In this document: piece by piece, positions 1 to 44,522 of the stretch | Layout of the letters: every line of letters begins with the position of its first letter | Position numbering within the stretch: position 1 is the stretch's first letter | NCBI GenBank assembly: GCA_018812705.1 | Contig: JAHJCZ010000056.1 | Span: forward strand, 1 to 44,522 | Length of the DNA stretch: 44,522 bases | Origin: Candidatus Omnitrophota bacterium | GTDB lineage: Bacteria > Omnitrophota > Gorgyraeia > Zapsychrales > Zapsychraceae | Direction of reading: 5' to 3' | Notes under the pieces: model-generated | Seen by the model: only the letters and a program-made list of their open reading frames with translations | What the model was told of the DNA's origin: nothing | The model's database searches: none | Position numbers and translations under genes: made by a program

Positions 1-3000
1 ATAAGTTTTTTGATTGCCGCCAAAGCATAAGTGACTTAACCAAAAAGACAATAACATCTATTTTGCTTTATGATTTTGTTGAGAAGATCATTAAGACATA
101 TTCTGATGCTGGAAAAACAATAAAGGGATATGCGGATATGCTTAGCGTCTTAGAAGAGTATTTAGCGATGTCCGGTAAGGTTCGAGCAGGCCCATCAATA
201 GTAGCGTATTATGATCCTATCCTTGATGAAATTATATATAATCTCACCCCCGAAGAAATTCAAGCCGCTCTTAAAGAAAAATATTCCGAAGAAGAAATAC
301 AGGGCCTGATCAAATTTATCACTGATCACGAAGAACTACATAAAAGTTCTCATCCAGAAGGTTCTTATGAAATTTATGCTAATGAAGAAGAAGCGGTTCT
401 TCAGATGCAGTTAAGAAAGATGACAGGAAATTTTAGCACAGATAACGACTCTTTAACTGATAATAAATACTGTTCCTATGAAGAAGCTCAAGAATTTGCT
501 TCTATTCTTAGCGAGCTTTACTTTATTCTTGATAGTGCGAGAGTTTCTAGAAGGAAGGCTTTAAGTATATTAGAGCATCTTAAGAACGGAGAACCTCTTA
601 AGTTTGCTCAAGAATTTCCGTCTGATATTCGAAGCTGGGCTATTGGATGGGTAAAAAGAATTAAGCTAGAATTTGGACAAATTTTACCATTTCTTGAAGT
701 GTGGAATGGACCTTCATATTCAGAGTTGATATTTACTCCAGAGCAAAATGCAATAATCATATTAGGCAAATCTAAATCGGGAAAATCGTCTTTAGCAGCA
801 ACGGCGCAGCATCAGGGATTTGAGTTCGGCGGAGAGCATGACACTAAGTATATTATGCTTTCCATACCAGGATATCTTTTCGCGGGGACAAGAGAACAAA
901 TATTAAAAATACGTGCTAGGGCATATTGTTTAGATGAGACAGACCCAAATAGCCGTTTGGTCCCGATAGTCAATCAGGTCTCAGCAATAGGTGTTGTCAG
1001 AAATATTGTATTGCTAAAACATAGACCGAAGTTAAATCAAAAGATCGTTGTGAGAATCCAGGAGGCTGCTGATCTTAGCGGAATTGCCAGATTAGAAGTT
1101 AAAATGCGATTAGCAAATCCCGTAAAGGTAATCCATCTTTCACACGGAAGGACGGCTGCAGCAGAATATCCTGAATTAGTTAGAAGGATGGCTATTAGCA
1201 TAGCTGAGGATAGAGATGCAAAATTAATATATTCACAAAATATTAGACAGTATATAAAGAACAGGTCGTCAGTTTTAATTAAAAGTCAAGTTGAGCAGCT
1301 TAATAAATATGCAGATATTTTAGAGATTTTAGAAGAATATTTGATCACTTCAGGAAAATTAAGAGGGGGTCCTGAGACTGTAGCTTTCTTCAGTTCTACT
1401 GCAAATGAAGTGATCTTTAATCTTTCCGAACAAGAAATGAACGAAGTACTAAAAGAGAAGTTCTCGCCAGAAGAAATCAGAGCATTAATTATATTTATTA
1501 TTGACCACGAAGATCTTCATAAAAAATTCTATCAAGAAAAAACAAGATTTAAGAGTAATGAGGCTGAAGAAGAAGCTGTTTTTGATTTGCAGTTAAATGT
1601 TAAGGTGTTATCTTCCGATGTTGGTACAGAAGAGACTTTAGCCCTTGAAGCAGCTGAAAATACAAGCGTTGAGGTTATTGAAGATGTCGAGACTAAGAAC
1701 AGTGCTATGGATGATAGTGATTATACAGAAAATTCTTGGTTGGAAGAAGAGTTAATGAGGATAGAAGCAATAGAAGAAAAATGGTTAGAGCAAATAATAG
1801 TAAGAATTGTTGATGAATCGCTGCTATGGAGAATTAGATATTCAGAAGTCAGACATATTGTTGCTTTCTTTGATGTTTGTGAAGGAAATCTTAAGGCTAT
1901 TTCATTTCTAAGGGACGCATTACTTAGAGAGGAGATCTTTGAAGAAAAAATGGGTAAATTGTGGGCAGCACTTTTAAAAGCCAAACAGGCTGTAATATTA
2001 AGAACAGACATGAGAAAGCTGATCAATCAAAAGCTTTTAAGAAATATTGAGAAGAAAATGCAAGAAGCAGATCAAAAACTTGTGCGTTTATTTAATGAAG
2101 AGGGTATAGGGCAAGGATTAACAAAAGAGAAAATTGATGCAATGCAATCAGGCTGGGAGTGGATCTACAATATTTTTGTAAGGGTTGGAAAAGAAAGATA
2201 TTTGATAGAAAAAATAGTTTCAAAAGGTGAAGAGTTTACACGTCAATTATATAGAACATGGTTAAAATTTAGATATTACAAAGAATATGCAGATCATGTA
2301 TCCGGAAGTAAATTTATTTATGCACATTACGGCAAGGCATTTGATACAGCAAGAAAATGGTTTGTTCCTAGTGCTGAGGACCGCAGAAAGATCAACAAGG
2401 CCTTAAGGGAATTATCAGAGGATTGTAATTATGCTTTTGACATAGCTTATGAAGAGTTTATGAATAAATGGTCTATATCGGTAGAGATGCCGTGGATAAA
2501 ATATGCTTATATGTCGCCGAATAATAAGGTAGTTCCCATGCCGCTTAAGATCAGATTAGCTATTCCTTTAACCAGGATTGTTGCATGGTTAAGAGGTTGG
2601 CAAGCGTCGTCAGAGGTTCACGAGAAATATAATCATAAAGTGATCGAAGGAAGAAAAATTGCAGTAGTTGCCATGTCAGGCAGTTTGACTTTTGCTAATA
2701 AAGATAAAAATGCTAATAAGGAGATATCAAGGGTATTGCTTGGGATAAAAGAAGGAAGTTTATATTTGATAGCTGATGACGATAAGGCCTTACATATCCG
2801 AGAATTAGTATCAAAAATAATGAGCAGGATCGAGTTAGATGTTGAAAGGAATTTACATATTAAAGGGTTGTTAGGGGTTCTGACTAAGCTTAAGAGAAAG
2901 AATGATAGGTTGGAGATCTGGAAGGATAAAGATATTGGAATAGTGCTTAGAGAGTTGTTGAAGAATTCTTTGAGGTTTGTTCAAGAGAGGAACGAGCATA

Positions 3001-6000
3001 ATACGGGGGATGTTGTTGTTGAAGTGATTGCCCGAGTTGAGAATGGAGAGTTTATATTAGCGATAAAAGATTATGGGCTTGGTTTTAGAAGAATAAACAA
3101 AAGAAAGATATTCTTAGAGGGCATGTCCACAAAAGAGAACGGAAAATTGAAGATAGCACAATTAGGTGGCTTAGGGTTATATTACAGCAGGCTTTTTGTG
3201 GAAATGTTCCTTGGTTGCAAGATACACGCTTTAGATAACCAAAAAGATTTAAAAGAAGAAAAGCTCGGGGCAACTTTTGAGATCGTCATATCAATGGGTG
3301 AGGATAATAAAGAGGGCATTTTGTTGGATGGCGAGAGCAGAACGAAAAGAACAGTTGAAACAGTAATTGCAACGAGCGTCTTCATTATGTTAGTGACCCC
3401 GGGGATCGTTAATGCTTCAAAAGATACGAATATTACAACAGACATTTTAGGTGTGGTATTTGCCCTTCCGGCTATTGCTAACATTGTTATTGTATACCTT
3501 GTCCTTAAGTTTGCAGCAAGATATATAGGACGAATGATTTTGAATAATCGTATTATGTTTCCGTTCCTTACAACTAAAAACAGGGCAATTTTTGTTATGA
3601 TAGTTGGCGGAATAGTCTTGCTTATAAACATGTTTGTTCATATGATTGAAGGCGTTGTAACACTGGTAAGCGTTAATGTATTTAATAAAGTTGTATACAG
3701 GCCTTTTAGATGGATATTAAGGTTTAGCAAGGCCTTAAAAAATAAAATTGAGTATAGATTAGCTAATATTAAGAATACACCAAAAGATCCTCACAGGGCT
3801 AAAGACCCTCACAACCCACCATCTGAAGAACAGATCAGGGATGATATAGATAGGCTGTCTAGAAAGAATGTATTGAGAAAGGGAAAAACTTTCAAAAGAG
3901 CTGTTGATGAAGCATTAGTTCGTGTTGGTAAACTGGATGCTGATATTTCAGATGCGCTCATAAAAATACGCGACACAATCGAGATCAGGGCAGGTGATCT
4001 CAATCATATTTGGGCTACCTACCGTGATGGCATTCTATATATTGACAGATCACTTCTTAAGAAACCTTCTCTATCTAAAGAACTACTTTTAACTTTGATC
4101 CATGAAGCTGGTGTTATCGCAGATCCGCAAAGAACTGACGAGCAGAATGAAGAATTTGCTCGACAGGTTTTAGGTATTATTCAGGATGATCTAAGCACCA
4201 GAGAAGGAATACTTAAAGGACCCGGCTATTTCAACCTTTCAAAATGGATAGAATCAAATCGTAAAATAGTTGATGAATATTTGTTTCGCTTTGACCCTAA
4301 AGGAAGAATAAAAGTAGATTATTCTCTGCCTGAAGGTGAAGAGATATACGTGAGATGTGCTCTGTCTGGAAAATTTGAAGAAGCATTAGATGAACTTATT
4401 AAGAATGCAATTGATGGGGCAATTCTTTGGTTAAGAGATAAAAGAGTTGGGGTGACAGTTGCGCATATTAGTATTAGAGTCAGAATGATTGACATTGATG
4501 ACGTGCCATATTTTGAGTTCAAGGTAGTTTATCCTGGGCTCGTTGATGATGCAAAAATGCCGGGGGATGCAGGGGTATCGTTTAATAATGCAAAGATATT
4601 TTTAGCTAGTCATTTGCGAAGCAAGCTTTTGTGCACAGAAAGCTTGGTAGAGAATGAACCAAGTGTTGAGTTTAGTTTTCGAGTAAAGCGAGCAGGTATT
4701 GGCATTGAAACGGGAATAAGAACAAATTCTTTAATTAATATGATCAATATCGCTAGAAATAGCATGCGCTCCGAGATTGATAGAATTAAAAGACATGCAT
4801 TTGATATCCGCGTGGCTGTTGATAATTATTTGTCCATTGCTGAATATTGCAAACACAGGCTTTATCCAGTCATATACGAGCTTCTTAAAAATATGGTCGA
4901 TGCAGAGATCATATATCGTGAAAGTAATAAAGTTTGTGAAAAAAGAGACCTGTTTGTTGAGGTAAATAGATGGGGAGCAGACAAGGTCATTGTTTTATTT
5001 AAAAGCATGGGAGAAATTGATGAAGAAAGAATTAAGGCGGCAGCAAAGCATTTAGGAATATATGTGCCTTGTGAAGAACAGGTAATTAAGGGTACTTTTA
5101 AGTTTATTACTACACATCTGATTTCAGATGAGCCAATGTCGCTAAAACGTTTAAGTGATGGAGAGATAGACAAGCTTTCTTTAAAGACGCTCTTGTTTGA
5201 GACGAAAGGCTTTACAACAAAAAATGAGGCAATGTTGTCAGAGCATGGCATGAAAAGATCTGATATACCTGGCGGAGAAGGATTAGGTTTGCAGCAATCC
5301 AGCATGACTATTGAGATGATGGGTGAAGAATATGAACTGAATTATACAACAGCAAAAGAAAACGGTGAGCCGGTTGTCATTTTTACACTTGTTATTCCGC
5401 TTGAGAAAGAACAAAAAGTTGCGAACAGGACTGACGAGCAGAATGAGCCGTTTGCGCATAAAGAAGTTGCTAATAGGCAAAATGTAATAAGTATCCCGAC
5501 TACATTGTATTATCCCGGAGGTGGTTTTGACATGCAGGCGATCCTTCAGGAGCCGAATGTGAAAAAGGCTATCATTGTTGATGAAATGGATGACTGGTCA
5601 ATAATTCTTTGGAGGATATTGCAGGAATTCAAATATCGTCATCCTGAAGTTGTAATAAACGAAATATTTACCCCTGAGATGTCTGTATCAACAAAGAGCC
5701 TTATTGGTTCATATATTGAGCATGATAAGGTCAAACAAGAACAAAGCCGTGGCTATTTGACTTTGAATATACAGACATCACAGGGTAAAAAACAAATTCA
5801 TTATTATTATGGTCATAGCATGTTTGAATCAGGCATATGGTTCAAGGCTGGGATTGACAGGGATCCTTTGCTTGTTAAGGTAAGGCAGTTTCCTCTATTC
5901 GAGAGAGGGGAATGGGGCAAGGATTATTTGGATGAAATGCTTGGCTTTATTGATAACCTGCCTACCTATAGCATGATAGAAAACGACTATTTTATAGAAG

Positions 6001-9000
6001 GAGATCTAAAGCATCCCGAGTTGATGGCTGGTCTTGGTTTTGATCTTGTGACAATAAGCGAAAGAGAATTTTATGTTAAGACAAGACAAAGAGACCCGAA
6101 TGAGCTGTTAGGTCATGTTAGCATTGATAGCTTTAGTGAAGGGAGCATGCTAGATAATTTAAATCAATTACCGGTCAATAGAGAATCAGGAGAAGAAGAT
6201 AGAAAAGGAAGCTTGAAGGTTAGAGGGCGTTTTAGATTGCCGCAAAAATTCAAAGGAAAATTGCCTGAGAGCAAGCAGGAAGAGATAAGGCGCAGAATAG
6301 AGAACATCATCGGATTCTTCGGTGGCATTGATAAGATAATATCCTTAAAGAAAGAAGAGAGGGAAAAACTTAGCTTTGAATGGGCAAGATACTTTGGTGT
6401 TGGCTTGATAGATGTATCAGGAAATAAATATTCAAGACAAGTGCTGATAGCATTAAGAACAATGGTTGAAGCAGGTAGTAAACCTTGTGTTGTCATTAGA
6501 TCTGAAAATTTAGTAAGGCTTCTTAAGAATATCTTTCCGTGGATCGATTTTAATTTCGCTGAAATAAGGAAGCATGAAATATTCATTGTTATGAATAAAG
6601 GATTGATGGATGAATACGGCTTGGATTATTTCATAACTACAGTTCATGAGACCATAGAAATATTAGTTAGTGCGACGGGGTCAAGAGACGAGTTATTCTT
6701 TAGAGATTTTGGCCATCAAAATTATTTTGTTCTTGAAGTGGAAATGGACCTAGCTAGTAGAATCGGCATAGCTGAAAGAATGCTTGAAATACGCGAAGCA
6801 AAAGACTTATCAAATATGGTACCAGTGTCGGCCTTCAAATATAGAGCATACTTAGAGGCGGTAAGGGGATTTGTAAATAAGACTGTTATTAGCAAAAAGA
6901 GTGATCAAGGCTTTGTTTTGCCAGAACTGCTGGCAGTAATAGCTGGCATGATGAGTTTAGGATTTCTTGCTTTAAAGAATATTCAATGGGCAGATATTCT
7001 CGGATGGATGACAAGAATTGGAGCGACTGGTTCGCTACCAACGAATGAATATAGTATAGTTATTGTTGTAATAGCAGTTCTAACCGCAGTGCTTTTAATT
7101 ATTCTTACAAAATATATAAATTCCAAAAAAGTCTTACAATTTAGTTCCAACCAAATAAGATCCGAAAATCCTGAGCTTAATATTGATAAGGACATTTTTA
7201 TGTCGAAAATGAGCGGTATGCCACCTGAAAGCATTTGGAATGCTCCAGGATGGTCGCCGTTTGAAGGAAAATATCTTTATAGGGCCATTACTTCTGAAGA
7301 GTGGGAAGCTATTCAGGAAAAGAGGGAGTATTTGATCGGAAAAGCAACTCTGTTTGAAAGGATAATGGGCGACAGGATAACACTTTATAAACAAAAGCAA
7401 TATAATGCTGGATTTTTAGTAAGAGTTAGAGCAGGAAGGCTGCACTTTCTTCAATCAGATTTTCATCCAACAAGGGCAAAAGCTTATTTAAAGCATACTT
7501 TAGACAAGCGATCATTTGAAATATCAAGCGATGGCGAAGAGTGGCTTGATATTGATAGTTATCTCAAGAGGCAAGCTGAGAGAGAACAGGTGGTAGCAAA
7601 TTTAGTAATTAGTGCAATAAAACCATTGTCAGAAAAGATCGTTAATTGGGATGAAGTTGCTTTAATTAAGGGGCAATTAATAAAAGCAGTTAAGGCAAGT
7701 AAAGGGAAAGCTGCTTTTTTCATTCATCCTGGTGGAGATTTTCTTGGAGAGATCAAGCGCGGGAAGTTAGAACCTATATATGAAAGAACAGATATTTATG
7801 TATCAAATTTAAGAAAATATTTTGAAGGTGCAACAGGTGTTGTTTTTGTTCTGGGAGGTTGTTATGAATTGATCAAAGATGTAAAGACGAGAGCAATTAT
7901 TGTGGAAATACCAACGAAGCAAAATAACGAGGGGGCTCAGCCTATCCCGGCTTTAGAGACTAAGAGCTGCGACTTTAAGTGGTCAGAGTGGAATCCTGTT
8001 GTTGCTTTTATGCAAGATATTGGAGTTAATAAAATTTCCAGTTTTGGTGGTGAGCTAGCAGTTGTTACTGACGATAATCATGTTATAAAATCTCTTCATG
8101 ATCATGGTTGTGTAGGCGGTGGGTTAGAATATTTATCCAAACGTTTTAGTATCAATGTTTTTCCTCAATTATGTTGTGGCAAAGGACAAAACAAGCATCT
8201 TTTGAAATCTAAAAGTATTGATACTGATAATTACTGGATCGTTAATATAGATGATGGTTCAAATAAAGATAAGCCGGTAATAAGATTAGAGGCAAAAAAG
8301 ACAAAGGAAAAATCTGGCGACACAATAAACGCGCAGGTTGTTGATGCGGGCTACGCCATGGGCATTATTTTTGCGGCGGCAATGATCATTGCTTCATTGC
8401 TTTTTGTGACGCTAAAACCCATTATCGTCTTTGTTGTAACAAAAGAAATTTTAGTTATATTTGCAGGCGGGTTGATAATATCTGTAATTATATTTGCCGG
8501 TTTTAACAAGTTGTTTGATCCCCTTCAGTCAATCTTTTCAACAGGTTGTTATTTTAGAGATATTATAGAAATTTGGAGATCAATATTTAAGGTATATCAA
8601 AAAATTTGGGAGATCATATCTTGGCCTGCCTATATGATCTGGAAATACTACACTTTTAGGATACATGAAAGTGCTCATTATATTGCTGCAAGAGCACTCA
8701 AGCAGCCTGTCAATGGCGTTGATTATAGTGAAGAAAGCAAAGGTGTTGCGCGGACATATGTCAAGTTGACGGGCCTAGAGAACTGGAAAGTAATATTTAT
8801 TACTTTAGCAGGACCGGTCACAAATCTTATTTCGGGAACAGTTTTTCTGTGTTTAATTAATTTTGAAAGACTGGGAGCGCTGGATTGGTATATGTTCCCT
8901 GCCTATTTCGGCATATGCATGGCAGCTCTCGAATATTCCACTTTCGTTTTGAATTTAATGCCAACTTCTAATTTGCCATTAGGAAGAGGGACAAAAGATG

Positions 9001-12000
9001 GCGATCTGATAATAAGAAGCCTTCAATTGTTATGGAAAGGAAAGCGCACATTTTACTTCCATAATGATTCTAAAAAAAGAAATGAGCTTCAGGCAAAAAG
9101 AAATAATAGACGTGTTACTCCTGACATTCGGCTTCTTCTGTTAATAGTGCCAATATTTGGATGGATGTTAGGATCAATATATAGGAAGTTAGTTAAGAGC
9201 GATGAAAGAAAAATACGCATATCAAATAAAGAAAATTTATCAAGGGATGTATCAAGAGCAGTAGCCCAAAGAATAAGTGAACTTCAAAAAGATCCAGAGA
9301 GGATAGTACGCATAGTTTTAGCAACAGGAAACACTATGGTGGGATTTCTAGATTCATTATCACGAGAAGAGGGAATTGATTGGACTAGAGTTTATGCTTA
9401 CCATTTGGATGAATATAAAGGGCTTGATACTGATAATGAGTATTCATTTGCATATTATCTTAATCATCATTTGTTTAGCAAAGTTAAAGGGATACCAAGA
9501 GAGAACATCAGATATGTAGACGGAAAGAATCCTGATCTAAGAGGCTATTTAAGAGAGCTAGATGATAATGGTGGGGCTGATATTGTTATGCTTGGTATTG
9601 GAAAAAATGGACACCTAGGGTTTAATGAGCCGGGCACTAGCTTTTGGTCGACAATGAGAGAGATAGAGTTGACTGAAAGTACTATCAAGGCAAACAAACC
9701 TGATTATCCAAATATTGAAGAAATACCTTTTGCATATACTATGGGCTTGAGAAATATTTTTAGAGGTAAGCACTTGTTCTTTGTGGCTTCTGGAGAAGGA
9801 AAGGCTCAAATAGTTAAGAAGGCTTTAGAAGGACGTGTTACAAACAAGGTTCCGGGATCATTAATACAAATGCATCCAAGAGTAGATATCTTTTTAGACT
9901 ACGAAGCTGCTTCACAGTTAAAAAATAAATCGCTTAAACAGATCGATAAAGTTGAGCAAAAACCGCTTGCGATGGGGCCAAAGTGGAATTATGCGTATTA
10001 CAAAAATATAGGAAGAGAACAATGGTTTGTTACAAAGCATGTTTCTTATGCAGAGGAAAGAGAAAGAGGAATATTTAAGAGAGGCCCTCCATTTGCATTC
10101 GTTAATATGCATACGGAAGTTCTAGATGTAATCACTGGTCAAAGAAGACCTCCTACCGAAGCCGAGCAGGTGAAACTTCTAAAGTTGGCACTGGATACTG
10201 ATGAGGCATACTACAGAACAAAAAGAATATTATGGTTCCTTCCTATCTTAAGAGATTGGTTTGCTTACCGCTCAGCAGCAAAAGTGCATGCTGCTTATAA
10301 TATGGAAGTCTATAGATCTCATATTGGAATTTATGCCATTCGAGAAAACGACATTCAGGCGGACGGCGGAATTATCGAAGATGATGATTCATCGACAACT
10401 GAGAGAGCAAGCTCTGCGCAAGTATCTTTCAATTCTGTTAAGTGGGCAAAGATCCCGGAAGTAAGACTGTCAGATGAAGTCATGGAAAGCGGCAGGACAG
10501 GATTGTTCATGACCGATAACCATATTGCCGTCGGCGCATTAAAGAATGGGGATATAGATGATATCAGAAGTCAAATAGACGAGAAGCTTGCTGGATTAGA
10601 ACGCGAATTTAAGCTTTTATTAAGGGGCAAATCATGGAGCGCAAAATTTAAAGTAGTTTATTATAAGGGCCTTGTATGCATAGTGCCTACTACCTGGAAA
10701 ATAACAGAGGATGAATTCCTGGCAGCGTTGTCAGAAGTGATGACTCAAGACCGTTATAATTCCTGCTACAAGGAAGGCAAGCCGCTTATTTTCTTTCCGG
10801 TAAAACATATAATTGACCATGACGAGAATAATGTTCTTCAGAACTTTATGATCGCAAGTAATCTCCGCGAGAAAATAATATTTGTTAACGTTTCTTTTAC
10901 GATCATTAATGAGAGTTTAGCAGATGATAAAAGAATGAAGCATGAGAATGCAGGGCCACTGTTCTTAAGAACATTATTAGAGTCGGTGTTTTTATCATCC
11001 AGGAAGAATATTAGGTACAGTTTTAGAAAAGAGTTTAGACAGATATTTAAAGCAATGAAGGAAATGAATCCTGACCTTTGGGAAAACTTAACGAGGCTTA
11101 AAGCGATATTATTTGAACAGGATATTATTAGCAGAGAAACCCTCAACGCGGTTAGAGGAGAAGATGAAATTGAAAGTGAGAATGTGCCACAAGTACGTGG
11201 AATCCGATATTCAGGAACTACATGCAGGCTAAAGTCACTAAAAAGAGTGTGGGCGGTAAGAAGATCAATAGGCTGTGAGCTTAATGACAGAAGTGAAGTA
11301 TTAGAAATAGGAGCCGGGGCGGGAACTTTGACCAGGTCTTTAGCAGAAGTATCAGAGCAAAGAGGATTATCCAGGGCACGATTTGTTGCTACAGATATAA
11401 ATGAGGATGCAGTTAATGATGCAAGAAGGAATTTGGCAGGATATCAGAATGTTGAAGTTCGTGCAGCGGGAGACCTGGATGAGCCAATTTCACGCGAGGA
11501 ACGCTTTACGCATATTATTTGGAATCCGCCATGGTTCATTGATAACAAGAATACAGCCTGCTTGGCAAAGCCTAATTGGTATGATCCGGGATTTAAAGAT
11601 ATCCAAAGATTCCTGACCATAATGCCCGGGTATCTTGCTGATGGTGGAAGTATTTTTGTAATATATCCTCAAGAAAATTCTGAAATACTCAGAGCATTAG
11701 CTGAACAATGCAAGCTAACTGTTGAAGAACTGGATCTATACGGATCTAGAGAACATGTTGAAATAATATTTAGATTAAAGCCTGAACAAAGTAAATTGTT
11801 GTCTGCAGGTGAAGAAAAGCCGCTTGAATTCCCTGAAGCAGAACGTGGAACCATAAAAAATATTCTTGAGAAAGCAGAGCTGTATGAGGTTGGCCGGGGA
11901 TGGAATCGAAAGGTCTGGAGCAGTAAAGACCTGGACTTTGTCGTGAAAATACCAAGGCAGAACATTTTCTTTGTGGTTTTGGCAAAGGTATTTAGTTTGA

Positions 12001-15000
12001 TGTTCAGGTTTAAAGAAGAGTATGCGCCTGAATTTAAAAACAGATTAGGCGGATTAGCTGCTGATTATTTTGAAGTACACAATGTTATTTTAAACCTCGG
12101 GGGAAAAGCAGTCTTTGTAAAAAGGGCTGTTGTCCAGCGCAAGACAGTTGTTGTTAAGAATAGGATCAATGAGCTGCTTAAACAAGGGAATAAAGAAGAG
12201 TCTCTCGATATTTTAATTAAGTGTATGGAAATACAGCGAAGCTTGTGGCGAAGGGGATTTAATTTCATTGAGTTTGTCCACCCACTAAGTAATTTCGGCA
12301 TTAACAAAAATGGAGAAGTTGTATTAATTGATGTTGGATGTCTTTATGAAAGAAGGCCGGCAATCATTGTGCGGCTAGTTTTTAATGAATGGCTTATGCA
12401 TTTACTATGGCATGAAGTTTTAATACCTTTAGTTCTTTTATTTATAGCGGGGCCGTATTTAGCTGTCAGATATCAACAAGAGGCGTACAAAGGGATGTTG
12501 AGATGGGATGAAATGACCTCTTTGTGGGAAACAGAGAAAGTATCAGGACTGAATATTAAGAAGGTTTCACGCATGTTCAATATGCCTGATAGTGAAAAAG
12601 TTAAAGCGCTTGAAAAGTTATGTGACGCAACATTAGAGGAAGCGGTTAATGCGCCGGGAAGAAGCGGGGAAACCAGGCTTTATTATATTCAGGACATAGA
12701 TGGCGGAGGTAAGTTTCAAAGGGCAAGCCTGCAGGCTGTGGACGTAATGTTTAGAAAAATGCGCTTTACCAAAGGCAAAAGATTTCTTGATGTGGGTTCA
12801 GGAGACGGAAGGGTTGTTTTCTTAGCTGCCATGCATGGTTTGGATGCGACAGGCGTTGAAAGAGATAAGAGGCAGAAAGCTTTAATAGAGAAGGATGAGA
12901 GTGAAGGGATCGATAATAATTTGTTCGGAAAGGGCACAACACACTGGCTTTGGGAAGATGTAATGGATATCGATCTATCACAATATGATGTGATATTTCT
13001 GCATGATGGAGGCTTAAACAAGAATAAAGAAAAGCTTGAAGAGAAGATCATAAGAGAAGGAAAAGGGTCAGTTCTGTTTGTTGTCATGGGTGAACGTTGG
13101 CCTTATTTGAATCGGTTAAAGCCGGTAAGGAGAGTTCTTAATTTATGGAACAGGATGTATTTGAGAGGGTTCGTTGTATTTGCGAAAGACAAAACAACAC
13201 TAAAGGCTAAAAGACAAAGCGTCCTTCCTCTTAAGAGCAGAGACATTGCCCAAGAAACAACTGTTGCTGAAAAGAGAAAAAGTGAACCTTGCGGAGTGAC
13301 GAATTATAAAGCTGAACCTTGGGTATTAGTTGTTCTTGCTGCTGGTATGGGGAGCCGGATGAATTCTACAGAACGTATTCCCAAGCCTGCCCGAAAAGTA
13401 GGCGGTAAGCCGTTAATTAGATATTTTCTTGATGCAGCAAAAACAATCAATATCCCGACAATAGCTGTTCTTGGTTTTGGGGCAGCTTCGGTTAAAGAAG
13501 TTTTACCCGAGGATACAGAATATGTAGTATCAGATAATCGCCAACGAAACAGTAAAGGTTTTATGCCTATAATAAGAGACTTTATGGCATCATACTCACT
13601 TTTAAAAGATTTTCATGGGAATATGATGATCGTGCCGGCTGATATCGTCATACTTAATGAGGAAATTTTAAAATATCTTCAGAAAGCGCATAGCCCTCCG
13701 CAAGAGAAATGTGCATGGTGTACAGTGATAACGGCGGGAGATATAGACATCTTTGTTATAAATTGGAAAACATTTAAATTATTAAATATATTCCTTCATT
13801 TGGCTAATATTGTTACAGCAGGTACCCAATTATATAAAAAAATATCAAGTGATCAATCTCAGGTGATGTCTCAAGATACGAGAAGCCATGACAATGTAAA
13901 ACGAAATGCATTTATAGGGAAAAAGAAGGTTAGGGTCAAGAAAGATAAGAAGAAAACGCTATGGTATATTTTGTACAAAAAATTATTGGGTTGGCTGTCA
14001 TCGAGAAATGTTGTCCGTTTTGTTAAAGATACAAATGAGCTGTTGTTACTGAACGTAAATACGCAAAGAGATATTAAATATGCTGAAGAGCGCTTGGCGC
14101 AAGAGCATAAGAAAGCATCGAAACATCTTAAAGCAAATAAACCGCCAGCAATGCAGACCAGGTTCAGGAAAAAGTTTGAGCATTATAAAGAAATGGGCAA
14201 AGAAGATTGGTTTGTTACAAGATATGTTCCTTTAAGAGAAGAATGGGCAAGAGGGGTATTCAAGCGCGGACCGCCTCAAGAATTTGTTGATGAGCATACT
14301 GAAGTTTATGACGCCGAAATATGCAAATGGAGAACACCTACTGCAAAAGAAACAGGAGAGCTTCTTATATTAGCTAAACGATGTGATCAAGCATATTCAT
14401 ACACGAAGAGCAGTTTCTGGTTTTTACCGATAATCCGCAATTTTATTGCCTACCGGTCCGCTGTTACAGTTCATGCCGAACATAATAAAAAAGTTTTTGA
14501 TTCTCAAGAAGGCATTTATGGCATTGCTGGCACAGCTCCTGAGAATAGAAAATATAATGTGCTTATATTATGCCGAGGGAATCAGGAGCGGTCTCCCATG
14601 GCTCATAAGCTTGTTGCAATGAACATCCCAGAGGATCTAAAAGGACGATTAATCATCGATTCTGCAGGTATAAATGGGTCCGTTGATGATCCTGGATTAG
14701 AAAGACAGTTAAAAAGGCATCCGATACTTCGAAGACATTATTCTGTGGAAGTGAAAATGCAGCAATTGAAAGAAGCAGATATTATCTTTGTTATGACAGG
14801 TTCGCAAATAAAGTCTTTGCTGAAAAAGGATGCGGGTCTTCAAGGAAAGATATTCCTTCTTTTAGATGGCCGCGATCTTCATGTTGATCCTGATGAAGAT
14901 AATCCTGACTATGGGCCAAGTTATGTGAGCTTAGAGAAGACTATAAGGAGTAGATTGGATGTTGTTTTTAATCGAATTCGTGCAAGGATAGAGGTTATCA

Positions 15001-16925
15001 ATGTTCCTTTAGCCCCTATAGCTTCAAGGGTGTTGCCGTCTGATGCTAAATTGGTAGACGCTCTTCGTATTCATGAATTTATTGCAGAGTATCCAGAATA
15101 TTTGCAGGCCTATTATGATGAAGATAATCCAGTTTATCCTACAGGGTGCAGGAGTTTTAGCTTTGCGATCGCTGAAAAGATGAGAGAGGTTGGTATCGAT
15201 GCATATATTGTTAGCAGCCAAAAAGATTACTGGTATTTATCGGTGCTGGCCGTTTTGCAGGATGGTTCTATAGAAGAATGTATTATAGATTTTACAGCGG
15301 ATCAATTTGTCAAAGAAAAAATCTCTCCAGTGTTTTTATCAAGAAGCGAGGTTAAAAAACAGTTTGCTTCACTATATGATCGTGTTTGGCATGATACTTC
15401 AAAAGTAGTGCCGATTGAAGAAGCTCTAATGGATGATTGGTTTCTAGAATATATTGCAATTATCGAATTAATTATTAAGTGGCAAAGAATAAAGGCACAG
15501 TCCCCTAAAAAGGACAGCTATTTGGCTTCGCTCTACCACGATAATGAGGGTTTGCAGAAAGATTTAGATACGGGAAAAATACGTTTTGTTGATGTCCGAT
15601 GGGAGATCAATGTTCCGGGGGATCTTTGTTTGGAAGGAAAATTCACATTTATATCGAATAGGTTGAAGAAATTTCTCGGGTGGAATAAGGCCTCCAAAGT
15701 TACTTTGGCTATACGGGATTTTTCAGGGGATAAAGTTATAATTGAAGATGCATTGATCATGCGTTGGCTGAGTGAAAAAAAGCTTGTTTTGGATTTTAAT
15801 AGACGTGTTGAACATCATCAAAATAATAAATTTGTGATAATTGAAGAACTAGTTCAGGGCACTAGTAGCGGTTCCGATAATAGCAATCCTGCAATGAAAA
15901 ATAAATTCAAAGAATTGCATCAATATTATAAAAGTATTGGAAAAGAAGAGTGGTTCGTCACTAAATATGTTCCGAGTAAAGAAGAGTGGTCCAGGGGTAT
16001 CTTTAGGCGCGAACCGCCTCAAGAATTTGTTGATGAGCATATTGAAATTTATGATGCAGAATCAGGGAACTGGAGAGAGCCTACCGAAAAAGAAAAAGAA
16101 GAACTGCTGATCTTAGCCTGCCGATGTGATCAATCCTATTATCAAACAAAGAAAAAATTATGGTGGCTGCTGATATTAAGAAACTGGTTCGCCTACCGTG
16201 AGGCGGTAAAGGTTCACACCGATCATAATAAAAATGTCTTTGATTATAAAAAGGGAGTTTATGGTATCGCAGGTAAATTACCAGAAAAAAGAATATATAA
16301 TGTGCTTATTTTATGCCGGGGCAATCAGGAGCGCTCTCCCATGGCGCATAAACTTGTTGAAATGAATATGCCTGCGGACCTAAAAGGAAGATTAATTATT
16401 GAATCTGCAGGAATAAACGGGCCAGTTGATGATTTTGGAATAGAAATGCATTTAAGAAGGCATCCGATACTTCGAAGACATTATTCTGTAAAAGTTACAG
16501 AACAGCAATTGAGAGAAGCAGATATTATTTTTGTCATGACTCTATCCCAAGTTAAGTCTTTACTGAACATGGATCCAAGCCTCAAAGAAAAGATATTCCT
16601 TCTTTTAGAAGGCAGAGATCTGGAGGTTAGTTATAAGGACGATTATCCTGAACATGGGCCAACTTATAAGGGTTTAGAGAAGACTATAAGAAGTGGCTTA
16701 GATGGTATTTTTTATCGTATTCGCACCCAAATAAAAGTGATCAACAGAACTGGAAATAGAAATCCTGCAATGAAAACAGAGTTCAAATCTTTGCATAAGT
16801 ATTATAAAAATGCTGGAAAAGAAGAGTGGTTCGTCACTAAATATGTGCCACGCAAAGAGGAGTGGTATTTAAGCGCGGCCCGCCTCAAGAGTTTGTTGAT
16901 GCGCATAATGAAGTGTATGATGTGA
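1..16925 (+). CDS. Giant multidomain protein, N-terminal part missing, C-terminus frameshifted
   Basis: The frame is open from the left edge. The codons before the TTG at 63 contain no stop, so 63 is not the real start and the gene begins outside the window. About 5640 codons are visible. Residue numbers here count from the TTG at 63. Many enzyme-like domains are joined by membrane segments; each is listed separately. Recognisable pieces include HExxH repeats, an HprK-like P-loop, GHKL ATPases, an M50 protease, a NagB-like domain, two Rossmann methyltransferases, a kinase-like fold, a nucleotidyltransferase and two CX5R phosphatases. Hydrophobic segments near residues 1100-1200, 2283-2350, 2765-2816, 3020-3040 and 4113-4137 suggest a membrane-bound product. 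The last 20 or so residues, after position 16866, are out of frame and meaningless; the true continuation is the frame 16862-18559. Very large ORFs are known from Omnitrophota. The overall function is unknown. Confidence 0.9.
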   Translation, partial: KFFDCRQSISDLTKKTITSILLYDFVEKIIKTYSDAGKTIKGYADMLSVLEEYLAMSGKVRAGPSIVAYYDPILDEIIYNLTPEEIQAALKEKYSEEEIQGLIKFITDHEELHKSSHPEGSYEIYANEEEAVLQMQLRKMTGNFSTDNDSLTDNKYCSYEEAQEFASILSELYFILDSARVSRRKALSILEHLKNGEPLKFAQEFPSDIRSWAIGWVKRIKLEFGQILPFLEVWNGPSYSELIFTPEQNAIIILGKSKSGKSSLAATAQHQGFEFGGEHDTKYIMLSIPGYLFAGTREQILKIRARAYCLDETDPNSRLVPIVNQVSAIGVVRNIVLLKHRPKLNQKIVVRIQEAADLSGIARLEVKMRLANPVKVIHLSHGRTAAAEYPELVRRMAISIAEDRDAKLIYSQNIRQYIKNRSSVLIKSQVEQLNKYADILEILEEYLITSGKLRGGPETVAFFSSTANEVIFNLSEQEMNEVLKEKFSPEEIRALIIFIIDHEDLHKKFYQEKTRFKSNEAEEEAVFDLQLNVKVLSSDVGTEETLALEAAENTSVEVIEDVETKNSAMDDSDYTENSWLEEELMRIEAIEEKWLEQIIVRIVDESLLWRIRYSEVRHIVAFFDVCEGNLKAISFLRDALLREEIFEEKMGKLWAALLKAKQAVILRTDMRKLINQKLLRNIEKKMQEADQKLVRLFNEEGIGQGLTKEKIDAMQSGWEWIYNIFVRVGKERYLIEKIVSKGEEFTRQLYRTWLKFRYYKEYADHVSGSKFIYAHYGKAFDTARKWFVPSAEDRRKINKALRELSEDCNYAFDIAYEEFMNKWSISVEMPWIKYAYMSPNNKVVPMPLKIRLAIPLTRIVAWLRGWQASSEVHEKYNHKVIEGRKIAVVAMSGSLTFANKDKNANKEISRVLLGIKEGSLYLIADDDKALHIRELVSKIMSRIELDVERNLHIKGLLGVLTKLKRKNDRLEIWKDKDIGIVLRELLKNSLRFVQERNEHNTGDVVVEVIARVENGEFILAIKDYGLGFRRINKRKIFLEGMSTKENGKLKIAQLGGLGLYYSRLFVEMFLGCKIHALDNQKDLKEEKLGATFEIVISMGEDNKEGILLDGESRTKRTVETVIATSVFIMLVTPGIVNASKDTNITTDILGVVFALPAIANIVIVYLVLKFAARYIGRMILNNRIMFPFLTTKNRAIFVMIVGGIVLLINMFVHMIEGVVTLVSVNVFNKVVYRPFRWILRFSKALKNKIEYRLANIKNTPKDPHRAKDPHNPPSEEQIRDDIDRLSRKNVLRKGKTFKRAVDEALVRVGKLDADISDALIKIRDTIEIRAGDLNHIWATYRDGILYIDRSLLKKPSLSKELLLTLIHEAGVIADPQRTDEQNEEFARQVLGIIQDDLSTREGILKGPGYFNLSKWIESNRKIVDEYLFRFDPKGRIKVDYSLPEGEEIYVRCALSGKFEEALDELIKNAIDGAILWLRDKRVGVTVAHISIRVRMIDIDDVPYFEFKVVYPGLVDDAKMPGDAGVSFNNAKIFLASHLRSKLLCTESLVENEPSVEFSFRVKRAGIGIETGIRTNSLINMINIARNSMRSEIDRIKRHAFDIRVAVDNYLSIAEYCKHRLYPVIYELLKNMVDAEIIYRESNKVCEKRDLFVEVNRWGADKVIVLFKSMGEIDEERIKAAAKHLGIYVPCEEQVIKGTFKFITTHLISDEPMSLKRLSDGEIDKLSLKTLLFETKGFTTKNEAMLSEHGMKRSDIPGGEGLGLQQSSMTIEMMGEEYELNYTTAKENGEPVVIFTLVIPLEKEQKVANRTDEQNEPFAHKEVANRQNVISIPTTLYYPGGGFDMQAILQEPNVKKAIIVDEMDDWSIILWRILQEFKYRHPEVVINEIFTPEMSVSTKSLIGSYIEHDKVKQEQSRGYLTLNIQTSQGKKQIHYYYGHSMFESGIWFKAGIDRDPLLVKVRQFPLFERGEWGKDYLDEMLGFIDNLPTYSMIENDYFIEGDLKHPELMAGLGFDLVTISEREFYVKTRQRDPNELLGHVSIDSFSEGSMLDNLNQLPVNRESGEEDRKGSLKVRGRFRLPQKFKGKLPESKQEEIRRRIENIIGFFGGIDKIISLKKEEREKLSFEWARYFGVGLIDVSGNKYSRQVLIALRTMVEAGSKPCVVIRSENLVRLLKNIFPWIDFNFAEIRKHEIFIVMNKGLMDEYGLDYFITTVHETIEILVSATGSRDELFFRDFGHQNYFVLEVEMDLASRIGIAERMLEIREAKDLSNMVPVSAFKYRAYLEAVRGFVNKTVISKKSDQGFVLPELLAVIAGMMSLGFLALKNIQWADILGWMTRIGATGSLPTNEYSIVIVVIAVLTAVLLIILTKYINSKKVLQFSSNQIRSENPELNIDKDIFMSKMSGMPPESIWNAPGWSPFEGKYLYRAITSEEWEAIQEKREYLIGKATLFERIMGDRITLYKQKQYNAGFLVRVRAGRLHFLQSDFHPTRAKAYLKHTLDKRSFEISSDGEEWLDIDSYLKRQAEREQVVANLVISAIKPLSEKIVNWDEVALIKGQLIKAVKASKGKAAFFIHPGGDFLGEIKRGKLEPIYERTDIYVSNLRKYFEGATGVVFVLGGCYELIKDVKTRAIIVEIPTKQNNEGAQPIPALETKSCDFKWSEWNPVVAFMQDIGVNKISSFGGELAVVTDDNHVIKSLHDHGCVGGGLEYLSKRFSINVFPQLCCGKGQNKHLLKSKSIDTDNYWIVNIDDGSNKDKPVIRLEAKKTKEKSGDTINAQVVDAGYAMGIIFAAAMIIASLLFVTLKPIIVFVVTKEILVIFAGGLIISVIIFAGFNKLFDPLQSIFSTGCYFRDIIEIWRSIFKVYQKIWEIISWPAYMIWKYYTFRIHESAHYIAARALKQPVNGVDYSEESKGVARTYVKLTGLENWKVIFITLAGPVTNLISGTVFLCLINFERLGALDWYMFPAYFGICMAALEYSTFVLNLMPTSNLPLGRGTKDGDLIIRSLQLLWKGKRTFYFHNDSKKRNELQAKRNNRRVTPDIRLLLLIVPIFGWMLGSIYRKLVKSDERKIRISNKENLSRDVSRAVAQRISELQKDPERIVRIVLATGNTMVGFLDSLSREEGIDWTRVYAYHLDEYKGLDTDNEYSFAYYLNHHLFSKVKGIPRENIRYVDGKNPDLRGYLRELDDNGGADIVMLGIGKNGHLGFNEPGTSFWSTMREIELTESTIKANKPDYPNIEEIPFAYTMGLRNIFRGKHLFFVASGEGKAQIVKKALEGRVTNKVPGSLIQMHPRVDIFLDYEAASQLKNKSLKQIDKVEQKPLAMGPKWNYAYYKNIGREQWFVTKHVSYAEERERGIFKRGPPFAFVNMHTEVLDVITGQRRPPTEAEQVKLLKLALDTDEAYYRTKRILWFLPILRDWFAYRSAAKVHAAYNMEVYRSHIGIYAIRENDIQADGGIIEDDDSSTTERASSAQVSFNSVKWAKIPEVRLSDEVMESGRTGLFMTDNHIAVGALKNGDIDDIRSQIDEKLAGLEREFKLLLRGKSWSAKFKVVYYKGLVCIVPTTWKITEDEFLAALSEVMTQDRYNSCYKEGKPLIFFPVKHIIDHDENNVLQNFMIASNLREKIIFVNVSFTIINESLADDKRMKHENAGPLFLRTLLESVFLSSRKNIRYSFRKEFRQIFKAMKEMNPDLWENLTRLKAILFEQDIISRETLNAVRGEDEIESENVPQVRGIRYSGTTCRLKSLKRVWAVRRSIGCELNDRSEVLEIGAGAGTLTRSLAEVSEQRGLSRARFVATDINEDAVNDARRNLAGYQNVEVRAAGDLDEPISREERFTHIIWNPPWFIDNKNTACLAKPNWYDPGFKDIQRFLTIMPGYLADGGSIFVIYPQENSEILRALAEQCKLTVEELDLYGSREHVEIIFRLKPEQSKLLSAGEEKPLEFPEAERGTIKNILEKAELYEVGRGWNRKVWSSKDLDFVVKIPRQNIFFVVLAKVFSLMFRFKEEYAPEFKNRLGGLAADYFEVHNVILNLGGKAVFVKRAVVQRKTVVVKNRINELLKQGNKEESLDILIKCMEIQRSLWRRGFNFIEFVHPLSNFGINKNGEVVLIDVGCLYERRPAIIVRLVFNEWLMHLLWHEVLIPLVLLFIAGPYLAVRYQQEAYKGMLRWDEMTSLWETEKVSGLNIKKVSRMFNMPDSEKVKALEKLCDATLEEAVNAPGRSGETRLYYIQDIDGGGKFQRASLQAVDVMFRKMRFTKGKRFLDVGSGDGRVVFLAAMHGLDATGVERDKRQKALIEKDESEGIDNNLFGKGTTHWLWEDVMDIDLSQYDVIFLHDGGLNKNKEKLEEKIIREGKGSVLFVVMGERWPYLNRLKPVRRVLNLWNRMYLRGFVVFAKDKTTLKAKRQSVLPLKSRDIAQETTVAEKRKSEPCGVTNYKAEPWVLVVLAAGMGSRMNSTERIPKPARKVGGKPLIRYFLDAAKTINIPTIAVLGFGAASVKEVLPEDTEYVVSDNRQRNSKGFMPIIRDFMASYSLLKDFHGNMMIVPADIVILNEEILKYLQKAHSPPQEKCAWCTVITAGDIDIFVINWKTFKLLNIFLHLANIVTAGTQLYKKISSDQSQVMSQDTRSHDNVKRNAFIGKKKVRVKKDKKKTLWYILYKKLLGWLSSRNVVRFVKDTNELLLLNVNTQRDIKYAEERLAQEHKKASKHLKANKPPAMQTRFRKKFEHYKEMGKEDWFVTRYVPLREEWARGVFKRGPPQEFVDEHTEVYDAEICKWRTPTAKETGELLILAKRCDQAYSYTKSSFWFLPIIRNFIAYRSAVTVHAEHNKKVFDSQEGIYGIAGTAPENRKYNVLILCRGNQERSPMAHKLVAMNIPEDLKGRLIIDSAGINGSVDDPGLERQLKRHPILRRHYSVEVKMQQLKEADIIFVMTGSQIKSLLKKDAGLQGKIFLLLDGRDLHVDPDEDNPDYGPSYVSLEKTIRSRLDVVFNRIRARIEVINVPLAPIASRVLPSDAKLVDALRIHEFIAEYPEYLQAYYDEDNPVYPTGCRSFSFAIAEKMREVGIDAYIVSSQKDYWYLSVLAVLQDGSIEECIIDFTADQFVKEKISPVFLSRSEVKKQFASLYDRVWHDTSKVVPIEEALMDDWFLEYIAIIELIIKWQRIKAQSPKKDSYLASLYHDNEGLQKDLDTGKIRFVDVRWEINVPGDLCLEGKFTFISNRLKKFLGWNKASKVTLAIRDFSGDKVIIEDALIMRWLSEKKLVLDFNRRVEHHQNNKFVIIEELVQGTSSGSDNSNPAMKNKFKELHQYYKSIGKEEWFVTKYVPSKEEWSRGIFRREPPQEFVDEHIEIYDAESGNWREPTEKEKEELLILACRCDQSYYQTKKKLWWLLILRNWFAYREAVKVHTDHNKNVFDYKKGVYGIAGKLPEKRIYNVLILCRGNQERSPMAHKLVEMNMPADLKGRLIIESAGINGPVDDFGIEMHLRRHPILRRHYSVKVTEQQLREADIIFVMTLSQVKSLLNMDPSLKEKIFLLLEGRDLEVSYKDDYPEHGPTYKGLEKTIRSGLDGIFYRIRTQIKVINRTGNRNPAMKTEFKSLHKYYKNAGKEEWFVTKYVPRKEEWYLSAARLKSLLMRIMKCMM
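114..416 (+). other. Domain: HExxH repeat domain, copy 1
   Basis: Residues about 18-118 of the giant protein. A helical segment (LEEYL.. SGK.R.GP) leads to HEELH at residues 89-93, followed by an acidic EEEA stretch near 108-111. The layout matches a small zincin-like metal site: two histidines and a glutamate in HExxH plus a downstream acid. The same domain recurs at residues 409-511. Peptidase activity is inferred only from the motif. Confidence 0.5.
735..1050 (+). other. Domain: P-loop, HPr kinase C-terminal-like
   Basis: Residues about 225-330. The Walker A is G235-KSKS-G240-K241-S242, preceded by a hydrophobic strand (IIIL) and followed by a Gly/His-rich turn. This arrangement resembles the HprK/P serine kinase-phosphorylase C-terminal domain, which has the P-loop in a single beta-alpha unit. 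The HprK signature region further downstream is not clearly recognisable, so nucleotide binding is likely but kinase activity toward HPr is not supported. Confidence 0.45.
1287..1596 (+). other. Domain: HExxH repeat domain, copy 2
   Basis: This is a diverged second copy of the domain at 114-416. LEILEEYL..SGKLRGGP aligns with LSVLEEYL..SGKVRAGP, and HEDLH (residues 482-486) aligns with HEELH, again followed by an acidic EEEA segment. The two motifs are 393 residues apart, with the P-loop domain between them. Conservation of both histidines and the glutamate in both copies, while surrounding residues differ, suggests the metal site is under selection. Confidence 0.5.
2928..3290 (+). other. Domain: GHKL (HATPase_c) copy 1
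   Basis: The N box RELLKNSLRF has Asn968, the G1 box is DYGLGF (Asp1003), and the G2 box GGLGLYYSR starts at residue 1035. All ATP-binding boxes of a histidine-kinase-type ATPase are present. No HisKA dimerisation helix with a phospho-accepting His is visible immediately before it; the preceding ~500 residues are mostly charged helices. Membrane segments follow it. Confidence 0.7.
3360..3680 (+). other. Three predicted transmembrane segments in the giant protein
   Basis: Three hydrophobic stretches lie at about residues 1100-1118, 1135-1157 and 1175-1200 (for example FVMIVGGIVLLINMFV). They separate the first GHKL domain from the following HEAGV and GHKL domains, so the protein is probably anchored in a membrane here. 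Confidence 0.6.
3780..4200 (+). other. Domain: HEAGV-containing domain
   Basis: Residues about 1240-1380. A helical region precedes LIHEAGVIAD (His1347, Glu1348), followed by RTDEQNEEFARQVL. His-Glu plus a downstream acidic segment could form a metal site, but the second His of HExxH is absent (HEAGV), so it is at best a degenerate zincin. The RTDEQNE segment recurs after the third GHKL domain (around 5430-5455). Confidence 0.3.
4260..4690 (+). other. Domain: GHKL-like copy 2, degenerate
   Basis: The N box DELIKNAIDGA (Asn1448) is clear. The expected G1 box DxGxG is not: the corresponding stretch is YPGLVDDAKMPGDAG. The G2 box is also weak. ATP binding is doubtful. It sits between the HEAGV domain and GHKL copy 3. 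Confidence 0.5.
4845..5400 (+). other. Domain: GHKL-like copy 3
   Basis: The N box YELLKNMVDA has Asn1610 and the G2 box GGEGLGLQQS is at 1737-1746, but the G1 box is replaced by KSMGEID. The C-terminal strand order (EPVVIFTLVIPL) is typical of HATPase_c ends. It is related to copies 1 and 2, making three consecutive GHKL-type folds in one polypeptide. Confidence 0.55.
5460..6890 (+). other. Unassigned region of the giant protein with an HETIE motif
   Basis: Residues about 1800-2276. I recognise no family. It contains a soluble alpha/beta-looking part (YYPGGGFDMQ, KKAIIVDEMDDW). A helical domain follows, with FITTVHETIEILVSA (His2195, Glu2196) and FGHQNYFVLEVEMDLA downstream, which could be another degenerate metal site. 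It ends just before the prepilin-like hydrophobic segment. Confidence 0.3.
6909..6977 (+). other. Prepilin-like hydrophobic segment inside the giant protein
   Basis: After KKSDQ comes GFVLPELLAVIAGMMSLG, starting at Gly2283. It reproduces the type IV prepilin cleavage pattern: basic stretch, Gly, Phe, hydrophobic, Glu at +5, long hydrophobic helix. Pro at +4 is unusual. In real prepilins this sits near the N-terminus; here it is internal, so it may mark an ancient fusion or be coincidental. Confidence 0.4.
7140..8340 (+). other. Unassigned soluble region of the giant protein
   Basis: Residues about 2360-2760, between two membrane segments. It contains YLYRAITSEEWEAI (about 2405) and FLQSDFHPTRAKAYL. 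A later part has FIHPGGDFLGE, VVFVLGGCYELI and a Cys/Gly-rich DHGCVGGGLEYL. The second half has the strand-Gly pattern of an alpha/beta hydrolase or isochorismatase-like fold, but I cannot name a family. Confidence 0.3.
8355..9060 (+). other. Domain: M50 (site-2) membrane metalloprotease
   Basis: Hydrophobic segments at residues 2765-2816 precede HESAH (2868-2872), a canonical HExxH set in a membrane-entry context. Then come LAGPVTNLISG and NLMPTSNLPLGRGTKDGD (2964-2981), which match the family's third-ligand region NxxP...DG. All three zinc ligands are therefore present. Family members cut transmembrane helices; the substrate is unknown and could include this protein itself. Confidence 0.7.
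9231..9920 (+). other. Domain: glucosamine-6-phosphate deaminase (NagB)-like, one catalytic residue changed
   Basis: Residues about 3057-3286 cover a whole NagB-type fold: LATGNTMVGF phosphate loop, YHLDEYKGL (Asp3116, the enolising base), GIGKNGHLGFNEPG, and NKVPGSLIQMH. His3184 and Glu3189 of the ring-opening relay are kept. The aspartate of the family's DGH is Asn3182. That change would be expected to weaken or alter catalysis, so this could be a sugar-phosphate sensor rather than a working deaminase. Confidence 0.75.
9975..10340 (+). repeat. Module copy 1 of four (about 125 residues)
   Basis: It begins WNYAYYKNIG, has REQWFVTKHV, IFKRGPP, FLPILRDWFAYRSA and KVHAAYN, and ends GIYAI. It is the most diverged copy. 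The other copies start at 14151, 15894 and 16770. I do not recognise the family. It follows the NagB-like domain. Confidence 0.85.
10345..11200 (+). other. Unassigned region of the giant protein
   Basis: Residues about 3428-3713. An acidic/Ser linker is followed by an alpha/beta part (VVYYKGLVCIVPTTW, KPLIFFPVKHIIDHDENN, KIIFVNVSF) and then charged helices. No family is recognised. Position suggests it is the 'payload' between module copy 1 and the first methyltransferase. Confidence 0.3.
11262..11775 (+). other. Domain: SAM methyltransferase 1 (NPPW type)
   Basis: Motif I VLEIGAGAGTLTRSL starts at residue 3746, motif II is VATDINEDAVNDA, and motif IV is NPPW at 3821-3824. The NPP(Y/F/W) motif is typical of methyltransferases acting on planar nitrogen (HemK/PrmC, RsmC, N6-adenine enzymes). 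Motifs are intact, so activity is plausible. The target is unknown. Confidence 0.75.
11850..12480 (+). other. Domain: protein kinase / aminoglycoside phosphotransferase-like fold
   Basis: YEVGRGWNRKVW resembles a glycine-poor loop. VVKIPRQ provides a candidate ATP-anchoring Lys3962, and NFGINKNGEVVLIDVG gives an Asn and a metal-binding Asp4090 (DVG in place of DFG). The usual HxD catalytic loop is replaced by HPLSNFG, so the catalytic aspartate is not evident. A hydrophobic segment follows (VLLFIAGPYLAV). RIO, APH or UbiB-like relatives are possible. Confidence 0.55.
12690..13190 (+). other. Domain: SAM methyltransferase 2
   Basis: Motif I is RFLDVGSGDGRVVFLAA (Asp4243), followed by TGVERDKRQ and YDVIFLHDGG. 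The pattern resembles class I methyltransferases with an acidic loop after strand 4, and SAM binding looks intact. The domain is unrelated in detail to methyltransferase 1, which has an NPPW. Confidence 0.65.
13318..14100 (+). other. Domain: nucleotidyltransferase (GlmU/MobA-like), partly degraded
   Basis: LAAGMGSRM (4425-4433) followed by KPARKVGGKPLI is the NTP-binding signature of sugar nucleotidyltransferases. MMIVPADIVIL supplies the metal-site Asp. The central part is poorly conserved and contains a Lys/Arg-rich insert. The end LNVNTQRDIKYAEERL matches the family's usual 'NTPEDL..AE' C-terminus. No left-handed beta-helix follows. Confidence 0.65.
14151..14531 (+). repeat. Module copy 2 of four
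   Basis: It starts MQTRFRKKFEHYKEMGKEDW and ends GIYGIAG. Shared landmarks are WFVTRYVP, EEWARGVFKRGPPQEFVDE, CDQAY, FWFLPIIRNFIAYR, VHAEHNKKVF. This intact copy shows the ten bases that copy 4 has lost. It leads directly into phosphatase domain 1. Confidence 0.9.
14550..14996 (+). other. Domain: low-molecular-weight protein phosphatase 1
   Basis: VLILCRGNQERSPMA carries the CX5R(S) phosphate loop (Cys4837, Arg4843). IIDSAGI and ADIIFVMT follow in the family order. The DP-loop equivalent is DNPDYGPSY, which keeps an Asp that could be the general acid. Length and order match LMW-PTP/arsenate reductase family members. Confidence 0.8.
15010..15890 (+). other. Transglutaminase-like remnant and unassigned linker between phosphatase domains
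   Basis: TGCRSFSFAIAEKMREVGI (Cys5029) and CIIDFTADQF (Asp5076) resemble the Cys and Asp positions of transglutaminase-like cysteine hydrolases. The His between them is missing: DYWYLSVLAV stands where GHHW-type residues would be expected. The rest (about 5100-5275) is an unrecognised soluble region ending in a Ser/Gly linker before module copy 3. Confidence 0.35.
15894..16274 (+). repeat. Module copy 3 of four
   Basis: It starts MKNKFKELHQYYKSIGKEEW and ends GVYGIAG, and is closely similar to copies 2 and 4. A 33-nt stretch (15938-15970) is identical to 16814-16846 in copy 4, indicating recent duplication or gene conversion. It leads directly into phosphatase domain 2. Confidence 0.9.
16290..16745 (+). 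other. Domain: low-molecular-weight protein phosphatase 2
   Basis: This is a duplicate of phosphatase domain 1 with the same ILCRGNQERSPMA loop (Cys5418). A 33-nt tract (16457-16489) is identical to 14714-14746. The acid-loop equivalent reads DYPEHGPTY, with Glu where copy 1 has Asp, so kinetics or function may differ. The domain is otherwise complete. Confidence 0.8.
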
Positions 16926-17134
16926 AATTAGGCGAATGGAGAAAGATCTCTGAAGAAGAAAAAGAAAAATTACTAAGAATTGCACGACAATGTGATCAAG
17001 CTTATCTGCGTATAAAAGATAAGTTTTGGTTCCTGCCTATTATTAGAAATTTCATTGCTTATCGAGCGGCGGTTAAAGTTCATGCTGAGCATAATAGAAA
17101 AGTCTTTATGTCAGGGCTCGGTATTTATGCAATT
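16770..17134 (+). repeat. Module copy 4 of four, frameshifted by a 10-nt deletion
   Basis: It starts MKTEFKSLHKYYKNAGKEEW in the first frame and continues VFKRGPPQEFVDA from 16862 in another frame, ending GIYAI. Aligned with copy 2, the bases coding for the W-ARG-V junction are ten short. This copy precedes the LOG-like domains. Confidence 0.85.
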
Positions 17135-18559
17135 TCACTAGCAAATGGACACAACGGACACAATGGAAAAAATGGTCATGTAAAGAGTAAAAGTGAATTA
17201 AAGAAAAGGGATGTTGCCTTCAGAAGACTCCTTCGGGAAATTACAGAGGAACGCTTGTTGGTGTGGAAAAAAGTTAGACAGCTTGAACCAGCGATCTCTA
17301 TTTTAGGAAGTGCGCGTATTGCAGAGAATCATTTTGTTTATCAACAGGGCCAAAGAATTGGCGAAGCTTGTGCCCAGAGAGAAGTTCCTGTAAGAACCGG
17401 CGGAGGTCCATCAATGATGGAAGCACCTTTTGTTGGGTCGTTAGCACAGAGACTGGTAAGGGGATTGACTAGGAGAAGAAAAATACAAAATCAGGCTATA
17501 AACATAATTTTTACGGATAAAGAAGATCCTAATCCTTATGGAGAAATAAGTTTAAATTTCAATCGCTTTATTACACGTAAATGGGGGTTAACTGAAAATA
17601 TACTTGGAGGAATATTTGTTTCAGGGGGGTATGGTACGCTTGATGAACTTTTCGAATTTTGGCGCAGGGGCATACCTATTGTCCTGTTTGGATCTGATTT
17701 TTATGACCCTATAGTTACAGCGTTCCTTAGGTTTGTAGATGCTAATGACAATACTAGAAGCATTTCTTATCGAGACAAACTATTTATTACTGATGATCCA
17801 CAAGAAGCAGTAGAATTTATTCTTCGTAAAGCAAAAGAATACCCAATTGAAAGAACTTCTAAAAAAGATTATATGGATATTATTAAGAGCTTTAAAAGCA
17901 GTTTGTATTATTTAAAGGATAGGCCTCGTAGTGTTGTTTTTCAGGGAAGGCCTAAGAGCGAAGCAATACTTGATTTTGCTGCAAGATTAATGCAGATGAT
18001 AGCAGAAGATTCTAATACGAGCAAGCAGGGTATTGGCATTCGAGTAGGAAGCAAGGGCGCGCTTTATGCACGTCTAAGCGAGGAAGCAAAGTTAAAAGGA
18101 TTGCATGAAGCATTTGAAGCAGTTTTGTTTTCACCTGATAGCGATATAAGATTGGAAGCAGACTCTTTGATATTTGGTCGGAATATTATTAGGTTAAGGG
18201 ATGAATCTAATCAACAATTAATAGCTGCATACAATTCTCATGCTTTTGTATTTTTTCCGGGAGCTGTTGGCACTATGAACAGGTTGTTTGATCTTTTATG
18301 TGTAATGCAGACAAATAAGATAAGTAAAAGACCAATAATAGTTGTTGATGATAATGGTAGCTGGCGAGAGTTTTTTATGCTTTTGCGGGAGAAAATGTAT
18401 ACTGAATGGAAACAGGCCGGCTTGGATTTTGCAATGATATCTAAAGAAGATATTGATTTTCTGCAGTTCGTAGATGTCAGGGATCAAGATGCTCTTGAAG
18501 AAACGATGCGCGCGATCAGTAGACAAGTCGTATTAGATAATGGACACTTTATCCCTTAA
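16862..18559 (+). CDS. C-terminal continuation of the giant protein: module copy 4 remainder plus two LOG-like domains
   Basis: The frame opens with a GTG at 16862 and encodes 565 residues. It begins exactly where module copy 4 of the giant gene loses frame (VFKRGPPQEF follows EEW), so it is better read as the downstream half of a frameshifted gene than as an independent protein. The purine-rich AGAGGAG that could act as a ribosome site directly abuts the GTG, which is too close for normal initiation. After the module there is a short Gly/Asn/His linker. Next comes a LOG/TIGR00730-type Rossmann domain with GGGPSMMEA and SGGYGTLDE (residues 254-262; the family has PGGxGTxxE). A second, more diverged copy has PGAVGTMNR (466-474). 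LOG proteins cleave nucleoside monophosphates to release the base; here the first copy may be active and the second probably is not. No terminator is evident after the stop. Confidence 0.75.
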   Translation: MVFKRGPPQEFVDAHNEVYDVKLGEWRKISEEEKEKLLRIARQCDQAYLRIKDKFWFLPIIRNFIAYRAAVKVHAEHNRKVFMSGLGIYAISLANGHNGHNGKNGHVKSKSELKKRDVAFRRLLREITEERLLVWKKVRQLEPAISILGSARIAENHFVYQQGQRIGEACAQREVPVRTGGGPSMMEAPFVGSLAQRLVRGLTRRRKIQNQAINIIFTDKEDPNPYGEISLNFNRFITRKWGLTENILGGIFVSGGYGTLDELFEFWRRGIPIVLFGSDFYDPIVTAFLRFVDANDNTRSISYRDKLFITDDPQEAVEFILRKAKEYPIERTSKKDYMDIIKSFKSSLYYLKDRPRSVVFQGRPKSEAILDFAARLMQMIAEDSNTSKQGIGIRVGSKGALYARLSEEAKLKGLHEAFEAVLFSPDSDIRLEADSLIFGRNIIRLRDESNQQLIAAYNSHAFVFFPGAVGTMNRLFDLLCVMQTNKISKRPIIVVDDNGSWREFFMLLREKMYTEWKQAGLDFAMISKEDIDFLQFVDVRDQDALEETMRAISRQVVLDNGHFIP

Positions 18560-18746
18560 ATAGATTTAAATGTCCCATAATTCAGCATCGATCCGTTATT
18601 TTCTGCTAGGAATCCTTCCATAAATCAATGATTTCAGAATAGCTGCGTTTTATAACCATCAGGACAGTAGTCTGAGATTTGTGAAAGTTAGTACTAATAT
18701 CTAATAATGAATACTAAATGATAGGAGTTTCGACTATGATATATAG
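18560..18746. other. Intergenic stretch without recognised gene
   Basis: About 190 nt after the giant gene with stops in all frames and no clear terminator or promoter. At its end, AGCCC and GGGCT (18745-18760) form a weak 5-bp inverted repeat that runs into the PDZ fragment. Confidence 0.5.
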
Positions 18747-18944
18747 CCCTTCAGGGGCTTTAGCCTGAATATTATTTTAGGAGATATTATAATTGCTGTT
18801 GATGAACAACAGATAGAGAACAATGAGGATTTGATAGACTATTTAGACAGTAAAAAGAATGTTTGTGATAAAGTCGACATTCGTTTTATTCGAGATAATA
18901 AAGAGTATGGGACCACAGCAGTGTTGCAGGATATCGGCATGTAA
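18747..18944 (+). pseudogene. C-terminal PDZ-domain fragment
   Basis: This frame has no start codon of its own and follows an in-frame TAG at 18744. It reads ...LNIILGDIIIAVDEQQIENN and then EDLIDYLDSKKN, KVDIRFIRD, ending at TAA 18942-18944. GDIIIAVDEQ.I.N.EDL is the standard second half of a PDZ domain as found at the end of DegP/HtrA-type or CtpA-type proteases. About 65 codons remain; the protease part is absent. It is most likely the relic of a periplasmic protease gene removed by deletion. Confidence 0.65.
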
Positions 18945-18988
18945 AGAGTTGATTTTTAGTGCCTAAAGGCTGTTTATCTTTATTTACC

Positions 18989-19017
18989 TTGTGTCACATG
19001 AGAATTATGGGTAAAAT
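18989..19017 (+). promoter_or_regulatory. Candidate promoter for the phoB-like gene
   Basis: TTGTGT at 18989-18994 and TAAAAT at 19012-19017 are separated by 17 bp, a plausible sigma-70 pair. The expected start is about 36 nt before the ATG at 19060. Upstream TTTATC, TTTACC and GTCACA lie 10 bp apart and only loosely resemble the pho box seen at 21185-21234. Confidence 0.35.
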
Positions 19018-19059
19018 GTATGCTTAATGAAGCAATGACCAAAGTAAAACTATTGCGCA

Positions 19060-19746
19060 ATGGCTAATCACAAGATATTAATAGTCGAAGATGACAAAGA
19101 TATATCTGAAATGATCAGATATAATTTGGAAAAAGATGGGTACAGTACTGTATCTGTTTTTGACGGGGAAAAGGTTTCGCAAGTTGTAAAGGCCAGTAAG
19201 CCTGACCTGATCATCCTGGACATTATGCTCCCTGGCATGGATGGGCTTGAGATATGCAAAAATCTTAAGAGAGATCAGTCAGCGGAAGATATCCCAATTA
19301 TCATGCTCACCGCAAAGTCCCAAGAGTCAGATAAGATCGTTGGATTGGAATTAGGAGCCGATGATTATGTGACAAAACCTTTTAGCCCGAAAGAATTGAT
19401 CGCAAGGATCAAGGCAGTCTTAAGACGGCAAAAACCAGCAGTTAAAATCAAAGAAATTAAAATTGGAGATCTAGCTATAAATCAATTAAAGCATAAAGTC
19501 ACTGTGCAAGCTAGAGAAGTTGCTCTTACTGCATCCGAGTTTAAGCTGTTAAGTTTATTGGCAGGCAGGCCAGGCATAGTTATTTCACGAGAGGAAATAT
19601 TGAATCAAGTCTTTGGTTATGATTCATCCAGCTATGATAGGACTGTTGATACGCATATAAAATCCCTAAGAAAAAAAATAGGGGATGTAAAGAGTTGTAT
19701 CGAGACCGTCCGTGGAGTGGGTTATAGATTTAAGGATGAGCCATAA
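19060..19746 (+). CDS. phoB: PhoB-type response regulator (OmpR/PhoB family)
   Basis: A 228-residue transcription factor with the usual two-domain layout. The receiver domain (about 1-120) has the acidic pair EDD, phospho-acceptor Asp54 in LIILDIMLPG, MLTAKS and TKPFSP with the conserved Lys. The C-terminal winged-helix DNA-binding domain (about 130-225) has LTASEFKLL and the typical end DTHIKSLRKKIG...VRGVGYRF. The start codon has no clear Shine-Dalgarno sequence. The stop overlaps the next gene's start in TAATG. With the neighbouring PhoR-like kinase, Na/Pi transporter and PhoU-like gene, and the pho-box repeats, PhoB is the most likely identity. OmpR-family regulators are hard to tell apart by sequence alone, so the name rests partly on context. 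Confidence 0.8.
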   Translation: MANHKILIVEDDKDISEMIRYNLEKDGYSTVSVFDGEKVSQVVKASKPDLIILDIMLPGMDGLEICKNLKRDQSAEDIPIIMLTAKSQESDKIVGLELGADDYVTKPFSPKELIARIKAVLRRQKPAVKIKEIKIGDLAINQLKHKVTVQAREVALTASEFKLLSLLAGRPGIVISREEILNQVFGYDSSSYDRTVDTHIKSLRKKIGDVKSCIETVRGVGYRFKDEP

Positions 19747-21170
19747 TGCGAGATAAGCTTATTTGGAAATTTTTAGGCGCGTATGTTCCCCTTATACTTT
19801 TTGCTGTAATAGTACTTAATTTTTTTGTGAGTTTTAGCTTAAGAAGACATTTTGAAGAGCAAATATCCGAACGGCTTTATAGTAATGCAGTCTTGGTCGG
19901 AACGATCATTAAAGCAGATATGGAGAGAGGAGATATTCAGGAGATACAAAAGCGCACAGGTTCTTTGAGCAAGCAATTAGGTCTTCGGATAACAGTCATT
20001 GACGAGAAGGGTATTGTCTTGGGAGATTCTGAGAATAACCCTCAGGAGCTGGAAAAGCATGCTGACAGGCCTGAAGTTATTGAAGCCTTCAAAAATGGAA
20101 AAGGTGAGACTAAAAGATTTAGTGATACATTAAATTACAATATGAAATATTTAGCGGTGCCTTTTTATAGCAATGGCAAAACAATAGGTGTCGTTAGGCT
20201 TGCAATTGCTTTGAATGAAGTGGATGCGCAGATCCGGGTTATTTACCGTGCGGTTCTTTTTGGCGGGATCATAGCAGCTATTTTAATGATATTTGTAGGA
20301 TATTATATTTCAAGAAGTATAACAAATCCGATCAGTGAAATGAAGACGATCGCACAGAGAATTTCAAGCGGTGATTTTTCACAAAAAATAAAGGTAAGAA
20401 GTAAAGATGAGTTGGGGTCACTGGCCAATTCACTTAATAAAATGGCTGAAGACCTTCAAGCCCAGATCGAAAGTCTTAAGAAGATGGATAAGGTGCGAAC
20501 TGATTTTGTTGCTAATGTTTCTCATGAACTGAAAACACCGTTAACTTCAATAAAAGGGTTCGTTGAAACATTGCAAGATGGGGCATTAGATGATCAAGAG
20601 AATGCCCAAAAGTTTCTTGGAATTATCAGAAAACATGCAGACTATCTTACAAATATTGTTGATGACCTGCTAACGCTATCCGAAGCTGAACGAGGGTTAG
20701 ATAGATTGCAAAGAACGACTTTTGATCTGAAAGATCTGTTAGATGAGATCGTCCTGGGGTTTGGTCATGCCTTTAAAGAAAAGAAGCTGAACATGGATTT
20801 TGAAATTAAAGGAAAAGATTTTAAAATTGCTGCGGATAGGGGGAAGATAAATCAAGTTTTTGTTAATATTATAGATAATGCGACAAAATATACCGATAAG
20901 AATGGTCGGATCAAATTACTGATAAGTAATAAAGATAATAAGATATCGGTTTTGATCGAAGATAATGGAGTCGGAATCCCTCCCAAGGATATAAGCAGGG
21001 TCTTTGAGCGCTTTTATAGAGTAGATAAAGCACGGTCCCGAGAAGTTGGCGGCACAGGCTTGGGTTTGGCAATAGTAAAGCATATTGTTTCTCTTCACAA
21101 TGGAGAAGTAAGTATTGATAGTGTTGTAAAAAAAGGCACAAAAGTTTCGGTTGTTTTGCCTTGTGCGTAA
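19746..21170 (+). CDS. phoR: PhoR-type membrane sensor histidine kinase
   Basis: This kinase has 474 residues and its ATG shares one base with the regulator's stop, so the pair is translationally coupled. TM1 lies at about 10-30. An extracytoplasmic sensor of about 130 residues follows, with the PAS/Cache-like feature ITVIDEKGIVLGDSE, then TM2 at about 167-188, HAMP at about 188-240, HisKA with VSHELKTPLTSI (His260), and a full HATPase (VNIIDNATKYT, EDNGVGIP, GGTGLGLAIVKHI). It lacks the cytoplasmic PAS of E. coli PhoR but resembles Gram-positive PhoR/PnpS with an extracytoplasmic sensor. It likely phosphorylates the regulator at Asp54 when phosphate is scarce. The phosphate role is inferred from neighbours. 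Confidence 0.8.
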   Translation: MRDKLIWKFLGAYVPLILFAVIVLNFFVSFSLRRHFEEQISERLYSNAVLVGTIIKADMERGDIQEIQKRTGSLSKQLGLRITVIDEKGIVLGDSENNPQELEKHADRPEVIEAFKNGKGETKRFSDTLNYNMKYLAVPFYSNGKTIGVVRLAIALNEVDAQIRVIYRAVLFGGIIAAILMIFVGYYISRSITNPISEMKTIAQRISSGDFSQKIKVRSKDELGSLANSLNKMAEDLQAQIESLKKMDKVRTDFVANVSHELKTPLTSIKGFVETLQDGALDDQENAQKFLGIIRKHADYLTNIVDDLLTLSEAERGLDRLQRTTFDLKDLLDEIVLGFGHAFKEKKLNMDFEIKGKDFKIAADRGKINQVFVNIIDNATKYTDKNGRIKLLISNKDNKISVLIEDNGVGIPPKDISRVFERFYRVDKARSREVGGTGLGLAIVKHIVSLHNGEVSIDSVVKKGTKVSVVLPCA

Positions 21171-21184
21171 TAACTAATGGCCAG

Positions 21185-21249
21185 TTAATTCAATCTTCAC
21201 ACAATCTACACATTCTCTTCATATTTAATTCATACAAGTTGTTTATAAT
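21185..21249 (+). promoter_or_regulatory. Pho box: 11-bp direct repeats plus -10 element
   Basis: TTAATT (21185), TTCACA (21196), TACACA (21207), TTCATA (21218) and TTCATA (21229) are spaced exactly 11 bp apart. A consensus -10 TATAAT follows at 21244-21249. No good -35 is present; the last repeat takes its place. This is the architecture of PhoB/PhoP-activated promoters, where regulator dimers bind direct repeats with one-turn spacing. Confidence 0.75.
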
Positions 21250-21270
21250 TTACCCATGAAAGGGGAATAT

Positions 21271-22386
21271 ATGGGTAAAACAATTTTGAAATTAATTTTT
21301 GTCGGGCTTTTACTTTATGTGTTTTTGGTCAGCATAGGTCTTATGGGAGAGGCGTTTAAAGGGTTCGGTAAAGGTTTTGCAGAGAACTTATTAAATACAA
21401 CATCAAATCCATTTGTGGGACTTTTTGTAGGCATTCTTGCAACAAGCTTAGTTCAAAGCTCTTCAACTACCACATCCATAGTTGTAGGTATGGTTGCCTC
21501 AGGAGTATTGACTGTCAGCGGTGCTATTCCGATAATTTTTGGTGCTAATATAGGAACAACAGTTACAAATACTCTTGTTGCTCTAGGCCATATTTCAAGA
21601 AGGGAAGAGTTCAAACGCGCTATTGCTGGTGCGACTGTACATGATTTCTTTAATCTTATGTGTGTTGCAATATTTTTCCCAATAGAATTAGCTACCGGGT
21701 TTTTGGAGAAATTTGCAACAGGATTAGCAGGACTTTTTGTTGATTTCGGCGGATTGAAATTTACCAGTCCTATTAAAATTATTACTAAGCCGACAATTCA
21801 TTTTTTAGAGCATTTGCATACAGACCATCTTCCGTTTTCTAACACAGTGAATTATACTTTAGTCTTTGTGACTTCATTCATCTTGATATATATTGCTCTC
21901 TTTTATATCGTAAAGGTTATGAGGTCGCTGGTTATTGATAAAACTGAATCAGTTTTCAATGATATAATAGGTAAAAGTAGTTTGATCGGTATTGCTGCCG
22001 GGTTAATCTTTACAGTTTTTGTGCAAAGTAGCTCTATTACGACCTCTATTTTAGTTCCCATGATAGCTGCCGGGATCATAACTATTGAGACAGCATTTCC
22101 GATTACTTTAGGGGCGAATATAGGGACAACAGCAACAGCGATGTTGGCTTCATTCGCATTAGGCAATCCAGCAGCAGTTACGATAGCTTTTGTTCATTTG
22201 TTGTTTAATTGTTTAGGAGTGCTGTTTATCTTCCCGATACATGCCGTGAGAAGAATACCGATAAGATTAGCTCAGGGATTAGGTGAATTAGCTTATAAGA
22301 ACAGAAGCATAGCTTTCTTTTATGTTTTTGGATTGTTCTTTGTTCTTCCGGGAATATTAATATTGATAAGTAAAATGCTTAATTAA
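21271..22386 (+). CDS. Na+/phosphate cotransporter (PF02690 family)
   Basis: 371 residues from the ATG at 21271, chosen because AGGGGAA (21261-21267) is correctly spaced before it. The upstream in-frame ATG at 21256 falls near the predicted transcription start. The protein has two inverted halves, each with the family's QSSS signature: LVQSSSTTTSIVVG and FVQSSSITTSILVP. Both are followed by GANIGTT. About eight hydrophobic helices are visible. It imports inorganic phosphate with sodium across the inner membrane. The gene is led by a pho box and followed after 14 nt by a PhoU-like gene, so it is probably induced under phosphate limitation. NptA/YjbB relatives often carry a fused C-terminal PhoU domain; here PhoU is a separate protein. 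Confidence 0.88.
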   Translation: MGKTILKLIFVGLLLYVFLVSIGLMGEAFKGFGKGFAENLLNTTSNPFVGLFVGILATSLVQSSSTTTSIVVGMVASGVLTVSGAIPIIFGANIGTTVTNTLVALGHISRREEFKRAIAGATVHDFFNLMCVAIFFPIELATGFLEKFATGLAGLFVDFGGLKFTSPIKIITKPTIHFLEHLHTDHLPFSNTVNYTLVFVTSFILIYIALFYIVKVMRSLVIDKTESVFNDIIGKSSLIGIAAGLIFTVFVQSSSITTSILVPMIAAGIITIETAFPITLGANIGTTATAMLASFALGNPAAVTIAFVHLLFNCLGVLFIFPIHAVRRIPIRLAQGLGELAYKNRSIAFFYVFGLFFVLPGILILISKMLN

Positions 22387-22400
22387 AGAGGAGAAAAAAT

Positions 22401-23069
22401 ATGTTTAAAAATATCAGCTCATTTTTAAAAGGAAGCAATTTCTTAAATACAACTTTGTCTGAGTTCAAAGAGATGCTGGATCATGCAGAAGAAATGTTCA
22501 GCCAAGTTTGCCGAACACTGATCCATGGAAAAGAGAATCCAGATTTAAGGAAAGATCTTTATGAGCACGATAAGAAGATCAACTGCCTAGAGAAGGATAT
22601 TCGCAAAAGGATCGTTGAGCACTTAGTCTTGCAGCCGACAGTTGACGTTTCGACATGCCTTGTATTGATGAGCGTTGTAAAAGATGCGGAGAGGCTTGGT
22701 GATTACTGTAAGAACCTTTATGAAGTGACTGAATTGTTTGAGAAGCCTTTAAACAAGGAAAAGTTCGAAGAACTTTTTAATGGTATGGAGTCTGAGTTAA
22801 CTGAATTTTTCAAGGAAACTAAAAAAGCGTTTATGGAATCTGATGAAAAGATAGCGGCTCATTCGTGGGAGCAAAAATCCAAAATATCACATAGATGTGA
22901 CGCTATTTTTGAGACATTAGCTAAAAGTGATATTTCAACAAATGAAGCAGTATGCTTTACTTTGATGGCCAGACATTTTAAGCGGTTGTCATCCCATTTA
23001 TCAAATATCTCCACTTCAGTGATCTTGCCTGTTGATGAGTTGGATTATTACGATGAAAAAAGAGCGTAA
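22401..23069 (+). CDS. PhoU-like phosphate-signalling protein
   Basis: 222 all-helical residues with two related three-helix halves. The first half has VVKDAERLGDYCKNL and the second MARHFKRLSSHLSNIS, matching the repeated E/DxxR.xDH metal-cluster helices of PhoU. The second is degenerate at the acidic positions. The ribosome site AAAGAGGAG (22385-22393) is strong. It is co-transcribed with the Na/Pi cotransporter and ends just before a strong terminator. PhoU proteins restrain phosphate import and signalling through PhoR when phosphate is plentiful. Its pairing with a cotransporter rather than an ABC Pst system suggests it gates that transporter. Confidence 0.78.
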   Translation: MFKNISSFLKGSNFLNTTLSEFKEMLDHAEEMFSQVCRTLIHGKENPDLRKDLYEHDKKINCLEKDIRKRIVEHLVLQPTVDVSTCLVLMSVVKDAERLGDYCKNLYEVTELFEKPLNKEKFEELFNGMESELTEFFKETKKAFMESDEKIAAHSWEQKSKISHRCDAIFETLAKSDISTNEAVCFTLMARHFKRLSSHLSNISTSVILPVDELDYYDEKRA

Positions 23070-23076
23070 GAATAGT

Positions 23077-23114
23077 AGAGAAAGAGACTATTTAAAATAA
23101 TAGTCTCTTTCTCT
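23077..23114. terminator. Strong bidirectional terminator
   Basis: Arms 23077-23092 and 23099-23114 are perfectly complementary over 16 bp with a 6-nt loop. It lies between the convergent phoU-like and mutL genes. A/T-rich flanks are present on both sides but there is no long T tract. Confidence 0.75.
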
Positions 23115-23127
23115 ATTATTACTTATG

Positions 23128-23169
23128 AATTTGTCATCCGGATGACAAATTCGCCACCCAGGTGGCGAA
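23128..23169. repeat. Two abutting palindromes after mutL
   Basis: 23128-23151 is a perfect 24-bp palindrome centred on CCGG. 23150-23169 is a second inverted repeat, 9-bp arms around CA, with a GC-rich core (CGCCACC/GGTGGCG). They share the central TT and abut the mutL stop. They may act as mRNA 3'-end structures for mutL or be copies of a dispersed palindromic repeat. Confidence 0.6.
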
Positions 23170-24975
23170 TTACGTTCTTAAAAATTGCTTGCTTAAAAAT
23201 TCTTCGGAAAGTTCAATTACTGTGGGGCGTCCGTGTGGACATGTAAAAGGGTCAAGGCAGTTTAGTAGGCTGCTTCGCAAGAATTCTATCTCCAGCTCTG
23301 CAAGTTTAGCTCCTGTCATTACAGAGGCGCGACATGCTCGCCTTGCCATTGCTTCATGATCAAATTTATCCAGTTCACCGCCTGCGAGAATTTCCTGCGC
23401 ACATCTTTCAGGATTTTTTAATAAAGCAGGATAAGTGTGAATAGCGATTGTTTCATTGTCGATCTTAGTGCTGGAAAATCCGAGTATTTCAAGTTTTTCA
23501 CTTGATCCTTCCCATGCATTGATCTCTTGTGGTGTTAGGCTGATCATGAAAGGTGTTAAAAGGTGCTGTACAGCAACAGTTCCCTTTTGCATTTGTGTTA
23601 TTAATGCCTCAAATGTAATTCTTTCAGCGGCAGCGTGCTGATCGATCATGAGGATCGAATCACTTGTCTCAAAAAGAAGATACTTATTAATAAACGTGCC
23701 TAAATAATTGGCATTTTGGAGCCTGTTGTGCAAAGTATTTATTTTTTGCTCAAACAGTTCTTTGGTCACATTTGAGAAAAATTCGTTTTGTTTATTCACG
23801 GGAACATGCGCTTGTGTAGATTTCTTTTCTGTTTGCAGGAATTCAGAGCCATTATCATCCTTTTTTGGCGAAAAATAAAGTGGCCTGTTTTGAGATTCAT
23901 CCAGAATCTGTTGTCTGTCGTCTGTTGTCTGCTGTCTGTATCCTGTAGTTTGTTTGATTCCCCCTTTGGTCATCAATGCATTCTCAAACGCAATGCGAAG
24001 AGCTGAACAAATCACTTGTTCATCTTTGATCTTAACCTCACGTTTTGAAGGATGGATATTAACATCAATTTCAGAAGGTGGTATTTCGAGAAAAACAGCA
24101 AACATCCCAAAACTGTTAGGAGGCAAGACAAGTCGCAAAACATTGTTCAAGTGAAAGCTTATTTGCTTGCTTGCGACCGGACGGTCATTTACGAAAATAT
24201 ATTGAAGGTCCCTTCGGGTTCTTGAGATGTTAATGTTCCCAAGGATCATTTTTGCGCTTATGTTCTTATCGGCAAGAATGCATTCTGTTTCGATCAAATG
24301 AGAACCGTTAAGGTTTAAAATGTCTGCAATCCTTGTTTTTGTATTAACACAAGGGGCAAGGTCAATTAATGTTTTGCCCTGGTGTGTTAGTAGAAAGCGT
24401 TTCTCTTTGTTCAAAATAGTGTAAGGAATAAAAATATCTAAAATTTTATTTATTTCAGTAGTATTGGATTTTAAAAATTTCTTTCTTGCTGGCGTGTTAA
24501 AGAACAGCTCTTTAACCTCGATCTCTGTGCCAGTTTGATTAAAGCTGCAAGGTCGAAGTTTTAAATGCTTTGAACCCTGCACATGTATCTCCCAACCGGC
24601 ATTTGCGATAGAGGCAGGGACATTCTGCTCGTGATTTGTTCTCAACAAAACATCAGAGATCGCGGCAATACTATAAAGAGCTTCACCTCTGAAACCTAGG
24701 GTATTAATAGCAAACAGGTCGTCTGCTTGGCTGATCTTGCTTGTTGCATGCCTTAAAAAGATCTTTTGAAGGTCGTCTTTTTCAATGCCGCAGCCATTGT
24801 CTTTAATATGTATCAAGGCTTTTCCTGCGTCTTTCAGATGTAATTCGATCTGTGTTGCACCTGCATCAAGCGCGTTTTCGAGTAATTCCTTGATGACAGA
24901 GGCAGGCCTTTCAATGACTTCGCCTGCCGCTATCTTGCTTATTATTTCGGGGGAAAGAATATTTACTTTAGGCAT
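23170..24975 (-). CDS. mutL: DNA mismatch repair protein MutL
   Basis: This protein has 601 residues. The N-terminal GHKL ATPase has ENALDAGATQI, DNGCGI and the ATSKI...TLGFRGEAL lid, followed by the transducer domain. After a linker (about 330-420) comes the C-terminal endonuclease domain with DQHAAAER at 445-452 and ACRASVM and CPHGRP near the end. The DQHAxxERxxxE motif indicates the nicking type of MutL, so the organism probably uses a MutH-independent pathway. It lies 4 nt downstream of mutS in the same operon and has no obvious ribosome site, suggesting translational coupling. The linker codons include seven 7-bp tandem units. Confidence 0.95.
   Translation of the reverse strand: MPKVNILSPEIISKIAAGEVIERPASVIKELLENALDAGATQIELHLKDAGKALIHIKDNGCGIEKDDLQKIFLRHATSKISQADDLFAINTLGFRGEALYSIAAISDVLLRTNHEQNVPASIANAGWEIHVQGSKHLKLRPCSFNQTGTEIEVKELFFNTPARKKFLKSNTTEINKILDIFIPYTILNKEKRFLLTHQGKTLIDLAPCVNTKTRIADILNLNGSHLIETECILADKNISAKMILGNINISRTRRDLQYIFVNDRPVASKQISFHLNNVLRLVLPPNSFGMFAVFLEIPPSEIDVNIHPSKREVKIKDEQVICSALRIAFENALMTKGGIKQTTGYRQQTTDDRQQILDESQNRPLYFSPKKDDNGSEFLQTEKKSTQAHVPVNKQNEFFSNVTKELFEQKINTLHNRLQNANYLGTFINKYLLFETSDSILMIDQHAAAERITFEALITQMQKGTVAVQHLLTPFMISLTPQEINAWEGSSEKLEILGFSSTKIDNETIAIHTYPALLKNPERCAQEILAGGELDKFDHEAMARRACRASVMTGAKLAELEIEFLRSSLLNCLDPFTCPHGRPTVIELSEEFLSKQFLRT
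23905..23953 (-). repeat. Seven 7-bp tandem units in the mutL linker
   Basis: On the + strand the units read AATCTGT, TGTCTGT, CGTCTGT, TGTCTGC, TGTCTGT, ATCCTGT, AGTTTGT. They encode Gln/Thr/Arg/Asp-rich residues about 342-358 of MutL. Because 7 is not a multiple of 3, gain or loss of one unit would shift the frame before the endonuclease domain. Confidence 0.8.
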
Positions 24976-24979
24976 AATT

Positions 24980-27550
24980 TTATGACACTTTTTCTTTTAG
25001 TATGTTAATTTGATTTAATGCTTCAATAGGTGTTAAATTGTTAATGTCTATTGCTCTGATTATGGCTGCAACTTCTTCAGCTATCGGGTCAAAAATAGGA
25101 GCAGATGAGAAGAAATCGATTTGATTGCCCGCGCCATCTTTGGGCTTTTGCTCAGAAGCCAATGTTGATTTCAGGTCAGCTTTGAGCTCAAGCTGGGTCA
25201 GGATACGTCGAGCACGTTTTATTACTTTTTCAGGTATGCCTGCAAGCTTGGCAACATAGATACCGTAAGAGTCGTCTGTTGAGCCAGGGATGATCTTATG
25301 CAGGAAGATTACTTCGTCTTCCCATTCTTTAACAGCAACATTGTAATTTTTGATCCCTTGGCGTTCATCGGCTAAAGCAGTCAGTTCATGAAAATGTGTT
25401 GCGAACAAAGTTCTAGCTTTTGTATTTGAAAGATGTTCAGCAAGTGCCCAGGCAAGGCTTAATCCGTCGTATGTGCTAGTACCGCGACCGATCTCATCTA
25501 GAATTATCAAACTTCTGTCAGTCAGGTTATTCAAAATGTCTGCTGTTTCATTCATCTCGACCATAAAGGTGCTTTGTCCTTTTGAAATGTCATCGTGAGC
25601 ACCTATTCTTGTAAATATCTTATCAACAAGCCCGATAGTTGCTTTTTGGGCAGGGATAAAACTTCCTGCTTGCGCCATTATTACAAGTATTGCTGTTTGT
25701 CGGATGTAGGTGGATTTTCCTGCCATATTAGGACCTGTCAAAATTATCAGGTGATTATCTTCGCAATTAAGAAATGTGTCGTTAGCAATAAATGTTTCAG
25801 TTGAAGTTATTTCTACGACAGGGTGGCGGCCTTCCTGGATAAAAAGTGTTGTGTCCTCAGAAATCGTTGGGGCGATGTATTTGGGTGACTGAGCGAGAAC
25901 GCTTAAGGAATAAATGCAGTCAAGTATTGCGATCGCCTCGCAGAATTCGTGTAATTTGAGAGAGTTATTCAAGATCTCCTGATGTATCTCTTTTAGGATC
26001 GTGTTCTCAATGCTTAAGATCTTGTCTTGTGCTGTCAGGATCTTCTCCTCGTATTCTTTTAGCTCAGGCGTAATGAACCTCTCGGCATTAACCAGTGTTT
26101 GCTTGCGAATAAAGTCTTGCGGCACGAGATGCATATTTGTTTTAGTGACTTCCAGGTAATACCCGAATACTTTGTTAAAGCCAATTTTTAGAGAGTTGAT
26201 CTTAGTTCTCTCAATTTCTCTTTTCTGAAGCTCGGCTAACCATTTGCGCCCATTATTCTGAATATCCCTGAGCGAATCAAGCTCTTTGTTGTAGCCTTCC
26301 TTGATGATCTTACCTTCGGGCTTAGATAGAGGGACGTCTTCATTGATGGTTTTGCATAAGTATTCTCTAAGCTCGGGAAGATCTTGAAGGTAGAACAAGG
26401 TATTTGTTTTCGCAAATTGTTCAATGGACATTTGGATATCGGGAAGCAGTTCCAAAGTATTTCTTACGCTCAAGAAATCTTTTGCGTGGATATATCCGCA
26501 GCTAAGTCGTGAAATATTCTTTTCTAGGTCTGTGATCTTATTTAGAGAGGCCTTCAAAATTTTTGTTTTTTCGGGATCATCCAATAAAAGCTGAATTGCC
26601 TTTTGGCGTTCTGTAATGGATTTAATATTCTTAAGAGGATGATGTATCCATGAGCTGAATTTTCTTTTTCCTAATGGAGTAAGAGTGTGATCGATCGTCT
26701 TTATTAATGTAGAGAGCTCGAGCCCGTTTAATGCCGCTGGTGAAATAAAAACAAAATCACTGTCGTGATAAAGGGATACTTTGTCGATATGCCTTAGAGG
26801 CTGCTTGTTCATCTGTTGAAGGTAATCAAGAAGTGCGCCAACGCTTGAAGCCGCAGATGGGAGAGCTTCAATACCGAATCCACAAAGATTCTTGATATTA
26901 AAATGTTTGCAAAGGCAGTCGCGTGCTATCTCAAAAGAAAAAGAAAAGTCCTGAAAAGGGCTCAAGGTTATGTTCTTTGACTTTAAAACAGGATCTTTGA
27001 ACAATTCCTTAATACTGTCATCATAGCTTTGAGGGAAAATACATTCGTAAATCGGGAGTTTTGCTATAAGTTCGTGTAATGCATTCTTGTCTTTTGGATA
27101 TTGGTTTGTCTGGATCTCTCCGGTAGTTGGATCACAAAAAGCAACCCCAATTGTTTTGCCATTTGGGCTTAGACAAAGCAGGTATCTTGAATCAGTTGAG
27201 TTTTCATCTAAATAAGTGCCAGAAGTAATGATCCTAGTAATATCCCGCTTAACAATTCCTTTTGCCTGGGCAGGGTCTTCCATTTGTTCACAAATAGCAA
27301 CCTTGTGGCCTGCCTTCACTAAGCGTGCGATGTAATTCTCTGCAGCGTGGTGAGGAAATCCGCACATTGGTATCTTACTGCCGGCGCCTTTGCCTCTTGA
27401 TGTTAAAACAATGTCAAGTTTCTTCGAAACGATCCTTGCATCTTCAAAGAACATTTCATAGAAATCACCTAAGCGAAAAAGGAGAATACTATCCTGATTC
27501 TTGGCTTTAATAGCATTGTATTGTTTAAGCATTGGGGTCGTTGTTTCCAT
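24980..27550 (-). CDS. mutS: DNA mismatch repair protein MutS
   Basis: 856 residues from the ATG at 27550. The frame stays open upstream to 27688, but family members begin with TPMLKQY...LLFRLGDFYEMF. The upstream extension also covers a palindrome and the promoter, so 27550 is the start. The mismatch-recognition Phe-x-Glu is in GDFYEMF, the connector and lever/clamp regions are helical, and the ATPase has GPNMAGKST (606-614) and DEIGRGTSTYDG. The C-terminal tail of about 60 residues is as in typical bacterial MutS1. It recognises mispairs and recruits MutL, encoded 4 nt downstream. Confidence 0.95.
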   Translation of the reverse strand: METTTPMLKQYNAIKAKNQDSILLFRLGDFYEMFFEDARIVSKKLDIVLTSRGKGAGSKIPMCGFPHHAAENYIARLVKAGHKVAICEQMEDPAQAKGIVKRDITRIITSGTYLDENSTDSRYLLCLSPNGKTIGVAFCDPTTGEIQTNQYPKDKNALHELIAKLPIYECIFPQSYDDSIKELFKDPVLKSKNITLSPFQDFSFSFEIARDCLCKHFNIKNLCGFGIEALPSAASSVGALLDYLQQMNKQPLRHIDKVSLYHDSDFVFISPAALNGLELSTLIKTIDHTLTPLGKRKFSSWIHHPLKNIKSITERQKAIQLLLDDPEKTKILKASLNKITDLEKNISRLSCGYIHAKDFLSVRNTLELLPDIQMSIEQFAKTNTLFYLQDLPELREYLCKTINEDVPLSKPEGKIIKEGYNKELDSLRDIQNNGRKWLAELQKREIERTKINSLKIGFNKVFGYYLEVTKTNMHLVPQDFIRKQTLVNAERFITPELKEYEEKILTAQDKILSIENTILKEIHQEILNNSLKLHEFCEAIAILDCIYSLSVLAQSPKYIAPTISEDTTLFIQEGRHPVVEITSTETFIANDTFLNCEDNHLIILTGPNMAGKSTYIRQTAILVIMAQAGSFIPAQKATIGLVDKIFTRIGAHDDISKGQSTFMVEMNETADILNNLTDRSLIILDEIGRGTSTYDGLSLAWALAEHLSNTKARTLFATHFHELTALADERQGIKNYNVAVKEWEDEVIFLHKIIPGSTDDSYGIYVAKLAGIPEKVIKRARRILTQLELKADLKSTLASEQKPKDGAGNQIDFFSSAPIFDPIAEEVAAIIRAIDINNLTPIEALNQINILKEKVS

Positions 27551-27559
27551 TGGGACAAT

Positions 27560-27588
27560 AGAATACCATAATGAAAAAAATGGGTCAA
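27560..27588 (-). promoter_or_regulatory. mutS promoter, nearly leaderless
   Basis: On the minus strand TTGACC (27588-27583), a 17-bp spacer and TATTCT (27565-27560) form a good sigma-70 promoter. Transcription would start about 3 nt before the mutS ATG at 27550, leaving no room for a Shine-Dalgarno sequence. Confidence 0.55.
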
Positions 27589-27592
27589 ATGG

Positions 27593-27638
27593 AATTAGGG
27601 ACAAACTCTTTTTGCCTAAAAAGAGTCTGTCCCTAATT
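27593..27638. repeat. 46-bp palindromic element (21-bp arms)
   Basis: Arms 27593-27613 and 27618-27638 are complementary over 21 bp with one G-T pair and a 4-nt GCCT loop. The outer part AATTAGGGACA/TGTCCCTAATT resembles REP-type elements mobilised by REP-associated tyrosine transposases, by my recollection of such repeats. It lies upstream of the mutS promoter. Confidence 0.6.
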
Positions 27639-27727
27639 GCCCGTCCGATTTCATGATTCCGCAGGCATTTTTGTTCAATGAATCTCATTGAAGCATTTAG
27701 ATTCGTTGGTGATGAAAATGCCCTATT

Positions 27728-27755
27728 AGAGCCAAACCTTTCCAGGTTTAGCTCT
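27728..27755. other. Inverted repeat in the mutS / coiled-coil gene intergenic region
   Basis: 12-nt arms (27728-27739 and 27744-27755) around TTCC, with one mismatch. It is not followed by a T tract. The role is unknown; it lies between divergent promoters. Confidence 0.4.
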
Positions 27756-27786
27756 TACTTGTCACTCGCATAAACGGATGGTATAC

Positions 27787-27815
27787 TTGCCTGGTGTGAA
27801 AGATATATATATAGA
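27787..27815 (+). promoter_or_regulatory. Candidate promoter of the coiled-coil protein gene
   Basis: TTGCCT (27787-27792) and TATAGA (27810-27815) have 17-bp spacing. The leader would contain a small hairpin (CGAGTC 27835-27840 / GACTCG 27846-27851) just before the ribosome site GAGGAGAGG (27863-27871). Confidence 0.45.
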
Positions 27816-27876
27816 TAGTTATCTTTATATTAGACGAGTCATTTCGACTCGCGAAAAAAAATGAGGAGAGGAAAGA

Positions 27877-29022
27877 ATGAAAAGAAAAAATTCAGTTTAC
27901 ATTTGTGCTTTATTGTCTCTTTTTCTTTGTTTTTGTATGCCAAAGGTATCATTTGCAAGGGACAATCGTTCGCCGGATGACTTTATAGTAGAAACAGGCG
28001 AACATTATTTGAGACAAGGAGATGCAGAAACAGCGATCCATGAATTCTCAAAAGCTTTGATGATTAATCCGGATAATGAAAAAGCTAGGGAATATCTTAA
28101 AATGACAGGTATGAAGAGTGGATTATATCCGGGAGTGGTTGGATACGAAGCTCATTATGGTGAATTAAATCGCCACATTGAAGATTATAAATACCAAGTT
28201 CTTAATTTGCAGACTGAAAAGAATAAATTAAGAGGTAAATTTTTAGACCTTATGAATGAAAAGAAAAGGCTTTATGAATCAAATTTAGCCAAGTCAAATC
28301 GAATTATTTCTTTAGAGCAAAAGATAGACACTATTAAAAAACAACTTTATCAGAGAGAGTCAGTAATAAGAAGCCAAGAGTGGAAAGATAAAGTTGAAAT
28401 GAATGAGGTTGAGGCCTTAGTTTCTCAGAGAAACAGATTCTTAAAAGAAGAGGTGTTAAGGCAAAAGAGTGAACTGGATGCCTTAAAGAATATTTTGGAT
28501 GAAAAAGATGAAGATTTATCAGACATTCAAGAAAGATTTGCTGAAGTTGTAAGTGCTTCAAAGGAAGGTCAAGTTGCGCTGGGGTCATTCGGTCAATTTA
28601 AAGATAAAGCTTATCATGTTAATCGCAGGCAGGACAGAATGATCCACGTGATGGAAGATGTTATGCAGTACAGTGATGGTCATTTGGTAGATGCAAAAGA
28701 TACTCTTGTAAAAAAGGAAGTGGATCTTGCTCAAAATCAGGAAGCAAGGATGGCAAGGTTAGATGATTCTATTTATTTGGCTGATACAGTGGTTAAGCAA
28801 CAGGATGAAATAGATACAAGAGATAATTTTGTAAGAAATCAAAGAGATAGCGTATTGAACTTAGCTGACAGGATGAAAAACAAAGATAAAATGATCGATG
28901 TGCAGAATAAGCATATTCTAGAGATCGAAACAGAGCTGAAAAAAGCAAAAGAAGAGATTTCTGAGCTCCAGAAAGAAAAAATGGAGATTTTAAAGGCTAA
29001 AGGCATTACAAAAGGAAATTAA
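27877..29022 (+). CDS. Secreted coiled-coil protein with N-terminal TPR
   Basis: 381 residues. A signal peptide (KRK, then a hydrophobic core to about residue 27) probably ends at VSFA before RDNRS; no lipobox is evident. One TPR-like helical pair follows (HYLRQGDAETAIHEFSKAL, about 45-75). From about 100 to the end the sequence is almost entirely charged heptad-type coiled coil (LNLQTEKNKLRGKF, EIETELKKAKEEISELQKEK). It is probably a periplasmic rod or scaffold. I do not recognise a named family. It has its own promoter and precedes pseudopilin and glycosylation genes in the same direction. Confidence 0.8.
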   Translation: MKRKNSVYICALLSLFLCFCMPKVSFARDNRSPDDFIVETGEHYLRQGDAETAIHEFSKALMINPDNEKAREYLKMTGMKSGLYPGVVGYEAHYGELNRHIEDYKYQVLNLQTEKNKLRGKFLDLMNEKKRLYESNLAKSNRIISLEQKIDTIKKQLYQRESVIRSQEWKDKVEMNEVEALVSQRNRFLKEEVLRQKSELDALKNILDEKDEDLSDIQERFAEVVSASKEGQVALGSFGQFKDKAYHVNRRQDRMIHVMEDVMQYSDGHLVDAKDTLVKKEVDLAQNQEARMARLDDSIYLADTVVKQQDEIDTRDNFVRNQRDSVLNLADRMKNKDKMIDVQNKHILEIETELKKAKEEISELQKEKMEILKAKGITKGN

Positions 29023-29103
29023 TTAATTTGTTTTTGCTGGAGAGTTTATTTGTTTTCTGTAGTATTATTAATACAGGAAAAAAACAATAAATAAGGACAT
29101 TCA

Positions 29104-29553
29104 ATGTCTATTGGCAAAAATAAAAAATGTTATGGTTTTACTCTTGCAGAGATAACTGTTGTTATTGTTATAATAGGCTTTATGGCTGCATTAGCCTTGC
29201 CAAGATTAAGTGCATTTTCTCGAAAGATCAAGAACCAAGAAGCGGAAATGGTTTTGCTGCATATTTATGATGCTCAAATAGACTACAATAGAGAAGTCGG
29301 GAATTATGCCAATAATGTTGCCAGCCTTGCTGAAGTATCTGTACCTGCCTTGAAAGGTTTTAAAGACTTAACAATTTCAGATAGTAGTACAATTGCCTGT
29401 GCCGCAGGCACGAACACAGCAGAGCTTTATTTGGCGAGGTTTACAGCAAATGATGATTCCTACATGATCTATGTTTTAGAAAATAATGCAAGAATGGTGT
29501 GCACTCCATGTGATAGCGTGATTTGCACGAGCGGCGGTTATCAAACTTGGTAG
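29104..29553 (+). CDS. Type IV pilin-like / pseudopilin protein 1
   Basis: 149 residues with a short basic leader (MSIGKNKKCYG) and the prepilin peptidase site G|FTLAEITVVIVIIGFMA, with Glu at +5 and a hydrophobic helix to about residue 35. The C-terminal globular part has four cysteines (IACAAG, VCTPCDSVICTS), probably disulphide-linked. Ribosome site AAGGA (29092-29096). It could be a minor pilin or a type II secretion pseudopilin. No secretion ATPase or secretin lies nearby, so the machinery is elsewhere. A TMTC-like glycosyltransferase follows and a second pseudopilin lies beyond it. Confidence 0.85.
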   Translation: MSIGKNKKCYGFTLAEITVVIVIIGFMAALALPRLSAFSRKIKNQEAEMVLLHIYDAQIDYNREVGNYANNVASLAEVSVPALKGFKDLTISDSSTIACAAGTNTAELYLARFTANDDSYMIYVLENNARMVCTPCDSVICTSGGYQTW

Positions 29554-29578
29554 TAAAAATCTTTTCATTAAATTATTA

Positions 29579-31216
29579 ATGTATTCAAGCATAAAGAAAT
29601 TGATCTTAAGCCCTTTCGCCTATTTGTTTTTGATAGTCGTTGGGCTTTTGCTTTATTGTAAGACCTTTGCTTTTGATCTGGTCTTTTTAGATGATAATGT
29701 TTGGATATTAGATTATAAATGGTTCTTTCAAGATACCGCCAATGCACTCAAGATCTTTACGGGCCCGGATTTTATATCGCAAGTATTTTATCGCCCTATC
29801 TTGAATCTGACCTTTTTTCTTGATGCGCGATTTTCGCAAGGGTCAATCCTCTCCTATAGAATATCAAATATAATTTTACATTTAACGAATATATGTCTTC
29901 TTATGCATTTGTTGTGCAAATTAAAATATGGAAGGCAGAAGGCTTTTTGTTTTTCTTTATTATTTTCAGTTCACCCTGTTTTAACGCAGGCTGTGGCTTG
30001 GATACCTGGCAGGACAGATTCATTATTAGCTGTTTTTGTGTTGCTTTCATTTATCAACATGATCAGTTTTGTTGAAAAGGAAAAACGCCTTTATTTATTC
30101 CTTCATTGGTTATTTTTTATCTTTGCACTTTTAACGAAAGAGACCGCAGTAAGTTTTGCCCTATGTTGTTCTTTGTATCTTTGCGTGATCGCTGATAAAA
30201 GGCAAAGATCAAGAAGCTTTAAAACTCTGATCCCTTTGTGGATCGTTACGCTAGGGGTATGGTTTTTTGTCCGTTCAATTATTATTGATAAGAAAAGCGT
30301 GCATGATTTGGCAATGATCTTTAGCTCACTATTAAAGAATTCACCCTCTTTAATTACTTATTTAGGAAAAACAATATTACCGGTCAATTTATCTGTTCTT
30401 CCTGTAATCGAAGATACAAAGCTCGTTTATGGGCTAGTAGTGTTGTTTCTCTTTGTGGTGCTTTTGTTTCTTTCAAAGAAAAAGAGAATTAATTATGTTT
30501 TGTTCGGTTTTAGCTGGTTCATTCTTTTTCTTTTACCTGCGTTGGCGATCTCATTTATTACGCACGAGTATCGTTTATATTTGCCAATAATCGGGATTAT
30601 ATTTTTGATACTTGAGCTGGACATTGTTGATACTATTGGAAAGAAGCCTTTAATTGCTTCTGTTTTTGTTCTTTGCATTGCTGGAATATTTTCTGCCAGT
30701 ACTCTTTCTTATTGTGAAAATTATTCTGGCAGGGATGTGTTTTGGAGCAATGCGGTTGAGACTTCTCCACATTCGCCTTTGGCACAGAGGAATATGGGGG
30801 TTATGCTTCACTTTGAGGGAAGACTGGATGAAGCGGAAAAATTTTACAATAAGGCCTTAGAGCTAAATCAAAAAGAGCCTATGGTCAATAACAATTTAGG
30901 GTTGATATACTACGAACGAAAAGAGTTTGCTGCTGCTGAAAAGTTCTTTAAACGCGAGATCGAAATAGATCCATCATATGACAATGTTTATTACAATTTA
31001 GCAATTCTTTATTATCATATTGGTAATAAAGAAGAAGCATCAGAGATGTGGGAAAAAGCTTTTAAGCTTAATCCTAAGAACATTGAAGCCTGCAAAAACC
31101 TAGTTGCCCATTATTTTAATCAAAAAGATATAAAAAGAGCATTATTTTATGTAGAGCAATTAAGACAAAGAGGTGTTTTTGTCCCTGATGCATTGATGCA
31201 GGAAAACTCACAATAA
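29579..31216 (+). CDS. TMTC-like GT-C membrane glycosyltransferase with C-terminal TPRs
   Basis: 545 residues. About ten to eleven transmembrane helices cover 1-385. The first periplasmic loop has VFLDDNVWI, the acidic catalytic motif of GT-C enzymes, and FYRPILNLTFFLD. HPVLTQAVAWIPGRTDSLL is a hallmark of the TMTC/YfhO-like O-mannosyltransferase family. The C-terminal 405-530 contains three TPR units (LGLIYYERKEFAAAEKFF and neighbours) exposed on the periplasmic side. Such enzymes transfer a sugar from a polyprenyl-phosphate donor to protein Ser/Thr. The gene lies between two pseudopilin genes. Confidence 0.8.
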   Translation: MYSSIKKLILSPFAYLFLIVVGLLLYCKTFAFDLVFLDDNVWILDYKWFFQDTANALKIFTGPDFISQVFYRPILNLTFFLDARFSQGSILSYRISNIILHLTNICLLMHLLCKLKYGRQKAFCFSLLFSVHPVLTQAVAWIPGRTDSLLAVFVLLSFINMISFVEKEKRLYLFLHWLFFIFALLTKETAVSFALCCSLYLCVIADKRQRSRSFKTLIPLWIVTLGVWFFVRSIIIDKKSVHDLAMIFSSLLKNSPSLITYLGKTILPVNLSVLPVIEDTKLVYGLVVLFLFVVLLFLSKKKRINYVLFGFSWFILFLLPALAISFITHEYRLYLPIIGIIFLILELDIVDTIGKKPLIASVFVLCIAGIFSASTLSYCENYSGRDVFWSNAVETSPHSPLAQRNMGVMLHFEGRLDEAEKFYNKALELNQKEPMVNNNLGLIYYERKEFAAAEKFFKREIEIDPSYDNVYYNLAILYYHIGNKEEASEMWEKAFKLNPKNIEACKNLVAHYFNQKDIKRALFYVEQLRQRGVFVPDALMQENSQ

Positions 31217-31264
31217 AAAAGAGCCACAGTTCTTTTTTGTATTTAATGGTGTTTGTGTTACAAT
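31215..31264 (+). promoter_or_regulatory. Weak terminator and promoter before pseudopilin 2
   Basis: AAAAAAGA (31215-31222) pairs with TCTTTTTT (31231-31238), an 8-bp A/T stem ending in T residues that may terminate the TMTC-like gene. TTGTAT (31237-31242) and TACAAT (31259-31264), spaced 16 bp, form a candidate promoter for the next gene. Confidence 0.4.
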
Positions 31265-31289
31265 ACCACAAAACCGGGAGGCTATTACT

Positions 31290-31733
31290 ATGGAGTGTAA
31301 TATTAATAATAAAGCAGTTACTTTAATGGAGATCATTGTGGTTGTGGTTTTGATAGGCCTTATTGCAGCGTTTACTATCCCTGATTATAAGAAATCGCTT
31401 CAAAGGTCGGATGAGAAGGAAGCGATAAATAATCTAACAATGATATGGGAGGCAATGAAGATCTATCGTGTTAAGACAGGTGATTTTGTAATTCAGGATC
31501 TAGCTGGAGTTGCAGATATTAATAATACTTTAAGGACAAATATTATTGAGTCTAATATGGATTATTCATGCACTTATAATGCTGGCGCTAGTTTGCTGGT
31601 TTGCGATGCAGACAGTCCTGATGGATGGGGACTTCGTTTTCACACTTCATCAGGAGTTTTTTCAGGCGTTAACAGGGGTGTTGTTTTTTGTTACGGAGGG
31701 ACATGTCCAACATGTCAGGCAACGGGTTGTTAG
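31290..31733 (+). CDS. Type IV pilin-like / pseudopilin protein 2
   Basis: 147 residues. The leader MECNINNKA is followed by VTLMEIIVVVVLIGLIAAF. Glu is at +5 and the helix is typical, but the residue before the cut is Ala instead of Gly and the first mature residue is Val instead of Phe. Prepilin peptidases tolerate Ala at -1 in some pseudopilins. The C-terminal part is Cys-rich (CSCTY-like and CYGGTCPTC). Ribosome site GGGAGG is well placed. It shares the general layout of pseudopilin 1 but little sequence beyond the helix. Confidence 0.8.
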   Translation: MECNINNKAVTLMEIIVVVVLIGLIAAFTIPDYKKSLQRSDEKEAINNLTMIWEAMKIYRVKTGDFVIQDLAGVADINNTLRTNIIESNMDYSCTYNAGASLLVCDADSPDGWGLRFHTSSGVFSGVNRGVVFCYGGTCPTCQATGC

Positions 31734-31759
31734 TCAAATATAAATGAAAGGGAATTTTT

Positions 31760-33169
31760 ATGTCAGGGATCACAAGATCGGAAAAAGTAAAAGCATATTA
31801 TGATGATATAGCAAAAGATTATGATAAGTGGAAAGCAAAAAATGCTTATTATTATAAAAACATAAAATCTTTTGTTAAGAGCAATGTTGCTCCTTATAAG
31901 AGCGTTCTAGAGATAGGATGCGGTGCCGGGGAGATACTTGCGGCAACAAAGCCTTCAAGAGGAGTCGGGATAGATATTAGTGCAAAAATGGTATCTATTG
32001 CCAAGGAAAAATATCCAGAATTTGATTTTTATGAATCTGCCGTAGAAGAATTTCGATCCGAGTCAAAATTTGATTATATTATTCTTGTAGATATTATTGA
32101 TCATGTATATGACATTATGGATGTTTTTGAAAGTATTTATAAATTATGCCATCCTTCAACAAAGATCATCTTAACGACGATAAATCCTTGGTGGGACCCT
32201 GTTTTTAAATTAGCTGAGAAGCTTGAAGCCAAAATGCCGGAAGGGTTTCATAACTTTATTGAAAAAAGAAATATAACCAAGATACTGGAGTTGACTAATT
32301 TCTCTGTTAGTTATTCAGGATACTTGATGCTGTTCCCCAAATATATACCTGTTCTTTCATTCTTAGCAAATACGATCGGTGTAAGGATGTGGGGGTTAAA
32401 TAAACTTTCAGTTGTTCCTTACCTGATGCTTCAGCCAACGCCAGTTAACAATACCGACCTTGGTATGGGATGTTCAGTTATAATTCCTTGTCATAACGAA
32501 GAAGGCAGTATTCAAGAGGCAATAAGAAGAGTTCCGCAAATGGGCAAGGGAACAGAAATTATTGTTGTCAATGACGGGAGCACTGATTCAACAGTTGATA
32601 AGGTAAGAGAACTAGAAGGAGAATATCCCAATCTAAAACTTGTAGACTATTCGCCAAATAAGGGCAAGGGGCATGCCGTTCAAGCTGGATTTGCTGCGGC
32701 AACACAGGAAGTATTAATGATACTTGATGCTGACCTTGCTGTTATTCCAGAAGAGTTGCCGCGATTCTTTGACCCTCTCAATAAAGGTTTGTGTCGGTTT
32801 GCTAACGGGACTAGATTGGTTTATCCGATGGAATCTCAGGCAATGAGGTTTTTAAATAATTTAGGTAATAAGGTTTTTGGCTTAGTGATGTCTTTTATTA
32901 CGCAGCAGCATTTGACCGATACCCTATGTGGAACGAAAGCATTTCTAAAGACCGATTATAAGCATTTTAAAATGGGAAAAGACAGCTGGGGGGATTTTGA
33001 CCTGCTTTTTGGAGCTGCAAAAATGGGTCTTAAGATTATTGAGGTCCCTGTCCATTATAAAGACCGTTTTGCCGGAGAATCTAAGATGAATACGTTTAGT
33101 CATGGATGCCATCTTTTAGGTGCGGTTTATAAAGGGTTTAAAGAACTTGTTTTTGTTGCGGATGAATAA
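31760..33169 (+). CDS. Methyltransferase-GT2 fusion protein
   Basis: 469 residues, two enzymes in one chain. Residues about 1-215 form a class I SAM methyltransferase: YYDDIAKDYDKW entry helix, VLEIGCGAGEIL (49-60), GVGIDISAKM, and VDIIDHV. From about 235 there is a GT-A family 2 glycosyltransferase of the dolichyl-phosphate glucosyltransferase type: CSVIIPCHNEEGS, VVNDGSTDST, LDADL metal motif, and TLCGTKAFLK. It probably charges a polyprenyl phosphate with a sugar for the membrane GT-C enzymes nearby; the methyltransferase could modify that sugar or lipid. Ribosome site AAAGGGAA. It starts a tightly packed glycan operon. Confidence 0.85.
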   Translation: MSGITRSEKVKAYYDDIAKDYDKWKAKNAYYYKNIKSFVKSNVAPYKSVLEIGCGAGEILAATKPSRGVGIDISAKMVSIAKEKYPEFDFYESAVEEFRSESKFDYIILVDIIDHVYDIMDVFESIYKLCHPSTKIILTTINPWWDPVFKLAEKLEAKMPEGFHNFIEKRNITKILELTNFSVSYSGYLMLFPKYIPVLSFLANTIGVRMWGLNKLSVVPYLMLQPTPVNNTDLGMGCSVIIPCHNEEGSIQEAIRRVPQMGKGTEIIVVNDGSTDSTVDKVRELEGEYPNLKLVDYSPNKGKGHAVQAGFAAATQEVLMILDADLAVIPEELPRFFDPLNKGLCRFANGTRLVYPMESQAMRFLNNLGNKVFGLVMSFITQQHLTDTLCGTKAFLKTDYKHFKMGKDSWGDFDLLFGAAKMGLKIIEVPVHYKDRFAGESKMNTFSHGCHLLGAVYKGFKELVFVADE

Positions 33170-34319
33170 AACTAATAGAAAATTTATTGTTCTCATTGCA
33201 ATTGCGCTCTTATTGAAAATCGCTTTATTTTCGTATGTTGCTTGCTCGGCACGTCAAAGTATGTTTGCGCCGGACTCAGAGGGATATATTAAAACCGGCA
33301 TTACTTTGATTACCGAGGGAAAATTTGCAACAGAAAATACAAAAGGCATTTTTATTTACCAGCTATATAGGACGCCAGGATATCCTTTGTTTTTAGGTAT
33401 TTTAAATGTTTTTTTTCGAATACCTTTGATCGGAATAGTATTTGTTCAAATGGTCTTAACGGTCATTGCCGGGTATTTTACCTATAAAGCTGCTCTTTTG
33501 ATTGATGAAGAATTAGCACCTTTAAGCGCTTTGATAGTTTTGTTTGACCCTCCGGCTACGGTTTTTTCTATGATGCTTTTAACAGAAGCCCTGTTCCTTT
33601 TCTTGATATCTTTGTTCATGTATCTGTTTTTGAGTTTTTTAAGAACAGAGAAAATAGTATCGCTGGTACTTTCAGCTCTTGTTATTGTTGCGGCGGTCTA
33701 TGTCAGGCCAGTTGTTTATTTTATTCCAGTAGCTATGGCAATATTTCTGGTTTTTGTTTTTATGCGTAAGTCACCAAAGAAGGCATTTTTTAACGCACTG
33801 GTATTCGCACTTATCGTTTATGGAATGATAGCACCTTGGCATTTGCGTAATATAAAGAGATTTAACATGAACAAGTTTTGCAGTATCAATAATGCTACTA
33901 TTTCTGAGCAGTGGGGAACGGGATTATACAGGAGCTATAAGCGGAACAAAGACCCTATTTCAAAAGGCCTGCCGCCGGTTGCATATTATAGCAATGTAAC
34001 AGCTAGATGTTTATTTTCACTTTTTACACGGCCTGCGAATTTTAAATATTTTGGAAATAGGGCAATTACAGTTGTTGGAAAGGTTTTTTCATATCCATGG
34101 ATCTTTTTTTGGATGTTAGGATTGCTAGTCGGCCTTTCTAAAATGAAAGGTAATACAGCTCTTTATTTTCTCGCATTTATAATACTTTATTTTACAACGA
34201 CCACAGTTTTCGCCACGATGTGGGGTTCTGGTCCGAGATTTAGGGTTCCTATGGTTCCTTTTATGGCTATTTTATCTGCTTATGGGTGGCAGAATATCAA
34301 GAGGAGATTTTGTAAATGA
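33162..34319 (+). CDS. GT39-like membrane glycosyltransferase
   Basis: 385 residues from the ATG at 33162, overlapping the previous stop by 8 nt. An alternative in-frame ATG at 33120 would overlap by 50 nt. The first loop FAPDSEGYIKTG carries the acidic D.E motif of ArnT/PMT-type GT-C enzymes. Nine or so hydrophobic helices follow, and the end GSGPRFRVPMVPFMAILSAYG is typical of the family. It likely transfers a sugar from a polyprenyl-phosphate carrier to a surface glycan or lipid on the periplasmic side. Confidence 0.75.
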   Translation: MNKTNRKFIVLIAIALLLKIALFSYVACSARQSMFAPDSEGYIKTGITLITEGKFATENTKGIFIYQLYRTPGYPLFLGILNVFFRIPLIGIVFVQMVLTVIAGYFTYKAALLIDEELAPLSALIVLFDPPATVFSMMLLTEALFLFLISLFMYLFLSFLRTEKIVSLVLSALVIVAAVYVRPVVYFIPVAMAIFLVFVFMRKSPKKAFFNALVFALIVYGMIAPWHLRNIKRFNMNKFCSINNATISEQWGTGLYRSYKRNKDPISKGLPPVAYYSNVTARCLFSLFTRPANFKYFGNRAITVVGKVFSYPWIFFWMLGLLVGLSKMKGNTALYFLAFIILYFTTTTVFATMWGSGPRFRVPMVPFMAILSAYGWQNIKRRFCK

Positions 34320-35683
34320 TAAAAGAAACAATTATTCGAAGATGTGATAAAACTGCGTTTGTTTCTATTTGTGCATTGATATACTTTTTACCTATATCAA
34401 TTGCCCTTGTTGAGTGGTTTGTTGCATTGCCTGTACTGTGTTTTTGTATTAAGAAATTGACAGAAATTTTATTCAGGGTATTTGATGTTATTAAAAACAA
34501 AGAACGTAATGATAAGATCAGGTATTGTTTAAAGGCTTTGTTGCCGGTTAATAATATTTTGACTGTTTCTGCGATGGCTTATGTCTTGATCTGTTTTTTA
34601 TCAATTTTTGTCAGCTCATATCCGCAATTAAGTACGCGTGCATTTTTTGGAAAAATATTAGAAAGGGTCTTTTTGTTCTTTGTTTTTGTCGAAAGCGTTA
34701 ATACTGAAAAGAGGATAAAAAGATTTTCTTTGGTCCTTTTTGTTTCAGTAGGGCTGATATGTATTAATGGCTTCTATCAATCTATTTTTACTCAAGGGTT
34801 TATCCGAGGTTTTTCAATGATGGAAGGCAGGCTAACTTCAACTTTTAAGCATCCGAATGATTTTGCTACATACTTGATCATTCCGATATTTATAGTTTTT
34901 AATTTTCTTTTAAGTGATGTTTTTCTTAGCCAGAAGAAAGCCCGATTAAAAAGTCGTAATGCCAGTTTAATAAGATATGCTTTTATGCTTTTATTTGCGA
35001 TATGTATTCTTAATTTGGCACTGACTTTTTCAAGAGGTGCTTATATCGGTGCATTGGTAGCCCTTTTGTTCATGTGGTTTTCTAAATATTGCAAACTCAA
35101 GGTTGTTTTAGTATCAGCGGCATTATTTTTAATAGGTTTTTCTCCCTTGATGGCGAAGATGAGAAATGTTTCTCTTATTTCTGACTCAGTACATAAAGAA
35201 GCTATTGTTCCTGAAAAAAATAAAACTGAAGAAGAGAAGCGCAGTGAGTTATTGACAATGGGAATGGGCAGAATTGGTTTTTGGAAAGAGGCGTTAACCA
35301 GCATCTCCAGAAAACCTATTTTAGGGACAGGTGTAAACACATATTCAAAGGAAGCTCAAAAGCGTGGGAATTGGACGGGGTACTATGCGCATAATTGTTA
35401 TTTGCAAATGGCCGCTGAAATCGGCCTGGTAGGATTAGCCTCATTTTTATGGATGTTATTTGTTTTGTTTAAGAGGGCATGCGACAAGTCAATATCTATA
35501 AAAGACAGATATTTATTAATTCTGTTTCAGGGAGCGCTATCTGGGCTAGTTGGTTTTTTAGTTCACGCTTTTTTTGATACAGGTTTTTATTCATTGCAGT
35601 TAAATACATTGTTCTGGGTCTTTTTGGGCTTAGTTGTGTCAATAATGCAAGTTGATAAAACAGCATTAAAAAGAGAGATATAG
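34316..35683 (+). CDS. O-antigen ligase / polymerase (WaaL/Wzy family)
   Basis: 455 residues with about ten to twelve transmembrane helices and a large periplasmic loop. Family landmarks are GRLTSTFKHPNDFATYL before the middle helices, LTFSRGAYIGAL, GTGVNTY, and AHNCYLQMAAEIGLVGL in the long loop, which fit PF04932 (Wzy_C). The protein either joins finished glycans to lipid A core or polymerises repeat units. The start overlaps the previous stop (ATGA). The long positively charged loop (EEEKRSELLTMGMGRIGFW) is where the catalytic His/Arg usually lie. Confidence 0.85.
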   Translation: MIKETIIRRCDKTAFVSICALIYFLPISIALVEWFVALPVLCFCIKKLTEILFRVFDVIKNKERNDKIRYCLKALLPVNNILTVSAMAYVLICFLSIFVSSYPQLSTRAFFGKILERVFLFFVFVESVNTEKRIKRFSLVLFVSVGLICINGFYQSIFTQGFIRGFSMMEGRLTSTFKHPNDFATYLIIPIFIVFNFLLSDVFLSQKKARLKSRNASLIRYAFMLLFAICILNLALTFSRGAYIGALVALLFMWFSKYCKLKVVLVSAALFLIGFSPLMAKMRNVSLISDSVHKEAIVPEKNKTEEEKRSELLTMGMGRIGFWKEALTSISRKPILGTGVNTYSKEAQKRGNWTGYYAHNCYLQMAAEIGLVGLASFLWMLFVLFKRACDKSISIKDRYLLILFQGALSGLVGFLVHAFFDTGFYSLQLNTLFWVFLGLVVSIMQVDKTALKREI

Positions 35684-35687
35684 TAAG

Positions 35688-36590
35688 GTGGAAAAGCTTG
35701 TTAGTGTTCTTATACCGACATATAACAGAGCTCCTATGTTAAAAAGAGCTGTTGCAAGCCTTGTGAAGCAGAAATATAAGAATATTGAAATAATAATAGT
35801 TGATGATGGATCTGAGGATGATACAGAACGCGTTATTGGTGAGATCAATGACCCGAGAATACAATATATTAAAAGTGAAGGGAACAATGGGGTTTCTTTT
35901 GCTAGAAACTTAGGGTTAAGGCGCGCAACCGGGCAGTATATTGCTTTTCTTGATTCAGATGATGTGTTCCTTCTAAGCAAGATACAAGAGCAAGTCGGCC
36001 TTTTTGATATTTTAACACCGAGACCGGGAATGATCTTTACTAACTATTGGGAAATTGGAGAAGATAAACATTTAGCTGTAAGAGATGGGGTTGCTTCCGG
36101 ATTTATTGGTACAGTTAATAAGTTTTCTTCAGAAGTAAAAAGCGGCCCAACTGGCTGGATCATTACAAAAGAATGTTGTGCCTCTGTTGGATTTTTTGAT
36201 GAAGATCTGCGTACTCTTGAAGATCTTGATTATTTTGTGAGAATTTTGAATGAGTTTCCAGTGTATTTTTTCAATAAGCCTCTTGCAGAAAAATATGTGC
36301 ATGGCTGCAGCTTAGGAGGAGTTTCAAATGAGTTTGCACAAGCAACGAGAGAGAAGCTGTTAAGCAAATGGCTGCCTGAAATGAAAAGCGACAAAAAGTT
36401 TTTATCTGATTTCTACTATGTTGCAGGAAAAGATCTTTTAAAAACTCTGAATTTTAAAAAATCTTCTGAATATTTGTGGAGCTCCTTATATTTTGGCGGT
36501 TTTAATATAAGAGCATTTAGAAAACTATTGAAATTGTATTTGATATGGCTGTGTAATTTACTTCTGCCGGCCAAGAGTGGCAAATGTTAA
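35688..36590 (+). CDS. Family 2 glycosyltransferase
   Basis: 300 residues starting with GTG. VSVLIPTYNRAPMLKRAV, IIIVDDGSEDDTE, FARNLGLRRA and FLDSDD form a full GT-A active site with the DxD-type metal motif near residue 88. The C-terminal 100 residues are helical, with a weakly hydrophobic tail that may associate with the membrane. It is a cytosolic glycan assembly enzyme; donor and acceptor are not predictable. It ends overlapping the next gene by 7 nt. Confidence 0.85.
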   Translation: MEKLVSVLIPTYNRAPMLKRAVASLVKQKYKNIEIIIVDDGSEDDTERVIGEINDPRIQYIKSEGNNGVSFARNLGLRRATGQYIAFLDSDDVFLLSKIQEQVGLFDILTPRPGMIFTNYWEIGEDKHLAVRDGVASGFIGTVNKFSSEVKSGPTGWIITKECCASVGFFDEDLRTLEDLDYFVRILNEFPVYFFNKPLAEKYVHGCSLGGVSNEFAQATREKLLSKWLPEMKSDKKFLSDFYYVAGKDLLKTLNFKKSSEYLWSSLYFGGFNIRAFRKLLKLYLIWLCNLLLPAKSGKC

Positions 36591-37696
36591 ATAATAAAAA
36601 AGAAAAAAAGTCGTTCTTGGTAATAAATCCTTATGGTATCGGGGATGTTTTGTTCACGACACCGATAATTCGTAATTTAAAGGACAATTTTCCGGATTCG
36701 AAGGTATATTATCTGTGTAATAAAAGAACAGAATTTATATTGAAGAACAATCCTTTAATCGAGAAGATATTTATTTATGATCGGGATGAATCAATAGCGC
36801 TTTCAAAAAGATCAAAAATTGCATGGCTAATATATTTTATAGGGTTTATCTGCGAAATTAGAAGGGAAAAGATCGAAGTTGCTTTTGATTTTTCCTTAAA
36901 TACCTATTTTGGATTTATTTCTTTTTTATCAGGGATCAGGGACCGTTATGGATTGGACTATAAAAAGAGATGTGTATTCCTTAATCACAAGCTTATACTA
37001 GAATCTTTCAGTAAAAAGCATGTGGCCCAATATTATCTCGATCTTTTGACAGAATTTGGTATCGTGCCAAAAGAGGCAGGATTGGAGGTTTATTCTGATC
37101 CTAAAAGTATTGAATGGGCGGATGCTTTTGTGGCAAAGAATGATATTTCGGGACCTATTGTAGGGATCGCTCCAATGGGTGGAGAGTCTTGGGGCAGTAA
37201 GGCATATTTAAAGAGGTGGCCTGCAGAAAAATTTGCTGATCTAATTAATAAGCTAATAGAAGATTTTAATGCTAAAGTATTTTTATTTGCAGGAAGTAAT
37301 GAGAAGCAAGAGATCTTAAATATCAAGAAAGGTTTGGAGCATCCGGATCAATGCTATGAATTCATAGGGTGTTCTTTTGAGGATGTTATTGCATTGGTAG
37401 ATAAGTGTTCATTATTTATAGGAAACGATACAGGCCTGCTTCGTTTTGCTGATGCGTTGAAGAAAAAAATTATTGCATTTTTTGGGCCAGTAGATGAGAA
37501 TGTTTATGGAATGTTCCCTTTTATCGAGGCCAGACATCAATATATGATAAATGATATAAATTGTCGTCCATGTTACAATGATTTTCGTTTAAATGAATGC
37601 GGGGCAGACACGGAGTGTCTTAAAGGAATTTCTGTTGATGATGTTATTGAATCTGTTAAAAAATTTTTAAAGAATGATCTTGGAGCAAAAAAATGA
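36584..37696 (+). CDS. Family 9 glycosyltransferase (heptosyltransferase-like) 1
   Basis: 370 residues. The N-terminal NPYGIGDVLFTTPIIRNLK loop and the C-terminal donor-binding FIGNDTGLLRFADAL and IIAFFGP are hallmarks of GT9 (WaaC/WaaF/RfaQ). NCRPCYNDFRLNEC near the end is the cysteine cluster common in this family. It transfers heptose or a related sugar to the LPS inner core, which supports a Gram-negative envelope. It overlaps both neighbours by a few bases, so the genes are translationally coupled. Confidence 0.87.
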   Translation: MLNNKKEKKSFLVINPYGIGDVLFTTPIIRNLKDNFPDSKVYYLCNKRTEFILKNNPLIEKIFIYDRDESIALSKRSKIAWLIYFIGFICEIRREKIEVAFDFSLNTYFGFISFLSGIRDRYGLDYKKRCVFLNHKLILESFSKKHVAQYYLDLLTEFGIVPKEAGLEVYSDPKSIEWADAFVAKNDISGPIVGIAPMGGESWGSKAYLKRWPAEKFADLINKLIEDFNAKVFLFAGSNEKQEILNIKKGLEHPDQCYEFIGCSFEDVIALVDKCSLFIGNDTGLLRFADALKKKIIAFFGPVDENVYGMFPFIEARHQYMINDINCRPCYNDFRLNECGADTECLKGISVDDVIESVKKFLKNDLGAKK

Positions 37697-39402
37697 AAAT
37701 ATTAGGAATAGCTTCACCTTTTGGCCATGACCCTTCTGCTGCACTGATGATCGATGGAAAAGTAGTTGCTGCGGCTGAAGAAGAAAGGTTCAATCGTATA
37801 AAGCATTCTGACGGCGAAATGCCTGTTCAAGCAATTAACTATTGTTTGAAAGCTGGAGGCATTAAGCCTTCAGAAGTGGATATTATTGCATACCCATGGT
37901 CTTATGATATTTTACACAAAAAGCGTTTTGAATATTTCTTTAGGACTTTTAAGGCTACGCCATCTCGTGCTTTAAAAAAGTTCTTTAGGAACAATCATGA
38001 ATTCAAAAATCAAAAGAATTTTATTGCAAGTACTTTGGAGAAATGCGGTTTTTCTCAAGGTAAGGTGAATATTAAATGGGTAGAACATCATATCGCTCAT
38101 GCGGCATCTAGCTTTTATTTTTCTGGTATGGAAGAAGCTGCAATTCTCTCAATAGATGGCGGCGGAGAGCTTACCGCATCATTAATGGGTTATGCTAGAG
38201 ATGGAAAGATCCACAAGATAAAAGAAATATTGGCACCAGATTCATTGGGTAATTTTTATGCAACAATGACGGATTATTTAGGCTTTACAAGAGGTGATGG
38301 CGAGTACAAGGTAATGGGCATGGCGCCATATGGTGATGCAAGTAAGATCAACATGGATCATATCATGCATTGGATTGATCGCAAAAAGACCTACCATTGT
38401 AATGATGATTATGTTTGGGTTACAAGAGATAAGAGGCACGAGCTTGGTAAAGTCTACTCTAAAAAAATGGTTGACGAATTTGGGATACCCAGAGAAGGCG
38501 ATGCTTTGTCAGAGCCTTTTATTCACATAGCGGCGGCAACACAAAAAAAGCTTGAAGAAATAACTTTGAAGTTGGTAGATACATATCTTTTAAAAGAACT
38601 AAAAAGGCATGGTAACTTGTGCTTTGCGGGTGGTGTTGCATTAAACGTTGCATTAAACAGGATATTGCTTGATCATCCTCATATCAATAATCTTTGGGTT
38701 CAGCCAAGTGCTCATGATGCAGGAGCATCTTTAGGAGCTGTTGTTTATGTTGCTGCTGAGTGCGGGGATAAGATCGAGAAGATGGATCATGTTTATTTAG
38801 GGCCTGAATATAATAATGAGGAGATTGAAAGAGCTCTTATGAATTCAGGGTATAAATATTCTAAAGAACAAGATATTTGCAAGGCTGCATCAGATCTTTT
38901 GTGTGAGGGCAAAATTGTTGGATGGTTCCAGGGCAGGATGGAATGGGGGCCAAGAGCTTTAGGCAACAGAAGCATCCTGGGTAATCCTACGATAAAAGGT
39001 ATAGCGGATAAGATCAACGCAATAATAAAATTGAGGGAAAACTGGAGGCCATTCTGTCCGTCAATTCTTAATGGTTATGGAAGAGAGATACTAGGAACAG
39101 ATCACGAGGCGTCTTTTATGACTATTGCTTTTAAGGCAACAGAAGAATGGAAAGACAGGATCCCCGAGGTTGTTCATGTTGATGGGACATGCCGCCCTCA
39201 GCTGGTAGATGAAAAAACCAATCCAAGATATCATAAGCTTATAAGCTATTTTCATGAAAGAACAGGTGTTCCTGTTGTAATCAATACTTCATTGAACAGG
39301 AGAGGAGAGCCCATGATATGTAGCCCGGAGGATGCCCTTCTTATGTTCAAGGAGAGCGGCCTCGACTATTTGGCAATGGGAGATTTCCTGATAACTAAGT
39401 AA
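37693..39402 (+). CDS. Carbamoyltransferase (NodU/CmcH family)
   Basis: 569 residues. The N-terminal Kae1-like domain has GHDPSAALMIDGKVVAAAEEERFNRIKH, the metal-binding EHHIAHAASSFYFSG and ILSIDGGGE. The C-terminal YrdC-like half has GWFQGRMEWGPRALGNRSIL and VVINTSLNRRGEPM. These enzymes make carbamoyl-AMP from carbamoyl phosphate and ATP and O-carbamoylate a sugar hydroxyl. Among glycosyltransferases it most likely decorates the surface glycan. The start ATG overlaps the previous stop in ATGA. Length is normal and all motifs are intact. Confidence 0.92.
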   Translation: MKILGIASPFGHDPSAALMIDGKVVAAAEEERFNRIKHSDGEMPVQAINYCLKAGGIKPSEVDIIAYPWSYDILHKKRFEYFFRTFKATPSRALKKFFRNNHEFKNQKNFIASTLEKCGFSQGKVNIKWVEHHIAHAASSFYFSGMEEAAILSIDGGGELTASLMGYARDGKIHKIKEILAPDSLGNFYATMTDYLGFTRGDGEYKVMGMAPYGDASKINMDHIMHWIDRKKTYHCNDDYVWVTRDKRHELGKVYSKKMVDEFGIPREGDALSEPFIHIAAATQKKLEEITLKLVDTYLLKELKRHGNLCFAGGVALNVALNRILLDHPHINNLWVQPSAHDAGASLGAVVYVAAECGDKIEKMDHVYLGPEYNNEEIERALMNSGYKYSKEQDICKAASDLLCEGKIVGWFQGRMEWGPRALGNRSILGNPTIKGIADKINAIIKLRENWRPFCPSILNGYGREILGTDHEASFMTIAFKATEEWKDRIPEVVHVDGTCRPQLVDEKTNPRYHKLISYFHERTGVPVVINTSLNRRGEPMICSPEDALLMFKESGLDYLAMGDFLITK

Positions 39403-39421
39403 TTATTGGGGTTTTGATAGT

Positions 39422-41113
39422 TTGAAAAAAATTATAAAAAAAGCTATTGATGTTGTCGTTGCTATTGTGTTCAGCAAGGGCTTTGATATTTCAATTATAT
39501 CTTTAGGTGTTCTGTTCAGGGTAAAGCTGTATTTAGAGAATCATTCTGTTTGGTTGGATGAAGCAGTAACTACTGTTAGTATAGGAAGCAGGACTTTTTC
39601 AGAGATACTGACGCGATTTGATATTTTTCCTGAGTTTGCAAAGCCGCCAATAGGATTTGAGCTGATCGAAAAATTATCAATCACTTTGTTTGGGAACAAT
39701 GAATATGCTTTTCGTTTATTTCCACTTTTGTCGGGAATTGGTTCATTATTGTTGTTTTATTTAATTGTCAAGAAATTGTTCTGTAAGGAAATTCAAAAAG
39801 TTTCGCTAATATTTTTTGCAGTATGCGATCCTCTTATTCAGTACTGTGGCGACACTAAGCCTTATTCCAGCGATGTCCTCATGGCGTTAATATTGATTTA
39901 TGTTTTTATTAATGTAAGAAAGGCTGGTTTAGGATTAAAAAATATCTTGCTTCTTGGTTTGTCCGGTGGATTGATAATTTGGATATCAAGCGCCTGTATT
40001 TTTATTCTGACGGCTTTGGGCCTTACAGCGACAACAATGGCTTTGATCGATAAAAAGTGGAAAGAGCTGATATCTGTTTTACCTGTTTTTGTGATCTGGT
40101 TATTTAGTTTTATCTTTTTGTACAAGATCTCTTTGTCTGACATGGTACATGGAGAGTCCTTAAAAGCTACTTGGGTCGGAGCTTTCGGGCCAACTACAAT
40201 ATTTTCATTTGCAACACTATCTTGGTTGAGAGAAGTATTTTTCGAGATGTTCAAGTACCCTGGGGGCATGTATTTTGCAAAGCTACCTTTTCATATAGGT
40301 GTTTTAGGCTCATTGATATTTTTTGTGGGATGTTGGCAGCTTTTTAAAAAAGACAAGGAGAGCTTTTTTATTTTTGTGGGTCCGGTATTGATAACTCTTT
40401 TTGCTGCTCTTATAGGAAAATATCCTTTCAGAGGCAGGGTAATACTATTTTTAGTGCCGTCGATAATAGTGGTTTTATCTGCAAGTGTTAATTTTAAGAT
40501 TAAGAAAGCTAGTCGTATATCTTCGGTCATAGCTTTAGTGATCGCATACGTCTTGCTGTATCAGCCGTTTATGACAGCAATTCATAAGCTTAAAAGAGGG
40601 CGAGGCGGCTCTGAGCATAATAGGCAGACTTTGGCATTCATGCAGAAATATTATTTGCCGGGAGATATGATATTTTTTAACACATCAGGCCAATTTAGTT
40701 TTTGGTATTATGCTAAGAATTTGGGGTACTATTCAGATCTATCTAAAGCCTATCTCGGCGAGTTTGAAGGAAAGCGAATGGAAGGCGTTTTGACGGGACA
40801 GTTTGCTCATAAGACAGGAGAATTTAAAGGCGTAAAATATGCTGCGATGAAATATGATTATAATATTTTTGATAAAGAGGGACATTTTCGAAGACTTGTT
40901 TCGGCACAATCTGAGGGCGGAGTTCAGGTAATATTTAAGCATGTGCCCATTAAATATGAAGGTAAAAGTGATCGCGTTTGGGTCTTTTTGTCTCGATGTG
41001 AAACAGAGCTGAAGGATATAGTTTTAGGAGCTTTTGATCACCGAGGAAAAGTAATAAGAGAGTTTAAAGGCGACGGGGCACAGATATATCTTTATGATAT
41101 GTCTAGCAGATAG
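39422..41113 (+). CDS. GT39-like membrane glycosyltransferase 2
   Basis: 563 residues from a TTG; no ATG is nearby and only a weak GGGG stands before it, so the start is uncertain. SVWLDEAVTTV in the first loop is the acidic motif of dolichyl-phosphate-mannose-type GT-C enzymes, and AKPPIGFELIEKL matches the conserved 'PPL...' loop. About nine to ten helices follow, then a soluble periplasmic C-terminal domain of about 150 residues (from about 410). Likely uses a polyprenyl-linked sugar. The gap to the gene before it is 19 nt. Confidence 0.75.
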   Translation: MKKIIKKAIDVVVAIVFSKGFDISIISLGVLFRVKLYLENHSVWLDEAVTTVSIGSRTFSEILTRFDIFPEFAKPPIGFELIEKLSITLFGNNEYAFRLFPLLSGIGSLLLFYLIVKKLFCKEIQKVSLIFFAVCDPLIQYCGDTKPYSSDVLMALILIYVFINVRKAGLGLKNILLLGLSGGLIIWISSACIFILTALGLTATTMALIDKKWKELISVLPVFVIWLFSFIFLYKISLSDMVHGESLKATWVGAFGPTTIFSFATLSWLREVFFEMFKYPGGMYFAKLPFHIGVLGSLIFFVGCWQLFKKDKESFFIFVGPVLITLFAALIGKYPFRGRVILFLVPSIIVVLSASVNFKIKKASRISSVIALVIAYVLLYQPFMTAIHKLKRGRGGSEHNRQTLAFMQKYYLPGDMIFFNTSGQFSFWYYAKNLGYYSDLSKAYLGEFEGKRMEGVLTGQFAHKTGEFKGVKYAAMKYDYNIFDKEGHFRRLVSAQSEGGVQVIFKHVPIKYEGKSDRVWVFLSRCETELKDIVLGAFDHRGKVIREFKGDGAQIYLYDMSSR

Positions 41114-41146
41114 AATTTAAACGATTCAGAATAAAGGAGGATTATT

Positions 41147-42223
41147 TTGAGCGTAGAGCTAACGGTAGTAATACCTACATATAATGAAAAAGATAATGTT
41201 AAAGCTTTAACTGAAAAACTTGCTTCAACATTGGAAGGGGTCTCGTGGGAGGCGATTTTTGTCGATGATGATTCTTCAGATGGCACTGCTGATATTATTC
41301 GTGATATAGCAAGTAAAGATGTAAGGGTCCGATGTTTGCAAAGGATCGGCCGAAAGGGATTGTCTTCAGCTTGCATAGAAGGAATGCTTTCTTGCTCGTC
41401 TGATTATATGGCTGTTATGGATGCAGATATGCAACATGACGAGAGAATATTGCCTAAAATGTTGGAAGCTTTAAAGGAGAATAGTGAGCTCGACATAGTT
41501 GTTGGCAGTAGATATGTTGAAGGCGGAGGAGTGGGTCAATGGTCGGCTATAAGGAAAATGATCAGTTGCTTTGCGACTAAAATTGGCCAAGCAGTTATAC
41601 GTGCAGACCTGAAGGACCCCATGAGTGGATTCTTTATGCTTAGGCAGTCTTTCTTTCAGGAGATTGTTAGAGACTTGAATGGTAAGGGCTTTAAGATCCT
41701 GTTCGATCTTTTTGCTTCATCATCAAAAAAAGTCAAATTTAAGGAAATGCCTTATGATTTTAGGCAACGCAATGCAGGTGAAAGTAAATTAGATCTTAGG
41801 GTTTCAGTTGATTACGGGATAATGGTTCTTGATAAAATTATAGGCAAATTCGTTTCTATTAGATTTCTATTGTTTTTTATTAACGCCTTTTTAGTATTGT
41901 TGCTACATTATTTTATGTTGATGTTCGCTGCAATTATTTTGAGGCAATCTTTTGTTTTTACTCAACTATTAGTGTCGTTAATTGTGTTAATGGTCTTTTT
42001 TATGTTCAATAAGACTAGGTCTGTAAAAAAAGACGGGGTGTTAAAATTTGTTTGGGAGGCACTTTCCTTTAGTAGTTTTGGATGTATTGGTGTAGTCATT
42101 AACGTTAGCATAGCTTATTGTCTCTATGATTTTGGGTTGACGGGGATGTTGTCTGGATTAATTGGAGGGTCTATAGGTTCATTGTGGAATTACATCGCTA
42201 TTAAGCAAGTTTTTAGAAAATAG
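41147..42223 (+). CDS. DPM1-like family 2 glycosyltransferase with GtrA-type membrane domain
   Basis: 358 residues. AAAGGAGG (41133-41140) lies 6 nt before a TTG, which fixes this unusual start. The GT-A domain (1-230) has VVIPTYNEKDNV, FVDDDSSDGT, MDADMQHD and DPMSGFFMLR, as in dolichyl-phosphate mannose synthases. Four C-terminal helices end with CIGVVINVSIAYCLYDFG, a GtrA-like flippase domain. The architecture matches polyprenyl-phosphate-sugar synthases that also help flip the product, supplying the GT39-like enzymes of this cluster. Confidence 0.88.
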   Translation: MSVELTVVIPTYNEKDNVKALTEKLASTLEGVSWEAIFVDDDSSDGTADIIRDIASKDVRVRCLQRIGRKGLSSACIEGMLSCSSDYMAVMDADMQHDERILPKMLEALKENSELDIVVGSRYVEGGGVGQWSAIRKMISCFATKIGQAVIRADLKDPMSGFFMLRQSFFQEIVRDLNGKGFKILFDLFASSSKKVKFKEMPYDFRQRNAGESKLDLRVSVDYGIMVLDKIIGKFVSIRFLLFFINAFLVLLLHYFMLMFAAIILRQSFVFTQLLVSLIVLMVFFMFNKTRSVKKDGVLKFVWEALSFSSFGCIGVVINVSIAYCLYDFGLTGMLSGLIGGSIGSLWNYIAIKQVFRK

Positions 42224-42247
42224 ATAAATTTACAGCAAGGGATAATA

Positions 42248-43306
42248 ATGGTTAATAAATCTGAAAAATTAAAGAATGTAAAGAAAGTTCTGATTTTAAG
42301 GACTGATCATATAGGTGAGGTCCTATTATCTACTGTAGTTGTTGACGCAATAAAGAAGCATTATCCGCAAGCTCACATAACTTTTGCAACATCGTCTTTA
42401 GCAAGAAGTGTTGTTGAAGCTAAAAAAGGGATTGATGAAATACTCGTTTTTGAAACCTTAGATGTCAGGAATTTATGGCCACGATTATACGGGTGGTACA
42501 GGCAGATAGCGTTTAAAGGATATGATCTGGCGATATTGTTGAATTCAAACAAATTTTTGCATTTAGTGGTTTTTCTTGCAGGAATAAAGTCGAGAATTGG
42601 ATTTGATAGAAAGTGGCCTTTTCTTTTAACTCAGAAGATACCAGATAAAAGAGCTGAAGGATTAAAGCATGAAGTCGAATACAACCTCGAGCTATTGGAA
42701 ACTATCGGCATAAAAGAGTCAGGGATTAAACCCTTGTTGAAGGTTTCAGAGTTTGAAGAAAAAAATGTCAAAGAATTATTGTCCGAAAGATCTATTAATT
42801 TGAAAAAGAAGATAATCGTTGTACAGCCGGGAAGTAGTTTTATTCAGAAGCGCTGGCCTAAGGAACATTTTGTTGAATTAATAGGGCTGTTGTTAGATCA
42901 TTATGATGTCAATATTGTTCTGTCAGGAAGTTGTGATGAGTTTGAATTATGTGATGATATAGTAACGCAGTTTGAAAAGAACGTATATAATTTCGCTGGC
43001 AAATTTAATTTAAAACAGCTGATATCTCTGCTAAGTATTGCTGATATTCTTATAGCTAATGATAGCGGGCCAATGCATATTGCAGCAGCACTTGACCGGC
43101 AGATCATTGCTATATTTGGGAGGGGAACAAAAGGAACTGGCCCAAACAGGTGGGGGCCGCTAGGAAATAAAAGTATAGTTTTTCATAGGCCCCTTGACTG
43201 TAGCGATTGTTACAATGAAAAATGCCCTTATGATTTTAGATGCCTAAAATCTATAAGGCCCCAAGAGATTTTTGACACGATTGTTAGTAATAAACTTTTA
43301 AACTGA
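42248..43306 (+). CDS. Family 9 glycosyltransferase (heptosyltransferase-like) 2
   Basis: 352 residues. LRTDHIGEVLLSTVVVDAI in the N-terminal half and VQPGSSFIQKRWP, IANDSGPMHIAAAL and IIAIFGRG in the C-terminal half are the GT9 acceptor and donor site motifs. The cysteine cluster CSDCYNEKCPYDFRC near the end is shared with the other GT9 gene here. Together they suggest at least two heptosyl-type additions to an LPS core. Ribosome site AAGGG (42237-42241). It ends the co-directional cluster. Confidence 0.88.
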   Translation: MVNKSEKLKNVKKVLILRTDHIGEVLLSTVVVDAIKKHYPQAHITFATSSLARSVVEAKKGIDEILVFETLDVRNLWPRLYGWYRQIAFKGYDLAILLNSNKFLHLVVFLAGIKSRIGFDRKWPFLLTQKIPDKRAEGLKHEVEYNLELLETIGIKESGIKPLLKVSEFEEKNVKELLSERSINLKKKIIVVQPGSSFIQKRWPKEHFVELIGLLLDHYDVNIVLSGSCDEFELCDDIVTQFEKNVYNFAGKFNLKQLISLLSIADILIANDSGPMHIAAALDRQIIAIFGRGTKGTGPNRWGPLGNKSIVFHRPLDCSDCYNEKCPYDFRCLKSIRPQEIFDTIVSNKLLN

Positions 43307-43319
43307 TTTTAGCATTTTT

Positions 43320-43347
43320 TTGCAAAGCTTTATTTTTGTGTTATCAT
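43320..43347 (+). promoter_or_regulatory. Candidate promoter for the small membrane protein
   Basis: TTGCAA (43320-43325) and TATCAT (43342-43347) are separated by 16 bp. The start of transcription would be about 20 nt before the ATG at 43372. Confidence 0.35.
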
Positions 43348-43371
43348 TTTGCTATCGGTAAAGTATTAGCA

Positions 43372-43644
43372 ATGAGGCTTAAGAAAATGGGAGTTTTATC
43401 AGGAAAAGTTAAAGGACGCAAAAAAGGACGCAGATTAAGGATACAAAAAGTGGATCTTGTGATTTGTGGTTTTTCTGTTTTAGCAGGACTCTTATTATCA
43501 TATGGATTGGATCGAGCACAGAGCAGTAAGCTTAAAAATAAAGATCCAAAAACTTCTATTGAGGCTTTGTTTAGAGATAATAAAGATCTTTTGAAGGATA
43601 GGGGGAAAAAAGTAAAGATAATGGAATTCTTAAAAAAAGGTTGA
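43372..43644 (+). CDS. Small basic single-TM protein of unknown function
   Basis: About 90 residues from the ATG at 43372, chosen over the in-frame 43336 start, which lies before the predicted transcription start. An ATG at 43387 is also possible. The N-terminus is very basic (KGRKKGRRLRIQK), followed by one hydrophobic helix (VDLVICGFSVLAGLLLSYGL) and a charged helical tail. The basic-in rule predicts an inner-membrane protein with a periplasmic C-terminus. I recognise no family. Its stop is 1 nt from the stop of the convergent TPR gene. Confidence 0.55.
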   Translation: MRLKKMGVLSGKVKGRKKGRRLRIQKVDLVICGFSVLAGLLLSYGLDRAQSSKLKNKDPKTSIEALFRDNKDLLKDRGKKVKIMEFLKKG

Positions 43645-43645
43645 G

Positions 43646-44522
43646 TTAGTTCTTTTTAAATGTATTTTTTAGAATAGCTTCAGCAATATTTTCTGCAATA
43701 AGAGTATTTCCCTTTGTTGTACAGTGTCCAAAATCGCCACCAAAAATGTCTGTAAAATAATCATTATAGCTTCCCGAGCTAACTGCCTCTTTAAATGTAT
43801 TCTCGTTGCTAACAAAAATAGTGCTGCCGCTGGGTTTTAACATGTTTTTTAGTGTGTCGACATTTCTCATGGGATACTGAACAGCAATGTGCTTTATTGC
43901 CCTTCTGTTCAACATGTTCCTAAGGATCTTGTAGTTATGGCTAGTTGCTGGATTGTAATAAGAGCTATTTGATCTAATTGCTTTCGCATAATACTTGCTG
44001 GCTTCGTCATAATTTCCTTGTTCCTTGTAGCATTGCGATAAAGTTCTGTAATGCCTGTCATTTTCCTTGCTAAATGTTTCGGCTTTAATAAAGTTTATTT
44101 TAGCCTCATCGCACTGACCATTTTTCGCGTAAATCCAGCCCAAGTTTACATAATGCCAATCGTTGGTTGGATTATATAATTTGGCCATTTTCCATGCTTT
44201 TATAGCGTTTTCACAGTCGCCGGTTTTATTATATATTGAACCCAAATTTCCCATGGCAGCATCATTTCTAGGATTTAACTCAAGGGCTTTTTTAAGAGTT
44301 TCAACTGCTTTAGTATAATTGCCATTGAACTCATAACACCATGCAAGATAAGTGTATGTCCATGAGTGGCCAGGATCTTCCTCTACAGATCTTTGGAATA
44401 GAGATTCTGCATTATCACAATCGCCTTGAAATCGATAAATTTCAGCTTGGTTGTAAAAGCTTAAAGTATTTTCGCCACTATCATCCGGAACTATCTTTTT
44501 GGGAATAATAATATTAAATAAT
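43646..44522 (-). CDS. TPR protein with SGNH hydrolase-like C-terminus (5' end outside window)
   Basis: The minus-strand frame stays open to the right edge, so about 290 C-terminal residues are seen and the start is missing. An ATG at 44254 is internal to the TPR array. At least five TPR units are visible: LAWCYEFNGNYTKAVETLKK, LGSIYNKTGDCENAIKAW, LGWIYAKNGQCDEAKINF, LSQCYKEQGNYDEASKYY, and a degenerate one before them. The C-terminal 90 residues have AVQYPMRNVDTL and DFGHCTTKGNTLIAENIAEAI, which match the last block (D..H....G....A..I) of SGNH/GDSL hydrolases. The nucleophile block is not recognisable, so the hydrolase may be a partial or unusually arranged one. Confidence 0.75.
   Translation of the reverse strand, partial: LFNIIIPKKIVPDDSGENTLSFYNQAEIYRFQGDCDNAESLFQRSVEEDPGHSWTYTYLAWCYEFNGNYTKAVETLKKALELNPRNDAAMGNLGSIYNKTGDCENAIKAWKMAKLYNPTNDWHYVNLGWIYAKNGQCDEAKINFIKAETFSKENDRHYRTLSQCYKEQGNYDEASKYYAKAIRSNSSYYNPATSHNYKILRNMLNRRAIKHIAVQYPMRNVDTLKNMLKPSGSTIFVSNENTFKEAVSSGSYNDYFTDIFGGDFGHCTTKGNTLIAENIAEAILKNTFKKN

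Follow-up and report, generated by a model that had tools for sequence, protein, structure and literature searches.

A giant multi-domain gene beside mutL in Omnitrophota and its possible role as a membrane-anchored multi-enzyme

The window, by which we mean the whole stretch of 44,522 nucleotides analysed here, is an entire contig (G000:C180) of a Candidatus Omnitrophota bacterium, and its features are collected in Table 1. A reading frame of 5,640 residues, open at the contig edge, is followed by a 565-residue tail in another phase, both as the initial annotation had described them, and mutL and mutS face them from the opposite strand. The longer frame is colinear with a single unbroken frame in a sister species of the same genus, the MAG Omnitrophica WOR_2 bacterium RIFOXYA2_FULL_38_17 (G001), and the tail is 73% identical over its full length to the C-terminus of that protein, where it lies in the same frame. 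Because G001 reads through the equivalents of both window ORFs and ten bases are absent from linker copy 4, the comparison supports the earlier view that the tail is the frameshifted end of one gene; the break is a local lesion or an assembly error and no gene border. Programmed frameshifting at this site was considered and dropped in favour of the 10-base deletion, on the alignment with the linker copies and G001.

Table 1. Features of the window, with positions counted from its first letter
Feature	Position	Strand	Remarks
Giant ORF	3..16925	+	Stop-free, no start, open on the 5' side; C-terminal part of the giant
HExxH module 1	39..422	+	HEELH at 327-341; E 5e-72; AlphaFold pLDDT 84.5
Walker A P-loop	765..791	+	GKSKSGKSS; motif only; no family match; no PDB relative
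HExxH module 2	1257..1604	+	HEDLH at 1506-1520; E 9e-53
GHKL ATPase domain (GHKL1)	2931..3290	+	PF02518 E 4e-12; N, G1, G2 boxes at 2952, 3066, 3165
Membrane-segment cluster 1	3354..3644	+	Hydropathy
GHKL-like, degenerate (GHKL 2 and 3)	4386..5294	+	N boxes 4386-4418, 4875-4901; G2-like box 5271-5294; motif only; no Pfam match
Two unassigned modules	5475..8300	+	72% and 61% identical in G001; membrane segments 6912-7109; no PDB relative
M50-like membrane metalloprotease	8382..9182	+	HESAHY 8664-8681; PF02163 E 4e-4, below curated cut-off; 79% identical in G001
NagB, glucosamine-6-phosphate deaminase domain	9225..9872	+	Pfam 4e-18, PDB 4e-39; conserved motifs kept
Linker copy 1	9957..10343	+	EQWFVTK ... 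WFLPILRD ... AYR
Class I methyltransferase 1	11286..11720	+	WNPPW motif, PrmC/HemK-like; 2e-13
Kinase-like motifs	11940..12338	+	VVKIP; HPLSNFGIN; LIDVG; motif only; no family match
Class I methyltransferase 2	12735..13000	+	Weaker profile support; 84% identical in G001
MobA/GlmU-like nucleotidyltransferase	13329..13721	+	PF12804 E 3e-11
Linker copy 2	14136..14528	+	E 3e-71
LMW phosphatase 1	14559..14924	+	CX5RS intact at 14568-14594
Linker copy 3	15879..16271	+	E 1e-72
LMW phosphatase 2	16302..16667	+	CX5RS intact at 16311-16337
Linker copy 4	16755..17137	+	Split by frameshift
Break point	16840..16885	+	Alignment shows a ten-base gap against the G001 ortholog and linker copies 2 and 3
Tail ORF	16862..18559	+	Other phase; end of linker copy 4 and two LOG (lysine-decarboxylase-like) domains
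LOG domain 1	17243..17827	+	GGYGTLDE intact; PDB 5wq3 E 1e-20
LOG domain 2	17879..18511	+	PGAVGTMNR; Glu of the usual GGxGTxxE motif replaced
mutL and mutS	23170..27688	-	Transcribed towards the giant; conserved anchor of the locus

The window holds only the C-terminal part, about 36%, of a much longer protein. In G001, contigs C3 and C76 overlap by 95 identical end bases across which the frame continues, and C36 overlaps the other end of C3 by 66 identical bases in the same frame; together they give a stop-free stretch of ~16,170 aa (~48.5 kb), still without a start, and no further overlap was found beyond them. Three contigs of the window's own genome tile along the G001 protein in the order C21, C26, C180; C21 has 8,599 codons and a single in-frame TAA at a site where G001 has Tyr, and C26 has 2,511 codons and is open at both ends. 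Both genomes are draft multi-contig assemblies, and the order of these three contigs rests on the sister. The own giant would thus measure at least ~17,300 aa (at least ~52 kb, allowing two lesions), with its 5' end beyond the contigs, so that the initial estimate of more than 6,100 residues and larger still was right in direction and far too small. A further contig, C82, is joined by a repeat only and was left out of this length. If the 10-base deletion and the in-frame TAA are real and not assembly errors, the giant would be split into three products.

About ten domains are confirmed in the window part, where at least 15 had been proposed. Those that stand are the two HExxH modules, GHKL1, NagB, methyltransferase 1, the nucleotidyltransferase, the two LMW phosphatases (6e-27) and the two LOG domains (2e-22); the M50 protease and methyltransferase 2 are weaker, and the P-loop, GHKL 2 and 3 and the kinase-like fold are recognisable by motif only. 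Motifs are intact in NagB, the LMW phosphatases, LOG1, GHKL1 and methyltransferase 1. The several membrane segments noticed at the outset are borne out by hydropathy, which predicts ~10 probably membrane-spanning segments in the window part and ~30 over the own giant. A PX-like PDB match at ~15120-15330 (E 0.01) was judged to be chance, and an Rfam scan of the window returned nothing. Besides the NagB domain, the window's genome has just one further PF01182 protein, which is distinct (24% identical) and, as read from its sequence, presumably phosphogluconolactonase-like; the giant may therefore hold the only GlcN6P deaminase in the sister genome and in the own genome, which is 93% complete.

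The own upstream contigs match GH77 and glycosyltransferases, including Kdo-transferase-like ones, and carry HD, TPR, M54, GNAT and RelA/SpoT domains along with further LOG and HExxH modules, and the G001 giant adds GT4, an ARMT1-like phosphatase, another nucleotidyltransferase and HPr.

Two modules appear private to these giants. The linker, a module of ~130 aa that the initial annotation had missed, occurs four times in the window. Searches beyond the genus turned up relatives of this linker and of the HExxH module solely within frames of ~1,500-38,000 codons across the order, the top figure being inflated by N runs, and a search of viral contigs with the linker found nothing. In the HExxH module, the HExxH is invariant and an EE pair nearly so over 10 sequences. 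Fold searches against the PDB returned nothing below E 1, either for the confident HExxH module model (pLDDT 84.5, pTM 0.81) or for that of the linker (pLDDT 61). We take the HExxH module to be a putative peptidase.

Comparison of the two sister species bears on whether the frame is a functional gene at all. Eleven aligned blocks are 61-84% identical with dN/dS of 0.10-0.28 in each, and the giant is a gene under purifying selection. That the contigs are metagenome-derived and break at repeats might suggest a chimeric assembly, a reading we find hardly credible: the selection acting on the aligned blocks is that of a gene and not of a chimera, the module order, whose absence from any homologue would by the initial annotation's own test have refuted its reading, is repeated in an independent sister genome, the contig overlaps are exact, and the order of the downstream genes matches between the two genomes. 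For the module order, a chimera is refuted by synteny and dN/dS, and assembly error could account for the two lesions only; a pseudogene is rejected on the same two grounds.

It is likewise very improbable that the giant is an in-frame string of genes, neutral or decaying, that have no function in common. Such a process would account for a content almost wholly different between genera, for the catalytic residues lost in LOG2 and GHKL2, and for the two lesions in the own copy, but it is strongly disfavoured by the selection test in all blocks, and stop-free frames of 13,000 to 45,000 codons stand in several genomes (a 37,904-aa frame in G056, mostly N runs, is excluded from the length figures). 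What does change is the complement of modules. Species-specific stretches of 280-690 aa interrupt the aligned blocks (G001, for example, has extra stretches of ~280, 340 and 690 aa), and the own genome carries a tandem enlargement around an HExxH module relative to G001. Judged from the alignments, whole modules have been gained, lost or duplicated between the sister species while the frame persists, and the repeated modules may supply the stretches of homology through which recombination would drive this turnover.

The same position is occupied in more distant relatives. We took mutL across the order, read the DNA on its 3' side, and counted genomes with at least 10 kb there. Of the 31 genomes that qualify, drawn from six families, 21 by raw count have a frame of 3,600 codons or more running convergently with mutL; by family, these are 12 of 14 in the own family, all five in f2 to f5, and 4 of 12 in f7. 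The gaps between mutL and the giant run from 0 to 9 kb, some giants not being directly adjacent. In G016, of another genus in the same family, an N-free frame of 44,856 codons with an open 5' end stops 0.9 kb from mutL, mutS and the genes after it follow the window's order, and the 250 kb of its contig C3 contain just one frame of such a length (3,600 codons or more). Cross-genus BLAST coverage of the giants is mostly below 25%, with the paired LOG domain as the most widely common piece. The locus-mates carry, for example, FBPase and phosphoglucomutase (G079), methyltransferases, DnaJ and a receiver (G015), PPDK, hexokinase and LOG (G023), or LpxR, Fic, NUDIX and signal peptidase II (G019). 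The survey shows, at the level of sequence, a chromosomal position conserved in the order and an enzyme content that differs between genera. We tentatively suggest that the mutL slot could be an enzyme-collecting locus, in which a giant is kept over the long term while whole genes of ordinary enzymes are taken into its frame, and lost from it, time and again, so that each genus would own a different single-chain multi-enzyme replacing or adding to separate proteins.

Two indirect signals bear on the location of the protein in the cell, and for the own giant they partly conflict. On the side of the long loops, the flanks of the membrane segments are enriched in lysine and arginine in the own giant (z 3.6) and its sister (2.2), and also in the giants of G18, G075 and G025, but not in those of G016, G031 and G050; the charge bias suggests that the modules are cytoplasmic in the five giants that have it. 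Low cysteine is a mark often seen in exported proteins. Cysteine makes up 0.7% of the window part as against 1.5% in its neighbours (p 3e-5), which leans towards export of the own giant. The G016 giant has 20 Cys in 44,856 aa and that of G031 none in 14,647, and for these two, charge and cysteine agree on an exported-like character.

Among the readings put forward at the outset, a membrane-anchored multi-enzyme fits best, and we give about even credence to its being a cytoplasm-facing one for sugar, envelope and signalling chemistry. Our reasons are that the substrates of the module families are cytoplasmic and that the modules retain their motifs. A single chain of ~17,300 aa or more would pass the inner membrane at several points, with the sugar-phosphate, nucleotide-sugar, methyl-transfer, phosphatase, ATPase and metallopeptidase modules mostly on the cytoplasmic side; since they largely keep their catalytic motifs, they are probably active. 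A part in interaction with other cells is conceivable.

The main rival to this multi-enzyme is a surface or exported giant for predation or host contact, its enzymes displayed on or delivered into another cell, which we regard as possible though on the doubtful side. A role in predation is plausible for the phylum, and published proposals for giant Omnitrophota proteins (Velamenicoccus archaeovorus; Lipocone-bearing giants) point the same way, as do the nearly Cys-free G016 and G031 giants without cytoplasmic charge bias, and the G079 locus-mate, which starts with a signal-peptide-like stretch. Against it, the own genus has cysteine and a cytoplasmic-type charge pattern in its long loops, the enzyme families require SAM, NTPs and sugar phosphates, and Pfam scans of the own giant found no adhesin, RTX or carbohydrate-binding family.

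Alternatively, the giant might be translated whole, and its HExxH and M50 peptidases might then cleave it into the individual enzymes. The invariance of HExxH over divergent copies, the M50-like domain and the repeated linkers between enzymes are consistent with such a polyprotein, and the G019 giant, which joins the outer-membrane LpxR to inner-membrane and soluble enzymes, is hard to place as one chain. Embedded peptidases do not by themselves show self-cutting, however, and no conserved cleavage motif was found, so that we consider this outcome unlikely. A prepilin-type cleavage site (6909-6947; also in C26) is a pattern match only, lacking Pfam N_methyl support and not seen in other genera. 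Internal Shine-Dalgarno-plus-start matches number six, as by chance (14 and 0 in the other frames), and that none lies at a module border counts for the single chain.

Long single chains of enzymes are familiar from elsewhere. MARTX-type toxins carry exchangeable enzyme modules in one giant chain, and the likeness is in logic only, since Pfam scans of the parts recovered from both giants, own and sister, saw neither RTX repeats nor a cysteine-protease processing domain. Type I polyketide and peptide megasynthases are also very long chains of enzyme domains, whereas the same scans found no carrier, condensation or ketosynthase domains, and the own giant has no assembly-line repetition of a catalytic set.

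The initial statement that no such system had been described holds for the exact order and not for the kind, as giant multi-domain Omnitrophota proteins are already known. Giant ORFs of more than 20 kb occur in most Velamenicoccia, with few annotated domains and poor conservation between lineages, and include a 39,678-aa protein of Ca. Velamenicoccus archaeovorus; adhesin domains occur in Omnitrophia giants (Seymour et al., PMC10066038). The own giant shares with these the phylum, a frame above 20 kb, many membrane segments and poor conservation between lineages; unlike them, it is packed with enzymes of intracellular type whose motifs are intact, and it has a documented locus and sister-species order. 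Passages of PMC12419801 describe gigantic Omnitrophota proteins that join polysaccharide enzymes, histidine-kinase relay domains, metallopeptidases, methylases and membrane segments, a composition like that of the own giant, where the families listed by the Pfam scans include no Lipocone domain; they treat Lipocone giants as prey-directed effectors with a proposed role in prey attack and, unlike the present account, describe no locus. A passage of PMC12057145 cites a preprint on giant genes and predatory bacteria. The literature searched gave no description of the exact order, of module turnover between sister species, of a mutL locus with exchangeable content, or of enzyme modules that apparently face the cytoplasm, as in the own genus.

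Giant Omnitrophota genes are among the longest known, and published accounts present them as difficult to assess and little conserved. Having two sister species that share the order makes it possible to follow how one is constructed, through block-wise selection, turnover of whole modules and repeated private modules. Their fixed place by mutL makes the equivalent gene findable in any genome of the order and its constant content identifiable. If the enzymes work while fused, ordinary steps of metabolism would take place on a chain exceeding 17,000 residues.

The ~360-aa N-terminal domain of L124, a locus in another genome of the same order (G079), belongs to no Pfam family. Of the order's 74 genomes, 71 encode this domain, with copy numbers that reach about 30 in a single genome; the window's genome has 12. 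The proteins that it heads range from about 400 to 6,000 aa and carry diverse C-termini.

Very long frames also occur in other genomes of the order; that of G016 (another genus of the window's family) is open at its 5' end and encodes only 20 cysteines. Within the window genome's own giant gene, near-identical long repeats coincide with contig ends, and the assemblies thus break at repeats. The interval between the giant gene and mutL, occupied in the window by the genes tabulated below, spans only 0.9 kb in G016.

Coordinates of the features (L006, piece of the giant gene upstream of the window)
Location	Feature	Details
G079:C54:151-1362 (L124)	~360-aa N-terminal domain	signal-peptide-like start (GRDMLAQDYILKQLTASL)
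G016:C3 2-134569 (L069-L075)	single frame without stop	44,856 codons; sequence without N
G018:C10 (L065-L068)	entire 79.6-kb contig, single frame	26,531 codons
G031:C63 (L122, L152, L153)	giant	0 cysteines in 14,647 residues
L006 3784-4143 and 7279-7533	long repeats	almost identical; at contig ends
window 6909-6947; L006 aa 417	prepilin-like motifs, mid-giant	GFVLPELLAVIAG, KGFVINEMLLSF
window 19060-23069	giant-to-mutL interval	PhoB-PhoR-like pair, Na/Pi cotransporter, PhoU
window 31760-43306	polysaccharide cluster	glycosyltransferases, O-antigen ligase, carbamoyltransferase, heptosyltransferase-like genes

The prepilin-like motifs, which lack Pfam support at both sites, are possibly relics of pilin-like genes captured by the giant gene.

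Follow-up and report, generated by a model that had tools for sequence, protein, structure and literature searches.

Do the giant multidomain ORFs of the Omnitrophota, which rank with the longest proteins predicted so far, act whole or are they cut, and what is the role of a module that recurs between their domains? This question is raised by a 44,522-nucleotide stretch of Candidatus Omnitrophota bacterium (GenBank assembly GCA_018812705.1, contig JAHJCZ010000056.1; hereafter the window). A module whose conserved residues look catalytic and whose ends repeat certain motifs provides a handle on it. Four copies of about 125 residues had been listed in a sequence-only reading of the window; all were confirmed by translation and alignment and tied to one giant ORF, within which copies 1 to 3 and the start of copy 4 lie (Table 1). 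A divergent fifth copy (copy 0) was overlooked in that reading and was matched to A3 at an E value of 5.5e-26 (A3 itself includes copy 0). The motifs that the copies were said to share were found to be similar but not identical everywhere, as copy 1 has PPFAF and TDEAY and copy 3 has RREPPQEF and CDQSY. Where complete, the copies shared 50-61% of residues with copy 2 or copy 1 by alignment. When copy 2 was compared to its own 2.69 Mb genome by tblastn, copies 3, 4 and 1 were detected (E values of 5e-54, 3e-36 and 7e-34, respectively) and no further match was found elsewhere.

Table 1. Module copies and domains of the giant ORF and its surroundings (nucleotide positions in the window).
Feature	Position	Strand	Remarks
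Giant multidomain ORF	3..16925	+	at least 5,640 codons, 16,923 nt; open at 5' contig end; carries the modules
Module copy 0, divergent	2142..2672	+	EEFTR, FIYAH, HEKYN; 87 aa upstream of HATPase_c
HATPase_c domain	2931..3290	+	32.0 bits vs cut-off of 26.4
Glucosamine-6-phosphate deaminase/isomerase domain	9225..9872	+	immediately upstream of copy 1
Module copy 1	9972..10340	+	translation and alignment; orthologue in genome G001, dN/dS 0.10
Methyltransferase domain	11286..11717	+	about 315 aa past copy 1
NTP transferase domain	13329..13721	+	precedes copy 2
Module copy 2	14151..14525	+	PPAM directly before
LMW phosphatase 1	14559..14903	+	P-loop CRGNQERS intact
Module copy 3	15894..16268	+	NPAM directly before; G001 orthologue, dN/dS 0.20
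LMW phosphatase 2	16299..16646	+	PRK10126 match; ORF shows two LMWPc stretches
Module copy 4	16770..17134	+	split by 8-base deletion near 16866, frame shifted
LOG-like pair	17291..18472	+	TIGR00730 / Lysine_decarbox

Copy 4 begins in the frame of the giant ORF (16770-16871) and then runs on in a different frame (16868-17134), as it lacks 8 bases in the assembly that both copy 3 and the G001 orthologue retain. The ORF of G001 is unbroken at the matching position. The ORF of the window fits the description of Omnitrophota giant ORFs in being very long and multidomain, and its genome falls in the same genus as a named Omnitrophica WOR_2 MAG. Passages of PMC10066038 on such ORFs, which include a 39,678-residue protein of Velamenicoccus, agree with ours in host phylum, multidomain giants, few annotated domains and poor conservation; by contrast, those passages describe no recurring inter-domain module and discuss the proteins mainly as adhesins or predation factors.

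We found that the module belongs to an undescribed family with copies in other genomes, namely in 16 of 384 in a class-wide sample; the congener Omnitrophica WOR_2 RIFOXYA2_FULL_38_17 carries four. All but one of 28 matches sit in frames no shorter than 1,676 codons, the exception being copy 4 behind its frameshift. Tandem modules were seen in three genomes (G056, G174 and G070), some copies are truncated, and a weak CPBP-like match in G221 (E value of 0.4) was excluded from the counts. As far as found, the module occurs only in giant multidomain ORFs, all of them from a single class of Omnitrophota. No module was detected in viral contigs, plasmids and phages, nor in a contig scan with a single copy as query, both by single-sequence searches that reach only close relatives. 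Between congeners the module displayed dN/dS values of 0.09-0.20, within the range of the enzymes, and its sequence is under purifying selection.

The module is a hydrophilic inter-domain domain of about 120-140 residues that is undescribed in the libraries searched; no copy could be assigned to a Pfam or NCBIfam family or to a PDB sequence. A scan of 29 copies against NCBIfam gave scattered single weak matches only, and the PDB sequences gave two unrelated matches (E values of 1.2 and 2.3). Pfam DUF7474 was considered and rejected as a chance match (best E value of 0.011, below the cut-off, in 2 of 23 copies). An AlphaFold2 (AF2) model of moderate quality (pLDDT 67.8, pTM 0.63) was obtained for the module, in which a beta-hairpin follows FxxxH; a model of the module with LMW phosphatase had a pLDDT of 39.9 and was left out. 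None of the 29 Foldseek matches reached an E value of 0.001 or below, and the 18 rows of VIA had Z scores of 2.0-4.6, the best to an unrelated enzyme. Neither list holds a CPBP or Lipocone chain, an absence that is uninformative.

We examined conservation in 40 diverged copies, taken from 44 match pieces after 4 fragments or duplicates were dropped. The best conserved positions were found to be polar, in the motifs EE, FxxxH and HxxxN, and motifs resembling xAM stand at either end. The first His was invariant (40/40), and the second His (36/37), the Asn (33/37), the first Glu (34/38) and the adjacent Glu (31/38) were kept in most of the aligned copies. An aromatic residue stands four residues before the first His in 33 of 39 copies (F in 27, W in 6) and an Ala four residues before the second His in 33 of 37. 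The Arg of the EE motif is weakly conserved and forms EExxR in 24 copies, one residue closer than in EExxxR; it was found in 2 of 10 more remote copies by a looser count. In 10 copies outside model building the first His (10/10), second His (7/7), N/D (7/7) and first Glu (7/9) were retained, in a sample that is not unbiased as these copies were found using that same model. At the ends, [AG]M was present in the 14-residue start window of 21/40 and the end window of 16/40 copies, versus 5.2% of random windows; the bracket is absent from many copies. A general use of xAM as an inter-domain signal of giant ORFs was rejected, with AM only mildly raised (e.g., 14 versus 7.7 expected in the ORF of the window). 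A regular expression for EE..R/FxxxH/HxxxN matched 3 places outside modules compared to 2.75 in shuffles; thus, the pattern is not widespread in giant ORFs.

CPBP and PrsW proteases are multi-pass membrane proteins, and the second-His motif of CPBP, HxxxN, includes an Asn that is also shown by the lineage's own CPBP copies. Passages of PMC9298176 give EExxxR and FxxxH as CAAX protease motifs, those of PMC6588880 give EExxR and QExxR plus conserved histidines for the related PrsW and APH-1, and those of PMC3482391 give PrsW eight membrane helices. The module has the FxxxH feature of CPBP, with a second His on a different predicted helix of the AF2 model, and resembles CPBP/CAAX (PF02517) and PrsW (PF13367) in the order and kind of conserved residues, that is EE..R (weak in its Arg), aromatic-xxx-His and a small residue four before HxxxN. 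By contrast, the module is hydrophilic, is predicted to form a hairpin and has no profile or fold match; we know of no CPBP with a beta-hairpin after FxxxH. A membrane-like segment (a 19-residue window with a mean Kyte-Doolittle value of at least 1.7) was absent in 26 of 28 copies.

When scored with a CPBP model of the lineage (built from the 26 of 28 loci that passed a motif filter plus three CPBP copies of giant ORFs), 13/40 modules were above 0 bits versus 4.4% of 1,600 shuffles, and the stretches matched were 'liaP..EE' and 'aHylfN'. A PrsW model (5 of 6 loci, one below cut-off being omitted) gave 5/40 versus 1.9% of shuffles. These excess scores are not independent, because the copies are related. 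Control models had no rank excess (VanZ, 1/40, from 23 of 25 loci, L179 being omitted along with L164, whose frame is interrupted by a stop; PAP2, 2/40). A PF02517-like domain was located inside a giant ORF in 5 of 74 genomes of the order, four of these above the Pfam cut-off; a PF02517 search of the window's own genome gave no match on this contig. Direct comparison was negative: PF02517 matched 0/23 copies at an E value of 10 or below (the filters of HMMER discard most matches with E values over about 0.1), PrsW (PF13367) gave no Pfam match to this hydrophilic module, and hhalign probabilities were not significant (CPBP 0.6-0.9%, PrsW 2.7%). A CPBP model built from lineage copies also found no module in the fetched ORFs, which we count against a CPBP origin.

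Our best guess, at a probability of about one in three, is that the module is a CPBP/PrsW-like unit, reduced in size, that processes giant polyproteins. The E/H/H/N set would then form the active site of a glutamate protease of the CPBP/PrsW (Rce1-like) type, carried on a small scaffold outside the membrane. Acting by itself or together with the membrane proteases borne by some giant ORFs, the module could cleave the polyprotein at the xAM brackets or close to them, which would free neighbouring domains, e.g., LMW phosphatases and LOG enzymes. The release role suggested in the sequence-only reading may apply, as the E/FxxxH/HxxxN pattern and xAM brackets fit a processing unit. Releasing peptidases of polymorphic toxins (PrsW, caspase, HINT and ZU5) are comparable, as passages of PMC3482391 propose that an in-chain peptidase, PrsW among them, frees a neighbouring domain; unlike these, the module neighbours metabolic and signalling enzymes and is repeated within one protein. 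Neither Pfam nor NCBIfam identified a toxin domain in the giant ORF of the window; the 5' end of this ORF lies off the contig. That the giant proteins are true polyproteins matured by many soluble CPBP/PrsW-descended copies that cut at flanking xAM, in a virus-like scheme, we consider unlikely; if true, a membrane-protease active site would have moved onto a soluble 125-residue scaffold, with virus-like processing in a bacterial cell.

Alternatively, the module may be a structural joint, an inactive folded spacer kept since its repeats allow recombinational swapping of domain blocks; we regard this as the main rival, only slightly less likely than the processing unit. The window and G001 share homologous blocks (protein identity 62-87%, dN/dS 0.04-0.20) interrupted by unrelated ones, and the module marks sites of apparent block exchange between these close relatives. 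Four of 11 block ends fell within 25 residues of a module edge versus 1.05 expected (P 0.016), a limit that was picked after seeing the data and with a scar counted as an edge; this module-end scar, VNKAAKGIYAM, stands before an unrelated block in G001. The tandem modules also fit a joint, whereas the remaining block ends have no module nearby, and a mere spacer would not usually be expected to conserve polar residues (E/H/H/N) best, ahead of the hydrophobic ones of its core.

It is improbable that the H/E/H/N site belongs to a different small enzyme or a metal- or lipid-binding domain, e.g., a remote Lipocone-like lipid head-group enzyme. Passages of PMC12419801 describe Lipocones as domains of four helices, some of them soluble, in which polar residues are conserved (H2 His, H3 Glu and H4 Asp), and place Skillet-clade Lipocones in gigantic Omnitrophota proteins. 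Those proteins resemble ours in their methyltransferases, histidine-kinase parts, polysaccharide enzymes and peptidases and differ in being centred on Lipocone. One His of the module is invariant, but its last helix has a conserved His and Asn where the ancestral H4 residue is Asp. Moreover, the VanZ model showed no excess (mean rank 0.492) and no fold match was obtained.

A targeting or docking cassette for the enzyme downstream, as the sequence-only reading had also proposed, is quite improbable. In the window, copies 2 and 3 do lead into LMW phosphatases (gaps of about 10 residues each) and copy 4 into the LOG pair (about 50 residues), copy 1 is followed by about 315 residues with no recognised domain, in line with that reading, and the G001 orthologues of copies 3 and 4 retain this order with the enzymes. 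By contrast, most copies of relatives have no recognisable enzyme next. When 20 downstream stretches (19 from relatives and 1 from the window; one copy was omitted as its stretch spanned two loci and another was shortened) were scanned with Pfam, a domain began within 100 residues in 6 (HATPase, CheD, amylase, AAA/adenylate kinase and two HTH) and 8 had no domain. The module therefore does not always precede an enzyme, and a dedicated cassette is unsupported, as copies also stand before HTH domains or another module. Finally, the frameshift of copy 4 and the truncated copies would suit a once-functional fragment that was captured with its neighbours and is now decaying unused, a very improbable origin given dN/dS values like those of the enzymes and a His invariant among very diverged copies.

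A module of about 125 residues recurs between the domains of the giant ORF, which runs off the end of its contig (C180, covered entire by the window, in a metagenome-assembled genome of 2.69 Mb) and encodes, in order, HATPase_c, glucosamine-6-phosphate deaminase, methyltransferase, NTP transferase and two LMW phosphatases. Three full copies and most of the fourth were confirmed among the four reported by the sequence-only reading; these and a divergent fifth (copy 0) were the total detected in this genome, with no further copy found. Copy 4 lacks eight bases near 16866, between two GG pairs, that copy 3 carries, as does the orthologue of the congeneric genome 'Omnitrophica WOR_2 bacterium RIFOXYA2_FULL_38_17' (G001; MHHG01000076.1 at this locus). 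Because of this loss, either a real mutation or an assembly error, the frame is shifted and the ORF split at copy 4; the LOG pair lies downstream in a different frame. The ORF of G001, of 5,440 codons with four module copies, runs on through the LOG pair. The ORF start also carries two related units (HEELH, HEDLH; seen by eye in the translation) on either side of a P-loop segment, GKSKSGKSS. A site-2-protease-like region (HESAHY ... NLMP ... DGD) further along scored 21.1 bits for Peptidase_M50, below the Pfam cut-off of 27.2.

Locations of the features in the window and in related genomes (G, genome; C, contig; L, locus)
Feature	Location	Strand	Remark
Giant ORF	3-16925	+	
Two related units	~150-400, ~1270-1560		approximate coordinates
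Copy 0	2142-2672		ahead of HATPase_c
Type IV prepilin-like stretch	~6906-6953		within giant ORF
Site-2-protease-like region	~8661-8880		within giant ORF, sub-threshold
Copy 1	~9972-10340		
Copy 2	~14151-14525		
Copy 3	~15894-16268		
Copy 4	~16770-17134		
Response regulator and histidine kinase pair, Na/Pi cotransporter	within 19060-43306		ordinary neighbourhood
MutL, MutS	within 19060-43306	-	after Na/Pi cotransporter
Glycosyltransferases and carbamoyltransferase	within 19060-43306		after MutL/MutS
PF02517-like membrane protease domains	G080:C139 (L122), G023:C46 (L123), G040:C63 (L124), G038:C147 (L120), G047:C28 (L125)		in giant ORFs of 5,466 to 30,644 codons
Module-end scar	G001 ORF residues ~4250-4264 (L015)		VNKAAKGIYAM

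The modules are constrained protein and not junk. When the window was compared to G001, dN/dS was 0.10 for copy 1, 0.20 for copy 3 and 0.09 for the C-terminal part of copy 4, and 0.04 for the deaminase, 0.14 for LMW phosphatase 2 and 0.07 for the LOG pair, with synonymous sites near saturation for some of these.

An alignment of 40 copies, drawn from the window plus 18 other genomes after removal of four fragments or duplicates, revealed that the most conserved columns are polar: two histidines (40/40 and 36/37), an asparagine four residues past the second (33/37) and two glutamates (34/38 and 31/38). The first histidine is preceded at four residues by F or W in 33 of 39 copies and the second by alanine in 33 of 37, while arginine follows the first glutamate at four residues in 24 copies. 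The motif xAM-x-P tends to mark the start of a copy and G-[IV]-x-A-[MI] its end; [AG]M was found in the 14-residue window at the start of 21/40 copies and at the end of 16/40, compared to 5.2% of random windows. Directly tandem pairs occur in three genomes (G056, G174 and G070). An AF2 model from seven rows (pLDDT 67.8, pTM 0.63) predicted helices, a hairpin directly past the helix that bears FxxxH, and a pair of long helices, of which the last carries HxxxN; its comparison with solved structures gave no convincing fold match.

With the module's own genome included in each count, a single-copy query matched in 3 of 55 genomes (this one and relatives), a 13-row profile in 7 of 81 of the order, a 23-row profile in 6 of 285 of a phylum sample (all six of the same class) and a 29-row profile in 16 of 384 of a class sample. 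The open frames that hold the 28 class-sample matches range from 572 to 57,756 codons, where lengths above ~16,000 are upper bounds, since the G070 frame includes a long masked stretch and masking may also affect the longest others (G293, G045). The 572-codon frame is that of copy 4 behind its frameshift, and the next shortest is 1,676 codons. Given the long frames and matches confined to one class, the module is, in the genomes searched, a giant-ORF feature of a small minority of genomes of one Omnitrophota class. Giant ORFs of Omnitrophota are already known from PMC10066038 and PMC12419801, and a giant-gene preprint is cited in PMC12057145; preprints aside, no title or abstract opening was found that names such an inter-domain module.

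The proposal that the module stands in front of different catalytic domains holds for this gene, where copies 2 and 3 lie ~10 and copy 4 ~50 residues ahead of enzymes, and largely for G001, but not as a rule. Twenty downstream stretches (19 from relatives, one from the window) were scanned with Pfam: a domain began within 100 residues in six (a below-cut-off MarR-type HTH, HTH_8, CheD, amylase, AAA/adenylate kinase and HATPase_c), and eight had no family.

The EE..R, FxxxH and HxxxN set of the module corresponds to the conserved set of CPBP/CAAX proteases (PF02517). HxxxN is a CPBP motif and is also present in the lineage's own CPBP copies. EExxxR and FxxxH are given as CAAX protease motifs in PMC9298176, and the two histidines, with related EExxR/QExxR in PrsW and APH-1, in PMC6588880. 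By profile, 23 module copies gave no CPBP match in Pfam, a lineage-built CPBP model detected no module, and hhalign probabilities were 0.6-0.9% for CPBP and 2.7% for PrsW, compared to 0.0-0.1% for the controls VanZ and PAP2. By single-sequence scoring, 13/40 modules exceeded 0 bits on the CPBP model versus 4.4% of 1,600 shuffles; for 40 reversed copies the share was 10%, and for 1,000 segments picked at random from giant ORFs 8.5%. On PrsW, 5/40 exceeded 0 bits versus 1.9% of shuffles, and on VanZ and PAP2, 1/40 and 2/40, with mean ranks at chance. The best-scoring copies aligned in register at EE or HxxxN, at both in 2 of 8. The resemblance to CPBP/PrsW is thus specific but weak. Since neither the membrane core nor a Pfam match was found, CPBP membership is not claimed. 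Within the order, 5 of 74 genomes do have membrane PF02517-like domains inside giant ORFs, four of them above cut-off. In one of the five, G080, a CPBP domain lies on the same contig as a partial module match (E 4e-4), in frames of equal length (5,757 codons).

The most likely reading, to which we give about one chance in three, is that the module is a processing unit: its E/H/H/N residues would form a catalytic site able to cut the chain at the xAM brackets or close by, which would free the neighbouring domains. This role would resemble that of PrsW, a proposed releasing unit in polymorphic toxins according to PMC3482391. What the data show is that the module recurs, is confined to giant ORFs in the genomes searched, is under selection, and has polar invariant residues and bracketing motifs; catalysis, cleavage and the cleavage site are inferred. 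The main rival, nearly as likely and compatible with a processing unit, is that the module serves as a structural joint at which domains can be swapped.

The gene is itself a mosaic, in which blocks common to the window and G001 (62-87% protein identity) alternate with unrelated ones. Block ends were found within 25 residues of a module edge in 4 of 11 cases versus 1.05 expected (P 0.016; limit set after seeing the data, with a scar counted as an edge). That scar, in G001, is followed by an unrelated methyltransferase-like block where the window has its NTP transferase block. These results suggest that modules mark, or help, the exchange of blocks. Separately, a type IV prepilin-like stretch, QGFVLPELLAVIAGMM, adjoins the site of a 280-residue insertion in G001.
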